A stretch of 64,000 nt of DNA from Porphyromonas pasteri (GTDB lineage Bacteria > Bacteroidota > Bacteroidia > Bacteroidales > Porphyromonadaceae). Of this stretch, positions 1 through 64,000 are shown piece by piece. The DNA lies in the NCBI RefSeq assembly GCF_014647755.1, contig NZ_BMPU01000006.1:48973-112972 (forward strand). The letters run 5' to 3'. The translations under genes and the position numbers were made by a program. The notes beneath the pieces are model-generated. The model made no database searches, was not told the origin of the DNA, and saw only the letters and a program-made list of their open reading frames with translations. Numbering within the stretch: position 1 is the first letter of the stretch; each line of letters begins with the position of its first letter.

Positions 1-33
1 AAGTAGGGTCGATCGTAAAGACATATCGAATGA

Positions 34-1356
34 TTAGAATACGAACTGTGCGCGCAGCTGCAGGGTACGGTAGCTCAGACCATCGCCGTTGCTGGAGCGC
101 AGACGGCCGAGTGCAACAGCATCCTTGCTGAAGGAAGTGAAGGTATAGCTGAGGCCGAGCATCATCGCGGTATTGGGGTACCAGTTCACCGCCCCAAGGG
201 CTTCGTATGCCTGCCCCATATAGTTCTGGGTATCGATAGCGCTGGCACCGATCATGAGCTCGACATTGCCCCCAGGCTCTACCTCACTATTGACATTGGA
301 GAAGGCTGCACCGCTATTGGAGTAGCTACGCTGCTTCCCACGGAGCATATAGGAGCCTACGAGATATCCGCCCCAGAAGGAGACACTCTTACTACCATAA
401 ATAATATTATCAATATTATACGTCTTCACCCCATTCGTAATAACCCCTGGGCTTTCCTTTGTGGCAAAGGTCGAGCACAGGGCCTCACCCTGGACAAAGA
501 AGCGGTCATCACGGTAAGCAGCCTCCAGATCACAGATGGTGTAGTGGTCGATCCCTGAGAAGCCACCCGCGATAAACTTGCGGTTCTCTACGACAGAGCC
601 CGAGCGACCGCCCAGGACGACGATGCCGTCATCCGACGTCACACGCTCGGGGGTACGAGCCACAGCCGAGAAGCCGAGGTGCACAGTCGTCTGATCCGTA
701 TTGATGGGGCGCCAGACGGCACGTGCCGAGACGCCATAGCCCTCGCCCATATGGTTCTCACGAGCATTGACGCGCTCGCTGCTACCAGCGAAGAGGCCTG
801 CACCGAGCCAATACTTATCCCCCCAATGGGTACCAGCAAGCCCCCAGTGACGGGTATAGGGGATGAGGAAGTCGAGAGGTAGTGGGGTCGTGACCGAGCC
901 GTGGCGCGTGGAGGTATTCATCCCGATACTCATCGGCTCAAGCTGGTGCCCGAGGACGAGGCGCGTCTGGGGGCTGAAGGCGTAGGCTGCGTAGATATCA
1001 CAGAAGGTGATGCGCTGCCCCGTGTAGTTGACATCGATACGTCCCGTCCAGTTGCCATAGCCGCCGAAGAAGCCAAGGCGAGCCTGTGTGATGGAGGTCC
1101 CAGCCGCCATACGGAAGGGCTCTTCTTGGGTCGCCCCTGAAGGCAGGTAGGTGAAGTTGGACTTATCGACGGGCGCGAAGGCTGCCATATCGAGGGTCAA
1201 GCGACCGTCGACACCGAGGGTCACCTCGTCAGGCTGACCGAGACGCAGGGCGATACCCGTCTGGGCAGCTGCCTTTGTGGACGAGAGGAGGAGGCCACCA
1301 GCTACGATGACCGAAGCGATAAGAGCGTAGTTCTTACTTCTATTCGACGATGCCAT
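34..1356 (-). CDS. Porin-like outer-membrane beta-barrel protein
   Basis: The 440-residue product starts with a signal peptide (a hydrophobic stretch at residues 12-30 ending near AAAQ). It continues as an alternating, aromatic-rich sequence and ends in Phe (LRAQFVF), the usual C-terminal signature of an outer-membrane beta barrel. The overall pattern (short N-terminal segment, a repeated GGYGNWTGRIDV-like strand, many Trp/Tyr girdle residues) resembles the Bacteroidetes proteins grouped with phosphate-selective porins O and P. That family call is from recognition and not from a search, and no substrate can be deduced. A TATCTTTG promoter element lies 29 bases upstream of the ATG. The gene is monocistronic as far as can be seen: htrA lies upstream on the same strand but is separated by a strong hairpin at 1436-1493. 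The window edge is 33 bases past the stop, so the downstream context is unknown. Confidence 0.75.
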   Translation of the reverse strand: MASSNRSKNYALIASVIVAGGLLLSSTKAAAQTGIALRLGQPDEVTLGVDGRLTLDMAAFAPVDKSNFTYLPSGATQEEPFRMAAGTSITQARLGFFGGYGNWTGRIDVNYTGQRITFCDIYAAYAFSPQTRLVLGHQLEPMSIGMNTSTRHGSVTTPLPLDFLIPYTRHWGLAGTHWGDKYWLGAGLFAGSSERVNARENHMGEGYGVSARAVWRPINTDQTTVHLGFSAVARTPERVTSDDGIVVLGGRSGSVVENRKFIAGGFSGIDHYTICDLEAAYRDDRFFVQGEALCSTFATKESPGVITNGVKTYNIDNIIYGSKSVSFWGGYLVGSYMLRGKQRSYSNSGAAFSNVNSEVEPGGNVELMIGASAIDTQNYMGQAYEALGAVNWYPNTAMMLGLSYTFTSFSKDAVALGRLRSSNGDGLSYRTLQLRAQFVF

Positions 1357-1384
1357 TAGAGAATGCGTATTTGTTTACCTTAGA

Positions 1385-1392
1385 CAAAGATA
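1385..1392 (-). promoter_or_regulatory. Bacteroidetes -7 promoter element for the porin gene
   Basis: On the minus strand this reads TATCTTTG, a full match to the TAnnTTTG element recognised by the Bacteroidetes primary sigma factor. It stands 29 bases before the start codon at 1356. No convincing -33 TTTG is visible. Confidence 0.55.
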
Positions 1393-1435
1393 GCCTTTTC
1401 TGCAGTACAACGACGGAGAGGAAGCCCATACAGAG

Positions 1436-1493
1436 AGCGTCCCCACGGGGGAGGAGGATAGCTAAGCTTCCTAACCTCGCCCGTGGGGACGCT
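1436..1493 (-). terminator. Hairpin terminator between htrA and the porin gene
   Basis: A 14-bp perfect stem (AGCGTCCCCACGGG paired with CCCGTGGGGACGCT) encloses a 30-base loop that contains a shorter GGAGG/CCTCG-type pairing. It begins 24 bases after the htrA stop codon and separates htrA from the downstream porin gene. The U-tract is weak. Confidence 0.65.
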
Positions 1494-1516
1494 ACATTTA
1501 TATAGGAGGGATGGAC

Positions 1517-3052
1517 TTACAGATCGACTACGAAGGACACGACTTCTCCCGTCTCGGGATAGAAGCCACGCAGCTGGAGGGCGGAACGACGTGAGCGGCT
1601 CTGGCTACCAGCCTTGTCAAGGGCGGAGACGACCTGATTGAGGTCGCTCTGTGAGCGCAGAGGCACGTTGTTAGCCGTCAAGAGGACGAAGCCTTCGCGG
1701 ACCCCAGCCTTACGCAGGGCGCTATTCGACTGGAGGGACTGGACGACGAGGCCGTAGGAGAGGCCGTAGGCGCGGAGCTCATTAGCACCCAGCTCCTTGA
1801 GGGTAGCACCGAGGCGGTTGTTCGCCCCATTGGGCGACTGCTTGAGGAGCTTAGAGCCACCTTCCTGATTGCGCAGCGTGACCTTGTAGGTCTTCTCTGC
1901 GCCCTTGCGGTTCACCGTGACCTGCACAGCGTCGCCAGGACGGAAGCGGGAGAGCTGCTCCTGGAGCTGAGCGAAGGAGCTGATGCGGTGGCCGTCGATG
2001 GCGGTGATGACGTCACCCTTCTCGATACCAGCAGCCAGTGCGGCGCTGATCTCTGCGAAGTCAGCGACATAGAAGCCTTCGTTGACCTTCAGCCCTTCCT
2101 TCTGTACGAGTTCGCTGGTGACATCAGCCCCTGCGACCCCGAGCATACCACGCTGGACGGTACCGTACTTCTTGATATCGGAGACGACCTTAGCAGCGAT
2201 GTTGATGGGCACTGCGAAGGAGTAGCCGGCATAGTTCCCCGTCTGAGAGTAGATCATCGTGTTGATACCGACGAGTTCGCCTGCAGCATTGACCAGAGCA
2301 CCACCACTGTTACCAGGGTTGACGGCAGCATCGGTCTGGATGAAGGCTCCTACACCGAGCTGGTCGCCCGTAGCAGCGGCACGCGACTTAGCGCTGACGA
2401 TACCTGCCGTGACGGTGCTGGTGAGGTTGAAGGGGTTCCCTACAGCCAGGACCCACTCGCCGAGACGGAGGTTCTCTGAGTTGCCGAAGGGGATCGTAGG
2501 CAGGTCCTTAGCCTCGACCTTGATCAGTGCGATATCGCTGGAGGGGTCGGAGCCGATGAGCTTAGCCTTGAAGGTACGGTTGTCATTGAGCGTCACAGAG
2601 AGCTCGTCACCACCTTCGATGACATGGTTATTCGTCATGATGTAGCCATCGTTGCTGATGATCACACCCGAGCCATAGCCCACGACGGGCTCACTACGAC
2701 GCGAGCCTCCACGAGGATCGCCACCGAAGAAGAATTCGAAGGGGTCGATCATCTGTTGGGACTGCACCTGCTGGGTCTTCTTCACCTTGATGTGGACGAC
2801 CGCCTTCACCGAGCTCTCGGCGGCAGGGGTGAGGTCAGGAGCATTACCTATCTGGCGCGAGCCTATGGCATAGGCTGTATTCTGGAATCCATATTCATTG
2901 GCTGAGGTCACACCCTCGGCGCCCGACTGAGCGGTATAGCTACTTGAGCTACCACCATTGCGGGTCATTACGTGGACCGTAGCAGCCGAAGCTGCAATAC
3001 TTACCGCTACCAAGCCTAAGACAGCGGCTGATTTCTTCAATACCTTGTTCAT
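1517..3052 (-). CDS. htrA: HtrA/DegP-family periplasmic serine protease
   Basis: This is a trypsin-like, heat-shock-type protease and chaperone for misfolded envelope proteins. The 511 residues comprise an N-terminal signal/anchor (about 7-25), a protease domain (about 80-280) and two PDZ domains (about 300-395 and 410-500). The catalytic triad is visible: H143 in TNNHVI, D173 in SSDIALIKV and S249 in NPGNSGGAL. A Gly/Phe-rich segment at 103-118 (DPFEFFFGGDPRGG) matches the LA-loop region of the family. Length and architecture are those of Bacteroidetes DegP/DegQ orthologues, so no truncation is suspected. The start follows an AT-rich leader (AGTATAATTCTTTATC in plus orientation), and no clear TAnnTTTG element was found. 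A 22-bp repeat array and MITE-like body A occupy the region upstream. Confidence 0.95.
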   Translation of the reverse strand: MNKVLKKSAAVLGLVAVSIAASAATVHVMTRNGGSSSSYTAQSGAEGVTSANEYGFQNTAYAIGSRQIGNAPDLTPAAESSVKAVVHIKVKKTQQVQSQQMIDPFEFFFGGDPRGGSRRSEPVVGYGSGVIISNDGYIMTNNHVIEGGDELSVTLNDNRTFKAKLIGSDPSSDIALIKVEAKDLPTIPFGNSENLRLGEWVLAVGNPFNLTSTVTAGIVSAKSRAAATGDQLGVGAFIQTDAAVNPGNSGGALVNAAGELVGINTMIYSQTGNYAGYSFAVPINIAAKVVSDIKKYGTVQRGMLGVAGADVTSELVQKEGLKVNEGFYVADFAEISAALAAGIEKGDVITAIDGHRISSFAQLQEQLSRFRPGDAVQVTVNRKGAEKTYKVTLRNQEGGSKLLKQSPNGANNRLGATLKELGANELRAYGLSYGLVVQSLQSNSALRKAGVREGFVLLTANNVPLRSQSDLNQVVSALDKAGSQSRSRRSALQLRGFYPETGEVVSFVVDL

Positions 3053-3363
3053 AGTCGTTAAGTATAATTCTTTATCTGATTAAAAAAACACTCCGGAGCT
3101 CCTCACCGCGGGCTCGAGACGTGCCGTGCTTCGTAAGGAACGGCTACGCACTCGACCTCAGACATAGGTGGGTGGTGGGGAAGCCCCTTTACCTTATAAG
3201 AGTCAAAGAGGGTGCCAATGTTTAATCCACCCCTACAAAACTTCACATTCTGCCAAAAGCGCAGACTTTTTCCCGGCAATATGACAGCATTTCGCCGCCC
3301 CACATAGCACAGACGTAGCGGATGCCCCACGACGAAGTATCACCATCGGAAGGGCAGGAGTAT
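3053..3363. other. Non-coding region upstream of htrA
   Basis: This is about 310 bases between the htrA start and the first repeat array. A 75-codon open frame on the minus strand (3103-3330) has no recognisable motif or promoter, so I do not call it a gene. The segment probably holds the htrA promoter and leader, but I cannot place a -7 element with confidence. Confidence 0.5.
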
Positions 3364-3445
3364 GAACCTATATTGGTCGCTGGGTGAAGCAATGTAGGTT
3401 AGGGGCATCAACCAATAGTGGTTCGTATATGAATCACTATTGATT
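3364..3445 (+). repeat. 22-bp palindromic repeat array 1 (4 degenerate units)
   Basis: There are four units of 22-23 bp with cores CCTATATTGG, GCAATGTAGG, CCAATAGTGG and TCACTATTGA, spaced by 8-11 variable bases. The last unit runs straight into the GTTGCTCCGCG start of repeat body A. The units are more decayed than in the other arrays. Confidence 0.8.
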
Positions 3446-3682
3446 GTTGCTCCGCGTATGGATACAAAGTTGTAGACGAGTGGCAGATAACTTTGGGCTA
3501 CGTACGTGGCTCTAATATCTACGTACGTGGCTATTTAGATTTACGCACCAGGTCTTTAAGACTACGTGCATAGACAGAGGAAAAGTACTACGGGAAGGCG
3601 CTTTTTCCCGCGCAAAAACAGCACTTTTTCCTCCGCTATATAAGAGGAATACGCGCGATAAGGCGAAGGTAGCGCCTTAGCG
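3446..3682 (+). mobile_element. MITE-like repeat body, copy A (3'-truncated)
   Basis: This copy matches the bodies at 39405, 49195 and 59326 over about 215 bases, from GTTGCTCCGCG through the paired ACGTACGTGG motifs, the TCTTTAAGACTACG block and the GATAAGGCGAAGG block. After GCGAAGG it jumps to a short GCGCCTTAG remnant, so the last 70 or so bases, including the right terminal inverted repeat, are missing. It ends about 5 bases from the stop codon of the DUF2851 gene, and no terminator remains for that gene. It encodes no plausible protein. Confidence 0.85.
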
Positions 3683-3686
3683 AGGA

Positions 3687-4940
3687 TCAAGTCAAGCAAG
3701 AAGAAGGCGAGATGGAGAGGGGACAGCGATGACACCTCTGAGGGGTGCAGTAGTCGGCGTGAAGCTGAAGAAGGGCCTGCGACTCCTGAGCAGAGCGTGC
3801 GGTGAGACCGGCTTCGGCGAAGAGTCGGGTCACGTGATTCGTCTCCGCAGGGAGCTTGTCGAGGCGCAGCTCTTCGCCCACCGGCTCCCCTACCCGCTGG
3901 TAGTGGGCACGCCAGGCCTCACGATAGGGCACGAGGACGTTGATAGCGATATGTGCGACGGCTTCCTCGGAGAGCATCCCGCTCCCTCGCCACTTCCCAC
4001 CGCAGTAGTGTGCAGGGAGGGGATGGCGCAAGAGGGTCATCAGCGCCTCCATGCTCGGCATCTCAGGGAAGACACTCCCCCAGAGCGGAGTATGCACGAT
4101 GAGTGTGGCGAGCTGGAGGAGGCGATACTCGGGGAGGCCCGTGGGGCGAGTTCGTGCCCGACGGAAAGTGCCTTGCGGAAGAGGCGTCAAGCCATACTTA
4201 TGGGCGAGGAAGGCGTATTCTCGCTGACGCTCCTCACGGAGCGCTTCGTCGGGGAGGTAGTCGATGAGGCCTGCCGAGCCGAGGAGGAGTGCCTCGACCT
4301 GCGGGAGCTGGTCGCGATGCTTGAGAAGGAGATGCAGGGGCAGGGCAAAGGCCAGGCGCTCCATCGCATCGCCATTTAGCCCAAAGCCCAGCGCACGGAG
4401 GAAGAGTGCATAGAGGGCCTGCGCCCAGTCGCCTTCGCTCCGCTCAAGGAGCTGACGCACGGCCGCGACCTTGCGGGAGAGGCGGCTGCGCGAGAGACAG
4501 GAGAGCCACATACGGCGCTCTTCTTCGGGGACGGATGCGAGGTGGTCTGCGCAGGGAAGCTTCGCCTCTGCAGAGAGCAAAGCAGCAGCCTCGGGGCGAA
4601 GCTCTTCGGGCACCATCAAGAGGCAGGTAGGTAGTGCCTCACCCGAGGGATAGCGGACGGGGCGATTATCCTGCTCTACGACGTGGAGGATGACGGATCG
4701 GTAGGCGGGGTCGGTATCGTGATGATGCTGGTGCCATTCGCTCGAGGCGTGGTGGATCTCCACCGCCCCCACCCAGAGGAGGTCATCGATCCGCACCTTG
4801 GCGGCGAAGAAGTCGGGGCCAGCATGCACATTGAGTACCCCAGGGTCAAGGACCTCAATGCGGGCACCAGCAAGAGCGCCCTGAGGGATCAGCTCCGTAT
4901 AGCGGCGGTGCGCCCATATATAATGTAGGAAGGCTTCCAT
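3687..4940 (-). CDS. DUF2851 family protein
   Basis: The 417-residue cytoplasmic protein has no signal peptide. I recognise it as DUF2851 from its N-terminal block (MEAFLHYIWAHRRY, then LDPGVLNVHAGPDFFAAK and EIHHASSEWHQHHHD), which carries a His-rich stretch at about residues 82-95, and from its C-terminal Cys cluster (C-x5-C-x2-C), suggestive of metal binding. The family is common in Bacteroidetes but its reaction is unknown. The gene lies 34 bases downstream of the stand-alone HsdR_N gene on the same strand, so the two are probably co-transcribed. Its 3' end abuts truncated repeat body A, and the normal terminator appears to be missing. The length is full for the family. Confidence 0.85.
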   Translation of the reverse strand: MEAFLHYIWAHRRYTELIPQGALAGARIEVLDPGVLNVHAGPDFFAAKVRIDDLLWVGAVEIHHASSEWHQHHHDTDPAYRSVILHVVEQDNRPVRYPSGEALPTCLLMVPEELRPEAAALLSAEAKLPCADHLASVPEEERRMWLSCLSRSRLSRKVAAVRQLLERSEGDWAQALYALFLRALGFGLNGDAMERLAFALPLHLLLKHRDQLPQVEALLLGSAGLIDYLPDEALREERQREYAFLAHKYGLTPLPQGTFRRARTRPTGLPEYRLLQLATLIVHTPLWGSVFPEMPSMEALMTLLRHPLPAHYCGGKWRGSGMLSEEAVAHIAINVLVPYREAWRAHYQRVGEPVGEELRLDKLPAETNHVTRLFAEAGLTARSAQESQALLQLHADYCTPQRCHRCPLSISPSSCLT

Positions 4941-4974
4941 GGTGTGTCGGTATTAGGCGGTAGGGGAAGCTCCG

Positions 4975-5427
4975 TCACTCTAAGCTGTCATAGGAGGGGA
5001 ATTCGGAGAGGAAGGTATAGCTCATCGTGTCGTAGTCAATACGGCAGACGAGATGGTCGAGGCCGTTGCTCAGGACGAGGTATGGCACGCGCAGGACATA
5101 GTTGTAGCGGACGATCTGCTGCAGCACGGTCTCTGTCAGTGCGACGTGGGGAGCCTTGTACTCGAGGATCATCTGCGGGCGGAGCACCTTGTCGTAGAGG
5201 AGGGTGTCGCATCGCTTCGAGGTCTCTCCGAGGCGCAGTGCCACTTCATTCTGCATCAAGGGCTGGGGATAGCCTAAGACATCGATAAGATAATGGACGA
5301 AGTGCTGGCGTACCCACTCCTCGGGCGTGAGGCGGACGAACTTACGCCGCAGCTCATCATAGACATAGGGCTTGCCCTCACGCTGCTCCAGACGCAGGCG
5401 ACACTTCGGCAGGTTTAGCTCGATCAT
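4975..5427 (-). CDS. Stand-alone type I restriction HsdR N-terminal domain protein
   Basis: A 150-residue protein starts at the ATG complementary to 5425-5427. A longer frame extends to 5535, but it would run into the divergent holA gene and adds residues foreign to the family. It carries the PD-(D/E)xK nuclease-like core of the HSDR_N family: RCDTLLYDK followed by MILEYKAP, giving the D...E-x-K signature at about residues 90-115. There is no helicase domain, and no HsdM or HsdS gene is nearby, so it is not a working type I system. Such single-domain proteins are a conserved Bacteroidetes family of unknown role, presumably binding or cutting nucleic acid. It is probably co-transcribed with the downstream DUF2851 gene. 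Confidence 0.85.
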   Translation of the reverse strand: MIELNLPKCRLRLEQREGKPYVYDELRRKFVRLTPEEWVRQHFVHYLIDVLGYPQPLMQNEVALRLGETSKRCDTLLYDKVLRPQMILEYKAPHVALTETVLQQIVRYNYVLRVPYLVLSNGLDHLVCRIDYDTMSYTFLSEFPSYDSLE

Positions 5428-5430
5428 GCT

Positions 5431-5438
5431 TATCTTTG
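5431..5438 (+). promoter_or_regulatory. -7 promoter element for holA
   Basis: TATCTTTG matches TAnnTTTG 54 bases before the holA ATG. It overlaps the short divergent space shared with the HsdR_N-type gene, so regulation of the two may interfere. Confidence 0.5.
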
Positions 5439-5491
5439 TAGAGAGTACTTCATTGGGCTCATACCCACGAAAGTACATAAATATAGTATAG

Positions 5492-6496
5492 ATGCCCACG
5501 TACGACGAGATCATCCGTTCGCTCAAGCAACGCAAACCCCAGCGGGTCTACCTGCTCGCTGGAGACGAACCCCTCTTCATAGACCAGATAGCCTCCTTTG
5601 CGGCCAAGGAACTGATTCCCGCCGAGGAGCAGGACTTCAATCAGAGTATCCTCTATGGTGCTGAGGTCAATGCCCGCACGATACTCCTCGAAGCCCTGCG
5701 CTTCCCTATGATGGGCTCGCAGGTCCTCGTCTTGGTGCGCGAAGCCCAGCAGGTGCGCGACCTCGACACCCTCGCTGCCCACCTCGATGAGCTCCCCGAG
5801 AGTACGTGCCTCATCCTCTGCTACAAGAAGAAGGCCGACAAGCGCAAGGCGCTCTATAAGGCCATCAGCGAGCGAGGGGGCTTCTTCGAGTCCACGAAGA
5901 TGTACGACTCGAAGATCCCCGACTTCATCATCAAGAGCTTCGCCGCACGCCAGCTTGATATCGACCCACGCACGGCCCATCTGATGGCCGACAGCACGGG
6001 GAATGATCTGGAGAAGATCCTCAACGAAGTCGAGAAGATCGCCCTTGCCCTCTCCGAGAAGGGCACCCGCACCGTCACCCCCGAGGTCATCGAATACTAC
6101 ATCGGCGTGAGCAAGGAGTACAACAACTTCGAGCTACTCACGGCACTCATCCGCCGTGACGCTGCCCGTGCCTACCGCATCGCCTTGTACTTCGCCTCCG
6201 ACGAGCGCAACCATCCCATCCAGATGACGCTCTCCACGCTCTTCGGCTTCTTCTCGAACCTCATGGCGGTCTACTACATCGCCCAGCCCAACGAGCGGAG
6301 CATCGCCTCCCTCCTCGGCGTGCAGCCCTTCGTCGCCCGCGACTACGATCTGGCACGTCGAGGCTACTCGGCCGCACAGACCTTCGCCATCATCCACCAG
6401 ATACGCCTCATCGACGCTTACTCGAAGGGGGTAGATGCCAACATCCCTACGAGCCAGCTCTACTCTGAGCTCGTGTCACGTATCTTGGCCGCCTAA
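5492..6496 (+). CDS. holA: DNA polymerase III delta subunit
   Basis: This is the delta subunit of the clamp loader, which opens the beta sliding clamp. The 334-residue protein shows the family features: an N-terminal AAA+-like fold beginning KPQRVYLLAGDEPLFIDQ (Walker A degenerate, as expected for delta), a middle lid region with DSTGNDLEKILNEVEKIAL, and a helical C-terminal collar domain ending YSELVSRILAA. The length is normal for HolA. The start was chosen at the ATG preceded by an AT-rich leader. The gene is immediately followed, two bases later, by the helicase gene, so the two form an operon. The gamma/tau subunit gene dnaX lies elsewhere in this window (33.2-35.1 kb), not adjacent. Confidence 0.93.
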   Translation: MPTYDEIIRSLKQRKPQRVYLLAGDEPLFIDQIASFAAKELIPAEEQDFNQSILYGAEVNARTILLEALRFPMMGSQVLVLVREAQQVRDLDTLAAHLDELPESTCLILCYKKKADKRKALYKAISERGGFFESTKMYDSKIPDFIIKSFAARQLDIDPRTAHLMADSTGNDLEKILNEVEKIALALSEKGTRTVTPEVIEYYIGVSKEYNNFELLTALIRRDAARAYRIALYFASDERNHPIQMTLSTLFGFFSNLMAVYYIAQPNERSIASLLGVQPFVARDYDLARRGYSAAQTFAIIHQIRLIDAYSKGVDANIPTSQLYSELVSRILAA

Positions 6497-6498
6497 GC

Positions 6499-8769
6499 AT
6501 GCAGCGCAAAGAGTACCTTCAGGCCTTCATCGCCCATACCAACCGCAACATCTTCCTCACGGGGAAGGCCGGCACGGGGAAGACGACCCTACTACATTAT
6601 ATCAAGGAGCACACCTACAAGAGCTGCGTCATCGCCGCTCCCACGGGTATCGCCGCCCTCAATGCAGGTGGTACGACCCTCCACTCCCTTCTACAGCTCC
6701 CTATCGGCACCTTCATCCCCGACTCCATGGCCCAGCTCCCGTCGACGCCCAATCAGCTACTGGTCACGCCACGGGACTTCCGCCGACACATCCATCTGCA
6801 GGAGCGTAAGATCCGCCTCCTCCGAGCCCTCGAGCTGCTGGTCATCGACGAGGTGAGTATGCTCCGTGCCGACACACTCGACCTCATCGACCTCCTCCTG
6901 CGTAGCGTCCGTAGAAGCCCGCTACCCTTCGGCGGTGTGCAGGTGCTCTTCATCGGCGACCTGATGCAGCTCCCACCCGTGGTCAAGCCACAGGAGTGGG
7001 ACGTACTGCGCCAGTACTACCCCAGCCTCTTCTTCTTCCACGCACACGTCCTGCAGAAGTATCCCCCGCTCTATATCGAGCTCACTCACGTCTACCGCCA
7101 GCAGGATGCCGGCTTCATCGACCTCCTGAACCACCTGCGCTACAGCGCCCTCACCCCCGAGGATATGCAGTGGCTCCGTGGACGTATCAACCTCGCCTTC
7201 GATCCCATCAAGAGCGAGGGCTACGTGACGCTGACGACGCACAATGCCCGTGCTGACGAGATCAACCGCAAGGCTCTCGAGGCCCTCCCTGGGGCATACC
7301 AAGACTATCACGCCAGCATCGCAGGGGACTTCCCCGACCACCTCTACCCCATCGAGCCTATGCTCCGCCTGAAGGTCGGCGCGCGCGTCATGCTCATCAA
7401 GAACGACCTCCAGCAGCCCCGCCGCTTCTACAATGGCATGCTCGCTACCGTCGAGGAGATGACCGAAAAGAAGCTCATCGTGCGGCTGGAGAATGGCGAA
7501 CTCCTCGACGTACCCGCCTACAGCTGGGAGAATGCCCGCTACCGCCTCAACGAGGACACGGGCGATACCGAACCCGACATCCAGGGCGTCTTCAAGCACT
7601 TCCCTATCCGTCTGGCGTGGGCGATCACGATACATAAGAGTCAGGGGCTGACCTTCGACCGTGCAGCCATCGACCTCGAGGCCGTCTTCGCTTCGGGGCA
7701 AGCCTACGTAGCGCTCTCCCGTCTGAGAAGCCCCGAAGGCCTTGTCCTCCTCTCGCCCTTAGGCTCCGACACGCTCTCCGTACCGCCCGAGATCACGGGC
7801 TACGAAGCCACCCGAGCCAGCGACGAGGAGCTACGTCAGTGCCTCATCGCCGATAAGCTCAGCTATTGGCTCCAGCAGGCTGTCCAAGCCTTCAGCTGGA
7901 GCGACGTCGCCGACCTCTACCGCCAGCACGCCTACAGCTACCGCATGGAGAGCGAGCGTAGTCAGAAGAGCCGCTTCGGGGACTGGGCGCATGAGCAGGC
8001 CTTCAAGGTCGATGAGCTGCGTCAGGTAGCCGACCGCTTCGTCCAGCAGCTCCACGGCCTCTTCGCCGAAGGGGAATCTGCCCTTCCCACCATCGCTGAG
8101 CGCACCCGTAAGGCCTTCGCCTACTTCCTCCCCCGCTGGACAGAAGTCTTCGTGAGCCTGCTCGAGACCCAGCGTGATGCCCGTGGTATGAAGAAGGTGA
8201 AGGAGTTCATCGCCGAGCTCGACCTCCTCTATGCCGAGACCGTACGCCTGATGCGCGGCCTCATACGCATCGAGAGCTGTACACAGGCACTCGCTACGGG
8301 CGAGCCACTCCATCGTGACGACCTCCAGATAGATGAGCGCCTCGGCAAGTGGCTCCAAGCCGCAAAGGCCGAGGTCAAGACGCCCTACATCGTACCCGAC
8401 AGCGGTGCGCCTTCCACCAAAACCAAGAGCAAGAAGAAGACCGCCGAGCGAGAGCCCCGTGTGAGTACACAGGAGCAGACGTGCCACCTCATCCGCGAAG
8501 GGAAGACCGTACTCGAGGTAGCCAGCATCCGTAAGCTCAACGTCGGCACCATCTACGGGCATATCACGCAGCTTCTCGAGAAGGGCCTCCTCACAGAGCA
8601 AGAAGCAGGTATCGACAGCCGTCAGCTCGACGAGCTCGCGCCACTCTTCGCCAAGATGGGTGATGAGGCGGGGCTGAAGGACATCCACGAAGCCCTCAAG
8701 GGTCGCCTTGACTACTACGAACTGCGCCTCTACCTCACCGCCTTCCGACAGCATCGGACCCGCCGATAG
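6499..8769 (+). CDS. Pif1/RecD-like superfamily 1 helicase with C-terminal HTH domain
   Basis: This 756-residue ATP-dependent DNA helicase has an N-terminal AAA/Pif1-like module with Walker A (GKAGTGKTTL, about residues 22-31), Walker B (VIDEVSML, about 114-121) and the helicase motif FIGDLMQLPPV. A RecD/UvrD C-terminal motif (ITIHKSQGLTFD, then YVALSRLRSPEGL) follows at about 375-415. The region after about 460 is helical and linker-like, with a Lys-rich stretch (TKTKSKKKTAERE). The protein ends in a helix-turn-helix of the HTH_40 type (TCHLIREGKTVLEVASIRKL to about 690). This architecture is common in Bacteroidetes. The likely role is replication-fork or recombination DNA unwinding, consistent with the two-base spacing from holA, but the precise role is inferred. 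Confidence 0.9.
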   Translation: MQRKEYLQAFIAHTNRNIFLTGKAGTGKTTLLHYIKEHTYKSCVIAAPTGIAALNAGGTTLHSLLQLPIGTFIPDSMAQLPSTPNQLLVTPRDFRRHIHLQERKIRLLRALELLVIDEVSMLRADTLDLIDLLLRSVRRSPLPFGGVQVLFIGDLMQLPPVVKPQEWDVLRQYYPSLFFFHAHVLQKYPPLYIELTHVYRQQDAGFIDLLNHLRYSALTPEDMQWLRGRINLAFDPIKSEGYVTLTTHNARADEINRKALEALPGAYQDYHASIAGDFPDHLYPIEPMLRLKVGARVMLIKNDLQQPRRFYNGMLATVEEMTEKKLIVRLENGELLDVPAYSWENARYRLNEDTGDTEPDIQGVFKHFPIRLAWAITIHKSQGLTFDRAAIDLEAVFASGQAYVALSRLRSPEGLVLLSPLGSDTLSVPPEITGYEATRASDEELRQCLIADKLSYWLQQAVQAFSWSDVADLYRQHAYSYRMESERSQKSRFGDWAHEQAFKVDELRQVADRFVQQLHGLFAEGESALPTIAERTRKAFAYFLPRWTEVFVSLLETQRDARGMKKVKEFIAELDLLYAETVRLMRGLIRIESCTQALATGEPLHRDDLQIDERLGKWLQAAKAEVKTPYIVPDSGAPSTKTKSKKKTAEREPRVSTQEQTCHLIREGKTVLEVASIRKLNVGTIYGHITQLLEKGLLTEQEAGIDSRQLDELAPLFAKMGDEAGLKDIHEALKGRLDYYELRLYLTAFRQHRTRR

Positions 8770-8809
8770 AGGTAAGTCGGAGTCCATTAGGACAATACAC
8801 CTTTTTCAT

Positions 8810-8817
8810 TATCTTTG
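8810..8817 (+). promoter_or_regulatory. -7 promoter element for the DUF4254-GT9 pair
   Basis: TATCTTTG, a full TAnnTTTG match, lies 43 bases before the start codon at 8860 in the short gap after the helicase gene. Confidence 0.6.
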
Positions 8818-8859
8818 ATAGGCGCTACACCTGACACTAATAAGGCGCTCAGATAAGAT

Positions 8860-9474
8860 ATGAAGCAGTTCAGCCAATTAGCTATCCGCATCTTCCAGGA
8901 AGCTATCCAAGCCTACGAGCTACGAGGCAGCGTGGACACACCCTGCACAGGCAACCCCTACCCCGAGCACACGATCGAGCATGACCTCTTCCGCAAGAAC
9001 TGGATCGACAACGCCCAGTGGTGCCTCGAGGACATCATCCGCGACCCCGAGATCGACCCCGTCGAAGCGCTGAAGATCAAGCGCCGTATCGACCGCAGCA
9101 ACCAAGAGCGCACCGACCTCGTAGAGCTCATCGACAGCTTCTTCTACACCCACTTCGCGGATGTGAAGTCCCTCCCCGATGCCAAGATCAACACCGAGAG
9201 CCCCGCTTGGGCTATCGACCGTCTCTCCATCCTCGCGCTGAAGATCTACAATATGAACAAGGCCGTCCAGCAGGCTGGCTCCGACGAAGCACTCCGTGAG
9301 AAGTGCGCCTCCAAGCTCCGCACCCTACGCGAGCAAGAGGTTGACCTCACGACAGCTATCAACGAGCTCCTCGAGGACATCGCCGCTGGTCGTAAGTACA
9401 TGAAGGTCTACAAGCAGATGAAGATGTACAACGACCCCGAGCTCAACCCTATGCTCAAGGGTCAGACCTTGTAG
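8860..9474 (+). CDS. DUF4254 domain-containing protein
   Basis: A 204-residue all-helical soluble protein without a signal peptide. Recognised as DUF4254 from the N-terminal FHDLFRK/W-type block (here EHDLFRKNWIDNAQWCLEDI), the DRSNQERTDLVELID segment and the C-terminal KVYKQMKMYNDPELNP. In Bacteroidetes this family is typically encoded next to a family 9 glycosyltransferase, as here, where the GT9 gene starts 24 bases after this stop codon. A role in lipopolysaccharide or other glycan assembly is therefore likely but unproven; the biochemical function is unknown. The gene has its own promoter element at 8810. Confidence 0.85.
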   Translation: MKQFSQLAIRIFQEAIQAYELRGSVDTPCTGNPYPEHTIEHDLFRKNWIDNAQWCLEDIIRDPEIDPVEALKIKRRIDRSNQERTDLVELIDSFFYTHFADVKSLPDAKINTESPAWAIDRLSILALKIYNMNKAVQQAGSDEALREKCASKLRTLREQEVDLTTAINELLEDIAAGRKYMKVYKQMKMYNDPELNPMLKGQTL

Positions 9475-9498
9475 TCTCACCACTCCTACCCGCTATCT

Positions 9499-10566
9499 GT
9501 GGCCCGCTACCTCATCATCCGCCTCTCTGCCATGGGCGACGTGGCGATGCTCATCCCCCTGCTCTACGCCGTAGCACGTGCCAACGAGCAGCATGAGTTC
9601 ATCCTGCTCACCCAGCCGTTCTTCACGGAGCTCCTCCTCGATGCCCCCGACAATGTCGAGGGGATGGCTATCGACATCCGTCGTGGCGAGGAGCGTAGCT
9701 TCCTCGGACTGCTGCGCTATGCTCGGCGCCTAAGGCATGAGCACTTCGATGCGGTACTGGATCTGCACGACGTACTGCGCACCAAGGTACTCCGCTCGAT
9801 CCTCCGACTGACGGGCGTACCCACGCAGCACCTCATCAAGCCCCGTGAGGGGCGACGCCGCCTCGTCGCCGACAGTGCGACGAAGGATCTCACGCCGCTG
9901 CCGCCGATGTGGAGCCTCTATCAGCAGGTCTTCCGCTCGGCGGGGCTGAGCGTCCCCGAGGCCATCCCTCCAGTGGCCATCCACCCCAGCCTCCGTGCGA
10001 CCTTCGAGCGGCTCCACCCCGAGCTGACTCAGCCTACGCCTGGACGCCTGCGTCTCGGCATAGCTCCCTTCGCCTCGACACGGGCGAAGACCTACGACCC
10101 CGCTCTGATGCAGGAGGCACTCCGCCTCATCGAGGAGAGCGAGCGCTTCGAGATCTTCCTCTTCGGTAGCCGTGGCAAGGAGCAAGCGCAGATAGAGCAG
10201 TGGGCTACGAACCGCCCTCATGTCCACTCCGTCGCTGGGCGGCTTGACCTCTCAGACGAGCTCATCCTCATCGCTTCGATGGACGCTATGATCTCGATGG
10301 ACAGCGCGAATATGCACCTGGCGTCCATGGTCGGCACGCGTGTCTTCTCCGTCTGGTGCTGCACACATCCCGCAGCTGGATTCCTCGGTATAGGCCAGCG
10401 CCTGGAGGATTGTCTACAGCCCGAGGATGCTCCTCGCCGTCCATGTAGTATCTTTGGGGACAATAAGCACTGCCACACGGGGCTCGACTTCGCTTGCTCA
10501 AGGGCACTTCGTCCCGAGCGCATCCTCGAGGCAGTCCTCACTCTCAGCGAAGGCGCAGCTTCATAG
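9499..10566 (+). CDS. Glycosyltransferase family 9 (heptosyltransferase-like)
   Basis: The 355-residue cytoplasmic protein starts at GTG (MARYLIIRLSAMGDVAML). That opening is the classic GT9/ADP-heptose:LPS heptosyltransferase N-terminus, with RLSAMGDV forming the acceptor-side loop. The second Rossmann domain carries LGIAPFASTRAKTY, an FGSRGKEQ strand and the donor-binding loop around SMDSANMHLASMVGTRV. It probably transfers a sugar onto the lipid A core or a related surface glycan; the donor cannot be named from sequence. It is co-transcribed with the upstream DUF4254 gene. The downstream S4 gene begins 30 bases after the stop and may belong to the same transcript. No upstream ATG gives a better start. 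Confidence 0.9.
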   Translation: MARYLIIRLSAMGDVAMLIPLLYAVARANEQHEFILLTQPFFTELLLDAPDNVEGMAIDIRRGEERSFLGLLRYARRLRHEHFDAVLDLHDVLRTKVLRSILRLTGVPTQHLIKPREGRRRLVADSATKDLTPLPPMWSLYQQVFRSAGLSVPEAIPPVAIHPSLRATFERLHPELTQPTPGRLRLGIAPFASTRAKTYDPALMQEALRLIEESERFEIFLFGSRGKEQAQIEQWATNRPHVHSVAGRLDLSDELILIASMDAMISMDSANMHLASMVGTRVFSVWCCTHPAAGFLGIGQRLEDCLQPEDAPRRPCSIFGDNKHCHTGLDFACSRALRPERILEAVLTLSEGAAS

Positions 10567-10596
10567 CGCCACCCTTTTCCCGCCCTTTCTCCACGA

Positions 10597-11115
10597 ATGA
10601 AACTACGTATCAATAAGCTGATCAGCGACGCTGGCCTGGGCTCTCGACGTGATGTCGAGGAGTATATCCGCCTCGGTCGCGTCAAGATCAACGGGCGTCG
10701 CGCCCAGCTCTCCGACCTTGTCTCGGAGACCGATGTCGTCTTCTTCGACGAAGTAGACCTCCCTGTCAAGGAGCTTATCCAAGAGCATGTCGCCGAGGAG
10801 AAGCTCCAGACCAAGCTCAAGAAGGATAGCGAGCGCCCTCGTACCCGCGACCGCCGCAGCGAGCGCGCCGAGAGCCAGCGCATCCTCTCCGCTCCGAAGA
10901 GCGCTGCTCTGCGCAAGACGAGCAAGAACAACCCAGAGAACAAGCGCACCCATAAGGCTCGCACTGAAGGCTGGGGCGACGAAGAAGAAGTCTTCGACGA
11001 ACGACTCCTCCGCCACCACAATAGTGGCCGCCGCGGCAGTGCACGCAACACCCGCCCCGCTCGCTCTGAGCATCGCGGGCATGGTGGCAAGCGCCGCTCC
11101 TTCGACGAAGAGTAG
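10597..11115 (+). CDS. S4-domain RNA-binding protein lacking a catalytic domain
   Basis: A 172-residue protein whose first 60 residues are an S4 RNA-binding domain (MKLRINKLISDAGLGSRRDV, then VKINGRRA). This is like the N-terminus of RsuA/RluB pseudouridine synthases. The catalytic domain with its GRLD motif is absent. Instead the remaining 110 residues are a low-complexity, highly basic and acidic tail rich in Arg, Ser, Lys and Glu. It presumably binds structured RNA such as rRNA, but the target is unknown. It could have arisen by loss of the synthase domain, yet the reading frame is clean and the stop is followed directly by a normal spacer. The neighbouring GT9 and phosphatase genes give no functional hint. 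Confidence 0.85.
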   Translation: MKLRINKLISDAGLGSRRDVEEYIRLGRVKINGRRAQLSDLVSETDVVFFDEVDLPVKELIQEHVAEEKLQTKLKKDSERPRTRDRRSERAESQRILSAPKSAALRKTSKNNPENKRTHKARTEGWGDEEEVFDERLLRHHNSGRRGSARNTRPARSEHRGHGGKRRSFDEE

Positions 11116-11168
11116 TCCGCACGGCGTGCAGGCTTCACCTCTTCACGCTCTTATCCCCACACATCTTT

Positions 11169-11717
11169 ATGCACGTATATATTGTACGCCACACGTCTGT
11201 CGTCCTCGACGGCAATGAGACGTGCTACGGCGATATGGACATCGACGTACGCCCCACCTTCGAGGAGGAGGCCAGCGTCACACGCGCCGCACTCGAAGGT
11301 CTTAGCTTCGACGGCGTCTTCTCCTCGCCCCTACAGCGCGCCCGCAAGCTCGCGGACTTCTGTGGCTACGGCTTCGCCACCCTCGATGACCGACTGAAGG
11401 AGATGAACTTCGGCCATTGGGAGGGTCAGCCTTGGGCCGAGATCATCAAGGACGAGCCTGTGGATCAGTTCTTCGCCCGCTACATCGAAGGCGTCCCTCC
11501 TGGCGGTGAGTCGCTGATGATGCAGTATGCTCGCGTGCGGGACTTCCTCCTCGAGAAGCGTCGTGAGGGCTATAAGCAGATCCTCGTCTTCTGCCACGGC
11601 GGCGTCATCAACTGCGCCCGTGCGATCACTGGTGAGGTGCGCCTCGTCGATGCCTTCGCTACCCTCCCCGGCTTCGGCTCCGTCACACGCCTCGACTTCA
11701 CCCATCTCGAGGACTAA
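11169..11717 (+). CDS. Histidine phosphatase family protein (CobC-like)
   Basis: The 182-residue protein belongs to the phosphoglycerate mutase-like branch of histidine phosphatases. The phosphate-accepting motif is VRHTSV near residue 7, followed by YGDMDIDV, which matches the Y-G-x-x-D pattern of alpha-ribazole phosphatase CobC. A second catalytic His is in VFCHGGVI at about residue 140. It also has the family SPLQRARKLA block and the acidic FGHWEGQPW loop. This may be the enzyme that dephosphorylates alpha-ribazole phosphate in cobalamin assembly, but no other cobalamin genes are nearby, so the substrate stays open. It starts 53 bases after the S4 gene and is followed by about 155 bases of non-coding leader before ferritin. 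Confidence 0.85.
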   Translation: MHVYIVRHTSVVLDGNETCYGDMDIDVRPTFEEEASVTRAALEGLSFDGVFSSPLQRARKLADFCGYGFATLDDRLKEMNFGHWEGQPWAEIIKDEPVDQFFARYIEGVPPGGESLMMQYARVRDFLLEKRREGYKQILVFCHGGVINCARAITGEVRLVDAFATLPGFGSVTRLDFTHLED

Positions 11718-11873
11718 TCGACATCACGAAGGACACGGAGCGAACAATTATGCCCTGTATCTTGTAGTTATATAAATAGGGATCCCGTGGGTACGCATAC
11801 CCGATGGGGCTTCCCATACAGACAAGACGCAAGACCCGCTATTTACTATTATCACTTCTACATAAACAAGACA

Positions 11874-12359
11874 ATGAAATTCTCAGAAAGAATGCAGTCT
11901 GCTATCAATGAGCAGATCAACTTAGAGATGTTCTCCGCGAACACCTACCTCTCTATGTCCACTTACTTCGCTCAGCAGGGCCTCGACGGCTTCGCTCACT
12001 GGTACTATATGCAGTACAAGGAGGAGCTGACTCACGCCGAAGACATGATGCGCTACGTCATCACGCGCGGTGGCAAGGTCGAGATCAAGGCTGTCGCTGC
12101 AGTAGAGACGGAGTTCAACTCTCCCCTGGAGATCGCTGAAAAGGCTTACCACCACGAATGCCTCGTCTCCGAGAAGATCGAAGGCCTCGTGCGCATCGCT
12201 TCTGAAGAGAAGGATATGCCTTCGCAGGACTTCTTCTGGAAGTACATCCGCGAGCAGGTCGAAGAAGAAGCTAACGCTACGAACCTCATCGAACGCGTCC
12301 GCATGGCTGAGGGTGCTGCTATCCTCTTCCTCGACAAGGAGCTCGCTGCACGCCAGTAA
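11874..12359 (+). CDS. ftnA: Non-haem ferritin
   Basis: A 161-residue iron-storage ferritin that oxidises Fe(II) and stores it as a mineral core inside a 24-subunit shell. The start is set at the ATG giving MKFSERMQSAINEQ. A longer in-frame reading to 11787 adds 29 residues unlike ferritin and would cover the leader. Ferroxidase ligands are visible: E18 (NLEMF), E50/E51 and H54 (KEELTHAEDMM), E95 (HHECL) and Q128 (REQVEEE), with Tyr25. The length matches the bacterial FtnA family. It sits alone, with a strong hairpin terminator 20 bases after the stop. The upstream region contains a TATCTTGT sequence, only a poor match to the -7 element, so I do not mark a promoter. Confidence 0.95.
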   Translation: MKFSERMQSAINEQINLEMFSANTYLSMSTYFAQQGLDGFAHWYYMQYKEELTHAEDMMRYVITRGGKVEIKAVAAVETEFNSPLEIAEKAYHHECLVSEKIEGLVRIASEEKDMPSQDFFWKYIREQVEEEANATNLIERVRMAEGAAILFLDKELAARQ

Positions 12360-12378
12360 TTCCTTCGTCCCCCTAACG

Positions 12379-12420
12379 ACGAGCCGCCAAGTCACCCCGC
12401 CGGGGTACTTGGCGGCTCGT
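12379..12420 (+). terminator. Terminator of the ferritin gene
   Basis: A 14-bp perfect inverted repeat (ACGAGCCGCCAAGT with ACTTGGCGGCTCGT) encloses a GC-rich loop that can itself pair (CCCCG/CGGGG). It is followed by CTGCTTTATA. Confidence 0.85.
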
Positions 12421-12455
12421 CTGCTTTATACAGTGACCGCTCAGAGGGGTAAAAC

Positions 12456-12558
12456 GAACCAGTACTGGTCACCGCTCCGAGCAGTACTGGTCACGATGCG
12501 AAGTAGTACTGGTCACCATGAGCTACCAGTACTGGTCCACTCAGTGACCAGTACTGGT
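12456..12558 (+). repeat. 22-bp palindromic repeat array 2 (5 units, AGTACT core)
   Basis: Five units at 22-23 bp spacing share the core AGTACTGGTCAC; the full form ACCAGTACTGGT is a perfect 12-bp palindrome. Spacers of 7-8 bases vary freely. The array lies between the ferritin terminator and the promoter of the beta-barrel gene at 12630, and no repeat body is attached. Confidence 0.9.
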
Positions 12559-12616
12559 ACGAAATCCCTCCCCTGCGGGAAGCTTACCCGACCCGCAGTA
12601 CTAAGGCTATTTCGCC

Positions 12617-12624
12617 TATATTTG
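12617..12624 (+). promoter_or_regulatory. -7 promoter element almost touching a start codon
   Basis: TATATTTG matches TAnnTTTG and ends 5 bases before the ATG at 12630. If used, transcription would start at about the ATG, giving a leaderless or nearly leaderless mRNA. Confidence 0.5.
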
Positions 12625-12629
12625 CAGCC

Positions 12630-13202
12630 ATGAAAAAGATATTACTCTCTCTTATCCTCCTCGCTTGCCTCGGGGTCAGCCAGCGCGCCACTGCGCAGAA
12701 CGAAGACCGCGTACACTCCGCCACCGTCGTCGAGCTCGGCCTACATAGCCGCTTAGCCTACCACCAAGCCCTACCACTGGGACTGGTGGCGAGCGCACAC
12801 GCCGGCTACGAGCTCCACACCAACCCCGTCGGCTTCCTCGACAAGGAGAATAGTGCTCCCCTCGAGTACACCTTCCCGATGCTTCTCCCCACGGCGGGCA
12901 TTGAGCTTCGCTGGTACACAGGGCGTGAGAAGAGCCAAGAGGAAATCAATAGCGGGCTCTATGTCGTGGCAGGTGGTGACGTGCAGACGCGCACCGCAGG
13001 CGTCGTCTTCAACCGCCTCTACCGCGGTCCGTGGCGCTATCGCTACGGAGCAAAGGCAGGCCTCGGCCTTGTGTCCGTCCTCGGCGATGTCATCTACGCC
13101 AAGATCGAGATCGGCGGACGCTATAGCAGCCCCTTCCTCGGGAGCCAAGGCAGCGAGTACTTCGCCCCCTACGGCGACATCGGGATCGGTATCAAGCTGT
13201 AG
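12630..13202 (+). CDS. Small outer-membrane beta-barrel-like protein
   Basis: I do not recognise a named family. The 190-residue product has a clear signal peptide (MKKILLSLILLACLG, cleavage near ATAQ). It is followed by amphipathic strands with alternating aromatic and small residues (YHQALPLGLVASAHAGYEL, GIELRWYTG, GAKAGLGLV, AKIEIGGRY) and ends in GDIGIGIKL. This suggests an 8-stranded outer-membrane barrel in the OmpA/OmpW size range; the prediction rests on pattern only. It lies downstream of the 22-bp repeat array at 12456-12558. The following lipoprotein gene has its own promoter element, so it is probably transcribed alone. Confidence 0.7.
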   Translation: MKKILLSLILLACLGVSQRATAQNEDRVHSATVVELGLHSRLAYHQALPLGLVASAHAGYELHTNPVGFLDKENSAPLEYTFPMLLPTAGIELRWYTGREKSQEEINSGLYVVAGGDVQTRTAGVVFNRLYRGPWRYRYGAKAGLGLVSVLGDVIYAKIEIGGRYSSPFLGSQGSEYFAPYGDIGIGIKL

Positions 13203-13233
13203 ACGGCTGAGGAAGGACTTGATATGAAAGCTC

Positions 13234-13241
13234 TACCTTTG
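13234..13241 (+). promoter_or_regulatory. -7 promoter element for the small lipoprotein gene
   Basis: TACCTTTG matches TAnnTTTG 31 bases before the ATG at 13273. Confidence 0.55.
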
Positions 13242-13272
13242 ATCGTTTCGCTTATAGAGTAGCACGATCATT

Positions 13273-13761
13273 ATGAAAGCAAATAAGATCCTCCTTGGCT
13301 TAGCACTAAGCCTCTCCGCCTTGACAGCTTGCGGTGGCGGACAGAGCGAGCAGTCCGCGCAGGATAGCACCGCTCAGCCCTCTGCCAGCGTCGTGGCCAA
13401 CCCCGACAGCCTTCCCTACCGCATCGCAGAGAACTACTTTGCAGCTCAGGACTCCCTACCTGCGACCCTCACGAGCGAAGAGGGGCTGAATCGTCACCTC
13501 GGTATGGCTACGACCATGGCGGACAAGCCCACCGAGATCGACTGGCAGCGTGAGTTCGTCATCCCCGTCGTCCTCCCTGCTACGACGATCTCCACGGAGA
13601 TCCTCCCCGTACGCTTGAAGAAGGACGCCGAGGGCAACCTTGTCCTCACCTACAAGGTGCAGCGTGGCGAAGACATGAAGACCGCTGAGATACGCCCCTT
13701 CACCGCGATCATCGTATCGCGTGACTTCCTCGCTCCTGTACGCCTCGAGGAAGTGCAGTAA
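13273..13761 (+). CDS. Small lipoprotein of unknown function
   Basis: A 162-residue protein with a type II signal peptide: the lipobox LTAC places the lipidated Cys at residue 20, followed by GGGQSEQ and a Ser/Gln/Ala-rich linker to about residue 45. The rest is a single soluble domain containing LPYRIAENYFAAQDSLP and a strand-rich segment (EFVIPVVLPATT, LVLTYKVQRGE). I do not recognise the family. The absence of an Asp at position +2 would favour outer-membrane or surface placement by general lipoprotein rules, which are only partly valid in this phylum. Own promoter element upstream and own terminator 29 bases downstream. Confidence 0.75.
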   Translation: MKANKILLGLALSLSALTACGGGQSEQSAQDSTAQPSASVVANPDSLPYRIAENYFAAQDSLPATLTSEEGLNRHLGMATTMADKPTEIDWQREFVIPVVLPATTISTEILPVRLKKDAEGNLVLTYKVQRGEDMKTAEIRPFTAIIVSRDFLAPVRLEEVQ

Positions 13762-13790
13762 CCTCCTTATTACCTATTGAATAGGGCATA

Positions 13791-13828
13791 CGCAGCCCCG
13801 CTTCCGAGCCTTCGGGAGCGGGGCTGCG
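13791..13828 (+). terminator. Terminator of the small lipoprotein gene
   Basis: Inverted repeat CGCAGCCCCGCTT/GAGCGGGGCTGCG with a nested CCGA/TCGG pairing. The trailing sequence is TGCGTCTATA. Confidence 0.8.
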
Positions 13829-13917
13829 TGCGTCTATACAGCCGGCTCTCGGTGGGGCAGTCGCAGAGTGTATGAAAAAAGACAGTGACAGTGGGGGATA
13901 AGTACGTGACTTTTTCG

Positions 13918-13925
13918 TACATTTG
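13918..13925 (+). promoter_or_regulatory. -7 promoter element for rpsA
   Basis: TACATTTG matches TAnnTTTG and is followed by a leader of roughly 105 bases before the rpsA ATG. A leader of this size could hold autogenous control by S1, which is an inference. Confidence 0.55.
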
Positions 13926-14037
13926 CGCTGACTTTTGCGGGGGTAGTGCATCGCTTGATGTCCACTTTGCTGGGTCACAAGTCATGTGCTATGCACCAGC
14001 AGAAGCACTCGTGTGTAATTCATAGTAAGTTTAACAA

Positions 14038-15831
14038 ATGGAAAATTTGAAAGAGATCAAGCCCATCGCGGACTTCAACTGGGATGAGTTTGAGAAGGGA
14101 GAGATAGCGTGCTCTGCTTCTCGTCAGGAGCAGGAAGCCGCTTATGATGGCACCCTGAACAACGTTAAGGATCAGGAGATCGTCATCGGTACGGTTACCA
14201 AGATTGGTAAGCGCGAAGTACTCGTCAACATCGGCTTCAAGAGCGAAGGTGCGATCAACTCAGCTGAGTTCCGCTACAATCCTGACCTCCAGGTAGGCGA
14301 CAAGGTCGAGGTCTTCATCGAATCACAGGAAGACAAGAAGGGACAGCTCGTCCTCTCACACCGTCAGGCACGTGTCGCTCGCTCATGGGATCGTATCAAC
14401 GAAGCCCTCGAGAAGGACGAAGTGGTACGCGGCTACGTCAAGTGCCGCACGAAGGGTGGTATGATCGTCGATATCTTCGGTATCGAGGCCTTCCTCCCTG
14501 GCTCACAGATCGACGTCCGTCCTATCCGCGACTACGATGCTTATGTCGACAAGACCATGGAGTTCAAGATCGTCAAGATCAACCAGGACTTCAAGAACGT
14601 CGTCGTATCGCATAAGATCCTCATCGAAGCTGAACTCGAAGCTCAGAAGGCTGAGATCATCAGCAAGCTTGAGAAGGGTCAGGTCCTCGAAGGGGTCGTC
14701 AAGAACATCACCTCTTACGGTGCCTTCATCGACCTCGGTGGTATCGATGGTCTCGTCCACATCACCGACCTCTCTTGGGGCCGTGTATCTCACCCCAGCG
14801 AAGTTGTTAGCCTCGACCAGAAGCTCAACGTCGTTATCCTCGAGTTCGACGAAGCTAAGAAGCGCATCGCTCTTGGTATCAAGCAGCTCCAGCCACATCC
14901 CTGGGATAGCCTCGACCCTAACCTCAAGGTGGGCGACAAGATCAAGGGTAAGGTCGTTGTCCTCGCTGACTACGGTGCATTCATCGAAGTTGCTCCTGGC
15001 GTAGAAGGTCTCGTCCACATCTCTGAAATGTCTTGGACGCAGCACGTCCGCTCGGCTCAGGAACTCCTGAAGGTCGGCGACGAAGTCGAAGCTGTCATCC
15101 TCTCTCTCGACCGCGAAGAGCGTAAGATGAGCCTCGGTCTCAAGCAGCTCAAGGAAGATCCATGGGAAAACATCGACAAGCGCTTCCCCATCGGCTCTCG
15201 CCACACGGCTAAGGTCCGCAACTTCACCAACTTCGGTGTCTTCGTAGAGATCGAAGAAGGTATCGATGGTCTTGTACACATCTCCGACCTCTCTTGGACG
15301 AAGAAGATCAAGCACCCCAACGAGTTCACGGAAGTCGGTGCTCCTCTGGAGATCGTCGTCCTCGAAATCGACAAGGAAAACCGTCGTCTCTCTCTCGGCC
15401 ACAAGCAGCTTGAAGAGAACCCCTGGAACGCCTTCGAAGCTGACTACCGCGTAGGTACGATCCACGAAGGTACGATCCGCGAATTCGTAGAGAAGGGCGC
15501 TGTCATCTCTCTCCCCGAAGGTATCGAAGCATTCGCTACGCCTAAGCACCTGGTCAAGGCCGATGGTACGCAGGCTGTCAAGGGCGAAACGCTCCCCTTC
15601 AAGGTCATCGAATTCAACAAGGATTCTCGCCGCATCATCGTCTCTCACAGCCGCACCTTCGAAGACGAAGCTAAGGCTGAAGCTCGTGCAAGCGAGCGTG
15701 CAGAGCGCGCTGACCGTCAGGCTCGCCACCAGGATGCTGCCGCTGCCGTCGCTGCTACCAACGCTGCTACGGAGAAGGCTACCCTCGGTGACCTCGATGC
15801 ACTGGCTGCCCTTAAGGAAAAGCTCTCCTAA
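14038..15831 (+). CDS. rpsA: 30S ribosomal protein S1
   Basis: A 597-residue protein built of six S1 RNA-binding domains, starting near residues 48, 130, 215, 300, 385 and 470. Domains 3-5 are closest to each other and carry the repeated motif YGAFI/FGVFV followed by DGLVHISD. S1 delivers mRNA to the 30S subunit, which matters in Bacteroidetes because their genes lack Shine-Dalgarno sequences. The last 60 residues form an Ala/Glu/Arg-rich tail (EAKAEARASERAERADRQAR) that is probably helical. The codon pattern is noticeably simpler than in the neighbours, consistent with high expression. An AT-rich AGTTTAACAA precedes the ATG. Its own promoter and terminator make it monocistronic. Confidence 0.97.
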   Translation: MENLKEIKPIADFNWDEFEKGEIACSASRQEQEAAYDGTLNNVKDQEIVIGTVTKIGKREVLVNIGFKSEGAINSAEFRYNPDLQVGDKVEVFIESQEDKKGQLVLSHRQARVARSWDRINEALEKDEVVRGYVKCRTKGGMIVDIFGIEAFLPGSQIDVRPIRDYDAYVDKTMEFKIVKINQDFKNVVVSHKILIEAELEAQKAEIISKLEKGQVLEGVVKNITSYGAFIDLGGIDGLVHITDLSWGRVSHPSEVVSLDQKLNVVILEFDEAKKRIALGIKQLQPHPWDSLDPNLKVGDKIKGKVVVLADYGAFIEVAPGVEGLVHISEMSWTQHVRSAQELLKVGDEVEAVILSLDREERKMSLGLKQLKEDPWENIDKRFPIGSRHTAKVRNFTNFGVFVEIEEGIDGLVHISDLSWTKKIKHPNEFTEVGAPLEIVVLEIDKENRRLSLGHKQLEENPWNAFEADYRVGTIHEGTIREFVEKGAVISLPEGIEAFATPKHLVKADGTQAVKGETLPFKVIEFNKDSRRIIVSHSRTFEDEAKAEARASERAERADRQARHQDAAAAVAATNAATEKATLGDLDALAALKEKLS

Positions 15832-15876
15832 GAGACGCTTCGCATAGCCTACCCATAAGGTAGGTGCAAAACAACG

Positions 15877-15911
15877 GACGCCCCGTCTTCCACTGTGGAA
15901 GGCGGGGCGTC
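15877..15911 (+). terminator. Terminator of rpsA
   Basis: GACGCCCCGTCTTCCAC pairs with GTGGAAGGCGGGGCGTC around a 1-2 base loop, followed by TTCTTTATA. It may also serve the convergent endonuclease-like gene, which ends at 15938. Confidence 0.85.
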
Positions 15912-15937
15912 TTCTTTATATCGCTGGGCGCTTAGGC

Positions 15938-16912
15938 CTATCGCTTCTGAGGCGCAGTGTGCTTGCGGGAGATATGGGCAGTGCCGCACTCGGCATCCCT
16001 ATCATAGCTCAGGCGAGCAAAGACGGGATAGTGGTCGGAGGGAGCGCGACGCACGTGCTTCTTCAGGCGCACCTCGGCGGGGGCTTGGCTGCTCCCCTCT
16101 TCGGTAGCGTCCTCACGCTCCGTCCAGTAGCTATCGGTACGCACGGCATAGCGCAAGACACGGTAGTCAGGTGAGACGAAGATATGGTCGATACGGCTCG
16201 GCGTCTTCAGCTCGGTGTCGAAGGCATTGAACGTCCCGTTGGGCGCCAACTTACGCTCGGCGATAGCATACGAATCGCGAAGGAGGGCTGTCGAGGTCAG
16301 TAGGCCATAGACCTCATCGGTCTGGTCGACATTGAAGTCACCCGTGAGGATGTGAGAAGCACCCGCAGGCACGAGACTCCGGATACGGCTCATGACGAGG
16401 CGAGCGGACTCCATACGCGCCCGACGCCCGACGTGGTCGAGGTGGAGGTTGAAGAAGTACAGACGCTGATGAGTGCGCAGGTCTTCAAATTCGCCCCACG
16501 TACAGATACGGATGCAGGCAGCATCCCAGCCGAGGGCGGGGCGGTCGGGCGTCTCGCTGAGCCAGAAGTTACCCGAGCGGATCTTCTTCAAGCGCCCCTT
16601 GTGGTAGAAGATGGCGGAATACTCGCCTTCCTCACGCCCATCATCACGGGCGACACCGATGTAGTCGTATTCGGGAAGTCCTTTCAGAAGGTCATGGATC
16701 TGCCCGACCTTCGCCTCCTGCGTGCCGAAGATATCGGGGCTTTCGTAGGAGAGGATTTCGCAGATGACGGGGCAGCGCTGGCTCCAGCCATTGCCCTGCT
16801 TGGCGTCGGATTCATTCTGGTAGCGGACGTTGTACGTCCCGACGAGAAGCTCTTGGGCCTGCACACCGAGGACGGCGACGAGGCTAAGAGCGAGGGTGAA
16901 TAGTCGCTTCAT
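15938..16912 (-). CDS. Secreted endonuclease/exonuclease/phosphatase family protein
   Basis: A 324-residue exported hydrolase of the EEP fold. The signal peptide is MKRLFTLALSLVAVLGVQAQ. Family motifs appear in order: GTYNVRY (about 24-30), GTQEAK with the metal-binding Glu (about 63), FFNLHLDHVG with a catalytic His (about 153-162), TGDFNVDQ with catalytic Asp/Asn (about 192-199), RIDHIFVSPDYR (about 246) and the final SDHYPVFARL (about 293-302). Substrates in this family range from DNA to sphingomyelin and inositol phosphates, and the sequence does not choose among them. Phosphodiester or phosphomonoester cleavage in the periplasm or outside the cell is the safe statement. A TATATTTG promoter element lies 34 bases upstream, and the gene is transcribed alone. 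Confidence 0.88.
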   Translation of the reverse strand: MKRLFTLALSLVAVLGVQAQELLVGTYNVRYQNESDAKQGNGWSQRCPVICEILSYESPDIFGTQEAKVGQIHDLLKGLPEYDYIGVARDDGREEGEYSAIFYHKGRLKKIRSGNFWLSETPDRPALGWDAACIRICTWGEFEDLRTHQRLYFFNLHLDHVGRRARMESARLVMSRIRSLVPAGASHILTGDFNVDQTDEVYGLLTSTALLRDSYAIAERKLAPNGTFNAFDTELKTPSRIDHIFVSPDYRVLRYAVRTDSYWTEREDATEEGSSQAPAEVRLKKHVRRAPSDHYPVFARLSYDRDAECGTAHISRKHTAPQKR

Positions 16913-16946
16913 GCTGATTGATTCATGTATTCAGTGTGTATCTATA

Positions 16947-16954
16947 CAAATATA
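16947..16954 (-). promoter_or_regulatory. -7 promoter element for the EEP-family gene
   Basis: TATATTTG on the minus strand is a full TAnnTTTG match, 34 bases before the start codon. Confidence 0.5.
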
Positions 16955-17029
16955 CGCCATTCACCAGACTGCTCTGCGACCCGCTCCTTGCGCACATCAC
17001 TGCTCCTCCTCTGATTCTGGAGGCGTGAC

Positions 17030-17199
17030 GACCTATATTGGTCACTGAGTCGACCTATATAGGTCCACGTCGCGACCAATATAGGTTCGTATGCGGACCA
17101 ATAGTGGTTCACCCGCAGACCTATATAGGTTCATACTCCGATCCAATAGTGGTTCATACCACGAACCCATAGTACTTCCACTGCAAACCAATAGTGGTC
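17030..17199 (+). repeat. 22-bp palindromic repeat array 3 (8 units)
   Basis: Units begin at 17030, 17052, 17074, 17096, 17118 and 17140 (exactly 22 bp apart), then at about 17163 and 17185. Cores are CCTATATTGG, CCTATATAGG, CCAATATAGG and CCAATAGTGG, with one decayed form (CCCATAGTAC). The remaining 16955-17448 sequence holds no gene; it ends with the DUF4199 promoter. No repeat body is attached. Confidence 0.92.
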
Positions 17200-17420
17200 G
17201 AAATAGGGGCGCTATATAAGTGCACGCTCTACCCCAAGTAAGTCACTGAAATATAGCGGGCTAATCGGAGTGCCTTTACCCTGCCCTTCCTCACACCACC
17301 AGCGAGGTACGATCAGGCGTAACTCACCGAGCGAGGAAGTCGTACCTCCCGCCCCTCCTCACCCTACCCCACAGGAATGCGCGGGAGAGGCTAAAGTCTG
17401 GATAACCACGAGAATAGTCG

Positions 17421-17428
17421 TACCTTTG
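17421..17428 (+). promoter_or_regulatory. -7 promoter element for the DUF4199-GT2-apbE operon
   Basis: TACCTTTG matches TAnnTTTG and lies 20 bases before the ATG at 17449, giving a leader of about 15 bases. Confidence 0.6.
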
Positions 17429-17448
17429 CGCCCAAGAATAGATAACTG

Positions 17449-17952
17449 ATGTCGACAACACCTCATCCCTCCCCCCTCATCCCATCGGCAGCACGTGCCG
17501 GCCTGACCTTCGGGCTCATCCTCGTCGTGATGTACACCGCCCGTATACTGAGCTTACAGGTACCCCTCCTACAGATTCTCTACTTCTTCGGGGTCATCAT
17601 CGTGCCCATCGTGGCCTATCGTGGTGCCCGAGCTTATCGAGATTACTTCTACCCCACGGGGCCCTTCAAGGCTGGTCAAGGCTTCAGCTACGTCGTCCTC
17701 CTGCACGTCTTCGGCGGTATCTTGGCCTTCATCCCTCAGTACTTCTACTTCCGCTATGCGATGCCTGCGCTCCTGGCGGCTTGGGAAGAAGCCCTGCGCA
17801 CGATGCCAGGGGCGACCGCTCAGATGCGTGAGATGATCCTGCAGATGCAGGGTATCACCCTCTGGCAGTGGCTCTGGACGGACTATTGCCTGACGATCAT
17901 CCTGGGCGGGATCTGGGGCCTCATCACGGGGCTCATCCTACGTCGCAAATAA
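17449..17952 (+). CDS. DUF4199 family membrane protein
   Basis: A 167-residue inner-membrane protein with four predicted transmembrane segments (about residues 17-35, 39-57, 80-98 and 140-163) and a soluble loop between the third and fourth. Family assignment rests on the N-terminal GLTFGLILVVMY helix pattern, the central FKAGQGFSYVVLLHVFGGIL and the adjacent GT2 gene, an arrangement common in Bacteroidetes. Function is unknown; a helper role for the membrane glycosyltransferase encoded 9 bases downstream is plausible. The short leader and its own -7 element make it the first gene of a three-gene operon. Confidence 0.85.
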   Translation: MSTTPHPSPLIPSAARAGLTFGLILVVMYTARILSLQVPLLQILYFFGVIIVPIVAYRGARAYRDYFYPTGPFKAGQGFSYVVLLHVFGGILAFIPQYFYFRYAMPALLAAWEEALRTMPGATAQMREMILQMQGITLWQWLWTDYCLTIILGGIWGLITGLILRRK

Positions 17953-17961
17953 GATAGATAT

Positions 17962-18915
17962 ATGGACATCTCTGTCGTAATACCCCTATATAACGAAGCC
18001 GAATCCCTGCCCGAACTCGAGGCATGGATCCGACGCGTGATGGAGGAGCATGGCTTCTCCTACGAGATCATCTTCATCAACGATGGTAGCACGGACGACT
18101 CCTGGCGCATCATCCAGGAGCTTCGCGAGAAGAATCCCCATGTGCGTGGCGTGAAGTTCCGCCGCAACTATGGGAAGTCCCCCGGTCTGCAGTGCGGCTT
18201 TGCCCGCACCCAAGGCGATGTAGTCATCACGATGGACGCTGACCTGCAGGACAGCCCCGACGAGATCCCTGGCCTCTACCACATGGTCAAGGAGGAGGGC
18301 TACGATCTGGTCAGCGGCTGGAAGCAGAAGCGCTACGACCCCGTCCTCAGCAAGAACCTCCCCTCCAAGCTCTTCAACGCTACGGCGCGTAAGCTCTCGG
18401 GCATCGACAACCTGCACGACTTCAACTGCGGGCTCAAGGCCTATCGCTCCGAGGTCGTCAAGAGCATCGAGATCTACAACGACATGCACCGCTACATCCC
18501 CTACATGGCGAAGGTGGCGGGCTTCTCTCGCATCGGCGAAAAGGTCGTACAGCATCAGGCGCGTAAGTACGGCACGAGTAAGTTCGGCCTCAACCGCTTT
18601 GTCAATGGCTACCTCGACCTCATCACGCTGTGGTTCACCTCGACCTTCGGCCGCAAGCCCATGCACTTCTTCGGGCTCGGCGGGAGCCTGATGTTCATCA
18701 TCGGCTTCCTCGCGCTGGCCGTCGTCCTGTGCAGTAAGCTCTTCCACATCTGGACGGGTACGCCTGCACCGCTCGTCACGGACCGCCCCTACTTCTTCAT
18801 CGCACTCACGGCGATGGTCATCGGGACGCAGCTCTTCCTCTCGGGCTTTGTAGCAGAGCTGCTGGCACGTCAGTCGCAGGACCGCAACGACTACAGGATC
18901 GACGAAGAAATCTAA
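17962..18915 (+). CDS. Family 2 glycosyltransferase, polyprenyl-phosphate sugar transferase type
   Basis: The 317-residue protein has an N-terminal GT-A domain (MDISVVIPLYNEAESLPEL, with DGSTDDSW and the metal-binding DADLQDSPDE near residue 92). Two C-terminal transmembrane helices follow (about 237-257 and 275-297). This is the architecture of DPM1/GtrB/ArnC-like enzymes, which move a sugar from a nucleotide donor to undecaprenyl phosphate on the inner membrane face. The sugar cannot be named. The conserved LHDFNCGLKAYR block supports the family. It sits between DUF4199 and apbE with gaps of 9 and 19 bases, so co-transcription is likely. Confidence 0.92.
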   Translation: MDISVVIPLYNEAESLPELEAWIRRVMEEHGFSYEIIFINDGSTDDSWRIIQELREKNPHVRGVKFRRNYGKSPGLQCGFARTQGDVVITMDADLQDSPDEIPGLYHMVKEEGYDLVSGWKQKRYDPVLSKNLPSKLFNATARKLSGIDNLHDFNCGLKAYRSEVVKSIEIYNDMHRYIPYMAKVAGFSRIGEKVVQHQARKYGTSKFGLNRFVNGYLDLITLWFTSTFGRKPMHFFGLGGSLMFIIGFLALAVVLCSKLFHIWTGTPAPLVTDRPYFFIALTAMVIGTQLFLSGFVAELLARQSQDRNDYRIDEEI

Positions 18916-18934
18916 CTCCACATACACACACGCT

Positions 18935-19963
18935 ATGCACCACCTACGCCACGTAGCGCTGGCTGCTGCCCTTCTCCTCGGCTTCGGCTCGTGCCAGAAG
19001 TCTGGGAGCGGTAGCGAAGGCGACTACACCAAGCTCACGGGGGAGGTCTTCACGACGACCTTCTCCATCCAGTACAATGCCCAGAAGGACTATTCGGAGG
19101 CCGTTGACTCGACCTTCCATGCCTTCAGCCACTCGCTCAATCCCTTCGACTCCACGAGCCTCATCTCAGCGATCAACCGCAATGAGTCACAGCTCATGGA
19201 CTCGATGCTGCGCGAGGTCTTCCTGCAGTCCGTCGTCATCTCGCGCCACACGGGTGGGAGCTATGACGTGACCTGCGCCCCACTCATCAACCTCTGGGGC
19301 TTCGGCTTCGAGAAGAAGAAGACCGATAGCGTCACCCCCGAAGCTATCGACAGCGTCCGCACCTTCGTGGGCTTCGACAAGATCCACCTCGACGGCATGC
19401 GCATGATCAAGGAGGACCCTCGTATGAAGATGGACTTCTCCTCCATCTCCAAGGGCTACTGCTCCGATCTCGTGGCACGCATGCTCAAGCGCCGTGGCGT
19501 GACGAGCTACCTCGTCGAGCTCGGTGGGGAGATCGCCTTCGAGGGCACCAACTCACGAGGTGAGAGCTGGGTCATCGGTGTCGACAAGCCCATCGCAGAC
19601 CCTGCGGGCGTCATCAATGACTTCCAGGTGCGCGTACAGCTCCCCCGTACCGCTGGCGGGCTGGCGACCTCGGGCAACTACCGCAACTTCAAGGTCTTGA
19701 ATGGCAAGAAGATCGCCCACACCATCGACCCACACACGGGCTATCCCATCCAGACGGACGTGCTGAGTGCAACGATCATCGCCCCCACGTGTATGCTCGC
19801 TGATGGGCTGGCGACGGCCTGCATGACCCGCATGGCAGCCGACGTCCCCGCACTGATACAGAACTTCCCTGGGGTCGAATACATGCTCATCCTCGGTGAC
19901 GAGAAGACGGGCTTCCGCACGGTGATGTCTCCCGGCTTCGAGCGCCTCATCCTCCCCGACTAA
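18935..19963 (+). CDS. apbE: FAD:protein FMN transferase, lipoprotein form
   Basis: A 342-residue ApbE-family enzyme that covalently attaches FMN to Thr of target flavoproteins such as the NQR or RNF subunits. A type II signal peptide (lipobox FGSC, Cys20) anchors it to the membrane facing the periplasm. Family motifs: GGSYDVTCAPLINLWGFG (about 108-125), MDFSSISKGYCSDLVARML (about 168-186), the nucleotide-binding LVELGGEI (about 196), and HTIDPHTGYPI followed by the metal-site region with TCMLADGLATACM (about 268-300). The length is typical. It is the last gene of the DUF4199-GT2-apbE operon and is followed by a strong terminator. No target flavoprotein gene is in the window. Confidence 0.94.
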   Translation: MHHLRHVALAAALLLGFGSCQKSGSGSEGDYTKLTGEVFTTTFSIQYNAQKDYSEAVDSTFHAFSHSLNPFDSTSLISAINRNESQLMDSMLREVFLQSVVISRHTGGSYDVTCAPLINLWGFGFEKKKTDSVTPEAIDSVRTFVGFDKIHLDGMRMIKEDPRMKMDFSSISKGYCSDLVARMLKRRGVTSYLVELGGEIAFEGTNSRGESWVIGVDKPIADPAGVINDFQVRVQLPRTAGGLATSGNYRNFKVLNGKKIAHTIDPHTGYPIQTDVLSATIIAPTCMLADGLATACMTRMAADVPALIQNFPGVEYMLILGDEKTGFRTVMSPGFERLILPD

Positions 19964-19991
19964 GGAGCATCGCACTCCCGAGCACCAAGAG

Positions 19992-20032
19992 TCAGGGGAT
20001 CCAGCCGCACCGCTTGCAGCTGGATCCCCTGA
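19992..20032 (+). terminator. Terminator after apbE
   Basis: TCAGGGGATCCAGC pairs with GCTGGATCCCCTGA around an 13-base loop, followed by TTCTTTCTCC. Confidence 0.85.
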
Positions 20033-20072
20033 TTCTTTCTCCCCCACTCCCCGCCTGCTAAGAGATTGGTAT

Positions 20073-20080
20073 CATATTTG
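20073..20080 (+). promoter_or_regulatory. Probable -7 element of the grpE-dnaJ operon
   Basis: CATATTTG differs from TAnnTTTG only at the first base. It gives a leader of about 110 bases that contains two hairpins (20096-20123 and 20139-20162). No CIRCE element (TTAGCACTC-N9-GAGTGCTAA) was found. Confidence 0.4.
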
Positions 20081-20095
20081 CACGAAGGTAAATAG

Positions 20096-20162
20096 CTCCC
20101 GCACGACACAGCACGATCGGGAGGATAATGATAGCGCCTACACCGCCCCTCCATACGGTGTA
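20096..20162 (+). promoter_or_regulatory. Two hairpins in the grpE leader
   Basis: Hairpin 1 pairs CTCCCG (20096-20101) with CGGGAG (20118-20123). Hairpin 2 pairs TACACCG (20139-20145) with CGGTGTA (20156-20162). The start-codon region itself (AACAATAAATAATATG) is left unpaired. Whether these affect heat-shock expression is unknown. Confidence 0.4.
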
Positions 20163-20196
20163 AGCCACTAATATATAGCAAATAACAATAAATAAT

Positions 20197-20781
20197 ATGA
20201 GCGAAGAAATCAAAGATCAAGAGCTGGAGTGCAACGAGCAGACAGCCGCAGAAGAACAGACAGATTGTCAGACAAACGAGCAGGCTCAGCCTCAAGAGGA
20301 AGAATTGACCGAGAGTCCAGCCGAGGAACTTTCGCCCGAAGCCAAGCTTCAGGCTGAGCTCAACAAACTCAAGGACACGCACCTGCGTCTGGTCGCCGAG
20401 TACGACAACTACCGCAAGCGCACCCTCAAGGAGAAGAGCGAGCTCATCCGCAGCGGTGGCGAGAAGGCCCTCACCGACCTCTTGCCCGTCGTCGATGACC
20501 TCGAAATCGCCCTGCAGAACCTCGACAAGGCCACCGACCTTGATGCCCTCAAGGAAGGCGTGCACCTGATCTACTCAAAGTTCGTGGACTACCTCAGCCG
20601 TCAGGGCGTCACAGCTATCCCCACCGAGGGCGAGAGCTTCGACGATGAGCTCCACGAAGCCATCGCCACCTTCCCCGCCCCCGAGGAGAGCCTCAAGGGT
20701 AAGATCATCGACTGCGTCAAGAAGGGCTACAAGCTCCACGACAAGGTACTACGCCACTCCTCTGTGATCGTAGGTCAGTAA
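20197..20781 (+). CDS. grpE: Nucleotide exchange factor GrpE
   Basis: A 194-residue co-chaperone that releases ADP from DnaK. The first 50 residues are acidic and Gln/Glu-rich, followed by a long coiled coil (about 48-105: LQAELNKLKDTHLRLVAEYD, then NYRKRT, the GrpE family signature start) and the C-terminal beta domain (DDELHEAIATFPAPEESLKG, ending HDKVLRHSSVIVGQ). It is followed after 18 bases by dnaJ, the classic pairing. dnaK is not in the window. The length is normal. Confidence 0.96.
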   Translation: MSEEIKDQELECNEQTAAEEQTDCQTNEQAQPQEEELTESPAEELSPEAKLQAELNKLKDTHLRLVAEYDNYRKRTLKEKSELIRSGGEKALTDLLPVVDDLEIALQNLDKATDLDALKEGVHLIYSKFVDYLSRQGVTAIPTEGESFDDELHEAIATFPAPEESLKGKIIDCVKKGYKLHDKVLRHSSVIVGQ

Positions 20782-20799
20782 GGAAAGGAGAAACTATCT

Positions 20800-21963
20800 A
20801 TGGCAGAAAAGAGAGATTACTATGAAGTCCTTGGCGTAGCTAAGGGCGCTTCAGCCGAAGAGCTGAAGAAGGCCTACCGTAAGCTCGCCATCAAATATCA
20901 CCCCGACAAGAACCCCGGGGACAAGGAGGCCGAAGAGAAGTTCAAGGAGCTTGCTGAGGCCTATGACGTACTGAGCGATCCAGAGAAGCGTCAGCGCTAC
21001 GACCAGTTCGGTCATGCCGGCGTCGGCAGCGGCGCCGCCAGCGGTGGCGGTGGCTTCGGCGGAGGCATGTCGATGGAAGATATCTTCAGCCGCTTCGGTG
21101 ACCTCTTCGGAGGTGGTGGCTTCGGAGGCTTTGACTTCGGAGGCTTCGGCGGTGGCGGCGGCGGTGGCCGTCAGGTCCTGCGCGGCTCCGACCTTCGCGC
21201 TCGCGTCCGCCTCACCCTCGAGGAGATCGACAAGGGCGTAGAGAAGAAGCTCAAGGTGAAGAAGCAAGTCGCCTGCTCCCACTGTCACGGCGACGGCACT
21301 ATGGAGAAGGACGGCAAGAAGCAGTGCGACACGTGTCACGGCTCGGGCGTCGTCATCTCCGCTCAGCGCAGTATCTTCGGCATGATGCAGACGCAGTCCG
21401 TCTGCCCCACCTGTGAGGGTACGGGCGAGGTCATCACCAAGCCCTGTAGCTTCTGTAAGGGTAAGGGCACGCAGATCGGCGAAGAGGTCGTATCCTTCCG
21501 CATCCCTGCTGGGGTCGCCGAAGGCATGCAGTTCTCCGTCCAAGGCAAGGGGAACGCAGCTCCCCGCGGTGGTATCCCCGGTGACCTGCAGGTCGTCATC
21601 CAGGAAGAAGAGGATCCCAATCTCATCCGCAATGGCAATGACCTCATCTACAACCTCCTCATCTCCGTACCTACAGCCGCCCAAGGTGGCTCCGTCGAGG
21701 TACCTACGATCGGCGGGAAGGCACGTGTGAACATCGCCGCAGGCACTCAGCCAGGCAAGGTCCTCCGTCTGCGTGGCAAAGGACTACCTTCGGTCAATGG
21801 CTACGGCAAGGGTGACCTCTTAGTCAACGTGAACGTCTTCATCCCGAAGCTCAACGAGAAGACCGATGCCTCCGTCCTTGAGACGATGTCTGCACCCGCC
21901 TTCGAGCCCACAGACGAAGCCCGCAAGGAGATCGATAGGCACTACCGTCAGATGCTTCGATAG
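20800..21963 (+). CDS. dnaJ: Chaperone protein DnaJ
   Basis: A 387-residue type I J-protein that loads clients onto DnaK and stimulates its ATPase. J domain at residues 5-68 with the HPD motif (H34-P35-D36), a Gly/Phe-rich linker (about 72-125, very Gly-rich), and a zinc-finger domain at about 150-230 with four CxxCxGxG units ([32 protein letters not shown]). The C-terminal substrate-binding domains end at [14 protein letters not shown]. All key residues are present. Second gene of the grpE-dnaJ operon, ending at a perfect 35-base hairpin. Confidence 0.97.
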
Positions 21964-21992
21964 TCCCGACAAAAAGGGAACTCTATAAATAG

Positions 21993-22027
21993 GCGAGGCC
22001 GCGATCATCAGATGATCGCGGCCTCGC
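21993..22027 (+). terminator. Terminator after dnaJ (copy 1 of a duplicated hairpin)
   Basis: GCGAGGCCGCGATCATC and its exact complement flank a single A. The following TGTCGTTTTGTG tract suits rho-independent termination of dnaJ. It lies between the convergent dnaJ and DUF805 genes and could serve both. Confidence 0.85.
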
Positions 22028-22069
22028 TGTCGTTTTGTGTGTACGTTCGTGGAGAAGTCTGTGTCCTAC

Positions 22070-22438
22070 TTAGAGGCTCTTAGGATTGGGGCCATAGGCA
22101 TTTTCCTCAGGCTCGCTGTCTTCTATAAAGAGGAAGAGCAGGTAAAAAGCACCGAGGATAGGGATAAGCCCAGCGAGGATATAATACCCGGGCTTACCGA
22201 CATCATGGAGACGCCGCACACTCACAGCAAGACTGGGGAGGGCGAAAATAAGGGATACGATTTTCGGTAAGATCAGGCCGAGGTCGAGGAGAATATCGAT
22301 GAAGATAAATACAAAGGCAATGATACTGTAGAAGAGTACATACCCCCAGTATTCACGACGGCGTGCACGACCATCGAAATCAGCAAGCTTGAGCGTGATA
22401 CAATCCGTGAAGTACTCGAAGAGACCTTTTTCTTGCAT
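22070..22438 (-). CDS. DUF805 family membrane protein, copy 1
   Basis: A 122-residue inner-membrane protein. The start is set at MQEKGLFEYF by comparison with its paralogue; a longer frame to 22522 adds 28 non-family residues. DUF805 hallmarks are FDGRARRREYWGY, three to four transmembrane helices, and VRRLHDVGKPGYY before the last helix. It ends in NAYGPNPKSL, the same ending as its neighbour. YhaH-like DUF805 proteins have no firm function. It is one half of a tandem duplication with the gene at 22628: the coding ends, the sequence just after the stop and the hairpin beyond are nearly identical. The central helices have diverged, so the duplication is not recent or is under relaxed constraint. 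Confidence 0.88.
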   Translation of the reverse strand: MQEKGLFEYFTDCITLKLADFDGRARRREYWGYVLFYSIIAFVFIFIDILLDLGLILPKIVSLIFALPSLAVSVRRLHDVGKPGYYILAGLIPILGAFYLLFLFIEDSEPEENAYGPNPKSL

Positions 22439-22552
22439 GAGTCTTTTAGTTATTTGCGGGTTGATGAATATGATTGGAACGTGCACAAAGGTACAGATAT
22501 TATCGACCGCTACAAAGGTCATAGCAGAGAAGGCATAATGAAGTATAGAAGT

Positions 22553-22583
22553 GAGGCCGCGATCATCAGATGATCGCGGCCTC
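22553..22583 (-). terminator. Duplicated hairpin terminator (copy 2)
   Basis: Same palindrome as at 21993, with the outer GC pair lost (now TGAGGCCGC...). It lies between the two DUF805 genes, 45 bases past the stop codon of the upstream copy (22628). Confidence 0.75.
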
Positions 22584-22627
22584 GCTGTCGTTTTGTGTGT
22601 ATGTTCGTGGAGAGGTCTGTGTCCTAC

Positions 22628-22993
22628 TTAGAGGCTCTTAGGATTGGGGCCGTAGGCGTTGTCACCGGGCTCGCCTTCCTGAACGAAGAGATAGATCAGG
22701 TAGAAAGCACCGAAGGGGATAAGAGCAATAAGGAGGTACTTCCAGTCCTTACCCAGGTCATGGAGACGACGTACAGCGATTGCGAGACCAGGGAGGAGGA
22801 GAGCAAGGCTTACAATAAGGGAAAGGACGCTGTGCAGACCGATGAGGCCATCAATGAGACCAGCTACAAAGCCAATGACGAAGGCGCAGAGTGCATAGCT
22901 CCAATATTCACGGCGGCGTGCACGGCCATTGAAATCCATGTACTTAAGAGTTACACCTTCCTTGAAGTACTCGAAGATACCTTTTTCTTGCAT
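22628..22993 (-). CDS. DUF805 family membrane protein, copy 2
   Basis: A 121-residue paralogue of the preceding gene. It has the same opening (MQEKGIFEYF), the family motif FNGRARRREYWSY, transmembrane helices at about residues 28-50, 52-70 and 88-106, and the VRRLHDLGKDWKY motif, ending NAYGPNPKSL. The start has good support because the alternative upstream codons are absent in the copy. In the transcribed direction it is upstream of copy 1 and separated from it by the duplicated hairpin. No clear TAnnTTTG element was identified upstream. Function unknown. Confidence 0.88.
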   Translation of the reverse strand: MQEKGIFEYFKEGVTLKYMDFNGRARRREYWSYALCAFVIGFVAGLIDGLIGLHSVLSLIVSLALLLPGLAIAVRRLHDLGKDWKYLLIALIPFGAFYLIYLFVQEGEPGDNAYGPNPKSL

Positions 22994-23108
22994 GAGTCTT
23001 TTAGTTGTTTGTGGGTTGATATATCGTAATTATAACGTAGGTAAAGGTACGTAATATTATCTACGGCAACAAAAAGACTACTCCACAGCACTCTATAAAT
23101 AAAGCGAG

Positions 23109-23146
23109 CGTGCCCGCACCGACCTCGTGGGGTCGATGCGGGCACG
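23109..23146 (-). terminator. Terminator of pfp
   Basis: CGTGCCCGCA and TGCGGGCACG enclose a further GACC/GGTC pairing. On the minus strand it is followed by CTCGCTTTATTTATAGAG. It separates pfp from the DUF805 pair. Confidence 0.85.
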
Positions 23147-23174
23147 CCTTGTATAGAGGTACGAGCCTCAGGGC

Positions 23175-24821
23175 TTACTTACCCTGCTCGAGAGCGAGCG
23201 TACGTGAGGGCTGGTCGCAGAGCTCGGGATCACCGTAGAACTGGATGGGCCCAGGGTAGATGAAGCACGTATCCTTAGCCCACTCAGCGCGGTTAGCTAC
23301 GAAGTAAGCGAAGGGCTTGCCCTGAAGGTCTACGAGAGCCTTCTGGATCACAGGCTTCATTTCGCCGTGACGACGCTCCATATTCATCATCATCGTCGTG
23401 GGGATACCACCAGCGATCCACTCAGTAGCGGGAGCCGTGAGGTTCTGTACAGAGCTCATGTAGCCCGTCACACCTGAGGCAATGAGGCAAGCAGCCGTAC
23501 GACCGAGGGCGTAGCAGTAGTCAGCATCGAAGTTCGAGGGCATAGCACAGCGGCCTTCGTAGCCGAAGAAGTGCGTGAGGGAAGCGAACTTACCCGTGAA
23601 GCGACCTTCTTCCTTCCAAGCAGCGAGCTTGGTAGCGACCATCTCAGCCAGGAGCTTTTCCGTCTCGATGAGCGACACCTGGACGTTGCCGTGGGGGTCA
23701 CGGTCGAGCGTCAGCTGGCGAGCTACCGTAGCGGGCAGGCTGGCATAGAGAGCTGAGTTAGCAGCGCTGAGGTGCTCAGCGATATAGGCACGCTGCTCGT
23801 CAGCGGGGACAGCGCGGAACTCTGCCTCGTGGTGTGCGAGGTAGTCGTTGAGCTCAGCGATGAGCGCCTTGAAGGCAGGGATAAATTCGATAAGACCTTC
23901 GGGGATCAGGACCGTACCGAAGTTCTCACCCTTAGCAGCGCGAGCGGCTACGACCTCAGCGATGTAGGTGACTACGTCGTCGAGGGTCTGGTTCTTAGCC
24001 TCTACTTCTTCGCTGATGATAGCGACGTTGGGCTGTACCTGCAGGGCGCACTCAAGGGCGATGTGCGAAGCAGAGCGGCCCATGAGCTTGATGAAGTGCC
24101 AGTACTTGCGGGCAGAGTTACAGTCGCGCTGGATGTTACCGATGACTTCGGCGTAGACCTTCGTAGCGGTGTCGAAGCCGAAGGAGGTCTCGATCTGCTC
24201 GTTCTTCAGGTCACCGTCGATGGTCTTGGGGCAGCCAATGACCTGGACGGGAGCGCCGATGCTCTTGTAGTATTCAGCGAGGACTGCAGCGTTGGTGTTG
24301 GAGTCGTCACCACCGATGATGACCAGCGCACGGATGTCGAGCTTCTTGAGGATCTCGAGACCCTTGTCGAACTGAGCCGTTTCCTCGAGCTTCGTACGGC
24401 CAGAGCCGATGATGTCGAAGCCGCCGGTATTGCGGTACTCGTCGATGATGTCGGCCGTCAGCTCGATGTAGTTGTGCTGTACGAGACCGTCAGGCCCCAT
24501 GAGGAAGCCATAGAGACGGCTATCGGGATGGATCTTCTTCAGACCGTCGAAGAGGCCTGCGATGACGTTGTGCCCACCAGGAGCCTGACCGCCAGAGAGG
24601 ATGACACCGCCATTGATGGGCGTGCCAGAAGTAGCCTCGCTCGAAGCTTCGAAGGTGAGCTTGGGGAGACCGTATGTGTTAGGGAAAAGCTTGGCGATAG
24701 CTTCCTGATCGCTGACGCTCTGCGTAGCTGCACCGAAGACGGTCTTCACGCCACCTTCCAGTGCCTTAGGGAGCTTGGGGCTGTACTTACTACGAGCCTG
24801 CTGGAGTGCACTCTTAATCAT
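23175..24821 (-). CDS. pfp: Diphosphate--fructose-6-phosphate 1-phosphotransferase
   Basis: A 548-residue PPi-dependent phosphofructokinase of the long (plant beta-like) class. It interconverts fructose 6-phosphate and fructose 1,6-bisphosphate using pyrophosphate, and so works in both glycolysis and gluconeogenesis. Diagnostic motifs are [12 protein letters not shown] (about 73-84), [11 protein letters not shown], in which the Asp at the ATP/PPi switch position matches PPi users, and [11 protein letters not shown] with the catalytic Asp (about 197-207). [14 protein letters not shown] follows at about 247. The length fits the family. The gene stands alone with its own terminator. The region upstream is unusually pyrimidine-rich and then enters the 22-bp repeat array at 25084. 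Confidence 0.95.
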
Positions 24822-25083
24822 ATTGCTTGTTTGGGTATAATAGAACCTATGGATTTGCGGTACAAAGATCTTAAAATTTCTTCATAATAGCCCCCACTTT
24901 TCCTTTTTTCCCGTAGACAAAGGCCTTTTTAGATGCTCGCGCGCCCGCCCGCGAAGGCGATTTACCGACCACCCACCTCCATTTTTCGCCCCGCTTACCT
25001 CACCTTCTTTACCCCTCCCAAGCACCTCTATCACAGCGCCTCCCAAGGTAACCACGCCACGCACCTCGCAGCCAACGAAATTT
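24822..25083. other. Non-coding region upstream of pfp
   Basis: About 260 bases with no credible gene. A GATCTTTG on the minus strand at about 24860 is a one-mismatch candidate -7 element for pfp. The segment 24890-25080 is pyrimidine-rich (CTTTTCCTTTTTTCCC, ACCACCCACCTCC). Nothing else recognisable. Confidence 0.4.
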
Positions 25084-25298
25084 GACCAGTACTGGTCGCC
25101 GTTCTGACCAGTACTGGTTGCTTTCGTGACCAGTACTACTTACTATGGGTGACCAGTACTGCTTGCCGTTCTGACCAGTACTGATTGCTTTCGCGACCTA
25201 TATTGGTCCGCGGGTGGACCTATATAGGTTCATTCAGCGACCTATATAGCTTCACTCGACGACCTATATAGATCCACCCACCGACCAATATAGGTTCA
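25084..25298 (+). repeat. 22-bp palindromic repeat array 4 (10 units, two core types)
   Basis: Units begin at 25084, 25106, 25128, 25151, 25173, 25195, 25217, 25239, 25261 and 25283, so spacing is 22 bp with a single 23. The first five have the AGTACT core and the last five TATATT, TATATA or AATATA cores. Spacers of units 1-2 recur in units 4-5 (GCCGTTCT then TTGCTTTCG), indicating duplication of a multi-unit block. It lies about 75 bases upstream of the patatin promoter, with no repeat body. Confidence 0.93.
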
Positions 25299-25371
25299 CA
25301 CCACCCCTCCGATATAGATACAGAAGCTACTGTACGGGAAATGGGAGGGGGCAGGTATGCGGGGCATGGCG

Positions 25372-25379
25372 TATCTTTG
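25372..25379 (+). promoter_or_regulatory. -7 promoter element for the patatin-GH13 pair
   Basis: TATCTTTG is a full TAnnTTTG match, 9 bases before the first ATG (25389) and 21 before the second in-frame ATG (25401). The spacing favours the second start. Confidence 0.55.
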
Positions 25380-25388
25380 CGACAATAA

Positions 25389-26201
25389 ATGACTCAGCCA
25401 ATGGCAGACAATCGCTCCACCCGCCCCTACCAGCTGGGGCTCGCCCTCAGTGGCGGCAGCATCAAGGGCTTTGCCCACCTCGGCGTCTTGAAGTACCTCA
25501 ATGAGGTAGGCCTACGCCCCGAGATCATCGCTGGCACCAGTGCTGGCTCCATTATGGGCGCCTTCTACGCATCGGGCTATGCGCCTGAGGAGGTCCACGA
25601 GCTCCTCTCGCAGACGGGCTTCATGCAGATGACCAGCTTCACCACCAAGGGGGGCGGGATCTTCAGCACGACGAAATTCCTCCAGTTGCTTAAGAAGAAC
25701 CTCCGCCACCGCAAACTGGAGGATCTACCGACCCCCATGCGTATCGTAGCCACCGACCTAAACCGAGGAGAACCACACGTCTTCACCGAGGGCCCCTTGG
25801 CGAAGATTATCTTAGCTTCATCAAGCATCCCCATCCTCTTCTGCCCTGTAGAAATCGACGGTCACACCTACGTCGACGGCGGGCTCTTCCGCAACTTCCC
25901 TGTCACGGCCATCCGCGAGGACTGCGAGGAGGTCATCGGTATGAACCTCGACCCTATGCAGAGCGCAGAAATCCCCATGAATATAAAGGACATCGCTAAC
26001 CGTGCATGGGAACTAATCTTCCGCCAGAATACCACCCCTGACTGTGCAGCCTGTGATTATCTCCTTGAGACGAGCGAGGTAATGAAGTTCGGGATGTTTG
26101 AGGTCAGCGCTTCCGAGCAGCTGATGAAGATAGGCTACGAGCTGGCGAAAGCTGAGCTCGCCCCGCTGGTCAAAAAGAAGAAGGGCACGAAAAAGCCTTA
26201 G
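25389..26201 (+). CDS. Patatin-like phospholipase family protein
   Basis: A 270-residue serine hydrolase of the patatin/RssA type, probably a lysophospholipase or acyl hydrolase at the membrane. It has the oxyanion-hole motif LALSGGSIKGFAHLGVL (about 18-34; GGSIKG replaces the usual GGGxRG), the nucleophile elbow GTSAGS with S51, and the catalytic dyad Asp in YVDGG (D163). No signal peptide or transmembrane helix is visible, and the Lys-rich C-terminus (VKKKKGTKKP) could help membrane binding. The true start may be Met5 at 25401, given how close the promoter element is. The GH13 gene starts 21 bases after the stop, so the two are probably co-transcribed. Confidence 0.9.
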   Translation: MTQPMADNRSTRPYQLGLALSGGSIKGFAHLGVLKYLNEVGLRPEIIAGTSAGSIMGAFYASGYAPEEVHELLSQTGFMQMTSFTTKGGGIFSTTKFLQLLKKNLRHRKLEDLPTPMRIVATDLNRGEPHVFTEGPLAKIILASSSIPILFCPVEIDGHTYVDGGLFRNFPVTAIREDCEEVIGMNLDPMQSAEIPMNIKDIANRAWELIFRQNTTPDCAACDYLLETSEVMKFGMFEVSASEQLMKIGYELAKAELAPLVKKKKGTKKP

Positions 26202-26222
26202 CCCCACCACCTACCCATACCT

Positions 26223-27884
26223 ATGCAGCAGAAGATCGTCATCTACTCCGCCCTCACTCGACTCTGGGGGAATAAGAATACGACCCGTCAGCCCCATGGC
26301 ACACTCTCCGCGAATGGCTCGGGGAAGCTCCGTGACTTCACTCCCGAAGCCCTCGCCTATATCCGCAGTCTCGGAGCAACTCACGTCTGGTATATCGGTC
26401 TGCTGGAGCACGCTACGAAGACCGACTACAGCGCCCAAGGCATCCGTCCCGACCACCCCGACACGGTGAAGGGGCAGGCTGGCTCGCCCTACGCTGTCAA
26501 GGACTACTACGACGTCGACCCCGACCTCGCCGAAGATCCACACACGCGACAGGCAGAGCTGGATGCCCTCATCGAGCGTACCCACCAGGCAGGGCTGCAG
26601 GTCTTGATGGACTTTATCCCCAACCACGTCGCCCGCACCTATCACTCCGATGCGTGCCCTGAGGGCGTCGCAGACCTCGGTGCTACGGACGATGTACAGC
26701 TGGCGTTCTCCCCGCGCAACAACTTCTACTACCTCCCCGACACCTCACTTATCCTACCCTTATCCACAGAGTCATCCCCATACACCGAGTGTCCCGCACG
26801 CGCTACGGGCAACGACTGCTTCAGCCCCTACCCCAGCATCACGGACTGGTACGAGACGGTGAAGCTCAACTACGGGGTGGACTACTGCGGGGGAAGTGGC
26901 CTACATGCCGACCCCATCCCCGACACGTGGGTGAAGATGCGTGACATCCTCTGCTACTGGGCTGCACGTGGTGTCGATGGCTTCCGCTGTGATATGACCG
27001 AGCTTGTCCCGCCCGCTTTCTGGGCTTGGGCGATCCCCTCGGTACGTGAGCAGTACCCCGAGACGCTCTTCCTCGCAGAGATCTACCAGCCCCACCGCTA
27101 CGGCGAGTACCTCTATGCAGGCTTCGACTACCTCTATGACAAGGTCGGCGTCTATGACTTCCTCATCGCTCTCGGCAAGGGCACACGCGATGCAGCGGAC
27201 TTCACTGGTGTGCGTGATGCCGTCGGTGGCGAGCAACCAGCGATGTGCTACTTCACGGAGAACCACGACGAGCAGCGCCTCGCCTCGGACTTCGTCTTCG
27301 CCTCACCCCGTCAGGGCTTCCTCGCTACGGCTGTCGCAGCCCTAAGTGGTGGCAATCCCCTACTCCTCTACTTCGGTCAGGAGCTGGGCGAGCGGGGTAT
27401 GGACAGCGAGGGCTTCAGCGGGTGTGATGGCCGCACGACGATCTTCGACTACTGGAGCCTTGACAAGCTCCAGCGCCTGCAAGCAGGTAATTACACCCCC
27501 GCCCAGCTAACGGACGAAGAGGCCCGCCTACTCAGCGACTACCAGCGCCTCGCCTCCTGCTACACCGACCCCATCATCAGCCGAGGGAGCTACTACGGCC
27601 TGCGTGCCGAGGGCTCTGGCAGAGAGCGTGTCCTCGCCTTCGCCCGCGCTTCGGAGGAAGGGCTCTACCTCGTGCTGGCGAACTTCTCCAGCGAGCAGGC
27701 TGACATTGCCCTCCCCCTACCCGCCGAATTCTTCGCCGCTACGGGCATCAACGAGGGCACGGCCTTCCGTGCCGCAGACCAGCTCACGGACGCAGTGGAC
27801 TTCCTCTGCCTCACCACGCTGGCTCCCCTTCGCCTGAGCCTCGCTCCCCACGGCCTGCAGATCCTCCGCCTCACAGCGGTGTAA
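26223..27884 (+). CDS. Glycoside hydrolase family 13 (alpha-amylase family) enzyme
   Basis: A 553-residue cytoplasmic GH13 enzyme (no signal peptide) acting on alpha-glucans or related alpha-glucosides. Conserved regions are visible: region I DFIPNHVART (about 130-139), region II GFRCDMTE with nucleophile D257, region III LFLAEIYQ with acid/base E286, and region IV FTENHDEQ with the transition-state Asp D349. The barrel opens unusually early (MQQKIVIYSALTRLWG) and includes a long B-domain-like insert. A beta-sandwich C-terminal domain follows from about residue 470. The exact specificity (amylase, glycogen debranching or phosphorolysis-linked) cannot be set from sequence. Together with pfp it fits intracellular glycogen use. 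Its 3' hairpin is shared with lpdA. Confidence 0.9.
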   Translation: MQQKIVIYSALTRLWGNKNTTRQPHGTLSANGSGKLRDFTPEALAYIRSLGATHVWYIGLLEHATKTDYSAQGIRPDHPDTVKGQAGSPYAVKDYYDVDPDLAEDPHTRQAELDALIERTHQAGLQVLMDFIPNHVARTYHSDACPEGVADLGATDDVQLAFSPRNNFYYLPDTSLILPLSTESSPYTECPARATGNDCFSPYPSITDWYETVKLNYGVDYCGGSGLHADPIPDTWVKMRDILCYWAARGVDGFRCDMTELVPPAFWAWAIPSVREQYPETLFLAEIYQPHRYGEYLYAGFDYLYDKVGVYDFLIALGKGTRDAADFTGVRDAVGGEQPAMCYFTENHDEQRLASDFVFASPRQGFLATAVAALSGGNPLLLYFGQELGERGMDSEGFSGCDGRTTIFDYWSLDKLQRLQAGNYTPAQLTDEEARLLSDYQRLASCYTDPIISRGSYYGLRAEGSGRERVLAFARASEEGLYLVLANFSSEQADIALPLPAEFFAATGINEGTAFRAADQLTDAVDFLCLTTLAPLRLSLAPHGLQILRLTAV

Positions 27885-27917
27885 AGCAAAGCCCCCCGTA
27901 CATATCAGTATAAAAAG

Positions 27918-27958
27918 GCCCGCCGGCTACCCTCCTTCGTGGAGCGTAGCCGGCGGGC
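27918..27958. terminator. Bidirectional terminator between GH13 and lpdA
   Basis: GCCCGCCGGCTAC pairs with GTAGCCGGCGGGC around a 15-base loop that also pairs internally. A-rich sequence precedes it and TTATTATG follows, so it suits both convergent genes. Confidence 0.85.
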
Positions 27959-27980
27959 TTATTATGGGGAGTAGCTTCCC

Positions 27981-29327
27981 TTAGTGCAGGGTAGCCGAGC
28001 GAACGATCTCGCAGACCGTGGGATGTGGGAAGACGATGCGAGACAGCTCAGAGAGCTTCATACGCTGCTCGACAGCCATGATCGCAGGCACCAGGATCTC
28101 CGAAGAGCCATTACCGAAGAGATGCGCACCGAGGATGACACCCTCCTTGTCCGTGAGGAGCTTGCAGAAGCCATTGCCCTGCTCGTTCTCGATGATGAAG
28201 CGACCAGAGAGCGTCATCGGCACACGATGCACCTCATAGTCGATGCCAGCCGTACGCAGCTCCTGCTCCGTCTGACCGACAGCAGCGATCTCGGGATCGG
28301 TATAGACGATACCAGGGATAGCGCGGTAGCTCATCACATCCTCCGTGCCGGTGATGTGGTGTACAGCGACCTGCCCTTCGCGAGCAGCCGTGTGAGCGAG
28401 CATAGACGTACCGTTGACATCACCGACGGCATAGATACCAGGTACTGAGGTCTGGAGGTGCTCATCGACGACGACAGCCCCACGCTGGAGCTCGACACCG
28501 ACCGTCTCCAGTCCCAGACCATCGGTCACAGCACGACGACCGACGCTGACCAGCAGCTTGTCGAAGGGGATCTCCAGCGTCTCGCCCTCATGCTCAGCGA
28601 TGACCTTGCCCTCACGCACTGCAGTGACCTTCGTGGAGAGGTGGAACTTCACCTTGCGCTTCTCGAAGGCCTTCTGCAGCTCCGTGGAGAGCTCTTCGTC
28701 CATAGGCCCGAGGATCTTAGGCAGCATCTCGACGACCGTGACCTCCACGCCGAGCGTAGAGAAGAAGGACACGAACTCCATACCGATGACCCCGCCACCG
28801 AGGACGACGAGGCGCTGTGGGAGCTCCTCGACCTCGAGCGCTTCCTTAGCTGTCCAGAAGGGCACGTCGCTCAGCCCATCGATGGGTGGGATGAAGGCAC
28901 GTGAGCCCGTAGCGATGATGACGTGGCGCGCCGTATAGGTCGCCTCGCCTGCAGCGATGGTGAAGCCCTCATCACCGCGCCCCGTGAGACGAGCCTCTTC
29001 GGTGACGATCTCGACCTCGTGCCCCTGCAGACCGATACGGATACCAGCACCGAGCTTCTTGAGGATCTTCGTCTTGCGCGCCATCACCTTACCGAGGTCG
29101 AAGGCTGCTTCGGGGATCGTAAGACCATATTTCTTGCCATCGAGGGCTTCGGAGAGGAGATGGGCTGAGTGCAGGAGTGCCTTCGTAGGTACGCAACCTT
29201 CGTTGAGACAGACACCACCGAGCTTATTTTTCTCGAAGATGACGACGCGGAGGCCGTGGGCTGCTGCATGCTCTGCAGCGTCGGTACCGCCAGGGCCAGC
29301 ACCGATGATAGCTACATCGTAGTTCAT
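27981..29327 (-). CDS. lpdA: Dihydrolipoyl dehydrogenase
   Basis: A 448-residue FAD-dependent flavoprotein (E3 subunit of 2-oxo acid dehydrogenases, or L-protein of the glycine cleavage system). It has an N-terminal FAD-binding GAGPGGTDAAEHAA, the redox disulphide in GGVCLNEGCVPTKA (C40 and C45), an NAD-binding VLGGGVIGMEF (about 173-183), a second FAD contact GIYAVGDVNG (about 292-301), and the active-site His at the C-terminus in FPHPTVCEIV. The gene lies 36 bases downstream of fhs. Pairing with formate-tetrahydrofolate ligase suggests a role in one-carbon and glycine metabolism, though no other glycine cleavage genes are in the window. Confidence 0.95.
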   Translation of the reverse strand: MNYDVAIIGAGPGGTDAAEHAAAHGLRVVIFEKNKLGGVCLNEGCVPTKALLHSAHLLSEALDGKKYGLTIPEAAFDLGKVMARKTKILKKLGAGIRIGLQGHEVEIVTEEARLTGRGDEGFTIAAGEATYTARHVIIATGSRAFIPPIDGLSDVPFWTAKEALEVEELPQRLVVLGGGVIGMEFVSFFSTLGVEVTVVEMLPKILGPMDEELSTELQKAFEKRKVKFHLSTKVTAVREGKVIAEHEGETLEIPFDKLLVSVGRRAVTDGLGLETVGVELQRGAVVVDEHLQTSVPGIYAVGDVNGTSMLAHTAAREGQVAVHHITGTEDVMSYRAIPGIVYTDPEIAAVGQTEQELRTAGIDYEVHRVPMTLSGRFIIENEQGNGFCKLLTDKEGVILGAHLFGNGSSEILVPAIMAVEQRMKLSELSRIVFPHPTVCEIVRSATLH

Positions 29328-29363
29328 GAATTTGAGTGTAGTGAGTGAGTTATATAGGTATTA

Positions 29364-31028
29364 TTAGCTAAGACCCTCGATGTGTCCATCGATGAAGTCT
29401 ATCTTTTCTGCTTGGGGGACGCGGGGCAGACCGGGCATACGCACCAGAGCGCCGAGGACGAGGACGATCATCTCAGCACCCGTGTTGATGACGACGTCGC
29501 GCACCTCGAGGTCGAAGTCACGCACGCTACCATAGGCCGTGGGATCGTCGCTGAAGGAGTACTGCGTCTTGGCGATACAGACGGGGAACTTCGACCAGCC
29601 GTGGCGCTCGATACGCTCGAGCTGGCGCTGTGCCTTTGCCGAGAAGTGGATGGAGCGTGCACCGTAGATGCGCTGAGCGATAGCCGTAGCCTTCTCCTCG
29701 ATAGAGGCGGTGAGGGGATAGGTGAACTGCAGGGGCTGCGAGGGCTTCTGCTCGATGGTCTCGACGACGAGGCGAGCGAGCTCTTCCGCACCAGCACCAC
29801 CTTCGCCGAAGGCCGTATTGACAGCGAAGCCCACACCAGCGGCGTGGCAATGCTCACGCACCAGTGCGATCTCTTCCTCCGTATCGGTAGCGAAGCGGTT
29901 GAAGGCTACGACAACCGTCTGCCCGAAGCTCTTGAGGTTCTTGATATGGCGGTCAAGGTTAGCCAGCCCATGGCGGACGCCCTCGATATTCTGCGTCTTG
30001 AGATCCTTCTCATCGACACCACCGTGCATCTTCAGCCCGCCGAGGGTAGCCACGAGGACGGTGAGCGCAGGCTGGAGGCCTGCCGTGCGGCACTTGATGT
30101 TGTAGAACTTCTCTGCGCCGAGATCCGCACCGAAGCCAGCCTCCGTGATCGTGTAGTCGGAGTGCGCCAGTGCCATGCGGGTGGCGAGGATCGAGTTGCA
30201 GCCGTGGGCGATATTAGCAAACGGGCCGCCGTGGATGAAGGCAGGGGTATGCTCGGTCGTCTGCGCCAGATTGGGCTTGATAGCGTCGAGGAGGAGGACG
30301 GTGATCGCACCCGCTACACCGAGGTCACGCACGGTAAAGGGCTCCCCCTGCTTCGTATAGCCGAGGAGGATATTCTCGATACGGCGACGCAGGTCTTCGA
30401 GTGAAGTCGACAGACAGAGGATCGCCATAATCTCCGAGGCAGGCGTAATGTCAAAGCCCGATTCGGCTGGGATACCATTGACCTGACCACCGAGGCCCGT
30501 GACGATGGAGCGCAGAGAACGGTCGTTGACGTCGAGGACACGCTTCCAGAGGACTTCGCTGAGACCCTTGTCCGTATTGCGGTTCTGGTAGATGTAGTTG
30601 TCCAGGAGCGCAGTGATCATGTTGTGCGCCGAGGTGATGGCGTGGAAGTCACCGGTGAAGTGCAGGTTGATCTTCTCCATAGGAAGGACCTGAGCGTAGC
30701 CACCACCAGCAGCACCGCCCTTCATACCGAAGCAAGGGCCAAGAGAGGGCTCACGCAGTGCGACGACCGCCTTATGACCGAGGCGGTTCATACCGAGAGC
30801 GAGGCCGATAGAGACCGTCGTCTTGCCGATACCAGCCTTCGTAGCGGTGATGGCGGTGACGAGGATGAGCTTACCAGGCTTATGACCAGCTTGGAGCTCG
30901 GAGAGGTCTACCTTGGCGAGGTACTTGCCGTAGTGCTCCAGGTGGTCGGTGGGGATAGCCACCTTGGCAGCTATCTTTTCGATCGGCTCGAGGGCTATCG
31001 AGCGGGCGATTTCGATGTCGGTCTTCAT
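29364..31028 (-). CDS. fhs: Formate--tetrahydrofolate ligase
   Basis: A 554-residue enzyme that makes 10-formyl-tetrahydrofolate from formate, ATP and tetrahydrofolate. The P-loop reads [13 protein letters not shown] (about 61-73) instead of the TPTPAGEGKTT seen in clostridial enzymes; as far as I recall this variant is the normal Bacteroidetes form. Other family blocks are [20 protein letters not shown] (about 92-111), [14 protein letters not shown] and [13 protein letters not shown]. The length is normal. It heads a probable two-gene operon with lpdA. The upstream space contains the dpp5 terminator and no clear -7 element. Confidence 0.96.
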
Positions 31029-31106
31029 TACCAGAAAGAGAGTTAGGGGATCAATGATGTGAGTAAAAGAGCTTCCTATTCGGGAGGGAGATGGGGTGAA
31101 AGCAAG

Positions 31107-31151
31107 CCGTGCGAAAGGACTGTAGAGGGGACTAACAGTTCTTTCGCACGG
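31107..31151 (-). terminator. Terminator of dpp5
   Basis: CCGTGCGAAAGGACTGT pairs with ACAGTTCTTTCGCACGG (one G-T wobble), 12 bases after the dpp5 stop. On the minus strand it is followed by CTTGCTTTC. Confidence 0.8.
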
Positions 31152-31162
31152 ACATATAGAGG

Positions 31163-33211
31163 TTACTTGAGGTACTTATCAAGCCAGCCGAAGAAGGTAC
31201 GCTGCCAGAGCAGGGCGTTCTGCGGGCGGAGGATCCAGTGGTTCTCATCGGGGTAGATGAGGAGCTCGGCAGGGATGCCACGGAGCTTAGCCGCATTGAA
31301 GGCCGCCATACCTTGGCCTGCGAGGATGCGGTAGTCGCGCTCGCCGTGGATGACCAGTATCGGCGTATCCCAGTTACCTACGAGCTTGTGGGGGGAGTTG
31401 GCGAAGGTGCGCTGAGCGACTGCATTGTCCTTCTCCCAGGGAGCACCGCCCATATCCCAGTTGGCGAACCACATCTCCTCGGTCGTCATGTACTGCATCT
31501 CGAGGTTGAAGATACCTGCATGGGCGATGAAGGCCTTGAAGCGCTTCTGGTGCACGCCTGCCAGATAGAAGACGGAGTAGCCACCGTAGCTGGCACCGAC
31601 ACAGCCGAGACGCTCGCTGTCGACCCAAGGCTCCTTCTTCAGCTCATCGACTGCGGTGAGGTAGTCTTGGATATTCTGCCCCGAGTAGTCGCCGCTGATC
31701 TGCTCGTTCCACGCCTTACCGAAGCTGGGGACGCCGTGGCGATTGGGAGCGATGACGATATAGCCTTGCTCAGCCATGAGGCGCATATTCCAGCGGTAAG
31801 AGAAGAACTGACTGACGGGGCTCTGTGGACCACCCTGGCAGAAGAGCAGCGCAGGGTACTTCTTCATCTTGTCGAAGTTCGGAGGGAGGACGACCCAGAC
31901 AAGCATGTTGCCCCCGTCGGTCGTCTTGACCCAGCGCTTCTCTACCGAGATAAGAGCGAGGCCGTCGAGTGTGGACTTATTCTCTGCTGTGAGCTGCTTC
32001 GCTACTCCCGTCTTGACGTCTACGAGGTAGAGGTCCGTGGGCTCGATGTAGCTCTGACGGCCAGCAAGGATCTTACCGCCCTGCACATCCAGCGAGGTGT
32101 AGTCATGCATACCCGTGGTGATCTGGCGGATCTTACGACCCTTGAGCGCGATCTCCCAGAGCTGGGCTTCGGCGTGCTTCGTCGAGAGGAAGAAGAGGCT
32201 CTGGCTATTGGCCGACCACTGGAGCTCATCGACATCGTACTCAAAGCCTTCGGTGAGGAAGGTCTTCTGTCCCGTCTTCAGATCCTGGACGAAGAGACGC
32301 TTGAGGTCGGCTTCGTAGCCGTCACGCTCCATGCTGATCCAGCTGATGCGCTTACCATCGGGTGAGAAGCGAGGGTGGGTATCATAGCCGCCCATCCCCT
32401 CGGTGATATTGCGAGTCTGACCCGAGGCGAGGTCGTAGAGATAGATATCGGTGTTGGTGGAGAGGGAGTACTCCATGCCCGTCTTCTTGCGGGAGGAGTA
32501 GGCTAAGGTCTTACCGTCGGGGCTCCAGGAGAGCTCTTCAGCTCCGCCGAAGGGCTTCGTAGGAGCTTCGTAAGGCTCACCTTCGAGGATGTCCTTACCG
32601 CCCGTGATCGCTTCGCCTCCTACGGGGGCGATGAAGATATGGGGGATCGTCTCTACCCATTCGTCCCAATGCTTGTACATCAGATCGGTGACGATACGAC
32701 CCGTAGCCTTAGGCAGGTCGGGGTAAATCTCCTTAGTGCTCTTCCCGAAGGAAATCTCCTTGATATAGGCCAGCTGCTTCTCATCGGGTGAGAAGAGGTA
32801 GTCCGAGAGCCCGCCCTCGATATTGGTCACCTGACGGCGGTCCGTACCATCGGGAGCCATCGTCCAGACCTGAGGAGCGCCACTCTCCGAGGAGATGTAG
32901 CTGATACGACGGCCCTGCTGGATCCAGCGAGCGCCATGCACGCCAGCGACACCCTGAGTGATCTGGCGGCGTGCACTGCCATCGGAGGAGATGGTGAAGA
33001 GCTCGGTGCGGATCTTATTGTCCTTGATACTGGGGAAGCCCACGCTGTAGACGACCGTCTTGCCGTCGGGAGAGAGGGCGGAGGCACCGACACGAGCGAG
33101 CGAAAGCATCGTCTCGGGCGCCATGTGCTGCGACTGCTGAGCCACAGCAGGCAGGGTAGCTGAGAGGGCTGCTGCCGTAGCAAGAGCGGTGATGTGCTTC
33201 TTGATCTTCAT
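31163..33211 (-). CDS. dpp5: S9 family peptidase, dipeptidyl-peptidase 5-like
   Basis: A 682-residue exported serine peptidase. Signal peptide at residues 1-25 (cleavage after AVAQ), a beta-propeller domain (about 35-420) with repeated SPDGK motifs, and an alpha/beta-hydrolase domain (about 430-682). The catalytic triad is S541 in GASYGGYS, D626 in HGERDYRI and H658 in DENHWI. Length, domain order and the GASYGG box match the periplasmic DPP5 of Porphyromonas gingivalis, which removes dipeptides with hydrophobic P1 residues from peptide N-termini. That substrate preference is carried over by homology only. It follows dnaX by 36 bases but has its own terminator. Likely role: supplying dipeptides to this asaccharolytic-type metabolism. 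Confidence 0.92.
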
Positions 33212-33247
33212 AGCGATATGCGTATTGTATATGTATGTGGTCTGGGA

Positions 33248-35098
33248 TTAGGAGAAGCGTAGGCCAAGGGCTTCCTTGAGCTTGCGCACCTCGGGGTTGA
33301 TCTCCGCGAGCTGATTGAAGCGATCCTCTTGGGTGAGGACGATCTTCGCCTGCTCCTCTACGGTCTTCTCACGCAGGACGAGGTTGAACTTCCGATTCTG
33401 CAGCGTCGTACGGAGGAACTCCACGAGCTGAGGATAGACCTCCATCACCGTGGTATGGATAGCCTCACCTGGTGGGAGGGAGATCTCGGCCTGCACGCCG
33501 TCTAAGAGCTTCGGTAGCTCGGGGCGCAGGATATTGCGGTAGAGGATCTGCGAGGGCGTCAGCTCCTGCTCGACGAAGCGCACCCAAGCTCGCTGGAGGT
33601 CATCCTCCGTGAAGTCCTTATCCTCGATAGGGGCAGGAGCCTCAGCTGGAGCCGTAGAAGTGGCTTCGCTGGGAGCGTCTGCACGACGGCGTGCTCCGAA
33701 GAGGCGCTTAGGAGCGGACGAGGGGGGAGCTGGTGCAGGGGGTGTAGCAGATGCCGCAGTTGCTGGTGCTGCTGGTGCAGGCGCTGGTGTCGGTTCAGCT
33801 GCCGCGGGAGGAGGGGTCATCGCCGCAGGGGCAGGATTGGGAGCGGCCTGCGGTGCGGGAGCTGCTACGGGAGCTGTCTGCGCTTTGGGTGCAGGAGAAG
33901 CTGGGGGTGTAGTCGCAGGGGGGGTCTGAGGAGCTACCTGTGGTGTAGCCGTCGGAGGTGCAGCAGGGGCTGGCGCAGCAGGGAGATTGAGGTCGGAGTC
34001 CCGCTTGAAGAGAGGGACCATGCTGAGGAAGCTCAGCTCAACTAAGAGGCGCTTATTCGTTGCCCCTCGATACTGCTGGTCAGCCTGCACCAGAGTCTTG
34101 AGCGCAGCGAAGAGGCTGGCAGGTATGCACTGCTGGGCAATAGTCGCATAGGAGGCAGCTACGGCATCGGGCTTCTCCAAGAGCTGGAGCGTGTCGGGAT
34201 GCTGGGCTACAAGGAGGTCACGCACGAAGGCCGATAGCCCCGTGAGGATCGTCTGTCCCTCAAAGCCCTTCCCCATCAGCTCATCCAGGAGGAGCAGGAC
34301 ACTACGATGGTCCCCGCTCAGGAAGAGCTCGAAGATGCGGATGAAGTAGGTATAGTCGAGGACATTCAGACTCTCCAGCGCATGCTGGTAAGTGATATGT
34401 CCACCGGCGAAGCTGGCGATACGGTCAAACATCGAGAGCGCATCGCGCATCCCCCCATCGGCCTTCTCGGCGATGAGCCCGAGCGCCGTCTCCTCGGCAT
34501 CGATACCCTCGCTATCGGCGACATAGCGCAGGTGGCGGGTGATATCCTGCACGGTGATTCGCTTGAAGTCATAGATCTGACAGCGCGAGAGGATGGTGGG
34601 GAGGATCTTGTGCTTCTCCGTCGTCGCTAAGATGAAGATAGCGTACGAGGGGGGCTCCTCGAGGGTCTTGAGGAAGGCATTGAAAGCCGCCGCCGAGAGC
34701 ATATGCACCTCGTCGATGATATAGACCTTGTAGCGACCAAGCGCAGGAGGCATCTGCACCTGCTCGGTGAGCTGACGGATGTCCTCTACGGAGTTGTTCG
34801 ACGCAGCGTCCAGCTCGAAGATATTGAAGGAGCGCTGCTCCTCGAAGGCCTTACAGCTCTCGCACTGCCCGCAAGCCTCACCTTCGGCGGAGAGGTTCTC
34901 GCAGTTGATCGTCCGCGCCAAGACGCGTGCTGCCGTCGTCTTCCCTACCCCACGGGGCCCACAGAAGAGATACGCATGGGAGAGTTTGCCCGAGCGAACA
35001 GCGGTGCGTAGTGTGGAGGCCATAGCCTCCTGCCCGACGATACTACGGAAGGTATCGGGGCGGTATTTGCGTGCGGAGACGACGTAGTGCTCTGTCAT
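33248..35098 (-). CDS. dnaX: DNA polymerase III subunit gamma/tau
   Basis: A 616-residue clamp-loader ATPase. The AAA+ domain shows Walker A GPRGVGKTTAARV (about 47-59), a zinc-binding Cys cluster (CENLSAEGEACGQCESC), Walker B IIDEVHML (about 120-127), and the SRC arginine-finger motif ILSRCQIY (about 165). After residue 370 comes a 110-residue Pro/Ala/Thr-rich, low-complexity linker (APAPAAPPTATPQVAP and so on), then a C-terminal domain (about 510-616) that in tau binds the polymerase. No programmed frameshift site is obvious, so whether a short gamma form exists is open. A TATCTTTG promoter element lies 36 bases upstream. Confidence 0.96.
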   Translation of the reverse strand: MTEHYVVSARKYRPDTFRSIVGQEAMASTLRTAVRSGKLSHAYLFCGPRGVGKTTAARVLARTINCENLSAEGEACGQCESCKAFEEQRSFNIFELDAASNNSVEDIRQLTEQVQMPPALGRYKVYIIDEVHMLSAAAFNAFLKTLEEPPSYAIFILATTEKHKILPTILSRCQIYDFKRITVQDITRHLRYVADSEGIDAEETALGLIAEKADGGMRDALSMFDRIASFAGGHITYQHALESLNVLDYTYFIRIFELFLSGDHRSVLLLLDELMGKGFEGQTILTGLSAFVRDLLVAQHPDTLQLLEKPDAVAASYATIAQQCIPASLFAALKTLVQADQQYRGATNKRLLVELSFLSMVPLFKRDSDLNLPAAPAPAAPPTATPQVAPQTPPATTPPASPAPKAQTAPVAAPAPQAAPNPAPAAMTPPPAAAEPTPAPAPAAPATAASATPPAPAPPSSAPKRLFGARRRADAPSEATSTAPAEAPAPIEDKDFTEDDLQRAWVRFVEQELTPSQILYRNILRPELPKLLDGVQAEISLPPGEAIHTTVMEVYPQLVEFLRTTLQNRKFNLVLREKTVEEQAKIVLTQEDRFNQLAEINPEVRKLKEALGLRFS

Positions 35099-35134
35099 TC
35101 TTCGAGGTCTGTGCTGGATCTATTACTGGTAGGA

Positions 35135-35142
35135 CAAAGATA
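35135..35142 (-). promoter_or_regulatory. -7 promoter element for dnaX
   Basis: Minus-strand TATCTTTG, a full TAnnTTTG match, 36 bases before the dnaX start. Confidence 0.6.
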
Positions 35143-35186
35143 CGTATTCCGCTCCAGCCTATAGAGTGCTATCTATAAATAAAGTA

Positions 35187-35230
35187 GCGCCCCCCACCCG
35201 ACGGATCTCAGTCCGAGGGATGGGGGGTGC
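35187..35230 (-). terminator. Terminator of the M3 peptidase gene
   Basis: GCGCCCCCCACCCGACGGAT folds with GTCCGAGGGATGGGGGGTGC (one bulge), 35 bases past the stop codon. On the minus strand TACTTTATTTATAGA follows. Confidence 0.8.
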
Positions 35231-35264
35231 CTATTATGTGGGGAGGTGACGAAGCACCCTTAGC

Positions 35265-37370
35265 TTACTTCGTGAGGCCGCGGAAGCGCAGAAGGCTCGA
35301 CATATCGGGCTCCGTGAGGCCGGTGAAGTTCGTGAAGAACGTGCCGACAGGGGCGGTATTCCCGCGTGAGAGGACCATCTCACGGAAGCGCTGACCATTC
35401 TCACGCGTCAGCCCGCCGTGTGCAGCGAACCACTCATAGATATTGTGGTCGAGGACCTCCGTCCAGAGGTAAGAGTAGTAGCCCGAAGCATAGCCACCAG
35501 CGAAGACGTGCAGGTAGTAAGCCGAGCGGTAGCGGGGAGGTACGAGAGCAAAGTCAAGACCAGCACGAGCGAGCGCTTCACGCTCGAAGGCATCTACATC
35601 GGTGATCTTAGTCCCAGCAGGGAGCATCCCCCAAGCCATATCAATGGTGACGGCAGCGAGGTTCTCAGCCAGCGCGTAGGACTGTCCGTAGGTAGCAGCA
35701 GCCTTCATCTTGTCGATGAGCGCCTGAGGCATAGGCTCACCCGTCTTGTAGTGGCGGGCGTAGTGGCGCAGGACGACAGAGTCCGTCATCCAGTGCTCGT
35801 TGAACTGCGAGGGCATTTCCACAAAGTCACGAGGCGTATTCGTACCCGAGAGCGTCTCGTACTTCTGCGAAGCGAAGAGGCCATGCAGAGCGTGGCCGAA
35901 TTCATGGAAGAGCGTCTCTACATCCGACGAGGTGAGGAAGGCGGGAGCACCCTTAGCGGGAGCCTCGAAGTTACAGACGTTGTAGATGACAGGCTTAGTA
36001 CCGAAGAGCGAGCTCTGCTGGACGAAGTTCGACATCCACGCCCCACCCGTCTTCGTTGGGCGACGGAAGTAGTCCGTATAGAAGAGGGCCATAGGGGTAT
36101 TATCCTGGTCGAAGACCTCGTAGACCTGTACGCCATCAGCATAGACAGGGATATCAGGACGGGGCTTGAAGGTCAGACCATAGAGCTGGTTGGCAGCGTA
36201 GAAGACCCCATTCTTCAGCACGCTATCCAGCACGAGATAGGGCTTGAGATCGGCTTCGTTGAGGTCGTACTTAGCCTTCTTCAGGCGCTCGGCATAGTAG
36301 TCGAGGTCCCAAGCGGCGAGCTTGAAGTCCTTACCCTCAGTCTGCTGAGCGAAGGCTTCGAGTTCGGCGACATCGGCAGCGACCTTAGCACGGCAGGCGG
36401 GAGCCAGCTGGCTGATGAGGCGCTCTACGGCCTCGGGACGGCCAGCCATCTGGTCGCTCAGTACCCAAGAGGCGAAGTTGGGCAGTCCGAGGAGCTTTGC
36501 CTTCTCGGCGCGCAGGGCAGCGATGCGGGTGATCGTGGGGTGCGTATTCGTGCTATCACCACCCGAGCAGCGCGAGAGCGAAGCCTCAAGGACGCGGCGA
36601 CGGACATCACGGTTGTTCAGGTCGGCAAGGTAGCCTGGGCGTGACGTATTCGTCTGCTCCAGCAGGTACTTACCCTTGTGGCCTGCAGCGGTAGCCGCCT
36701 CAGCAGCACGGGTGATCGCTTCTTCGGAGAGGCCATCGAGCTCCTCGACCTTGTCGACGAGGACGGCAGCTTCCTTCGTGCCAGCGTTCACCTGATTCGT
36801 GAACTTCGTCTGCAGCACAGCGATCTCGCTATTGATCTTCTTCAGAGCTTCCTTGTCGGCAGCTGAGAGGAGTGCGCCCTCATGGACGAACTGATCATAG
36901 AGGACCTCCGTGAGGCGTAGATCTTCACCCTGGAGGCTGGAGCGCTGGTCGTAGACGGCCTTGACACGAGCGAAGAGCTTCTCATTCAGGAGCAGCGCAT
37001 CGTGGTGGGCGGAGAGCATGGGCGTCGTCTCCTCATCGATCTTCTGCAGCTCCTCAGTGCCGTCAGCACCTACGAGGCCTGAGAGGATAGAGGTAGCGCG
37101 TGCGAGGAGGCGACCGGATTTCTCATACGCCAGTACGGTATTCTCGAAGGTCGGAGCAGCCGTATTGCTCGTGATGCTGTCGATCTCGGCGAGCTGGATA
37201 CGGATCCCCTCCTCGATAGCGGGGATGAAGTGCGCAGGGCGGATCTTACTGAAGTCGGGAGCTTGGTAGTCAAGCGTGCTCTCGGTGAGGAGGGGATTCT
37301 CCTTGGTCGAGCTGGTATGGCAAGCAGTGAGCATAGCGAGGAGGCTCAGAGTGGCAATGAGTCGTTTCAT
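35265..37370 (-). CDS. dcp: M3 family metallopeptidase, peptidyl-dipeptidase lipoprotein
   Basis: A 701-residue zinc oligopeptidase of the thimet/Dcp family with a type II signal peptide (lipobox LTAC, Cys17), so it is anchored facing the periplasm. The zinc motif is TLFHEFGHALHGLF with H489, E490 and H493; the third ligand Glu should be in the MPSQFNEHWM block about 25 residues on. Other family features are the mostly helical N-terminal two thirds and the RYRSAYYLHVF region. It probably trims short peptides, releasing dipeptides from C-termini if it is a true Dcp. The choice between Dcp and oligopeptidase A is not secure. The nicotinamidase-like gene lies 41 bases upstream. Confidence 0.92.
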   Translation of the reverse strand: MKRLIATLSLLAMLTACHTSSTKENPLLTESTLDYQAPDFSKIRPAHFIPAIEEGIRIQLAEIDSITSNTAAPTFENTVLAYEKSGRLLARATSILSGLVGADGTEELQKIDEETTPMLSAHHDALLLNEKLFARVKAVYDQRSSLQGEDLRLTEVLYDQFVHEGALLSAADKEALKKINSEIAVLQTKFTNQVNAGTKEAAVLVDKVEELDGLSEEAITRAAEAATAAGHKGKYLLEQTNTSRPGYLADLNNRDVRRRVLEASLSRCSGGDSTNTHPTITRIAALRAEKAKLLGLPNFASWVLSDQMAGRPEAVERLISQLAPACRAKVAADVAELEAFAQQTEGKDFKLAAWDLDYYAERLKKAKYDLNEADLKPYLVLDSVLKNGVFYAANQLYGLTFKPRPDIPVYADGVQVYEVFDQDNTPMALFYTDYFRRPTKTGGAWMSNFVQQSSLFGTKPVIYNVCNFEAPAKGAPAFLTSSDVETLFHEFGHALHGLFASQKYETLSGTNTPRDFVEMPSQFNEHWMTDSVVLRHYARHYKTGEPMPQALIDKMKAAATYGQSYALAENLAAVTIDMAWGMLPAGTKITDVDAFEREALARAGLDFALVPPRYRSAYYLHVFAGGYASGYYSYLWTEVLDHNIYEWFAAHGGLTRENGQRFREMVLSRGNTAPVGTFFTNFTGLTEPDMSSLLRFRGLTK

Positions 37371-37411
37371 AGGTGTGTGGGGGAATTAGAGGTGGGAGGT
37401 CGCTGGGGGAG

Positions 37412-37927
37412 CTACACCAGGGGCTGGGGCTCACCGATCCAGGCGATGGCCTCATCGATCGGGTGGATCTGAGGGGCGGAGAGGAGGCGTCTGAGATCTT
37501 CGATAGTAGTCTTGACGCAGTAGTCCCCTGCGAGGCCTGCGACGTCGATGCGGCGGGCGTTCATAAGGAGGTCGGGCACTGCGTCGTGGAAGGCACTATA
37601 AGCATCCTTGTGGCGAGTCATTGCCTTGGGGATGAAGAGGACATTTTGCCCCTGACGCTTGCGCTCCATGATCGCATCAGCCAGAGGGGGATAGAGAGCC
37701 GCCCCCGTCGTGTAGCGGACGCAGTGGATAGGCCATGGGCCACCAGAGACATCGAAGCTACAGTGGTCGGCAGGATGCTGGTCCATGGTGACGACGATAG
37801 CATCGTACTCGGCGTGGTGCTCCTTGACGTAAGCGGTGAGGTAATCCATCGCTGGGATCGCGCCTTCGATGGCGAGGGAGCCAGTGATGAAGTCGTTCTG
37901 GGGATCTACGATCAGCAGGATGTTCAT
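37412..37927 (-). CDS. pncA: Isochorismatase-family hydrolase, probable nicotinamidase
   Basis: A 171-residue cysteine hydrolase that probably converts nicotinamide to nicotinate for NAD salvage. Catalytic residues: D8 in LLIVDPQNDF, K101 in FIPKAMTRH, and C137 in GLAGDYCVKTT. Metal ligands D49, H51 and H55 lie in the MDQHPADHC block, a pattern specific to PncA within this family. The WPIHCV segment also fits. The length is slightly shorter than E. coli PncA. It starts 41 bases before the M3 peptidase gene and may be co-transcribed with it. A long hairpin follows upstream gene material at 37993. Confidence 0.88.
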   Translation of the reverse strand: MNILLIVDPQNDFITGSLAIEGAIPAMDYLTAYVKEHHAEYDAIVVTMDQHPADHCSFDVSGGPWPIHCVRYTTGAALYPPLADAIMERKRQGQNVLFIPKAMTRHKDAYSAFHDAVPDLLMNARRIDVAGLAGDYCVKTTIEDLRRLLSAPQIHPIDEAIAWIGEPQPLV

Positions 37928-37992
37928 GATTAGAAGGGTGGTGTGGTTTTTGGGGGTAAAGAGTGAGGGGATAAGGATGGCGCGGGGAAGGC

Positions 37993-38039
37993 GCCTGAGT
38001 GCCCCAAGGCTGAGCCTCTAAGAGAGGGCACTCAGGCGG
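37993..38039 (-). terminator. Terminator of the saccharopine dehydrogenase-family gene
   Basis: CGCCTGAGTGCCC pairs perfectly with GGGCACTCAGGCG around a 21-base loop, 27 bases after the stop codon at 38067. Confidence 0.75.
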
Positions 38040-38066
38040 CTCCGCTACGCCGCATCTCGAGTCTTA

Positions 38067-39260
<1,194 letters not shown>

Positions 39261-39337
39261 ACGCTATTCTTAGTCTTCTTAGGCTAAAGGATAAATAATA
39301 CGATTTCCGTCTATACCACTTAAGGTACAGATCTACA

Positions 39338-39345
39338 CAAAGGTA
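39338..39345 (-). promoter_or_regulatory. -7 promoter element for the saccharopine dehydrogenase-family gene
   Basis: Minus-strand TACCTTTG matches TAnnTTTG, 77 bases before the start codon and 60 bases from the left edge of repeat body B. Confidence 0.55.
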
Positions 39346-39404
39346 CAAAAAGTAGGGGGAAGCCCTTCTCTCCCCTCTTCAGAGTGCCTTGCCTCGACTC
39401 TCCT

Positions 39405-39721
39405 GAGACTGCTTCGGAGAGTCCTACCCTCTATTTATTCTGCTAAGGCATCGCACGCCCAGCTCCCCGATATACCCCTCCGAAGTGATACGCTTTTCCC
39501 TTCGCCTTATCGTGAGTATTCCTCTTATCCAGCGGAGGGGAAAGCGTCATTCCCGTGAAGAAAAAAGCACCTTCTCGCAGTGGTTTTCCTCTGTCTATGT
39601 ACGTAGTCTTAAAGACCAGGCACGTCAATCCAAATATCCACGTACGTAGATTTATCGTCCACGCACGTAGCCCAAACTTATCTGCCACTCGTCCACAACT
39701 TTTATCCCTACGCGGACCAAC
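39405..39721 (-). mobile_element. MITE-like repeat body, copy B (reverse orientation)
   Basis: This is the reverse complement of the bodies at 49195 and 59326, about 317 bp long and full length. Its inner end reads GTTGGTCCGCG on the minus strand (one change from GTTGCTCCGCG). Its outer end (39405) reads GAGACTGCTTCGGAGAGTCC on the plus strand, corresponding to the GCAACAGTCTC terminus of the other copies with two changes. It contains the ACGTACGTGG motifs and the TCTTTAAGAC block. Open frames across it are not conserved between copies. Confidence 0.9.
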
Positions 39722-39783
39722 AACCCAATGTAGGTCACGCCACAAAGCTATATAGGTTGATATCACCCTCCTATAGAGCTTTG
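39722..39783 (-). repeat. 22-bp palindromic repeat array 5 (3 units, reverse orientation)
   Basis: Read on the minus strand: units with cores GCTCTATAGG, CCTATATAGC and CCTACATTGG at 22-23 bp spacing. The last merges directly into the GTTGGTCCGCG start of repeat body B, in the same phase as arrays 1, 6 and 7. Confidence 0.8.
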
Positions 39784-39851
39784 GCGATCGATAAGCCACA
39801 CCCAGCACTCCTTACCCGATGTACCACCCTCACCCACAGCATAAGAAGAAA

Positions 39852-39886
39852 GGCAGGCCGACCCACAGACAGTGGGCCGGCCCGCC
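39852..39886 (-). terminator. Terminator of the SusC/SusD operon
   Basis: GGCAGGCCGACCCAC pairs with GTGGGCCGGCCCGCC (one wobble and one mismatch), 28 bases past the stop codon of the last operon gene. On the minus strand it is followed by TTTCTTCTTATGC. Confidence 0.8.
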
Positions 39887-39913
39887 AGGGGAATGAGCAA
39901 GAATGAGTGTGTG

Positions 39914-41020
39914 CTATTTCTTCGTCAGCGAGAACTCAAGGATCGTGTGGATCCCCGTAGTCCCTGAGTAGGCACTCTTATAGCTACCACCCTCAAAGAG
40001 GAAGAAGTGCAGGCCGTGATGCCCTCGAGTCTTCCCAGCTTCCGAGGGAGCGAAGGGGAAGGCGGGGTGCTCAATAGACACCGCATCCCACGTAGCGGAG
40101 TAGGTGTAGTCGGCAGCCCACGTCAGGTCGCCCGTAGCCTTGCCATTGGGACCTGGGAACCAGCCGGCATACGAAGCGAGGATGAGCGATGCCGTCACGC
40201 CCTGGGGCTTCGCGAGCTCCTGTGGCTTGATGGTCAGCGTATTCGTCTTCTCTTCGAAGGCTACTGGGATATCAGCAGCCAGCCCCTGCAGGATGAAGGC
40301 CTTCTTAGCTTGGTCAGCGATGAGCTTGACATCCGCCGTCTTCGTCTCACCCTTATAGGTGGAGATATAGGTCAGCGTATAGTCGCCGAGCACCGCATCG
40401 TAGCCGAGCGGACCATAAGACTGTATCAGGCGGAAGCTCTTACTGTAGAGCTCACTCAGCTTCAGCGTGAGGTTAGCCTCGCGCTGGAAGACGTTTGTGC
40501 TCTCGACTGTGAGGAGGAGCTTCTTACCCTCGACCTTGAAGGACGCCCATTCAGGCAGCCCCTCGATCTTGACCGCACTGGGACGGATGTCCCCGACGAG
40601 CGTGATCTCGATGGTGCCACCCTTACGCTCGATGGTGTAGGCTGACTCCAGGTCGGAGACGTAGCTATAGGCACCGAGCTGGGAGATGGCTACCTGCTGG
40701 GTCTCGTCGCCTCGCGTGAGGGTGATGAGGCCCGTGCGAGTCGTGGGCTCAGTGAAGGGTGCGACGGTGAAGGTAACCTTCGTACTCTCGGTAGCGCCAA
40801 GGGTGATCCAGCTGGCCTCCGACTTCGCGGTGAAGCCTCCTTCGGCGAGCGTGATCGTCCCCGTCCCACCTGCAGCAGTGAAGTTGTGCTCAGAGGAGAG
40901 GACACGTAGCGTGTGCTCGGTCTTCGTAGCAGGGTCGTCCTTGCGGCAGGAGCTGACACCTACGAGGAGCGTAAGCGAAGCCAGGAGGAGCGCCCCGAGC
41001 GAGCGATGTATGATCTTCAT
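39914..41020 (-). CDS. BACON-domain lipoprotein, last gene of the SusC/SusD operon
   Basis: A 368-residue lipoprotein (lipobox VSSC, Cys25). An N-terminal immunoglobulin-like BACON domain (about 38-118) is recognisable from FTAAGGTGTITLAEGG, SWITLGAT and the closing QQVAISQLG, and a second, weaker beta-sandwich repeat follows (about 120-195). The C-terminal half (about 200-368) is a calycin-like beta domain containing GDYTLTYISTYKGE and GWFPGPNGKATGD, of no family I can name. BACON domains are common in Bacteroidetes surface lipoproteins and are thought to contact glycans, mucin or the protein surface. Given its operon, it is probably an accessory binding protein on the cell surface. Confidence 0.82.
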   Translation of the reverse strand: MKIIHRSLGALLLASLTLLVGVSSCRKDDPATKTEHTLRVLSSEHNFTAAGGTGTITLAEGGFTAKSEASWITLGATESTKVTFTVAPFTEPTTRTGLITLTRGDETQQVAISQLGAYSYVSDLESAYTIERKGGTIEITLVGDIRPSAVKIEGLPEWASFKVEGKKLLLTVESTNVFQREANLTLKLSELYSKSFRLIQSYGPLGYDAVLGDYTLTYISTYKGETKTADVKLIADQAKKAFILQGLAADIPVAFEEKTNTLTIKPQELAKPQGVTASLILASYAGWFPGPNGKATGDLTWAADYTYSATWDAVSIEHPAFPFAPSEAGKTRGHHGLHFFLFEGGSYKSAYSGTTGIHTILEFSLTKK

Positions 41021-41029
41021 ATCTCTTAC

Positions 41030-42355
41030 TTATTTCTTAGTGAATACGGGCGAAGTGAAGCGAGAGTCACCGAAGGACTTGTATTCGCCACCACCGGGCT
41101 TCCAAAGGATATAGGAGCCTGCTATGAATGTACCCCAGATACCATTATCGACCAGCTTATAGCGCTTGCCCGTAGTATAGGTCTCATCGAGCTTGCTATA
41201 CATACCGAAGCCTGTGCCCCACGAGAGGTTGGTACCATTAGGAGCAGCCCACACCGCGAGGAAGGCACCACCCGTATTCTCGAGCTTCTGCGTCTTGATC
41301 TCAAAGCGATCCTTAGCAGCGTCGTAGGTAGCGTAGATCGTGAGGTTGGGCGCCATACCCGTGATACGATAGAGGTTGCGTGCAGCCTGCGAGAAGGTGA
41401 CGGTGCGAGGCGCCGTCCAGCCCGTGCACATCAGGTCATACTCACCGAGATAGTGAGCGAAGCCAGCGTAGTCGGGGTCGGTACGTGCCGTGAGCTTCTC
41501 ACCCGCAGGGGTGTTGTAGCTCTTATCTGCATCCTTCCACAGCAGCGTAGAGACGCCGTTGTACTCCTTGTGGAACTGCAGTCCATCAGGCGTGTAGACG
41601 TAGGGGACCTCCGTCTTCTTGCCCGTCTCAGCATCCTCGATGGTGAGGATGTTGTATCCCTCATTATTGAGGTAGGCCACGACGGCCTTGCCTCCGAGCT
41701 TACCCGTCAGACCGTAGAGGTGCTGCTGGTACATACTCTCCGAGGTATAGGCACGAGACTTCAGGTCGAGGACCTTCGCAAGATATTCCTTAGCAGCTAC
41801 CTGCGGGCGGAACATGCGCATGACGACACCCGTCTTACGGCCCTTCAGATAGAGCGTATCGGGCGAGACCGAGCGAACGAAGGTGAACTCATAGTCGCCC
41901 TCGAAGCTCTTCCCTTCGCCAGCCCCGTAGGACTTATCGGGGTCAGAGAAGAGGTGCAGAGGTGAGCTATACGTATCGAAGCTCAGCGAGACCATCTTGT
42001 CGGACTTCAGATGGTAGTTGCTCTTGACCTCTGCCGTAGAGTGGCCCTTCACGGGAGCATCCGAAGCCATGAGCACTTCGTTCTTAGCACCGAAGGTCAT
42101 CGTCACGGGATAGCCCCCGTAGAGGAGCTGGGTGTGAGGATAGTACTCCAGCACCCAGCCCGTGGAGGAGGCGGTGAGGGTCTTCTGCAGCTCAGAGGTG
42201 AGTGCATCGACACGCTCCGAAGCGGACTTCTCAAAGAGTGCATCAGGCTCCTGACGACATGAGGGAAGTACCCCGAGGACAAGGCCCGCAGCAGCGAGGA
42301 GACCAAGACGGGCACCCTGCAGGACAGCCCGCCCTATCGCTATATTCTTATTCAT
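41030..42355 (-). CDS. DUF4302 family lipoprotein
   Basis: A 441-residue lipoprotein (lipobox LPSC, Cys33) recognised as DUF4302 from SASERVDALTSELQKTLTAS, GWVLEYYPHTQLLYGGY and the overall beta-rich sequence. DUF4302 genes usually sit in SusC/SusD operons beside a zinc metallohydrolase lipoprotein, exactly as here. The function is unknown. Gaps to its neighbours are 9 and 28 bases, indicating one transcript. A surface role in capture or processing of the imported substrate is likely by context. Length and frame are intact. Confidence 0.85.
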   Translation of the reverse strand: MNKNIAIGRAVLQGARLGLLAAAGLVLGVLPSCRQEPDALFEKSASERVDALTSELQKTLTASSTGWVLEYYPHTQLLYGGYPVTMTFGAKNEVLMASDAPVKGHSTAEVKSNYHLKSDKMVSLSFDTYSSPLHLFSDPDKSYGAGEGKSFEGDYEFTFVRSVSPDTLYLKGRKTGVVMRMFRPQVAAKEYLAKVLDLKSRAYTSESMYQQHLYGLTGKLGGKAVVAYLNNEGYNILTIEDAETGKKTEVPYVYTPDGLQFHKEYNGVSTLLWKDADKSYNTPAGEKLTARTDPDYAGFAHYLGEYDLMCTGWTAPRTVTFSQAARNLYRITGMAPNLTIYATYDAAKDRFEIKTQKLENTGGAFLAVWAAPNGTNLSWGTGFGMYSKLDETYTTGKRYKLVDNGIWGTFIAGSYILWKPGGGEYKSFGDSRFTSPVFTKK

Positions 42356-42383
42356 CGTAGTCTATGAATTAGGGGGTCTGACA

Positions 42384-43457
42384 TTAGTGGAAGTACTGGG
42401 TGATGACCTGGCACTTAGCGTGGTCTGCATGCTCACCCGTGTGAAGCTCGAGGAACTTCGGGTGGCGCATCAGCTCCTCGACGACAGCGTCGCGAGCAGC
42501 CTCGTAGCCAGCGAGCGAGCGGGCAGCCTGTGGCAGGCTATGGAGCGAAGAGCCGAGAAGCTCCTGCCAAGAGCTCTCGATGAGCGGCAGACGGCTCACC
42601 TCCTCGAGGCGACGCTGGGCGATAGCACGGAGCTGATCCATGTCGATACCCCACGTACCCTTCATGTACTTCTTGATGATCTCCATCTTCTTATTGAGCT
42701 TCGCACGACCTTCGTCACCAGCGGCATTCATCACCGCATCCCACTGACTCTGGGGGAAGGTGATGTAGCAAGCCGTCATCTCAGCGATATCCTCGCGAGG
42801 CTGACTGCTGGCGTAAGCCGTGATGAAGCCCAGAGGAGCGTAGTCGCTGAGGCTACGGCGGTTGAACCACGAGGTGGGAGCATAGCCCTCAGAGATGGCG
42901 TCGTACTCCGTCGTAGGCCAGATCTTATTCTGGTGAAGGATGTGGCTGAACTCATGGTGCATGACCTTGAAGAAGGTCGTATTGAGCGACTGAGGATCGT
43001 TCACGTTGAGCCAGTTTGCCTGATAGAGCGTGACCTTCAGCCCACCCTCGGCCGTACCTTGGGTGATCGTGCCGTCGCCGTTCCACGAAGCCGAGCCGAC
43101 GATGAAGAGCTGACGGGGGGACGTCTTGCGCATGAAGTCGACACGCCCCGTGGCTTCATCATAGGCGCCATACCATGCGTGCTGGATGATCTTAGCGAGC
43201 TTCATGCTGTTCTCGAGCTTGGCAGGCGCGAGGTTGCGTGAGCGGTCGGCCTCGATATCATCCAGGGTATAGATATAGCTGGCGTTGTACGCGTCGGTAT
43301 AGTTCTCTTTGAGCCAGCGGTCGAAGCTCGTCATCTCCTTGGCGGGAGCCTTGGTGACACGACGAGAGGGATCGGGCTGGTCGCTATCCTTACACCCACC
43401 GAGTGTAGCCACGAGAAGGGCTGCACAGAGGGAGAGCTTGATCTTATGTAGATACAT
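42384..43457 (-). CDS. Substrate import-associated zinc metallohydrolase lipoprotein
   Basis: A 357-residue surface lipoprotein (lipobox LGGC, Cys22) of the gluzincin type. The zinc motif HHEFSHILHQ has H168, catalytic E169 and H172, and an E in REDIAEMTA (E222 or E226) may supply the third ligand. This combination, encoded directly after susD, matches the family named for its association with TonB-linked import. It is predicted to cut a protein, peptide or other polymer outside the cell before uptake by the SusC/D pair, but its substrate is unknown. It overlaps no neighbour and lies 29 bases after susD. Confidence 0.88.
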   Translation of the reverse strand: MYLHKIKLSLCAALLVATLGGCKDSDQPDPSRRVTKAPAKEMTSFDRWLKENYTDAYNASYIYTLDDIEADRSRNLAPAKLENSMKLAKIIQHAWYGAYDEATGRVDFMRKTSPRQLFIVGSASWNGDGTITQGTAEGGLKVTLYQANWLNVNDPQSLNTTFFKVMHHEFSHILHQNKIWPTTEYDAISEGYAPTSWFNRRSLSDYAPLGFITAYASSQPREDIAEMTACYITFPQSQWDAVMNAAGDEGRAKLNKKMEIIKKYMKGTWGIDMDQLRAIAQRRLEEVSRLPLIESSWQELLGSSLHSLPQAARSLAGYEAARDAVVEELMRHPKFLELHTGEHADHAKCQVITQYFH

Positions 43458-43486
43458 AGTTTCTGATCTGATAAGGGGGTTCGTGT

Positions 43487-45040
43487 CTAATACCCAGGGT
43501 TGGGCTCTACGCCTACCGAGCGGATGCTGGCAGGGATCTGGAGGGCACGGCGATGGTCGTCGGTCTTGAGCGTCATCGTCTCGCCCGTGTAGAGCTTGTG
43601 GGTGATCTCGATGCCGTAGCGCTTGATATCATCCCAGCGCGTACCATCGTGCATGCTGAGGATACGGCGGGCATGGAGGACGGCGTGCATCATATTCGTC
43701 TGCATACCTGCAGCGATGTCGAACTTAGGATGCAGGGGCTTGGAGACCGTCTCTTGCTTGCGGATCATCGCCTCGCGTACATCGTCGGGATCGGTGGGAT
43801 TGATGACGACGTTGTAGTAGTCCGAGATCTGCTGAGCTGTAGCAGCCTGTCCCTTCTTAGAGACGTACCAAGCGGAGAGGTCGCTGGCAGCACCGTCGAA
43901 GTCGGAGAGCATCACGCGGGCCTCAGCTCTCCACAAGAGGACGCGGTCCACCGTGAAGGGAAGCGCCACGACGTGGGGCTGACCCGTGCGGGCCACGACG
44001 TCGGTGATCTCGAAGAGCTCACGATACTTGGGGTAGTAGAGTGCGCCATTATTCGAGCCGAAGAGGCGGTCGTAGACGGGGAAGTAGCCTCCCCATGGGC
44101 CTGGGCTACGATAGGTCTGCGTCGAAGCGACATGCCCATTGTGAGCATAGCGGTAGGACGTCAGCGCACGGATCCAGAGCGAGCGGGTGACGATGAGCAT
44201 AAGGTTAGCAGGCTCGTCATCGCGGATATAAGCATTACAGATCTCATCGGCGTTGGTCAGCTTGTCGTACTTCGACATATCACGCAGATTGGAGACGGCA
44301 CCTGTGCCGAGCACTTCGTCAGCATACTGCTTGGCCTTGTCCCACTTCTCGTAGTAGAGGTAGAACTGCGTAGCGAAGGCCTTCGCTGCTCGCGTCGTGA
44401 AGTGGAAGATGGGCTTGCTGTAGCGGTCGTCATTGATCAAGGGAATACCCTCCTCGATGTCCTTAGCGATGAGCTCGTAGACCTTCGCCACAGAGAGGCG
44501 GGGTACGGCACGCTCGAGCTTCGTCTCGGGCTTCGTGAAGTAAGGGATACCGAGATCCTTGTCGCTGGTGCGGCCGTTGTAGGCCTGACCGAAGACATTG
44601 ACCCAAATGAAGTTGGTATAGGCACGGCAGAGGAGCGCTTCACCGCGGGCGGACTCCAGCTCCTTGGGGTTGCCGAGTTCTTCGATGGACTTCAGAGCTT
44701 GGTTGGCAGTACCGACTATGCTGTAGCAGGTACTCCAGAAGTTCGTCTCATCATCCCAGGCCGTTCCGCTGGAGGGTTCCCAGAAGAAGGCTTCGTGATT
44801 GCCAATATGGCTATCCTCGAAGAGGCGGCCGTTGTCCTCGACGTTGTCGGTACGGTTCTCCGTGAAGCCCATAGGCAGGAGCGTCGGATAAGCCGAGACG
44901 AGGAGGCGCTCGATCTTGTCAGCGCGGTTGAGCTCTGTACGGGTATCGGGCATGGTATCCAGGTAGCGATTGCAGCTACCGAGGGCGCCTGCCAGGAGGC
45001 AGAGGCCTGCCATTCTATATAGTCGTTTCATAGTGTACAT
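43487..45040 (-). CDS. susD: RagB/SusD-family nutrient-uptake lipoprotein
   Basis: A 517-residue surface lipoprotein that caps the SusC transporter and captures the substrate. The lipobox is LGSC (Cys23); the real start may be Met4 (MKRLYRMAGLCLL). SusD hallmarks are the N-terminal LDTMPDTRTELNRADKIERL, the helical tetratricopeptide-like segments (YSIVGTANQALKSIEELGNP, SARGEALLCRAYTNFIWVNV), and a C-terminal region ending IRSVGVEPNPGY. It follows susC by 15 bases. The companions (zinc metallohydrolase, DUF4302, BACON) suggest a protein- or peptide-type substrate, as for RagA/RagB of P. gingivalis, more than a polysaccharide. That is an inference: no glycoside hydrolase is present in the operon. 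Confidence 0.94.
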   Translation of the reverse strand: MYTMKRLYRMAGLCLLAGALGSCNRYLDTMPDTRTELNRADKIERLLVSAYPTLLPMGFTENRTDNVEDNGRLFEDSHIGNHEAFFWEPSSGTAWDDETNFWSTCYSIVGTANQALKSIEELGNPKELESARGEALLCRAYTNFIWVNVFGQAYNGRTSDKDLGIPYFTKPETKLERAVPRLSVAKVYELIAKDIEEGIPLINDDRYSKPIFHFTTRAAKAFATQFYLYYEKWDKAKQYADEVLGTGAVSNLRDMSKYDKLTNADEICNAYIRDDEPANLMLIVTRSLWIRALTSYRYAHNGHVASTQTYRSPGPWGGYFPVYDRLFGSNNGALYYPKYRELFEITDVVARTGQPHVVALPFTVDRVLLWRAEARVMLSDFDGAASDLSAWYVSKKGQAATAQQISDYYNVVINPTDPDDVREAMIRKQETVSKPLHPKFDIAAGMQTNMMHAVLHARRILSMHDGTRWDDIKRYGIEITHKLYTGETMTLKTDDHRRALQIPASIRSVGVEPNPGY

Positions 45041-45055
45041 GATCCTATTGCATGA

Positions 45056-48000
45056 TTAGAAGCCAATGTGCACCGTAGCCGTGACCTGCTTAGGCAGCGG
45101 AGCAGCTACCCCACCCGAGCGGAAGAACTCAGGGTCTTGGCCATAGAGCTTCTTATCGGCGTACAGCAGAGCGAGGTTCGTGGCCTGCACCTTGAAGGAA
45201 GCACTCTTGAGGAAGCCCAGGCGCTTGATGAGAGGCGTAGGCAGCGTATAGGTCAGTGAGACCTCCTTGAGGCGGATGAAGCTACCATCAGCGACACGAG
45301 CCGTAGAGTAGTTGTAGGCTGCATAGCCCGTACCGAGGTTGGAGTAGCTGTAGTGGTCGCGTACCGAGGCGATGACAGGGATATCCGTCTTACGCTCATC
45401 TCCGAGGGTCGTCCAGCGATTGCGGTATTCCTTAGGCGTAGCCCAGAGGTCGGAATAGGAAGCATAGAAGGAAGGATCCAGGCGGAGCTTGTTACCACCC
45501 GAGTAGGTGATGAAGACGTTCAGCTTGAAGTTCTTGAACGTGAAGATATTCCCGAAGCTACCATTGTAGGTAGGCTCTGACGAACCCTCATACTTGAGGA
45601 AGTCCAGATCATCGACCTGCTGGAAGTTGATATCACGATAGTTGCGACGCGTGACTTCCTTCCCGTTGACCATAAAGGTGGGGAAGCCCTCATCATCGAG
45701 CCCTGTGAAGGGGATCGAGAAGAGCGAACGTACGGGATAGCCCTGACGAGCGAAGCCGTTACCGGTGAGGAAGTTGAACATATTGCGCTTCGTATCGAGC
45801 TCAGTGACCTTATTGAAGGTCGAGCCGAAGATGAAGTCCGTCGTCCAGCTAAAGTCCTTCGACTGGATATTCTTCGTCGATACGGAGAGCTCGAAGCCGT
45901 GGCTCTTCATCGAAGCGACGTTGCCCCAGCGAGTCCCCCCGATGGTATAGGCTGCACCGATGAGGTCGAAGTTGTTACGCCAGTAGATGTCAGCAGCGAT
46001 GTTGAGGCGGTTCTTCAGCAGACCCATATCGACACCGAAGTTCAGCTCATGCTTCTTCTCATAGGTGAGGTCTTCGTTCTCGAAGCTACCGATGTAGTTA
46101 CGGTTCTCCGACTGCCCAGCCGAGGGTCTCCAGGCCGCGCGGCTATAGATGATGGCGCGGGAGTTGGTGACCCAGCTGGGGGCAACCCCTACGAGGGAGT
46201 ATGAGCCCTTGAGCGTCAGGTGTGAGAGGAGGTGCTGCTTCTCGAAGAAGTCTTCGCTGTGGGCGTTCCATGCACCAGAGATATTCCAAGTGGGGAGCCA
46301 GCGAGCCTTGCGTGTGCGACCGAGTCTATTCGTCCCTTCATAGCGGGTCGTACCCGTGATCGTATAGCGGCCCTTGTAGGAGTAGGTGGCATTGGCGAAG
46401 AAGGCGACCGAGCGGCCGAAGCTCTTCGACAGGCCGTAGTAATCCCAGTTCTTCTCCGTGAGGCGCTTGAAGGCGCGGTAGTCCCAGAAGGGCGTCAGAC
46501 CACTGTCGTACTGCATACCCCAGCCGTCCATCCAGCGCGAGACGCGGTCCTGTGAGTTGACTTCGGAGCCGAGGTAGGTATTGATGATGTGGTCGTTGTT
46601 GAGCGTCGTATTATACGTAGCAGAGGCACGGAAGTCATAGCTCTCCATGGTGCGCGTCTGCGTATTGTAGAAGCCCCCAGCAGGGAGGATGGTCTCAGGC
46701 AATGAGTTGGGCTTATCCTGATCCTTCCAGAGGTACTGGTTGCCATTGCGTACGGTAGCATCCTGCATAGCGCGGAAAGCGAGTGCGCGGTTGGCATACT
46801 CCGTGACGATGCTCTCCATCGTCGTACCCGAGTCCTTGTAGGCACCGAGCAGAGCGAGAGTCAGCCCCTTGATGGGCTTCCACTTCAGCTCGAGCTGGAG
46901 CTTGACATCCTTCACACCGAGGTCGATATAGTTGTTGTCGAGCTCGTGCTTGATATTGAAGGGAGCGTAGTCACGGGTGTAGAACTCATTGGGGTCGAGC
47001 GTGCGGCTCGTATTGAGCGCGTAGGAGAAGGGGTTGATGTCGAAGCCACGTGACACCTCACCAGTAGTGGCGTTAGCATCCTGAGTGACCGTACCTGGAG
47101 CACGCTGCATACGTGAGGAGAGGTTGATCAGGGCAGATACTGAGAGCTTGGGCGAGAAGGTATAGGTAGCGTTGAGGTTCCCCGTGTAGCGGCGTACGTT
47201 GCTGGCACGCATCCATCCTGGGTCGAGCATAGCCGAGACGGATACATAGGTCTGGAGGTTCTTCGTCCCCCCTGAGAAGCTCAGTGAGTGATTCTGAATG
47301 AGGGAGGGAGAGAAGAGTTCGCCGAACCAGTTGGTATTGCGCATCTCTGCATCGCGGAGGTAGTTAGCACGAGCCTCGGGCGTGTTCTCCAGCCCGAAGA
47401 TCCCCGTCGTGGGGTCGTAGTCGTGCGTCAGGTGGTACATCTTCCCGTAGATACCTGAGGAGCTGTAGTTGTAGACGCGGGCAAAGTTCAGCCAGCCCTT
47501 ACGCTCCATCTCGTTGTAGACCTCCATCTGGTCCTGCGAGTTCATGATATTGTAGTCGCGGTAGCTGGGCACAAAGCGCGAGGTGAACTCCCCCGTATAG
47601 GAGAAGGAGCTGCTACCCGAGCGACCCTTCTTCGTCGTGATGACGATGACCCCTGCCATAGCCTTTGCCCCGTAGATGGACGTTGCCGAGCCGTCCTTGA
47701 GGATCTGGAAGCTCTCGATATCGTCGGCATTGAGGCCTGCGATAGCCGAGCTGAGGAGTGTCGTAGCGTCCCCTGAGCTGAGGTCATCAGCGCCGACGTC
47801 GACGACATCCTCCTGGATGACCCCGTCGACGACCCAGAGGGGCTTGGACGAACCCATGATCGAGGTCGCCCCACGCACGCGGATCTTAGGTGCTGTACCG
47901 AAGGTCCCCGAGAGGTTCTGCACGGAGACCCCTGCGGACTTCCCTTCGAGACCGCGGCTGATGTCAGCCATACCTGCCATCTTCACCTTGTCGGCCTTGA

Positions 48001-48409
48001 GCTTGTCGCTCGCACCCGTGAAGAGGCGCTTGTCGGTGGCGACCATACCCGTGACGACAATATTGTCGAGGGTGGTGGCTTCGGGCTGGAGCTTGATGAC
48101 CATACCGTCCTTAGCCGTGACGGTCTGGCTCTTGTAGCTCACGAAGCGAATGAGGAGCTGGTTCTTGCCAGCAGGGAGCTTGATGGTGAAGTCACCCTTG
48201 GTGTTGGTCGTGACACCCACCTTCGTCCCAACGACTAAGACGGAGGCCATAGGTAGGGGATCTCCGCTTTCGTCGAGGACCTTGCCTCGGATGGTCTGAG
48301 CTGTACCCTGGGCTAAGAGGTCGCCCCCTAAGCCAATGACCAGGCCTATCATCAATAGTCCTAATCGGATCCAGCCCATGCCCAATCGAAGTACTCTTTG
48401 ATTGTTCAT
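45056..48409 (-). CDS. susC: RagA/SusC-family TonB-dependent outer-membrane transporter
   Basis: An 1117-residue transporter that imports a large substrate through the outer membrane using TonB energy. It has a signal peptide (about 8-34), a carboxypeptidase-regulatory-like domain (about 38-115: TIRGKVLDESGDPLPMASVL), a plug domain carrying VRGATSIMGSSKPLWVVDGV (about 174-193) and the SusC signature SIYGAKAMAGVIVITTKKG (about 243-261), and a 22-strand barrel ending in ATVHIGF. It is the first gene of a five-gene operon. The promoter element may lie as far as 267 bases upstream (48676), leaving a long leader. Repeat bodies B and C flank the operon in opposite orientation. Confidence 0.95.
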   Translation of the reverse strand: MNNQRVLRLGMGWIRLGLLMIGLVIGLGGDLLAQGTAQTIRGKVLDESGDPLPMASVLVVGTKVGVTTNTKGDFTIKLPAGKNQLLIRFVSYKSQTVTAKDGMVIKLQPEATTLDNIVVTGMVATDKRLFTGASDKLKADKVKMAGMADISRGLEGKSAGVSVQNLSGTFGTAPKIRVRGATSIMGSSKPLWVVDGVIQEDVVDVGADDLSSGDATTLLSSAIAGLNADDIESFQILKDGSATSIYGAKAMAGVIVITTKKGRSGSSSFSYTGEFTSRFVPSYRDYNIMNSQDQMEVYNEMERKGWLNFARVYNYSSSGIYGKMYHLTHDYDPTTGIFGLENTPEARANYLRDAEMRNTNWFGELFSPSLIQNHSLSFSGGTKNLQTYVSVSAMLDPGWMRASNVRRYTGNLNATYTFSPKLSVSALINLSSRMQRAPGTVTQDANATTGEVSRGFDINPFSYALNTSRTLDPNEFYTRDYAPFNIKHELDNNYIDLGVKDVKLQLELKWKPIKGLTLALLGAYKDSGTTMESIVTEYANRALAFRAMQDATVRNGNQYLWKDQDKPNSLPETILPAGGFYNTQTRTMESYDFRASATYNTTLNNDHIINTYLGSEVNSQDRVSRWMDGWGMQYDSGLTPFWDYRAFKRLTEKNWDYYGLSKSFGRSVAFFANATYSYKGRYTITGTTRYEGTNRLGRTRKARWLPTWNISGAWNAHSEDFFEKQHLLSHLTLKGSYSLVGVAPSWVTNSRAIIYSRAAWRPSAGQSENRNYIGSFENEDLTYEKKHELNFGVDMGLLKNRLNIAADIYWRNNFDLIGAAYTIGGTRWGNVASMKSHGFELSVSTKNIQSKDFSWTTDFIFGSTFNKVTELDTKRNMFNFLTGNGFARQGYPVRSLFSIPFTGLDDEGFPTFMVNGKEVTRRNYRDINFQQVDDLDFLKYEGSSEPTYNGSFGNIFTFKNFKLNVFITYSGGNKLRLDPSFYASYSDLWATPKEYRNRWTTLGDERKTDIPVIASVRDHYSYSNLGTGYAAYNYSTARVADGSFIRLKEVSLTYTLPTPLIKRLGFLKSASFKVQATNLALLYADKKLYGQDPEFFRSGGVAAPLPKQVTATVHIGF

Positions 48410-49050
48410 AAGCAGTGTGTAGTTTGTTTGTGTAAGTGATTAGCGTGTATGCATGGCGATGTGGGCGAAGGCAAGGCACAGAGCTGGGTGCTCGGATCAG
48501 CTGAGGGATGCACTCCTCCCGTGGTATCGTGTAGCTATTTCTTCATACAGTATCGTTTAATCGTGACGGTGTCCGGTGACAGAGTAGAGGTCAAGGGTAG
48601 CTCATACTGCGGGACCACTCCATGGTACATTGGGCTCGCGACGCTACACCTTCGATTGGCGTGCTCTATCGTTGTCAAATGTATGGATTTCCCTTATACA
48701 CTCCAAAAGCTCGGGCTAAATAAAATTCACGCTAGGTGAGCTGCCGAAAATACCGAAATTCCCTCGCGCTAATATTTCCTAAAATAATTACCTTTCATAG
48801 CTATGACAAAAGGATAGCACTCACACCATATTTATACGCTCTACCCTACCCCAACCCCTACAGATTGCCACATTTCCCCACGATTCTGTGGCACAGGCTC
48901 CCACCTAAGTACTCTACGAAGAGGTAAAGGAAAGCACAAATACCCTTGTATTTCATACCGTATTTGCCCCTCCTTCGGGGATATTCTTCACCTCCTCAGA
49001 GAGGCTTTTCTGAGGGGCTGTAGCACAGAGCAATATGAGGGCGAGAAAGT
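48410..49050. other. Long leader and non-coding region upstream of susC
   Basis: This region of about 640 bases has no credible gene. Nearest susC is a 265-base stretch that would be the 5' leader if the TACATTTG at 48676 is the promoter. From 48720 to 48960 the sequence is noticeably more AT-rich than the rest of the window (CTAATATTTCCTAAAATAATT, CCATATTTATACGC) and may be foreign or decayed. Short hairpins occur at 48962-48982 (CCCCTCCTTCGGGG) and about 48993-49016 (CCTCAGA/TCTGAGG). No riboswitch class is recognised. Confidence 0.5.
48676..48683 (-). promoter_or_regulatory. Candidate -7 element of the SusC/SusD operon
   Basis: Minus-strand TACATTTG matches TAnnTTTG but lies 267 bases before the susC start. 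A closer promoter may exist that I cannot see. Confidence 0.35.
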
Positions 49051-49194
49051 AACCTATAGTGGTCGGCGAGTGAACCACTATAGGTTTGCAGTAGCAACCA
49101 CTACTGGTCCGACGCTGAACCAGTAGTGGTCGGTGAGCGAACCAGTAGTGGTCAGAGCCGCGACCAATACTGGTCGGATGAGTGACCACTACTG
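49051..49194 (+). repeat. 22-bp palindromic repeat array 6 (7 units)
   Basis: Units begin at 49051, 49073, 49096, 49118, 49140, 49162 and 49184. Cores are CCTATAGTGG, CCACTATAGG, CCACTACTGG, CCAGTAGTGG (twice), CCAATACTGG and CCACTACTGG. The last unit leads directly into repeat body C. Confidence 0.92.
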
Positions 49195-49517
49195 GAGACT
49201 GTTGCTCCGCGTAGGGATAAAAGTTGTGGACGAGTAGCAGATAAGTTTGGACTACGCACGTGGCTCTAATATCTCCGTACGTGGATATTTGGATTTACGT
49301 GCCTGGTCTTTAAGACTACGTACATAGATAGAAGAATACCACTACGGGAAGACGCTTTTTTCTTCACGAGAACGATGCTTTTCCCTCGGCTGGATAAGAG
49401 GAATACTCGCGATAAGGTGAAGGACTTGCGTATCTCTTCGGAGAGGCATATCGGGGAGCTGGGTGCGCGACGCCTTAGCACTCTAAATAGAGGACAGGAC
49501 TCTGCCGCAACAGTCTC
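49195..49517 (+). mobile_element. MITE-like repeat body, copy C with terminal inverted repeats
   Basis: This is the best-preserved copy, 323 bp including termini. GAGACTGTTGC at 49195-49205 is the exact reverse complement of GCAACAGTCTC at 49507-49517. The 7-base sequence CTACTGG stands immediately on both sides of the AGACTGTTGC/GCAACAGTCT core, as expected for a target duplication, and on both sides it belongs to a 22-bp repeat unit. It is 85-90% identical by eye to copy D. No protein is encoded. Confidence 0.9.
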
Positions 49518-49557
49518 TACTGGTTGCGTCCACCCCTCCGAGCGAGTAGCAAAAACA

Positions 49558-49587
49558 AAGGGGTATCCCGATGACGGGATACCCCTT
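49558..49587 (-). terminator. Terminator of the toxin-antitoxin operon
   Basis: AAGGGGTATCCCG and CGGGATACCCCTT enclose ATGA, 21 bases past the toxin stop codon. On the minus strand TGTTTTTGC follows. Confidence 0.85.
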
Positions 49588-49608
49588 ACTATAGAGTCGA
49601 GAGAGTAG

Positions 49609-49884
49609 CTACTCTCCACTATAATCGTGGTCATACGTATTGACCACGATGACCTGTATACAGACTTCCTCTACACGGTAGATTAGGCGATGACGCCTAC
49701 TGATGCGCCGACTCCAGTAGCCAGCTAAGTTCCCTTTGAGAGGCTCGACCTGCCCCGTCCCCGTCAGAGGATGCTCCTGCAGCTCTACCAGCAGGGTCAA
49801 GAGCTTCTTATACGCCTGGGGCTCGTGTCGCTTGAGCCGTCGGATGCCCTCCGTCGCCTTGTCTGTATAGAGGACTTCGTACAT
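49609..49884 (-). CDS. yoeB: Txe/YoeB family toxin (mRNA interferase)
   Basis: A 91-residue toxin of the RelE superfamily that cleaves mRNA on the ribosome. The YoeB signature is strong: ELQEHPLTGTGQVEPLKGNL, then GYWSRRISRRHRLIYRVEE (about 36-72), with the catalytic Arg and Glu in this segment. The C-terminus is NTYDHDYSGE, where YoeB normally has a KGHY-like ending with the catalytic His; the His here is at about residue 86. It lies 2 bases after the antitoxin gene and ends at its own terminator. It stands next to repeat body C in an intergenic island, consistent with a mobile or recently acquired module. Confidence 0.92.
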   Translation of the reverse strand: MYEVLYTDKATEGIRRLKRHEPQAYKKLLTLLVELQEHPLTGTGQVEPLKGNLAGYWSRRISRRHRLIYRVEEVCIQVIVVNTYDHDYSGE

Positions 49885-49886
49885 CG

Positions 49887-50159
49887 CTAAAGGGCATCCA
49901 AGAAAGCCTGCAACTCCTCGGGTGTACGGACGGATGTATAGCGCCCCGCACGCAAATCCTCTTCGCCGGCCTCGATGCTTCGCTGTAGCATCTCTTCTTC
50001 ATGAGGAGTCAAGCCGTTTTCAGTCAACGCTTCGGCCTGCCCTATATGGAGCATCTGCCCCTCAGAGGTAACGATACGAAGCCCCCGCTGGAGTGCCTCC
50101 TTGAGGTAGCGCTCCACATTCTTTGCAAATGCCTCTGCTGTTATCGTTGTCATAGCCAT
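49887..50159 (-). CDS. Antitoxin of the YoeB-type pair
   Basis: A 90-residue protein beginning MAMTTITAEAFAKNVERYL. The start is set here and not at a codon 42 bases upstream because a TACCTTTG promoter element overlaps that upstream start. The N-terminal half resembles Phd/YefM-type antitoxins (ITAEAFAKNVERYLKEAL, with a short strand GLRIVTSEGQ). The acidic C-terminal half (EEEMLQRSIEAGEEDLRAGR, ending TPEELQAFLDAL) would wrap the toxin. I assign the role from position and shape; the exact family is uncertain. The pair is presumably autoregulated through binding at its own promoter, as is general for this class. Confidence 0.8.
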   Translation of the reverse strand: MAMTTITAEAFAKNVERYLKEALQRGLRIVTSEGQMLHIGQAEALTENGLTPHEEEMLQRSIEAGEEDLRAGRYTSVRTPEELQAFLDAL

Positions 50160-50190
50160 AGTTACTTCGTTATCATCTATATGAGTAGTA

Positions 50191-50198
50191 CAAAGGTA
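50191..50198 (-). promoter_or_regulatory. -7 promoter element of the toxin-antitoxin operon
   Basis: Minus-strand TACCTTTG matches TAnnTTTG, 31 bases before the antitoxin start at 50159. It decides in favour of that start. Confidence 0.65.
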
Positions 50199-50305
50199 CA
50201 CACTTCTCTCGCATCATAGTCTTCGTAAGAGGAGTAGACCAATAAGTCCACCCTTCTGCCTCTACCAATCTCCCCATCAGTTAGCTTCTCTTCTCTCCAC
50301 CAAAA

Positions 50306-50343
50306 AGCAGCGCCCCCGAAGGATGACCTTCGGGGGCGCTGCT
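50306..50343 (-). terminator. Terminator of the ileS-waaA cluster
   Basis: AGCAGCGCCCCCGAAGG pairs perfectly with CCTTCGGGGGCGCTGCT around ATGA, 20 bases past the waaA stop codon. On the minus strand TTTTTGGTGG follows. Confidence 0.9.
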
Positions 50344-50363
50344 TATATATATAGGTATAGGGC

Positions 50364-51602
50364 TTATTCGCTGGGGAGGATATCGCCGAGGATAGCTGCC
50401 GTAGCACCGCACTCCTCTCTGAAGTAAGCACGGGTACGTGCCTCAAGGGCCTTGCACTCTTCCTCCGAGGAGAAGCGCTGGAGGAGCTGCGAGAGCTCCG
50501 CCCGATCGTGCAAGATGAAGCCCGACTCACGGCGCACCAGCTCGCGCACCTCACGGTGCTTGTGGATCTCTGGGCCGAAGAAGACGGGGATACCATATAC
50601 CGCAGCCTCGAGCGTATTGTGCACGCTCTTGCCGAAGCCACCGCCTACATAAGCCCACGTGCCGTAGCGGTAGACCGAGGAGAGCAGGCCGAAGCAGTCG
50701 ATGATGATGCAGGCTGTGCCCTCAGGTAGACCCTTCGCTTCGTCATACTCGGAGAGGCGGATGGACGGACGCTTGATCCCCGACTCGATAGCTCTTAGGT
50801 GCTCCTCGTGGATCTCATGCGGTGCCAAGACCAAGGCGAAGTCCTCGGGAGCCTCCTCATTGAAGTAAGGCAGGAGGATAGCTTCGTCCTCGGGCCACGA
50901 GCTACCGACGACCAAGAGGCGACGACCACGAGAGAGCTCCGCTACCGCAGGGATATCCTTCGCTGCACGGGCGATCTCCTCGACACGGTCGAAGCGCGTA
51001 TCCCCTGTGACCTTGACCGACTCGATACCGTGCTCCAGAAGAAGCGTGCGCGAAGCCTCGTCCTGCACGTAGAGACGGCGGAAGAGGTGCAGCAGGCGCA
51101 GGTACCAGCCTCCGTAGCTACGGAAGAAGAGCTGGTCGGGGCGGAAGATCGCCGAGACGAGGTAGGTAGGGATAGAGCGCGTAGCCAGCTCACTGAGCAT
51201 CGTAGGCCAGAAGTCATACTTGATGAAGATAGCTACCGTAGGGTGCGCCAGATCAAGGAAGCGACGTACCGATGAGGAGCGATCCGAAGGCAAGTAGACC
51301 ACGACATCTGCCCCAGCATAGTCCCGACGCACCTCATAGCCCGAGGGGCTGAAGAAGGAGAGCAGGATCTGATACTCGGGGTGCGCCTTACGCCACGCCT
51401 CCATAAGAGGACGGCCTTGCTCGAACTCTCCCAGCGACGAGGCGTGGAACCACACCACGGGACGATCTGCCGTGAGCCCCTTGAGGCGCTGAGGAGTCTC
51501 CCGACGCCCCTCGATGATGAGACGAGCCTTCCGATGGAAAGGGGCCACCAGATGCAGCAGCGCCGAGGCCGCTATGCCAGCGAAGCTATATAGAGGATTC
51601 AT
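50364..51602 (-). CDS. waaA: 3-deoxy-D-manno-octulosonic acid (Kdo) transferase
   Basis: A 412-residue inner-membrane GT-B enzyme that adds Kdo to lipid A precursor, the first step of the LPS core. It has an N-terminal anchor helix (MNPLYSFAGIAASALLHLVA), acceptor-side motif WFHASSLGEFEQGRPLMEAW (about 52-71), the GDTRFDR motif (about 195-201), VVGSSWPEDE (about 233) and the donor-site block YVGGGFGKSVHNTLEAAVYG (about 318-337) with the Pro/Glu positions of the family following. The length is normal. It is the last gene of the cluster, 18 bases after gltX. Confidence 0.95.
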   Translation of the reverse strand: MNPLYSFAGIAASALLHLVAPFHRKARLIIEGRRETPQRLKGLTADRPVVWFHASSLGEFEQGRPLMEAWRKAHPEYQILLSFFSPSGYEVRRDYAGADVVVYLPSDRSSSVRRFLDLAHPTVAIFIKYDFWPTMLSELATRSIPTYLVSAIFRPDQLFFRSYGGWYLRLLHLFRRLYVQDEASRTLLLEHGIESVKVTGDTRFDRVEEIARAAKDIPAVAELSRGRRLLVVGSSWPEDEAILLPYFNEEAPEDFALVLAPHEIHEEHLRAIESGIKRPSIRLSEYDEAKGLPEGTACIIIDCFGLLSSVYRYGTWAYVGGGFGKSVHNTLEAAVYGIPVFFGPEIHKHREVRELVRRESGFILHDRAELSQLLQRFSSEEECKALEARTRAYFREECGATAAILGDILPSE

Positions 51603-51620
51603 GCAGTGGGTACGACCCGC

Positions 51621-53144
51621 TTAGCCCAGGACTTCGATAGCACGCTGCAGACGCTGGAGGGTCTCTCCACGGCCGAGCAGTGCGGTGATATCAAAGAGGT
51701 GGGGACCCTTAGCAGCACCGACGAGTGCCAGACGGAAGCAGTTCATCACCGCACCGAGGCCGTAGCCCTTCTCCTCGATCCAAGCCTTGACGACCTCTTC
51801 GGTCGCTTCGCTGGGGAGGTCTTCGGGCTGGGTGGCGAGGAGTGCAGCGAGCTCGGTGAGCTGGGCTGCGCTGTCTTCCTTCCAGCGCTTCTTCACGGTC
51901 TTCTCATCGTAAGCCGTGGGGGCGGTGAAGAAGTAAGCGATCTGCTCCTCAAGCTCGGGGAGCGTCTGAGCACGCTCCTTCGTCAGGGCGATGGCGCGAG
52001 CTACATAGTCTGCATCGAAGGTGATACCTGCAGCCTCGAGGCTGGGGCGCAGGAGGGCAGCCAGACGCTCATTGCTGGAGGTCTGGATATAATGATGGTT
52101 GAACCACTTGCCCTTCTCGTAGTCGAACTTAGCGCCAGCCTTGCTGCACTTCTCGATACGGAAGTAGCGGATCAGCTCGTCCATGCTCATGACTTCCTCA
52201 TGATCATTACCGGGGTTCCAGCCGAGGAGTGCGACGAAGTTCACGACAGCCTCGGGGAGGTAACCGCTCTCGCGGTAGCCAGAGGACACCTCGCCCGTCT
52301 TGGGATCGACCCAGCGCAGGGGGAAGACAGGGAAGCCGAGGCGGTCGCCGTCACGCTTACTGAGCTTGCCGTTGCCCTCGGGCTTGAGGAGGAGTGCCAG
52401 GTGAGCGAAGCGGGGCATCGTGTCGCGCCAGCCGAAGGCTTCGTAGAGAAGCACGTGCAGCGGTGCGCTGGGCAGCCACTCTTCACCACGGATGACGTGG
52501 GTGATGCGCATCAGATGGTCGTCGACGATGTTCGCCAGATGGTAGGTAGGCAGGTCGTCAGCGCTCTTGTAGAGCACCTTGTCATCGAGGACGGAGCTAT
52601 TGAAGGTCACGCGCCCACGGATCATATCGTCGACCTCGACCTCTACATCGGGCGTGACGAGGAAGCGGACGACATACTGCGCACCGCCTGCGATGAGAGC
52701 ATCGACCTCCTCACGTGGCAGGACGAGCGAATTGCGCATCGAGGTACGGGTCGTAGCGTCGTACTGGAAGTTCGCTACCGTCTTACGCTTCTCCTCCAGT
52801 TCCTCGGGCGTGTCGAAGGCGATATAAGCCTTACCCGCATCGAGGAGCTGCTGGACGTACTTGCGGTAGATATCACGGCGCTCGCTCTGACGATAGGGGC
52901 CGCAGTCCCCACCATAGCTCACGCCTTCGTCGAAGCGGATACCGAGCCACTCGAGGGCCTCGATGATATAAGCCTCCGCCCCTGGGACGAAGCGCTGGCT
53001 ATCCGTATCCTCGATACGCAGCAGGAGCTCACCGCCGTGAGCCTTCGCGAAGAGATAGTTATAGAGAGCTGTGCGGACACCGCCGATATGCAGCGCTCCC
53101 GTAGGGCTGGGAGCAAAGCGAACGCGTACTGATTCGTGTGACAT
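51621..53144 (-). CDS. gltX: Glutamate--tRNA ligase
   Basis: A 507-residue class I aminoacyl-tRNA synthetase. The HIGH motif appears as HIGG in [14 protein letters not shown] (about 9-22) and the KMSKS motif as KLSKR (260-264). The zinc-site region reads [19 protein letters not shown], without a clear Cys cluster. The length and C-terminal anticodon domain (ending [12 protein letters not shown]) are normal. It sits between the small hypothetical gene (41 bases upstream) and waaA (18 bases downstream). No second GltX-like gene is visible in the window. Confidence 0.96.
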
Positions 53145-53185
53145 AGTGCTATGGTGATATGCTTGTTGTGTAGATGCTGATGCGA

Positions 53186-53476
53186 CTACCGCCCATCATC
53201 GGATGGGAGCTGGAGCGTCCAGCCCGTGTGGCTGTTGAGTTCCTGCTGTAGGAGGGTGAGGCTATCAGCCTCGAGAGGTGCCCCTTCACTCAAGGGGCAG
53301 GTGGGGGAAATGAGATGTATGGTACCTGAAAGGAATATCGTGCGCTCCCCTTCGCCGACGAAGGGAGCTAAGATGAAGCTCCCTGGCGAGTACTCCTCGA
53401 TGAGGACCGAGTGAGCGACCCAGCGCCCGAGGCGCAGGTGGTGGCTGGCATAGCGTGGCCGGGGTGCGAGGGACAT
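53186..53476 (-). CDS. Small hypothetical protein in the lspA-gltX cluster
   Basis: A 96-residue protein I do not recognise. It has no signal peptide or transmembrane helix. A beta-rich middle ([18 protein letters not shown], then [14 protein letters not shown]) precedes a helical segment ([18 protein letters not shown]) and an ending in [10 protein letters not shown]. Support for coding comes from its position: the same strand, 9 bases after the DUF4296 gene and 41 before gltX, with no room for another frame. There is no overlap with stronger frames. It could be a translated relic; codon-usage analysis would settle this. Confidence 0.55.
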
Positions 53477-53485
53477 ACGGAGTGA

Positions 53486-54361
53486 TTAGAGAGCCGTAGC
53501 GAAGTCATCGCCAGACAGCTCCGTTGCGGGCTCCTCAGCCTGAGGCTCGTCGGCTGGAGTGGGTGTAGGCTCGGGAGCTGCACCCGTATAGCGGACAAGG
53601 CTGAAGCTATCGACGACGAAGAGCGGGCTCTTGCTCTTGGGGAGGCGACCGCGCAGCAGCCCATAAGCCGCACGCATCGTCTTACCACTGGGTATGGTGA
53701 TGGCGACTTGGTTGAGGCCAGGATGTAGGGAGGGAAGGGTCTCGGCTTGCTGCGTAGAGTCCGCATACTGCAGGCGGAGCTGGAGCTGAAGTGCCGAGGG
53801 AGATGCCCCGCTTACACGGACGATGAAGCGGAGCTCCGTACCGCTCGTATAGCTGACGCTGGGCTCGAGAGCGAAGGAGCGCTCGACGTAGCTCCCTGCG
53901 AGGTAGCGGCTAGCACTATCACGCAGGAGGTTCACCGAGTCAATATCGTGCGCCTCCCACAGGCTGCGACGTCGCTCGATGCGGTCAAGGCTATCGACAC
54001 GTACCTGCAGCGTCGCTTGGCGGGACTCCAGCACCAGAGCAGCGTGCTCATAGAGCTTCTGATACTCGACGATCTGATGCCGTCCGTACCAGACGAGCGA
54101 GCTATCCCAGTCTGCCAGCGTATAGCCGTAGCGGCTAAGGATGGCTTGGAAGCCAACGATACGCAGGCTATCCTCGAGGCCTCGCTGGTTGAAGGAAGCC
54201 TCTGCCGTGAGCATCTCAGGCAGGAGTTCCTTGACCGTCTTGAGGTCGATCTGCTTCCACTTCCCCTTAGAGCCACCGCAGGCACTCCCCCCGACAAGGA
54301 GAAGCGCCAGCACGAGGGCCTTCAGTAGGCTGCGATGGGGCAGGGTGAAGCGAGACGACAT
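53486..54361 (-). CDS. DUF4296 domain lipoprotein
   Basis: A 291-residue lipoprotein (lipobox GSAC, Cys28) with an N-terminal DUF4296 domain (about 40-140: KELLPEMLTAEASFNQRGLE, then ILSRYGYTLADWDSSLVWY), which is helical. A second beta-sandwich-like domain (about 150-255) follows, then a Pro/Glu-rich tail (PTPTPADEPQAEEPATE). The family is typical of Bacteroidetes and nearly always next to lspA, as here (17 bases away), which suggests an envelope role. No enzymatic function is known. The C-terminal extension beyond DUF4296 is larger than in many family members that I recall. Confidence 0.82.
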   Translation of the reverse strand: MSSRFTLPHRSLLKALVLALLLVGGSACGGSKGKWKQIDLKTVKELLPEMLTAEASFNQRGLEDSLRIVGFQAILSRYGYTLADWDSSLVWYGRHQIVEYQKLYEHAALVLESRQATLQVRVDSLDRIERRRSLWEAHDIDSVNLLRDSASRYLAGSYVERSFALEPSVSYTSGTELRFIVRVSGASPSALQLQLRLQYADSTQQAETLPSLHPGLNQVAITIPSGKTMRAAYGLLRGRLPKSKSPLFVVDSFSLVRYTGAAPEPTPTPADEPQAEEPATELSGDDFATAL

Positions 54362-54378
54362 AGGGCAAGACGACTAAG

Positions 54379-55047
54379 CTATTCCTCCGTATCAGTCTCC
54401 GTAGACGTATCCTTATCCTTTGCAGGGAAGAGGGTATCCAGCGCCGTGGAGAACGTGCGGCGATAGCAGAGGAGCAGGAGCGCCACACCTACAGAGATGC
54501 AGGCATCAGCGAAGTTGAATATCGGACTGAAGAAGACGAACTGCTCACCGGAATGGATAGGACTCCACGAGGGGTAAGTCGTCTGGATGATGGGGAAGTA
54601 AAGCATATCGACCACCTTGCCATGCAGGAAGGTGCCGTAGCCTTCGCCCCAGGGGACGAGCTGTGCCACTACCCCGCGGCTCGTGGAGAAGATCTCCCCG
54701 TAGAAGAGGCAGTCGATGACGTTCCCAAGTCCACCAGCGATGACGAGACCAAGCGTCAGGCAGAAGCCGAGAGAGAAGCGGCGCAGGCGCAGCAGACGCA
54801 CCAGATAGTACACCCCTGCACCCATCGCCAGTATACGGAAGAGCGTCAGAAGGAGCTTACTACCGAGCGTGATCCCGTAGGCCATCCCTTCGTTCTCGAC
54901 GAAGTAGATCTTGAACCACGAGGTGATCTCGTGCATCTCCCCCTCGACCATCGAAGTCTTGACCCAGATCTTCGAGGCCTGGTCAATGACGAGTAGGAGG
55001 ACGATAAACGCCGTCGTCCAGAGGGCCGTCTTGGAGCTTCTTGTCAT
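54379..55047 (-). CDS. lspA: Lipoprotein signal peptidase II
   Basis: A 222-residue inner-membrane aspartyl protease that cuts signal peptides from prolipoproteins; this window alone encodes at least eight lipoproteins as clients. The two catalytic Asp residues are D112 (GGLGNVIDCLF) and D181 (FNFADACISVGV), and four transmembrane helices are visible. At 222 residues it is longer than the roughly 165-residue E. coli enzyme because of an insert between the two Asp motifs (about 118-172, with GEGYGTFLHGKVVDML) and a C-terminal tail (DKDTSTETDTEE). This insert is usual in Bacteroidetes. It lies 15 bases after the DksA-like gene. Confidence 0.95.
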   Translation of the reverse strand: MTRSSKTALWTTAFIVLLLVIDQASKIWVKTSMVEGEMHEITSWFKIYFVENEGMAYGITLGSKLLLTLFRILAMGAGVYYLVRLLRLRRFSLGFCLTLGLVIAGGLGNVIDCLFYGEIFSTSRGVVAQLVPWGEGYGTFLHGKVVDMLYFPIIQTTYPSWSPIHSGEQFVFFSPIFNFADACISVGVALLLLCYRRTFSTALDTLFPAKDKDTSTETDTEE

Positions 55048-55062
55048 CAGTCGCGTGGGGGC

Positions 55063-55446
55063 TTACTTCTTCTCTTGGAGCTTCGCCTCGATAGAGAGCG
55101 TAGCATGAGGCACAGCGCGCAGACGCTCCTTGGGGATGAGCTTACCGGTCTGGCGGCAGATGCCGTAGGTCTTGTTCTCGATGCGGCGCAGGGCTGCCTG
55201 GAGATTGTGGATGAACTTCAGCAGACGCTCAGCCATACGACCTGCTTCACCCTTGGAGAGGGAAGCAGCGCCCTCATGGACTGCCTTGAAGGTGGGCTGT
55301 GTGTCGGCTACGTCATTGCTCTGATAGTCGACGGCACTCTCACGCAGGAGATCGTAATCGCGGATAGCTTGCTCGAGCTTCTGCATGATAAGCTCACGGA
55401 ACTCCTGGAGCTCCTCGTCTGTGTAGGAAGTCTTCTGGTCACTCAT
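55063..55446 (-). CDS. DksA/TraR-family protein with degenerate zinc finger
   Basis: A 127-residue protein of the DksA/TraR type, which modulates RNA polymerase through its secondary channel. A helical coiled-coil N-terminal part (about 10-95) precedes the zinc-finger segment YGICRQTGKLIPKERLRAVP (about 97-116). Only the first of the four finger Cys residues is kept; the others are replaced (CxxT, then no CxxC pair). The Asp/Ala tip residues of true DksA are not obvious. This Cys-poor form is widespread in Bacteroidetes. It lies 57 bases downstream of ileS and may be separated from it by the hairpin at 55468. Confidence 0.9.
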   Translation of the reverse strand: MSDQKTSYTDEELQEFRELIMQKLEQAIRDYDLLRESAVDYQSNDVADTQPTFKAVHEGAASLSKGEAGRMAERLLKFIHNLQAALRRIENKTYGICRQTGKLIPKERLRAVPHATLSIEAKLQEKK

Positions 55447-55467
55447 TGTATAGTTATCTGAATTATA

Positions 55468-55497
55468 GGCAGGGCGGAAGAGTACACCCGCCCTGCC
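55468..55497 (-). terminator. Hairpin between ileS and the dksA-like gene
   Basis: GGCAGGGCGG pairs with CCGCCCTGCC around a 10-base loop, starting 6 bases after the ileS stop codon, with TATAATTCAG following on the minus strand. It could end or attenuate the ileS transcript. No promoter for the dksA-like gene fits in the remaining 20 bases, so read-through is probably needed. Confidence 0.5.
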
Positions 55498-55503
55498 CGT
55501 GTG

Positions 55504-58500
55504 TTAGTTTGCCTTCTCTATATAGATGGGGATCATACGTTCGTCCAGATCAAGCTCCAGCGTGGGTGTGAAGCCTGTCTGCTGCTCGATGGAGACAGCC
55601 TGCACCTCCTTAGCGATGTAAGCCGAGTAGACGCTGAGCACACGGTGGAGCTCTTCGTCCTCGGGCAGGAGGATGCGTACCTTGTCACTGACCTCGAAGC
55701 CGCTCTGCTTACGCAGGTTCTGAATGCGGTTGATCAGCTCACGAGCCGTACCCTCGAGGCGCAGCTCATCGGTCACGGTGATATCCAGAGCGATGGTCAG
55801 CGTGCCTTCGTTGGCCACGAGCCAGCCAGGGATATCCTCTGAATAGATGTCGACGTCGTCGCGGAGGATCGTCACAGGCGCCCCTTCGACTGTGAAGTCG
55901 ATCTGACCAGTGCGCTCGATCGTAGCGATCTCGTCCTGCGTGAACTCTGCCACCACAGCAGCGATAGCCTTCATGATCTTGCCATAGCGTGGGCCGAGCT
56001 TCTTGAAGTCGGGCTTGATACGCTTGACGAGCACGCCTTCGCCGTCGGTGACGAACTGCAGTTCCTTGAGGTTCACCTCACTGAGGATGAGGGGCACGAC
56101 GGGCAGGATAGCCTGATGGTCGGCCTCGTTGACGATGGGGATCATCAGACGCTGCAGGGGCTGACGCACCTTGATATTGACCTTACGACGCAGGGCCAAC
56201 ACCATCGAGCAGATGCTCTGTGCCAGGTGCATACTGCGCTCCAGGCTCTCGTTGATCTCCTCTCGGCAAGCGGTGGGGAAGTCAGCCAGATGCACTGAGT
56301 GCTCCGTAGCATTCGTACCCTTGCTGGTGAGGTCGCGGTAGAGCTGGTCAGCGTAGAAGGGAGCGATGGGCGCCATGAGGCGAGCCACCGTGACCAGACA
56401 GCGGTAGAGCGTCTGGTAGGCGGAGAGCTTATCCGTGGTCATCTCACCAGCCCAGAAGCGGCGGCGAGAAAGGCGCACGTACCAGTTGCTCAGCTGCTCG
56501 GAGACGAAGTCGCCGATAGCACGAGCGGCACGCGTAGGCTCGTAGTCCTCCAGATCGCTATCGACCTCGAGGATGAGGCTATTGAGTGTAGAGAGGATCC
56601 AGCGGTCGATCTCGGGGCGCTCAGCGTAAGGGAGCTCCTCACGAGCCGTAGGATCGAAGCCATCGAGGTTCGCATACAGCGCGAAGAACTGATACGTATT
56701 GTACAGCGTCGCGAAGAACTTGCGGCGTACCTCATCGATACCCTCGACGTCGAACTTCAGGTTGTCCCAAGGCGACGAGTTGCTGATCATATACCAGCGC
56801 AGGGGGTCAGAGCCATACTTCTCGATCGTCTCGAAGGGATCGACAGCATTGCCCAGACGCTTACTCATCTTGTTGCCATTCTTATCGAGCACGAGCCCGT
56901 TAGAGATGACCGCCTTGTAGCTATTCGTACCACGTACCATCGTAGCGATAGCGTGGAGCGTGAAGAACCACCCACGCGTCTGGTCCACCCCTTCGGCGAT
57001 GAAGTCCGCGGGGAAGGCACGACCGCTGTCGAGCAGTTCCTTATTCTCAAAGGGATAGTGGAGCTGTGCGAAAGGCATAGCACCCGAGTCAAACCACACG
57101 TCGATGAGGTCCGTCTCACGACGCATGGGCTTGCCCGAGGGTGAGACTAAGATGATATCATCGACATAGGGGCGGTGCAGGTCGATCTTATCGTAGTTCT
57201 CCTGCGTATATACCCCTGGGGTGAAGTCCTTCCAGGGGTTAGCCGTCATGAAGCCAGCTTCTACCGAGCGCTCGATGGCGTGGTAGAGCTCTTCGACGGA
57301 TGAGATACAGATCTCTTCACGACCATCCTCGGTGCGCCAGATAGGCAGAGGCGTACCCCAGTAGCGGCTACGCGAGAGGTTCCAGTCCTGGAGGTTCTCC
57401 AGCCACTTACCGAAGCGACCCGTACCGGTGCTCTCGGGCTTCCAGTTGATGGTATCATTGAGGCGCATCATCTCCTCACGGCAAGCCGTGGTGCGGATGA
57501 ACCAGCTATCCAGCGGGTAGTAGAGTACGGGCTTGTCCGTACGCCAGCAGTGGGGATAGGAGTGCACGTGCTTCTCGATCTTGAAGGCACGACCCTCGCC
57601 CTTCAGCAGCAGTGCGATAGTCACATCCAGCGTCTCATCCTGATCGGTGAGCGTGTCGTCGTAGGCGTTCTTGACGTAGCGCCCCGCGAACTCCTTATAT
57701 ATATCTACGTTGACAAAGTCCTTGACGAAGGCGGGATCCATATCCTCCAGACGGAAGAGACGGCCCTGCATATCGACCATGGGGCGCACATTGCCATCAC
57801 GATCGAGGACGGTCAGCCCTGCGATGTCGCTGGCCTTAGCCACCTTGTTGTCGTCCGCACCGAAGGTAGGTGCGATATGCACGATCCCCGTACCATCGCT
57901 CGTGGTGACGAAGTCGCCAGCGATGACGCGGAAGGCATCCCCATCGGGACGCATCCAGGGGAGGAGCTGCTCATAGCGCATGCCTACGAGGTCCTTACCC
58001 TTCCACTCGCCGACGATGACGTAGGGGAGCTTCTTGTCACCAGGCTGATAGGCTGCGAGGGCTTCTTCGCCTTCGTGCTCCTTGCTGAAGAGCGTATGCA
58101 GGAGTGCACGAGCTACCACGGCCGTGATAGGCGCACCCGAATAGGGGTTGAAGGAGCGGACGGCTACGTAGTCGATCTCAGGACCGACGCAGAGAGCCGT
58201 ATTCGAGGGTAGCGTCCAGGGGGTCGTCGTCCAAGCGAGGAAGACGGCTTCACCATGGCCCGTCAGCTCAGCACGTGGGTCGATGATGCGGAACTGTGCG
58301 ACACACGTCGTGTCCTTCACATCACGATAGCACCCAGGCTGATTCAGCTCGTGCGTGCTCAGCCCCGTACCTGCAGCAGGCGAATAGGGCTGGATCGTGT
58401 AGCCCTTATAGAGGAGGCCCTTCTTATAGATCTCGCTGAGGAGGTACCAGAGGGTCTCGATATAGCGGTTGTCGTAGGTGATATAGGGGTGATCCACGTC

Positions 58501-58932
58501 CACCCAGTAGCCCATGAGGCGGGTGAGCTGCTCCCACTCCTGCGTGTACTTCATCACCTCACGGCGACAAGCAGCATTGTATTCGTCGACGCTGATCTTC
58601 TTGCCGATATCTTCCTTCGTGATGCCGAGAGCCTTCTCGACCCCGAGCTCTACGGGCAGACCGTGGGTATCCCAGCCGGCCTTGCGGTCGACGCGGAATC
58701 CCTTCATCGTCTTGTAGCGGCAGAAGATATCTTTGATCGAGCGCGCCATGACGTGGTGAATACCAGGCATCCCATTAGCCGAGGGAGGCCCTTCGTAGAA
58801 GACGAATGAGGGCGCGCCTTCGCGCAGGGCAAGCGTGCGGGCAAAGAGGTCTTCCTCCTGCCACTGATCCAGTACCTTCTTATTGACCCCCGAGAGCTGG
58901 AGGTTATCGTATTCAGGGAACTTATGGCTCAT
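55504..58932 (-). CDS. ileS: Isoleucine--tRNA ligase
   Basis: An 1142-residue class I aminoacyl-tRNA synthetase. The HIGH-type motif lies in PPSANGMPGIHHVMAR (about 50-65) and the KMSKS motif is KNGNKMSKRLGN (about 690). The CP1 editing domain contains the usual TTPWTLPSNTALCVG (about 236). At about 1140 residues and with this HIGH context it belongs to the long, eukaryote-like ileS type typical of Bacteroidetes, which in other organisms is associated with natural mupirocin resistance; that property is not shown here. The first gene of the cluster, it has a TATCTTTG promoter element 85 bases upstream. Repeat element D lies beyond that. Confidence 0.96.
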   Translation of the reverse strand: MSHKFPEYDNLQLSGVNKKVLDQWQEEDLFARTLALREGAPSFVFYEGPPSANGMPGIHHVMARSIKDIFCRYKTMKGFRVDRKAGWDTHGLPVELGVEKALGITKEDIGKKISVDEYNAACRREVMKYTQEWEQLTRLMGYWVDVDHPYITYDNRYIETLWYLLSEIYKKGLLYKGYTIQPYSPAAGTGLSTHELNQPGCYRDVKDTTCVAQFRIIDPRAELTGHGEAVFLAWTTTPWTLPSNTALCVGPEIDYVAVRSFNPYSGAPITAVVARALLHTLFSKEHEGEEALAAYQPGDKKLPYVIVGEWKGKDLVGMRYEQLLPWMRPDGDAFRVIAGDFVTTSDGTGIVHIAPTFGADDNKVAKASDIAGLTVLDRDGNVRPMVDMQGRLFRLEDMDPAFVKDFVNVDIYKEFAGRYVKNAYDDTLTDQDETLDVTIALLLKGEGRAFKIEKHVHSYPHCWRTDKPVLYYPLDSWFIRTTACREEMMRLNDTINWKPESTGTGRFGKWLENLQDWNLSRSRYWGTPLPIWRTEDGREEICISSVEELYHAIERSVEAGFMTANPWKDFTPGVYTQENYDKIDLHRPYVDDIILVSPSGKPMRRETDLIDVWFDSGAMPFAQLHYPFENKELLDSGRAFPADFIAEGVDQTRGWFFTLHAIATMVRGTNSYKAVISNGLVLDKNGNKMSKRLGNAVDPFETIEKYGSDPLRWYMISNSSPWDNLKFDVEGIDEVRRKFFATLYNTYQFFALYANLDGFDPTAREELPYAERPEIDRWILSTLNSLILEVDSDLEDYEPTRAARAIGDFVSEQLSNWYVRLSRRRFWAGEMTTDKLSAYQTLYRCLVTVARLMAPIAPFYADQLYRDLTSKGTNATEHSVHLADFPTACREEINESLERSMHLAQSICSMVLALRRKVNIKVRQPLQRLMIPIVNEADHQAILPVVPLILSEVNLKELQFVTDGEGVLVKRIKPDFKKLGPRYGKIMKAIAAVVAEFTQDEIATIERTGQIDFTVEGAPVTILRDDVDIYSEDIPGWLVANEGTLTIALDITVTDELRLEGTARELINRIQNLRKQSGFEVSDKVRILLPEDEELHRVLSVYSAYIAKEVQAVSIEQQTGFTPTLELDLDERMIPIYIEKAN

Positions 58933-59017
58933 ACAGCGTCTATATTATATCGTCGTCGGGAGGAGCGGCGGGCCGAGTGCGGCTACACCCCATCCCAAGG
59001 TAGTTCAAAAATTGATA

Positions 59018-59025
59018 CAAAGATA
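59018..59025 (-). promoter_or_regulatory. -7 promoter element for ileS
   Basis: Minus-strand TATCTTTG, a full TAnnTTTG match, about 85 bases before the ileS start. Confidence 0.6.
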
Positions 59026-59108
59026 CAGCTTTCCATCGACGCAGATTCTATGCGTGCCATCCGACCTCCCCGCACCTCCCACCTCTCTATAGAAGTAACG
59101 TAAAAGAG

Positions 59109-59157
59109 AGCGCCCCCACGTAGTGTGTACCATAGATACACGCTACGTGGGGGCGCT
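59109..59157. terminator. Orphan hairpin upstream of ileS
   Basis: AGCGCCCCCACGTAG and CTACGTGGGGGCGCT form a 15-bp stem that continues with TGTGTA/TACACG-type pairing. It is followed on the plus strand by GGTTTATAATA, like the plus-strand terminators in this window, yet no plus-strand gene precedes it and no minus-strand gene ends nearby. Confidence 0.65.
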
Positions 59158-59244
59158 GGTTTATAATACGTAGAGACCATTGCGCAAGGCCACCTCTTCA
59201 CAGCTTACACAATGGTCTCAGAATAGGTATATGGTGCGAGGGTA

Positions 59245-59325
59245 GAGCTATATAGGATGGCTAAGAAAGCTATATAGCTTTGGACTGATTCCTATATAGC
59301 TTTGTGAAGTGACCTATATTAGGTT
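59245..59325 (+). repeat. 22-bp palindromic repeat array 7 (4 units)
   Basis: Units start at 59245, 59267, 59289 and 59311, exactly 22 bp apart, with cores GCTATATAGG, GCTATATAGC, CCTATATAGC and CCTATATTAGG. The last runs into repeat body D. Confidence 0.9.
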
Positions 59326-59643
59326 GTTGCTCCGCGTAGGGATAAAAGTTGTGGACGAGTGGCAAATAAGTTTGGTCTACGTACGTGGCTCTAATATCTA
59401 CATACGTGGATATTTGGATTTACGTGCCTGGTCTTTAAGACTACGTGCGTAGATAGAAGAATACCACTAAGGGAAGACGCTTTTTTCTTCACGAGTAGGA
59501 CTCTTTTTCCTCCGCTGGATAAGAGGAATACGCGCGATAAGGCGAAGGACTTGCCCGATCACTTCGGAGAGGCATATCGGGGAGCTGGGCGTGCGAAGCC
59601 TTAGTACTCTACATAGAGGGCAGGACTCTGCCGCAACAGTCTC
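59326..59643 (+). mobile_element. MITE-like repeat body, copy D
   Basis: A full-length 318-bp copy beginning GTTGCTCCGCGTAGGG and ending GCAACAGTCTC. It is highly similar to copy C throughout, including the two ACGTACGTGG-type motifs 21 bp apart, the TCTTTAAGACTACG block, CGGAGAGGCATATCGGGGAG and the terminal CAGGACTCTGCCGCAACAGTC. A degenerate repeat unit (AACAACTATTGCTTCG) follows directly. No plausible protein. The remaining 59644-59735 holds nothing recognisable. Confidence 0.9.
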
Positions 59644-59735
59644 AAACAACTATTGCTTCGCACCACACTCCCGCAGAGCTGTCCGTACCACCTTACATAC
59701 AAGCCCTTCTTTCCCCTACCCCAAAGCCAAAGAGA

Positions 59736-59777
59736 AGCCCCCGCCCACAGACGTCACTTCGTCCGTGAGCGGGGGCT
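59736..59777 (-). terminator. Terminator of the TonB-dependent siderophore receptor gene
   Basis: AGCCCCCGC.CACAGACG pairs with CGTCCGTGAGCGGGGGCT around TCACTT, 32 bases past the stop codon. On the minus strand TCTCTTTGGC follows. Confidence 0.8.
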
Positions 59778-59808
59778 ATCCCGTAGGGTATTTGCTAAGC
59801 AGTGATGC

Positions 59809-62175
59809 TTACAGCTTGTAGCTCAGCGTCACCAGCGCATTGGTAGGCTCGTTGGGGAAGAGCTGCGTACCATTCAGCACCGAGGTGTAGTTCTTTGCAT
59901 TGAGGACATTGCGCACCTGTACAGCGATGCCGAAGCCTGCGGGCAGGCGATAGGAAGCACCGAGGTCCAGCTGCGTGTAAGCAGGGAAGGTCAGCGACTG
60001 CGCTACGTTGTAGTACATCGCATCGCGGTAGCTCAGGCTATAGTTCAGCGAGAGGTTGCGGAGCGTACCACGCTGGAAGTCATAGCTCCCATAGGTAAAG
60101 AACTGCTTGCGGGGTACCCAGCTCATAGGCGTACCATCATGCAGGTTCAATAGCTTAGTCACCGCTGTTTCCTTGGCATCGGCTACGTGGATATCCGTAT
60201 AGCTATAGCCAGCGACCAGCTCAAGACCAGCCACGGGGCGATAGGTCAGATCCGTTTCGAAGCCATTACCCTCCGTAGCACCCACCTGAGCCACGATGCT
60301 ATAGCGCTTGGGCTTGCCGTTCTCCTGCTCTGTCACCGAGGTACGCTCAAGCTCGTTATTGCGACGGATATGATAAGCGGAGAGATTGAGCTGGAGCACA
60401 TCAGAGAGCGTGTAGCGAGTGCCGACCTCGAACTGGTAGCCCGACTGAGGATCGAAGTAAGCACCACCACGGCGACCCGTGATCAGCTTACCATCCTTAT
60501 CGTAGAAGCGCTGACGATTCGTATCCAGCGTAGTCGTCTTGTCGGGGATATAGAAGCTACCCAGCGACGTATAGAAGGAGAGCGCCTCCGTGGGCTGGTA
60601 GACGAGACCGAGGCGATAGCTGATAGCGTCGTCCGAACTCTTGTTATACTTATCACGAGCGATATCATCATAGCTATGCTTACCATCCTTGATCGCAAGA
60701 CCTGAGGTATGACGGTAGCTGTAGTGATCATAGCGGATCGCAGCCATGGCCTTGATCTTCTCCGAGAACTCAAAGACATTAGAGAGCGCGAAGCCATGGA
60801 CCCACGTGTGCTGAGGCGAGGCCTTAGAGAGTGTCGTCTTGATGTGCCCATTGAAGCTGGGGTTGTAGGTCGTGTTCTCCGAGAAGGTGAGCGTTTCCCC
60901 ATCGCTATCGAAGGTACGGCCTCCCCCCTGGACGTCCGTCCCATTATACCCCGTATAAGTGGTACGCTGCATATAGGTCGTGCTATAGGCAAAGCGCAGG
61001 TTGTTCTTCACCGAGCCGAGAGAGAAGCTACCCGTCAGATCGACGGTATTCTGCAGCGTCTTAGCGATGTGCTCGAAGCGCAGGGGGAAGGTGAACTGGA
61101 CGTGATCCAGATCGTAGTATGTCTTATTCCCTGCTTCATCCTTCGTATAGTAGCCGTACTTCGTACCAGCCGTAGCGCTCGTAGGATAGGTCAGCTCTTC
61201 CGTGCTGAAGTAGTCGATATCATCGTAGGCATAGGACACGTAGTCGGAGAGCTTCCAGCCTGAGGGGAGCGAGAGCGTGTACTTGAGGCTACCATTGTAG
61301 GCGCGGTTGTACATGAAGTCCGAAGCATCGTTGTAGCGCCATTCGCGCTTGAGACCTGGAAGCAATTCACCCTTCTTGAGGTAGAGCTTATCATCACTCA
61401 CGCGATACATATCGGCCTCCATGACGGGGGGGAGACCCGTATCAGTGCCGTAGAAGTCATTACGACCTTCGAGGCGCAGGATGAGGTTGTGAATCCCCTT
61501 CGTATAGCTGAGAGCCGCGAAGAGCGAGCGGTTCTTGTCATTCGTAGAGCGCCACTGCTTGCCTCCAGAGAGGAAGCCACCAGCGTAGAAGTGCAGACCA
61601 TCAGTGATCTTCCCCCCGACATTTGCACCCAGGTCGAAGTAGCCCAGTGAGCCACCACGGACGTGAGCACCGAGGATAAACTTCTCCGTAGGGACGCGAC
61701 GCGTGACGTTCACGACGCCACCCGTAGCAGCATAGCCATAGAGCACCGAAGCAGGGCCCTTGAGCACCTCGATCTGATCGACATTGTAGAGGTCACCTAA
61801 GGGATAGGAGTTCAGCGTAGAGCGTTCGTCACGAACTCCGTCAACCATGTAGACCGTGTTGTAGAAGCCACGGACAGAGATCTCACGGAAAGCGCCGTAG
61901 CTGGACTTCATCTGCACGGCAGGCACGAAGCGCAGAGCGTCCTTGACCTGCGTGATAGCGCGAAGGGAGAGGGTAGAGTCCGCAAGCGAACTAATCGTAA
62001 GAGGGAGCTTCTTGGCAGGGACCCCCAGCGGGTTGATCCCCTGCTCCTGTCGCAGGCGTGCTGTCACTTCGACAGCTTCAAGATGACGAACGGAGTCGGC
62101 AGGCGAATGCTGTCCTGCCCATGCAGGTGCAGCAAGGCACAGCGCGCTCAGGAGCGAGACGGTAAGAGTCTTCAT
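59809..62175 (-). CDS. TonB-dependent siderophore receptor
   Basis: A 788-residue outer-membrane receptor for a ferric siderophore or similar chelate. A signal peptide (about 1-21) is followed by a TonB-box-like segment (VEVTARLRQEQGI), then a plug domain (about 60-165) with the family blocks ISVRGFYNTVYMVDGVRDE and DQIEVLKGPASVLYGYAATG followed by GGVVNVTRR. A barrel then runs to a C-terminal TLSYKL. The lack of a SusC-type regulatory domain and the KGPASVLYG motif place it with the siderophore-receptor group. The ligand is unknown and no siderophore biosynthesis genes are nearby, so it may use foreign siderophores. A structured leader and a TACCTTTG element precede it. Confidence 0.92.
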   Translation of the reverse strand: MKTLTVSLLSALCLAAPAWAGQHSPADSVRHLEAVEVTARLRQEQGINPLGVPAKKLPLTISSLADSTLSLRAITQVKDALRFVPAVQMKSSYGAFREISVRGFYNTVYMVDGVRDERSTLNSYPLGDLYNVDQIEVLKGPASVLYGYAATGGVVNVTRRVPTEKFILGAHVRGGSLGYFDLGANVGGKITDGLHFYAGGFLSGGKQWRSTNDKNRSLFAALSYTKGIHNLILRLEGRNDFYGTDTGLPPVMEADMYRVSDDKLYLKKGELLPGLKREWRYNDASDFMYNRAYNGSLKYTLSLPSGWKLSDYVSYAYDDIDYFSTEELTYPTSATAGTKYGYYTKDEAGNKTYYDLDHVQFTFPLRFEHIAKTLQNTVDLTGSFSLGSVKNNLRFAYSTTYMQRTTYTGYNGTDVQGGGRTFDSDGETLTFSENTTYNPSFNGHIKTTLSKASPQHTWVHGFALSNVFEFSEKIKAMAAIRYDHYSYRHTSGLAIKDGKHSYDDIARDKYNKSSDDAISYRLGLVYQPTEALSFYTSLGSFYIPDKTTTLDTNRQRFYDKDGKLITGRRGGAYFDPQSGYQFEVGTRYTLSDVLQLNLSAYHIRRNNELERTSVTEQENGKPKRYSIVAQVGATEGNGFETDLTYRPVAGLELVAGYSYTDIHVADAKETAVTKLLNLHDGTPMSWVPRKQFFTYGSYDFQRGTLRNLSLNYSLSYRDAMYYNVAQSLTFPAYTQLDLGASYRLPAGFGIAVQVRNVLNAKNYTSVLNGTQLFPNEPTNALVTLSYKL

Positions 62176-62232
62176 AAATGAATCGTCAAAATCGAATTTA
62201 AGGGTGATGTAAAATAGTTATCGGTCTTGGTC

Positions 62233-62275
62233 TGCTCGGGTGAAGGCGAGCCATAGGCTTAGCACCTCCCGAGCA
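62233..62275 (-). promoter_or_regulatory. Structured leader upstream of the siderophore receptor
   Basis: On the minus strand, between the -7 element and the start codon, TGCTCGGG and CCCGAGCA form a perfect 8-bp outer stem. It encloses AGG/CCT and AGCC-TAT-GGCT pairings, so the whole 43 bases can fold as a nested hairpin. No U-tract follows, so it is not a simple terminator. It may be a cis-acting RNA element, but no known riboswitch class is recognised. Confidence 0.5.
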
Positions 62276-62284
62276 TTTCCGCTA

Positions 62285-62292
62285 CAAAGGTA
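62285..62292 (-). promoter_or_regulatory. -7 promoter element for the siderophore receptor gene
   Basis: Minus-strand TACCTTTG, a full TAnnTTTG match, about 110 bases before the start codon. I see no clear Fur-type palindrome around it. Confidence 0.55.
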
Positions 62293-62392
62293 GGCCTTTT
62301 ATCCCAACTTCCCGAAAGATATCCACCAGCTGAGCCTCAAAAGATGGTAGATTCCAACCCCTACAATCCCACTCCATACCACTATAAAGGGC

Positions 62393-62400
62393 TACCTTTG
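62393..62400 (+). promoter_or_regulatory. -7 promoter element for the DUF1697 gene
   Basis: TACCTTTG matches TAnnTTTG, 39 bases before the ATG at 62440. It lies inside an upstream-extended frame and so supports the internal start. Confidence 0.6.
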
Positions 62401-62439
62401 CGCTCGGAAAGGCTTATTCCAACAGCCTCTACCCTTTCA

Positions 62440-62985
62440 ATGAAGCAAGAGCAAATCATACTTCTACGTGGCGTCATGCCCAGCGGAAAGAATAGCATCC
62501 CCAAGATGGCTATCCTACGCCAGCACCTCGAAGAGGCTGGCTTCGAACGTGTACGCACCTACATCCAGAGTGGGAACATCCTTCTACTTAGCGACCTTCC
62601 CAAAGATCTACTTAGCCAGCGCATCCATGACCTCATCAAGGAGCGCATCGGTGCAGACCTCGCGGCACTCGTCTTCCTACCCGAAGAGCTGCAGGCGTGG
62701 GTAGACCGTCTTCCCTTCGCAGACGACCTGGATGCCAGCCGCATCTTCTTCACCATGACCATGGAGCGCCCCACAGCCGACCGCCTGCAAGAGCTCGCCG
62801 AGAAGACTTGGGGCGAAGAGGCTACCCTTCACCTCACCGAGCGCTGTGCCTACATATACGCCCCAAAGACCTATAAGAACACTCGTCTCACCAACAATGC
62901 TCTGGAGCGCTACCTCGGTGTAACCTGCACCACACGCAACCTCAATACCATCCGTCGCCTCCTCTCCCTCTCCCGAGGCGAATAG
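62440..62985 (+). CDS. DUF1697 family protein
   Basis: A 181-residue soluble protein starting MKQEQIILLRG. A longer frame from 62344 is rejected because the promoter element lies within it and the extra residues are unlike the family. DUF1697 features are visible: ILLRGVMPSGKNSIPKMAIL, the conserved VRTYIQSGNILL (about 40-51), and the C-terminal TTRNLNTIRRLLSL. The family is widespread, has a ferredoxin-like double fold and no known function. The gene is divergent from the siderophore receptor, stands alone and ends before a hairpin at 63039. Confidence 0.88.
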   Translation: MKQEQIILLRGVMPSGKNSIPKMAILRQHLEEAGFERVRTYIQSGNILLLSDLPKDLLSQRIHDLIKERIGADLAALVFLPEELQAWVDRLPFADDLDASRIFFTMTMERPTADRLQELAEKTWGEEATLHLTERCAYIYAPKTYKNTRLTNNALERYLGVTCTTRNLNTIRRLLSLSRGE

Positions 62986-63038
62986 CGAGCAAGCTGCCCC
63001 CTCGGCTTCTCTCCCCTCCTCCTTCAATAAAAGTACAC

Positions 63039-63079
63039 GCAGCACGCGCCCTATGGGACTTCCATCGGGCGCGTGCTGC
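63039..63079 (+). terminator. Terminator of the DUF1697 gene
   Basis: GCAGCACGCGCCCTATGG and CCATCGGGCGCGTGCTGC pair (one mismatch) around GACTT, followed by ATTATATAATGG. Confidence 0.85.
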
Positions 63080-63196
63080 ATTATATAATGGTCGGACTAT
63101 CGTGTCCTACCGAGAGGATAGCTCTTCCCTCCCGACGACAGCCTCACGCGATAGCGTAGATGAGAGCGCAAGACCAGAGCCCATACCTCCCAAACG

Positions 63197-63300
63197 AAGC
63201 AGTACTGGTCGCCGAAGCAACCACTACAGGTCACGATACGAAGCAGTAGTGGTAACATAGAGTAACCGCTACTGGTCGGGAAAGCAACCACTACTGGTTC
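63197..63300 (+). repeat. 22-bp palindromic repeat array 8 (5 units)
   Basis: Units start at 63197, 63219, 63241, 63264 and 63286, with cores GCAGTACTGG, CCACTACAGG, GCAGTAGTGG, CCGCTACTGG and CCACTACTGG. It lies between the DUF1697 terminator and the rRNA operon. No repeat body is attached. Confidence 0.9.
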
Positions 63301-63416
63301 ATTTCAGAGAATTAGAGTGGTATGCCCTCAGCAAAGGGAAAAGGCAGATAAAGGCAAGCAGCTAAGGCGAAGCATCGAGGGCAGGTGCCTTCATCCGATA
63401 GACGTATAAACGACGA

Positions 63417-63451
63417 TAGGGTGACGAAGCCTCATCGGCTCCATCACCCTA
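63417..63451. terminator. Hairpin downstream of the rRNA operon
   Basis: TAGGGTGA and TCACCCTA enclose an AAGCC/GGCT-type inner pairing. TCGTTTTGTAG lies on the plus-strand side. It could be a back-up terminator for the rRNA operon or a remnant; no plus-strand gene ends here. Confidence 0.45.
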
Positions 63452-63473
63452 CCCCATCGATCGTTTTGTAGTA

Positions 63474-63547
63474 TTACTGCATAGCTTGCTATCTCATCGC
63501 TCGCTACATCGCGCCTTGCTACGGCATAGCAAGCGGAATAGCAGTAA
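63474..63547. repeat. Nested inverted repeats with CTTGCTA/TAGCAAG motifs
   Basis: TTACTGC (63474-63480) pairs with GCAGTAA (63541-63547), and CTTGCTAT (63485-63492) with ATAGCAAG (63526-63533). Between and beyond them CTTGCTA or CTCGCTA recurs three times at about 15-bp spacing, and TAGCAAG recurs again at 63557. Unlike the 22-bp repeats in sequence. It lies between the rRNA terminator and array 8. Confidence 0.65.
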
Positions 63548-63603
63548 ATGGAATGGTAGCAAGCAGCAAGCTCACTGCATCATCATTACCTTGCATAAAA
63601 CGA

Positions 63604-63637
63604 AGTGGGTGTGATCACTTGCGTAATCACACCCACT
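63604..63637 (-). terminator. Terminator of the rRNA operon
   Basis: AGTGGGTGTGATT/AATCACACCCACT-type stem around CACTTGCG, 10 bases after the 5S gene. On the minus strand TCGTTTTATGC follows. Confidence 0.85.
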
Positions 63638-63647
63638 CTTCTTAAAA

Positions 63648-63755
<108 letters not shown>

Positions 63756-63837
63756 TATCTCTGTATTTAGACAATCATTGACTTGATAAAAACGCACGAT
63801 ACTCACTCACGTATCGCTAAGTCGGTATACAACCTCT

Positions 63838-64000
63838 TGGCAAAAACTTTCGGGCAATTAGTACTACTCGGCTATGACGTCACCGCCTTTACACCTGTAG
63901 CCTATCAAGGTCATCGTCTATAACCACCCTTAATGAGATCTAATCTTGAGGCAAGCTTCGTACTTAGATGCTTTCAGCACTTATCTCAACCGAACGTAGC
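63838..64000 (-). rRNA. rrl: 23S ribosomal RNA, 3' end (continues beyond the window)
   Basis: The minus-strand sequence corresponds to the last 160 or so bases of 23S rRNA: the segment complementary to TTCGGGCAATTAGTACTACT and GCCTATCAAGGTCATCGTC aligns with the conserved 3' domain that ends in the ACCGGTACTAAT-like helix. The exact 3' end is estimated from alignment to the E. coli gene from memory. Confidence 0.93.

What the first reader, a model, noticed from the sequence alone, without database searches (positions are those of the whole stretch)
39405..59643. A dispersed composite element: 317-bp non-coding body fused in fixed phase to the 22-bp repeats
Four copies of the same body (A 3446-3682 truncated, B 39405-39721 reversed, C 49195-49517, D 59326-59643) all have a 22-bp array on their GTTGCTCCGCG side. 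In all four the junction falls at the same point of the last unit (core then GTTGTTGCTCC or a close variant). The array and body therefore travel as one unit. It has no coding capacity and has inverted termini, which is the definition of a MITE. A MITE carrying a roughly 23-bp minisatellite, BrickBuilt, has been described in P. gingivalis. This could be its counterpart in another species or a new family.
Basis: partly seen in the sequence, partly recalled or inferred. Interest (0 to 1): 0.78.

Follow-up and report, generated by a model that had tools for sequence, protein, structure and literature searches.

The report
Composite mini-transposon lodged in palindrome arrays
A Porphyromonas-like genome carries at least 90 copies of a short non-coding mobile DNA element that often sits in the centre of 22-base palindromic repeats and in some copies forms one unit with such a repeat block and a piece of an insertion sequence; it is likely moved by that insertion sequence's enzyme, and a sister species has repeats with a different core, in about half of the places compared at the same spots.

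Summary
The 317-bp body has at least 90 copies in this 2.17-Mb genome; I examined 89. No match was found in the 25 other genus genomes held (E <= 0.001). It behaves as a MITE with 11-bp ends GAGACTGTTGC/GCAACAGTCTC. Two forms are visible: body alone (6 copies with the left end kept, 4 with exact 5-bp target duplications) and leader + 22-bp array + body (12 complete copies, 5 with exact 5-bp duplications; 0 of 20,000 permutations reach 5). Copy C reads as a body inserted into a pre-existing array unit (duplication TACTG), so array and body do not always travel together. Layout and ends resemble BrickBuilt of P. gingivalis; sequences do not. A structured RNA is not supported. The arrays are a larger phenomenon: 200 adjacent pairs of this core here, 0 in 25 relatives; a sister species has 209 pairs with a 23-bp period and another core, at the same intergenic place in 12 of 23 loci compared.

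The parts
59173..59643 (+). Composite D: leader + 22-bp array + body (471 bp), outer ends GAGACCATTGCGC and GCAACAGTCTC; no target duplication kept
59173..59219 (+). Shortened leader of D (47 bp; full leaders elsewhere about 128 bp), ends GAGACCATTGCGCAAG and CTTACACAATGGTCTC
   Evidence: full leader matches the right end of the IS
59220..59325 (+). 22-bp palindromic units inside composite D (cores AGCTATATAGG, AAGCTATATAGCTT, CCTATATAGC, ACCTATATTAGGT)
59326..59643 (+). Body D (tail); left end degenerate (TAGGTTGTTGC), right TIR 59633-59643
49195..49517 (+). Body C, alone: left TIR GAGACTGTTGC 49195-49205, right TIR GCAACAGTCTC 49507-49517
49190..49194 (+). Target duplication TACTG, left copy, inside a 22-bp unit core
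49518..49522 (+). Target duplication TACTG, right copy; without body and one duplication the flanks read ACCACTACTGGT, an ordinary unit
49052..49194 (+). 22-bp array that reads as the target of body C
39405..39725 (-). Body B; right end GAGACTGCTTC (2 changes); degenerate array units on its left side (39726 to about 39790, by eye)
3443..3671 (+). Body A, right end missing; units 3366-3442 on its left side
12458..12558 (.). 22-bp array without body
17031..17198 (.). 22-bp array without body
25085..25295 (.). 22-bp array without body
63198..63298 (.). 22-bp array without body

Best explanation
This is a non-coding mobile element (a MITE) in at least 90 copies, found either as a body of about 320 bp alone or as a composite of leader, 22-bp palindromic array and body, and it is likely moved in trans by an IS5-family transposase of the kind encoded twice in the same genome. 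Shown: 11-bp ends GAGACTGTTGC/GCAACAGTCTC on body-only copies; composites bounded by GAGACCATTGC on the left and GCAACAGTCTC on the right; exact 5-bp target duplications on 5 of 12 complete composites and 4 of 6 body-only copies; leader sequence matching the right end of the IS; one third of right ends lying in the core of a 22-bp unit; 5-bp duplications at one of the two IS copies and at several related IS. Inferred: (i) a body inserted into the core of an array unit; (ii) its left end decayed from GAGACTGTTGC to TAGGTTGTTGC; (iii) a leader MITE derived from the IS right end landed on the far side of the array; (iv) the transposase then used the leader's outer end and the body's outer end, so the enclosed array units were amplified in fixed phase; (v) many copies lost the leader by recombination between array units, and the distal part of the body by deletion. 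The copies are not recent: complete bodies are on average 92% identical to the consensus, best pair 95%.
For: Copy number: 17-base core motif at 47+69 sites against 1+2 for the reversed-pattern control. Of the 100 sites listed, 88 lie in bodies and 12 in a second family; one further body was held, giving 89 examined (57 with the right end, 32 right-truncated, 1 of these also left-truncated); C4:56333 is a 90th, not fetched. TSDs: 5 of 12 complete composites match at exactly 5 bp, permutation mean 0.58, 0 of 20,000 reach 5; lengths 3, 4, 6 and 7 give 0, 1, 1 and 0. Body-only: 4 of 6, permutation mean 1.67, P = 0.035. Partner IS: two copies 93% identical, 1323 and 1325 bp, IS5-family transposase of 360 aa (NF033581, E 2.9e-69), TIR GAGACCATTGC; one copy has TSD TATAT inside an array unit. 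Related IS: G006 L099 TTCAG, G011 L098 TATTG and L112 AATAG, and the G011 copies start with GAGACTGTTGC. Leader vs IS right end: 72 bp at 89%, E 1e-22, plus 48 bp inverted at 83%. Landing: 19 of 57 right ends are followed by a half core against 120 of 18,582 control positions. Restriction: body in 0 of 25 other genus genomes. Non-coding: no reading frame is open in more than 4 of 57 complete copies.
Against: No transposition was observed, and no copies are near identical, so current activity is unproven. Seven of 12 composites and 2 of 6 body-only copies have no exact 5-bp duplication; nor does the second own IS copy, nor the related IS L113, nor L096 and L097 with the ends as printed. The exact search for the body's own end gave 35 sites: 29 right and 3 left ends of examined bodies, C4:56333 at the end of a further body, and two (C2:157511, C3:196374) not examined; I saw no IS with that end, but those two sites and inexact ends were not ruled out. 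Use of that end by the resident transposase is inferred from 9/11 similarity. 83 of 89 copies lack an intact left TIR next to the body, and 68 of 89 show no leader-like end within 600 bp, so leader loss is inferred. By eye, about 14 of the 25 'other' copies with differing upstream units carry the altered left end TAGGTTGTTGC or a variant of it, which a single-founder story does not explain neatly. True filled/empty site pairs within the species could not be examined.
Confidence: 0.78

Rival explanations
1. The body is a structured RNA gene or RNA regulatory family dispersed by duplication; the arrays are accompanying hairpins.
For: Alignment folding of the plus strand (25 of 57 copies) is somewhat better than column-shuffled controls (z -2.85); with all 57 copies it is -34 against -17 to -23 for 5 shuffles. 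The middle of the body is four palindromic units about 22 bp apart. The array-side part is more conserved (91% vs 85% pairwise) and was truncated in 1 copy against 32 on the other side.
Against: In the plus-strand consensus structure only 28% of changed cells keep pairing where the substitution spectrum predicts 38%, and paired positions vary more than unpaired ones; the minus strand gives 32% vs 34% and z -0.02. Two-sided changes: one cell each at 2 pairs. No Rfam family at gathering score in the bodies; best below-threshold match over D E 0.57. TSDs and TIRs are those of a transposable element.
Confidence: 0.07
2. Arrays and bodies spread by recombination or gene conversion between intergenic repeats, without a transposase; the 5-bp matches are remnants of the repeated units.
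For: Arrays occur without bodies; some truncated bodies end where the body resembles a unit core; body-only TSDs are alike (AATAT twice), which weakens their permutation test (P 0.035).
Against: Duplications CTTAT, CATTT and CCCTT on composites and CGTAG on a body-only copy lie outside perfect units, are exactly 5 bp and sit exactly at the TIRs. Several members of the IS family make 5-bp duplications.
Confidence: 0.1
3. It is BrickBuilt itself or a direct descendant of it in another Porphyromonas.
For: Same order (leader, 22/23-nt repeats, tail of about 318 nt), same class of ends (IS5-type GAGAC..TTGC), intergenic, distal deletions (PMC4596501, sections read).
Against: No match of the body or of the strict 22-bp pair pattern in any other genus genome held; no window match to the published 23-nt consensus at up to 3 mismatches; leader homologous to the local IS, whereas the paper reports no transposase remnant in BrickBuilt.
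Confidence: 0.05

Closest known systems
BrickBuilt MITE of Porphyromonas gingivalis (PMC4596501)
   Same: Leader + tandem 22/23-nt repeats + tail of about 318 nt; IS5-type ends; intergenic; distal truncations; variable repeat number
   Different: No nucleotide relation found; 22-bp palindromic units with core ACCNNTANNGGT (and related cores) instead of AGAYCATARTATCCTCTCRTRTG; at least 90 copies instead of 19; leader traceable to an IS right end; 5-bp target duplications where present, instead of 2, 4 and 5 bp; body also found alone
MITE464/PgRS and ISPg4 (ends GAGACTGTTGCA / CGCAACAGTCTC for ISPg4, table 2 of PMC4596501)
   Same: The body's ends GAGACTGTTGC and GCAACAGTCTC match the ISPg4 ends; PgRS differs by one base on the right
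   Different: PgRS carries 41-nt repeats; no IS with this end was seen in the present genome (exact search, two sites unexamined)
ISPg1-type IS5-family insertion sequences
   Same: Resident IS has end GAGACCATTGC, as table 2 of PMC4596501 gives for ISPg1 on the left; its right end is the likely source of the leader
   Different: Composite is non-autonomous, lacks a transposase, and has two different ends

Membership tests
MITE | Short, non-coding, multicopy | tested here: met
   complete bodies 315-328 bp; composites 471-666 bp by the offsets; no conserved frame; at least 90 copies
MITE | Terminal inverted repeats | tested here: met
   GAGACTGTTGC/GCAACAGTCTC, up to a few changes, on body-only copies; composites have related but unlike ends, GAGACCATTGC and GCAACAGTCTC
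MITE | Target-site duplications | tested here: met
   5 bp: 5 of 12 composites, 4 of 6 body-only copies
MITE | Related autonomous element | tested here: met
   IS5-family IS at C2:287572-288894 and C3:247356-248680; leader matches its right end. The body itself has no sequence relation to it beyond the ends
MITE | Empty sites in sister strains | tested here: inconclusive
   No body found in sister species; G012 has an array but no body at several orthologous intergenic places, but the flanks are too diverged for an exact empty site and one has an assembly gap
BrickBuilt | Leader, tandem repeats and tail in that order with IS5-type ends | tested here: met
BrickBuilt | 23-nt repeat of consensus AGAYCATARTATCCTCTCRTRTG | tested here: not met
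   0 matches at up to 3 mismatches in the window
BrickBuilt | Nucleotide homology of leader/tail to BrickBuilt | tested here: not met
   Body has no match in any of 25 other genus genomes, including G008, whose coordinates match P. gulae DSM 15663, reported to hold 4 BrickBuilt homologues (PMC4596501). BrickBuilt tails themselves were not in hand for a direct comparison
Structured RNA family | Compensatory base changes supporting a fold; Rfam match | tested here: not met

The most novel reading that the evidence does not exclude
The arrays, not the MITE, are the primary system. Hundreds of intergenic palindromic arrays keep their places between sister species while the core of the palindrome is rewritten genome-wide in each species: here ACCNNTANNGGT every 22 bp, ACCYACNGTRGGT every 23 bp in G012, ACCTATSATAGGT in P. 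catoniae, each with outer ACC/GGT and a 10-bp spacer. This would be the footprint of a fast-evolving DNA-binding system that co-evolves with all its sites at once, and the IS and MITEs use it as a landing pad.
Probability: 0.33. Interest if true: 0.88.

Novelty: new variant of a known kind. Interest (0 to 1): 0.62.

Why it matters
It suggests step by step how a minisatellite-bearing MITE can arise. A MITE lands in an array, a second MITE derived from a resident IS closes the other side, and the pair then moves as one. That makes the unexplained origin of BrickBuilt testable. The array system around it, with partly shared places but species-specific palindromic cores in hundreds of copies, would surprise a specialist and would let one ask what binds the arrays and how the sites change together.

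Tried and rejected
Structured RNA: alignment folding, column-shuffled controls and pair counts gave no clear support; Rfam gave none at threshold in the bodies. Own autonomous parent for the body: the exact end search gave 35 sites, 29 right and 3 left ends of examined bodies and 3 unassigned, of which one is the end of a body seen and two were not examined; body against IS loci of the genus and against the transposase gave only body copies. Presence in phages, plasmids, viral contigs: no match. Exact pattern in genome contigs: none, though the own record may be left out. Profile search of the body and of the second family in 440 kb of loci from relatives: nothing below E 2. An exact-palindrome array finder on relatives returned nothing because it was too strict; the arrays were then seen by eye, by TRF in two of the three loci scanned and by pattern. 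A first junction count (48 of 89) was wrong because of a bad anchor and was replaced. A script for composite lengths returned none because a field had not been saved; lengths are from the offsets. Paper searches for similar arrays: searches gave 0 papers; one search gave 1 unrelated paper; I saw listings only. These do not prove that nothing is in print.

Rows dropped before counts: of 15 copies with an outer leader-like end I used 12 for the TSD test; C1:551112 and C3:248681 lack the right end, and C1:891160 had only a 4-mismatch, doubtful leader end. C1:372319 was scored with its outer of two ends. 16 of 116 core matches were not listed by the tool; L017's body was held anyway, C4:56333 was seen but not fetched, the rest were not examined. 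Twelve low-scoring profile hits (10 sites) were set aside as a second family. Of 27 G012 array places listed, 23 were compared; C8:54899, C8:155867, C9:1993 and C10:400 were not fetched, and G012 places beyond the capped list were not seen.
Full report
Observation. The four copies are real. A search of the own genome with body D scored 40 copies at 87-100% identity, nearly full length (125 candidates at first look). A 17-base core motif with up to 3 mismatches occurs 47+69 times against 1+2 for the reversed control. I held or fetched stretches around the 100 listed places and scanned them with a profile built from 30 copies: 101 hits, of which 89 are bodies (57 with the right end, 32 right-truncated) and 12 hits at 10 sites are a diverged second family. 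88 of the 100 listed places lie in bodies and 12 in the second family; one body (L017) was not on the list, and C4:56333 is a 90th body that I did not fetch. So the body has at least 90 copies, and the 116 core sites less the second family suggest about a hundred at most. The 89 bodies sum to 26,180 bp, 1.2% of the genome. No reading frame is open in more than 4 of 57 complete copies.

Ends and target duplications. Six of 89 copies keep a left end GAGACTGTTGC (at most 1 change) next to the body; the right end is GCAACAGTCTC, with changes in some. Four of these six have an exact 5-bp duplication (AATAT twice, CGTAG, TACTG); permuting partners gives a mean of 1.67 because the targets are alike, P 0.035. 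C in the window is one of them. Taking away body C and one TACTG leaves ACCACTACTGGT, an ordinary array unit.

Composite. 58 of 89 copies have a shared array-side junction. 21 of 89 show a leader-like end (up to 4 mismatches) within 600 bp upstream; in full form the leader is about 128 bp, starts GAGACCATTGCGCAAG and ends CTTGCGCAATGGTCTC. Fifteen have the outer leader end; 12 of these, after dropping three (see Tried and rejected), also have the right end of the body. Five of the 12 show exact 5-bp duplications across the whole unit (CTTAT, ATATT, CATTT, ATATT, CCCTT). Permutation mean 0.58, 0 of 20,000 reach five; lengths 3, 4, 6 and 7 give 0, 1, 1 and 0. The composite therefore reads as a transposition unit of 471 to 666 bp (offsets). 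D is one, with a shortened leader and no duplication.

Partner IS. Pfam DDE_Tnp_1 finds 3 places in the own genome. Two are IS copies of 1323 and 1325 bp, 93% identical, with ends GAGACCATTGC and a 360-aa IS5-family transposase (NF033581). One sits in a 22-bp unit with duplication TATAT; the other lies in a body and shows no duplication. The leader matches the IS right end (72 bp at 89%, plus an inverted 48 bp at 83%), so I take it for a MITE derived from it. Of related IS copies with ends in view, L099 (G006), L098 and L112 (G011) have 5-bp duplications; L113 (G006) does not, nor do L096 and L097 with the ends as printed. The third place (L033) is an interrupted transposase gene.

Landing sites. 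19 of 57 right ends are followed by a half core (N0-3)TANNGGT, against 120 of 18,582 control positions.

Age and truncation. Complete bodies are 92% identical to the consensus and 87% pairwise; the closest pair is 95%. Truncation is one-sided: 32 on the right, and the single left-truncated copy is one of those 32 (binomial P 3e-5 under a uniform model over the detectable span, which counted it as one event on each side). Copies were found by a core motif in the middle, so larger losses are unseen. The BrickBuilt paper reports deletions from the distal ends of leader and tail.

Not an RNA family. Plus-strand alignment folding is slightly better than shuffled columns (z -2.85, 25 of 57 copies), minus-strand is not (-0.02); pairs in the plus-strand consensus structure are kept less often than expected (0.277 vs 0.383). 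Rfam finds nothing at threshold in the bodies.

Relatives. Body: 0 of 25 other genus genomes at E <= 0.001, some of them incomplete. Leader: own genome, IS-end or partial matches in G002 and G016, and one nearly full-length leader-like copy in G016 (78% over 1-123 of 128), so the leader MITE is not confined to this species. IS transposase relatives: 17 of 26 genomes, own included. G002 matches P. catoniae and G008 P. gulae by contig coordinates; other names are not known. The host is inferred to be a Porphyromonas near these.

Arrays. The strict 22-bp pair pattern occurs 200 times on each strand in the own genome and 0 times in 25 relatives, control 0 in own and 1 in G001 (the pattern is self-complementary, so the strands repeat each other). 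A 23-bp pattern occurs 209 times in G012 (core ACCYACNGTRGGT in most listed rows), 11 in G002 (9 of these 11 ACCTATSATAGGT), 1 each in own, G020 and G021, 0 in the other 21; control 1 in G014 and G018, else 0. P. catoniae also has a 22-bp array of CTATATAG cores, so the strict pattern does not see every array. At the metK-like gene beside B and the ileS-like gene beside D, G012 (90% and 84% identical there) has a 23-bp array and no body; G016 and G002 have neither that I saw. Gene names are mine from context. Of 23 G012 array loci chosen without regard to orthology (27 listed), compared with 134 own stretches, 12 have a flanking gene end that in the own genome also faces an array, body or second-family element on the same side; one matches on the other side, and ten show no such match. 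In two of the 12 the own feature is a second-family element. Two loci match on both sides. I had no formal control; by rough reckoning from the share of gene ends covered, 2 to 4 would be expected. Both features prefer long divergent intergenic regions, which could inflate this.

Comparison. Of PMC4596501 I read the outline and abstract, part 1 of the Results, the first part of section 7, section 9, and passages; of PMC10969869 passages only. The layout is BrickBuilt's; the sequence, the unit and the copy number are not. I file it as a new MITE family with BrickBuilt-like architecture.

Inference. The order of assembly (body into array, left end decay, leader insertion, joint mobilisation, leader loss) is inferred. 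That the resident transposase acts on the body end is inferred from similar ends and equal duplication length.

Noticed in passing
G000 C1, C2, C5 (10 sites, e.g. C1:229282, C1:848134, C2:228961): A second, diverged element family shares the palindromic middle of the body (four units like TCTACGTRCGTGG about 22 bp apart) with inverted arms but without the TIRs or the array; some lie upstream of promoter-like TAnnTTTG motifs (motif recalled, seen by eye).
   Followed up: partly
G012 (L224, L229, L241, L280-L299), G002 (L242, L245): Species-specific palindromic arrays with a 22/23-bp period in sister species, partly at the same intergenic places as here but with different cores.
   Followed up: partly
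G016 C1:2110385-2110506 (L243): A nearly full-length leader-like element (78%) in a sister species that has no body and no strict 22-bp array.
   Followed up: no
G000 C3:247356-248971 (L032, L140): One IS copy sits in a body; the rest of that body is missing on the other side, suggesting an adjacent deletion.
   Followed up: no
89 body copies: Of 69 copies with genes called on both sides, 32 lie between divergent genes, 35 between co-directional genes and only 2 between convergent genes; the null for intergenic length was not tested.
   Followed up: partly
57 complete bodies: Very few indels: 0.26 deletion openings per copy against about 25 substitutions per copy (insertions not counted).
   Followed up: no
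G000 C1:199542-199657 (L244): A leader copy (88%, 1-117 of 128) with no examined body nearby.
   Followed up: no
G000 C1:501190-501888 (L033): An interrupted transposase gene (DDE_Tnp_1 match with two stops).
   Followed up: no
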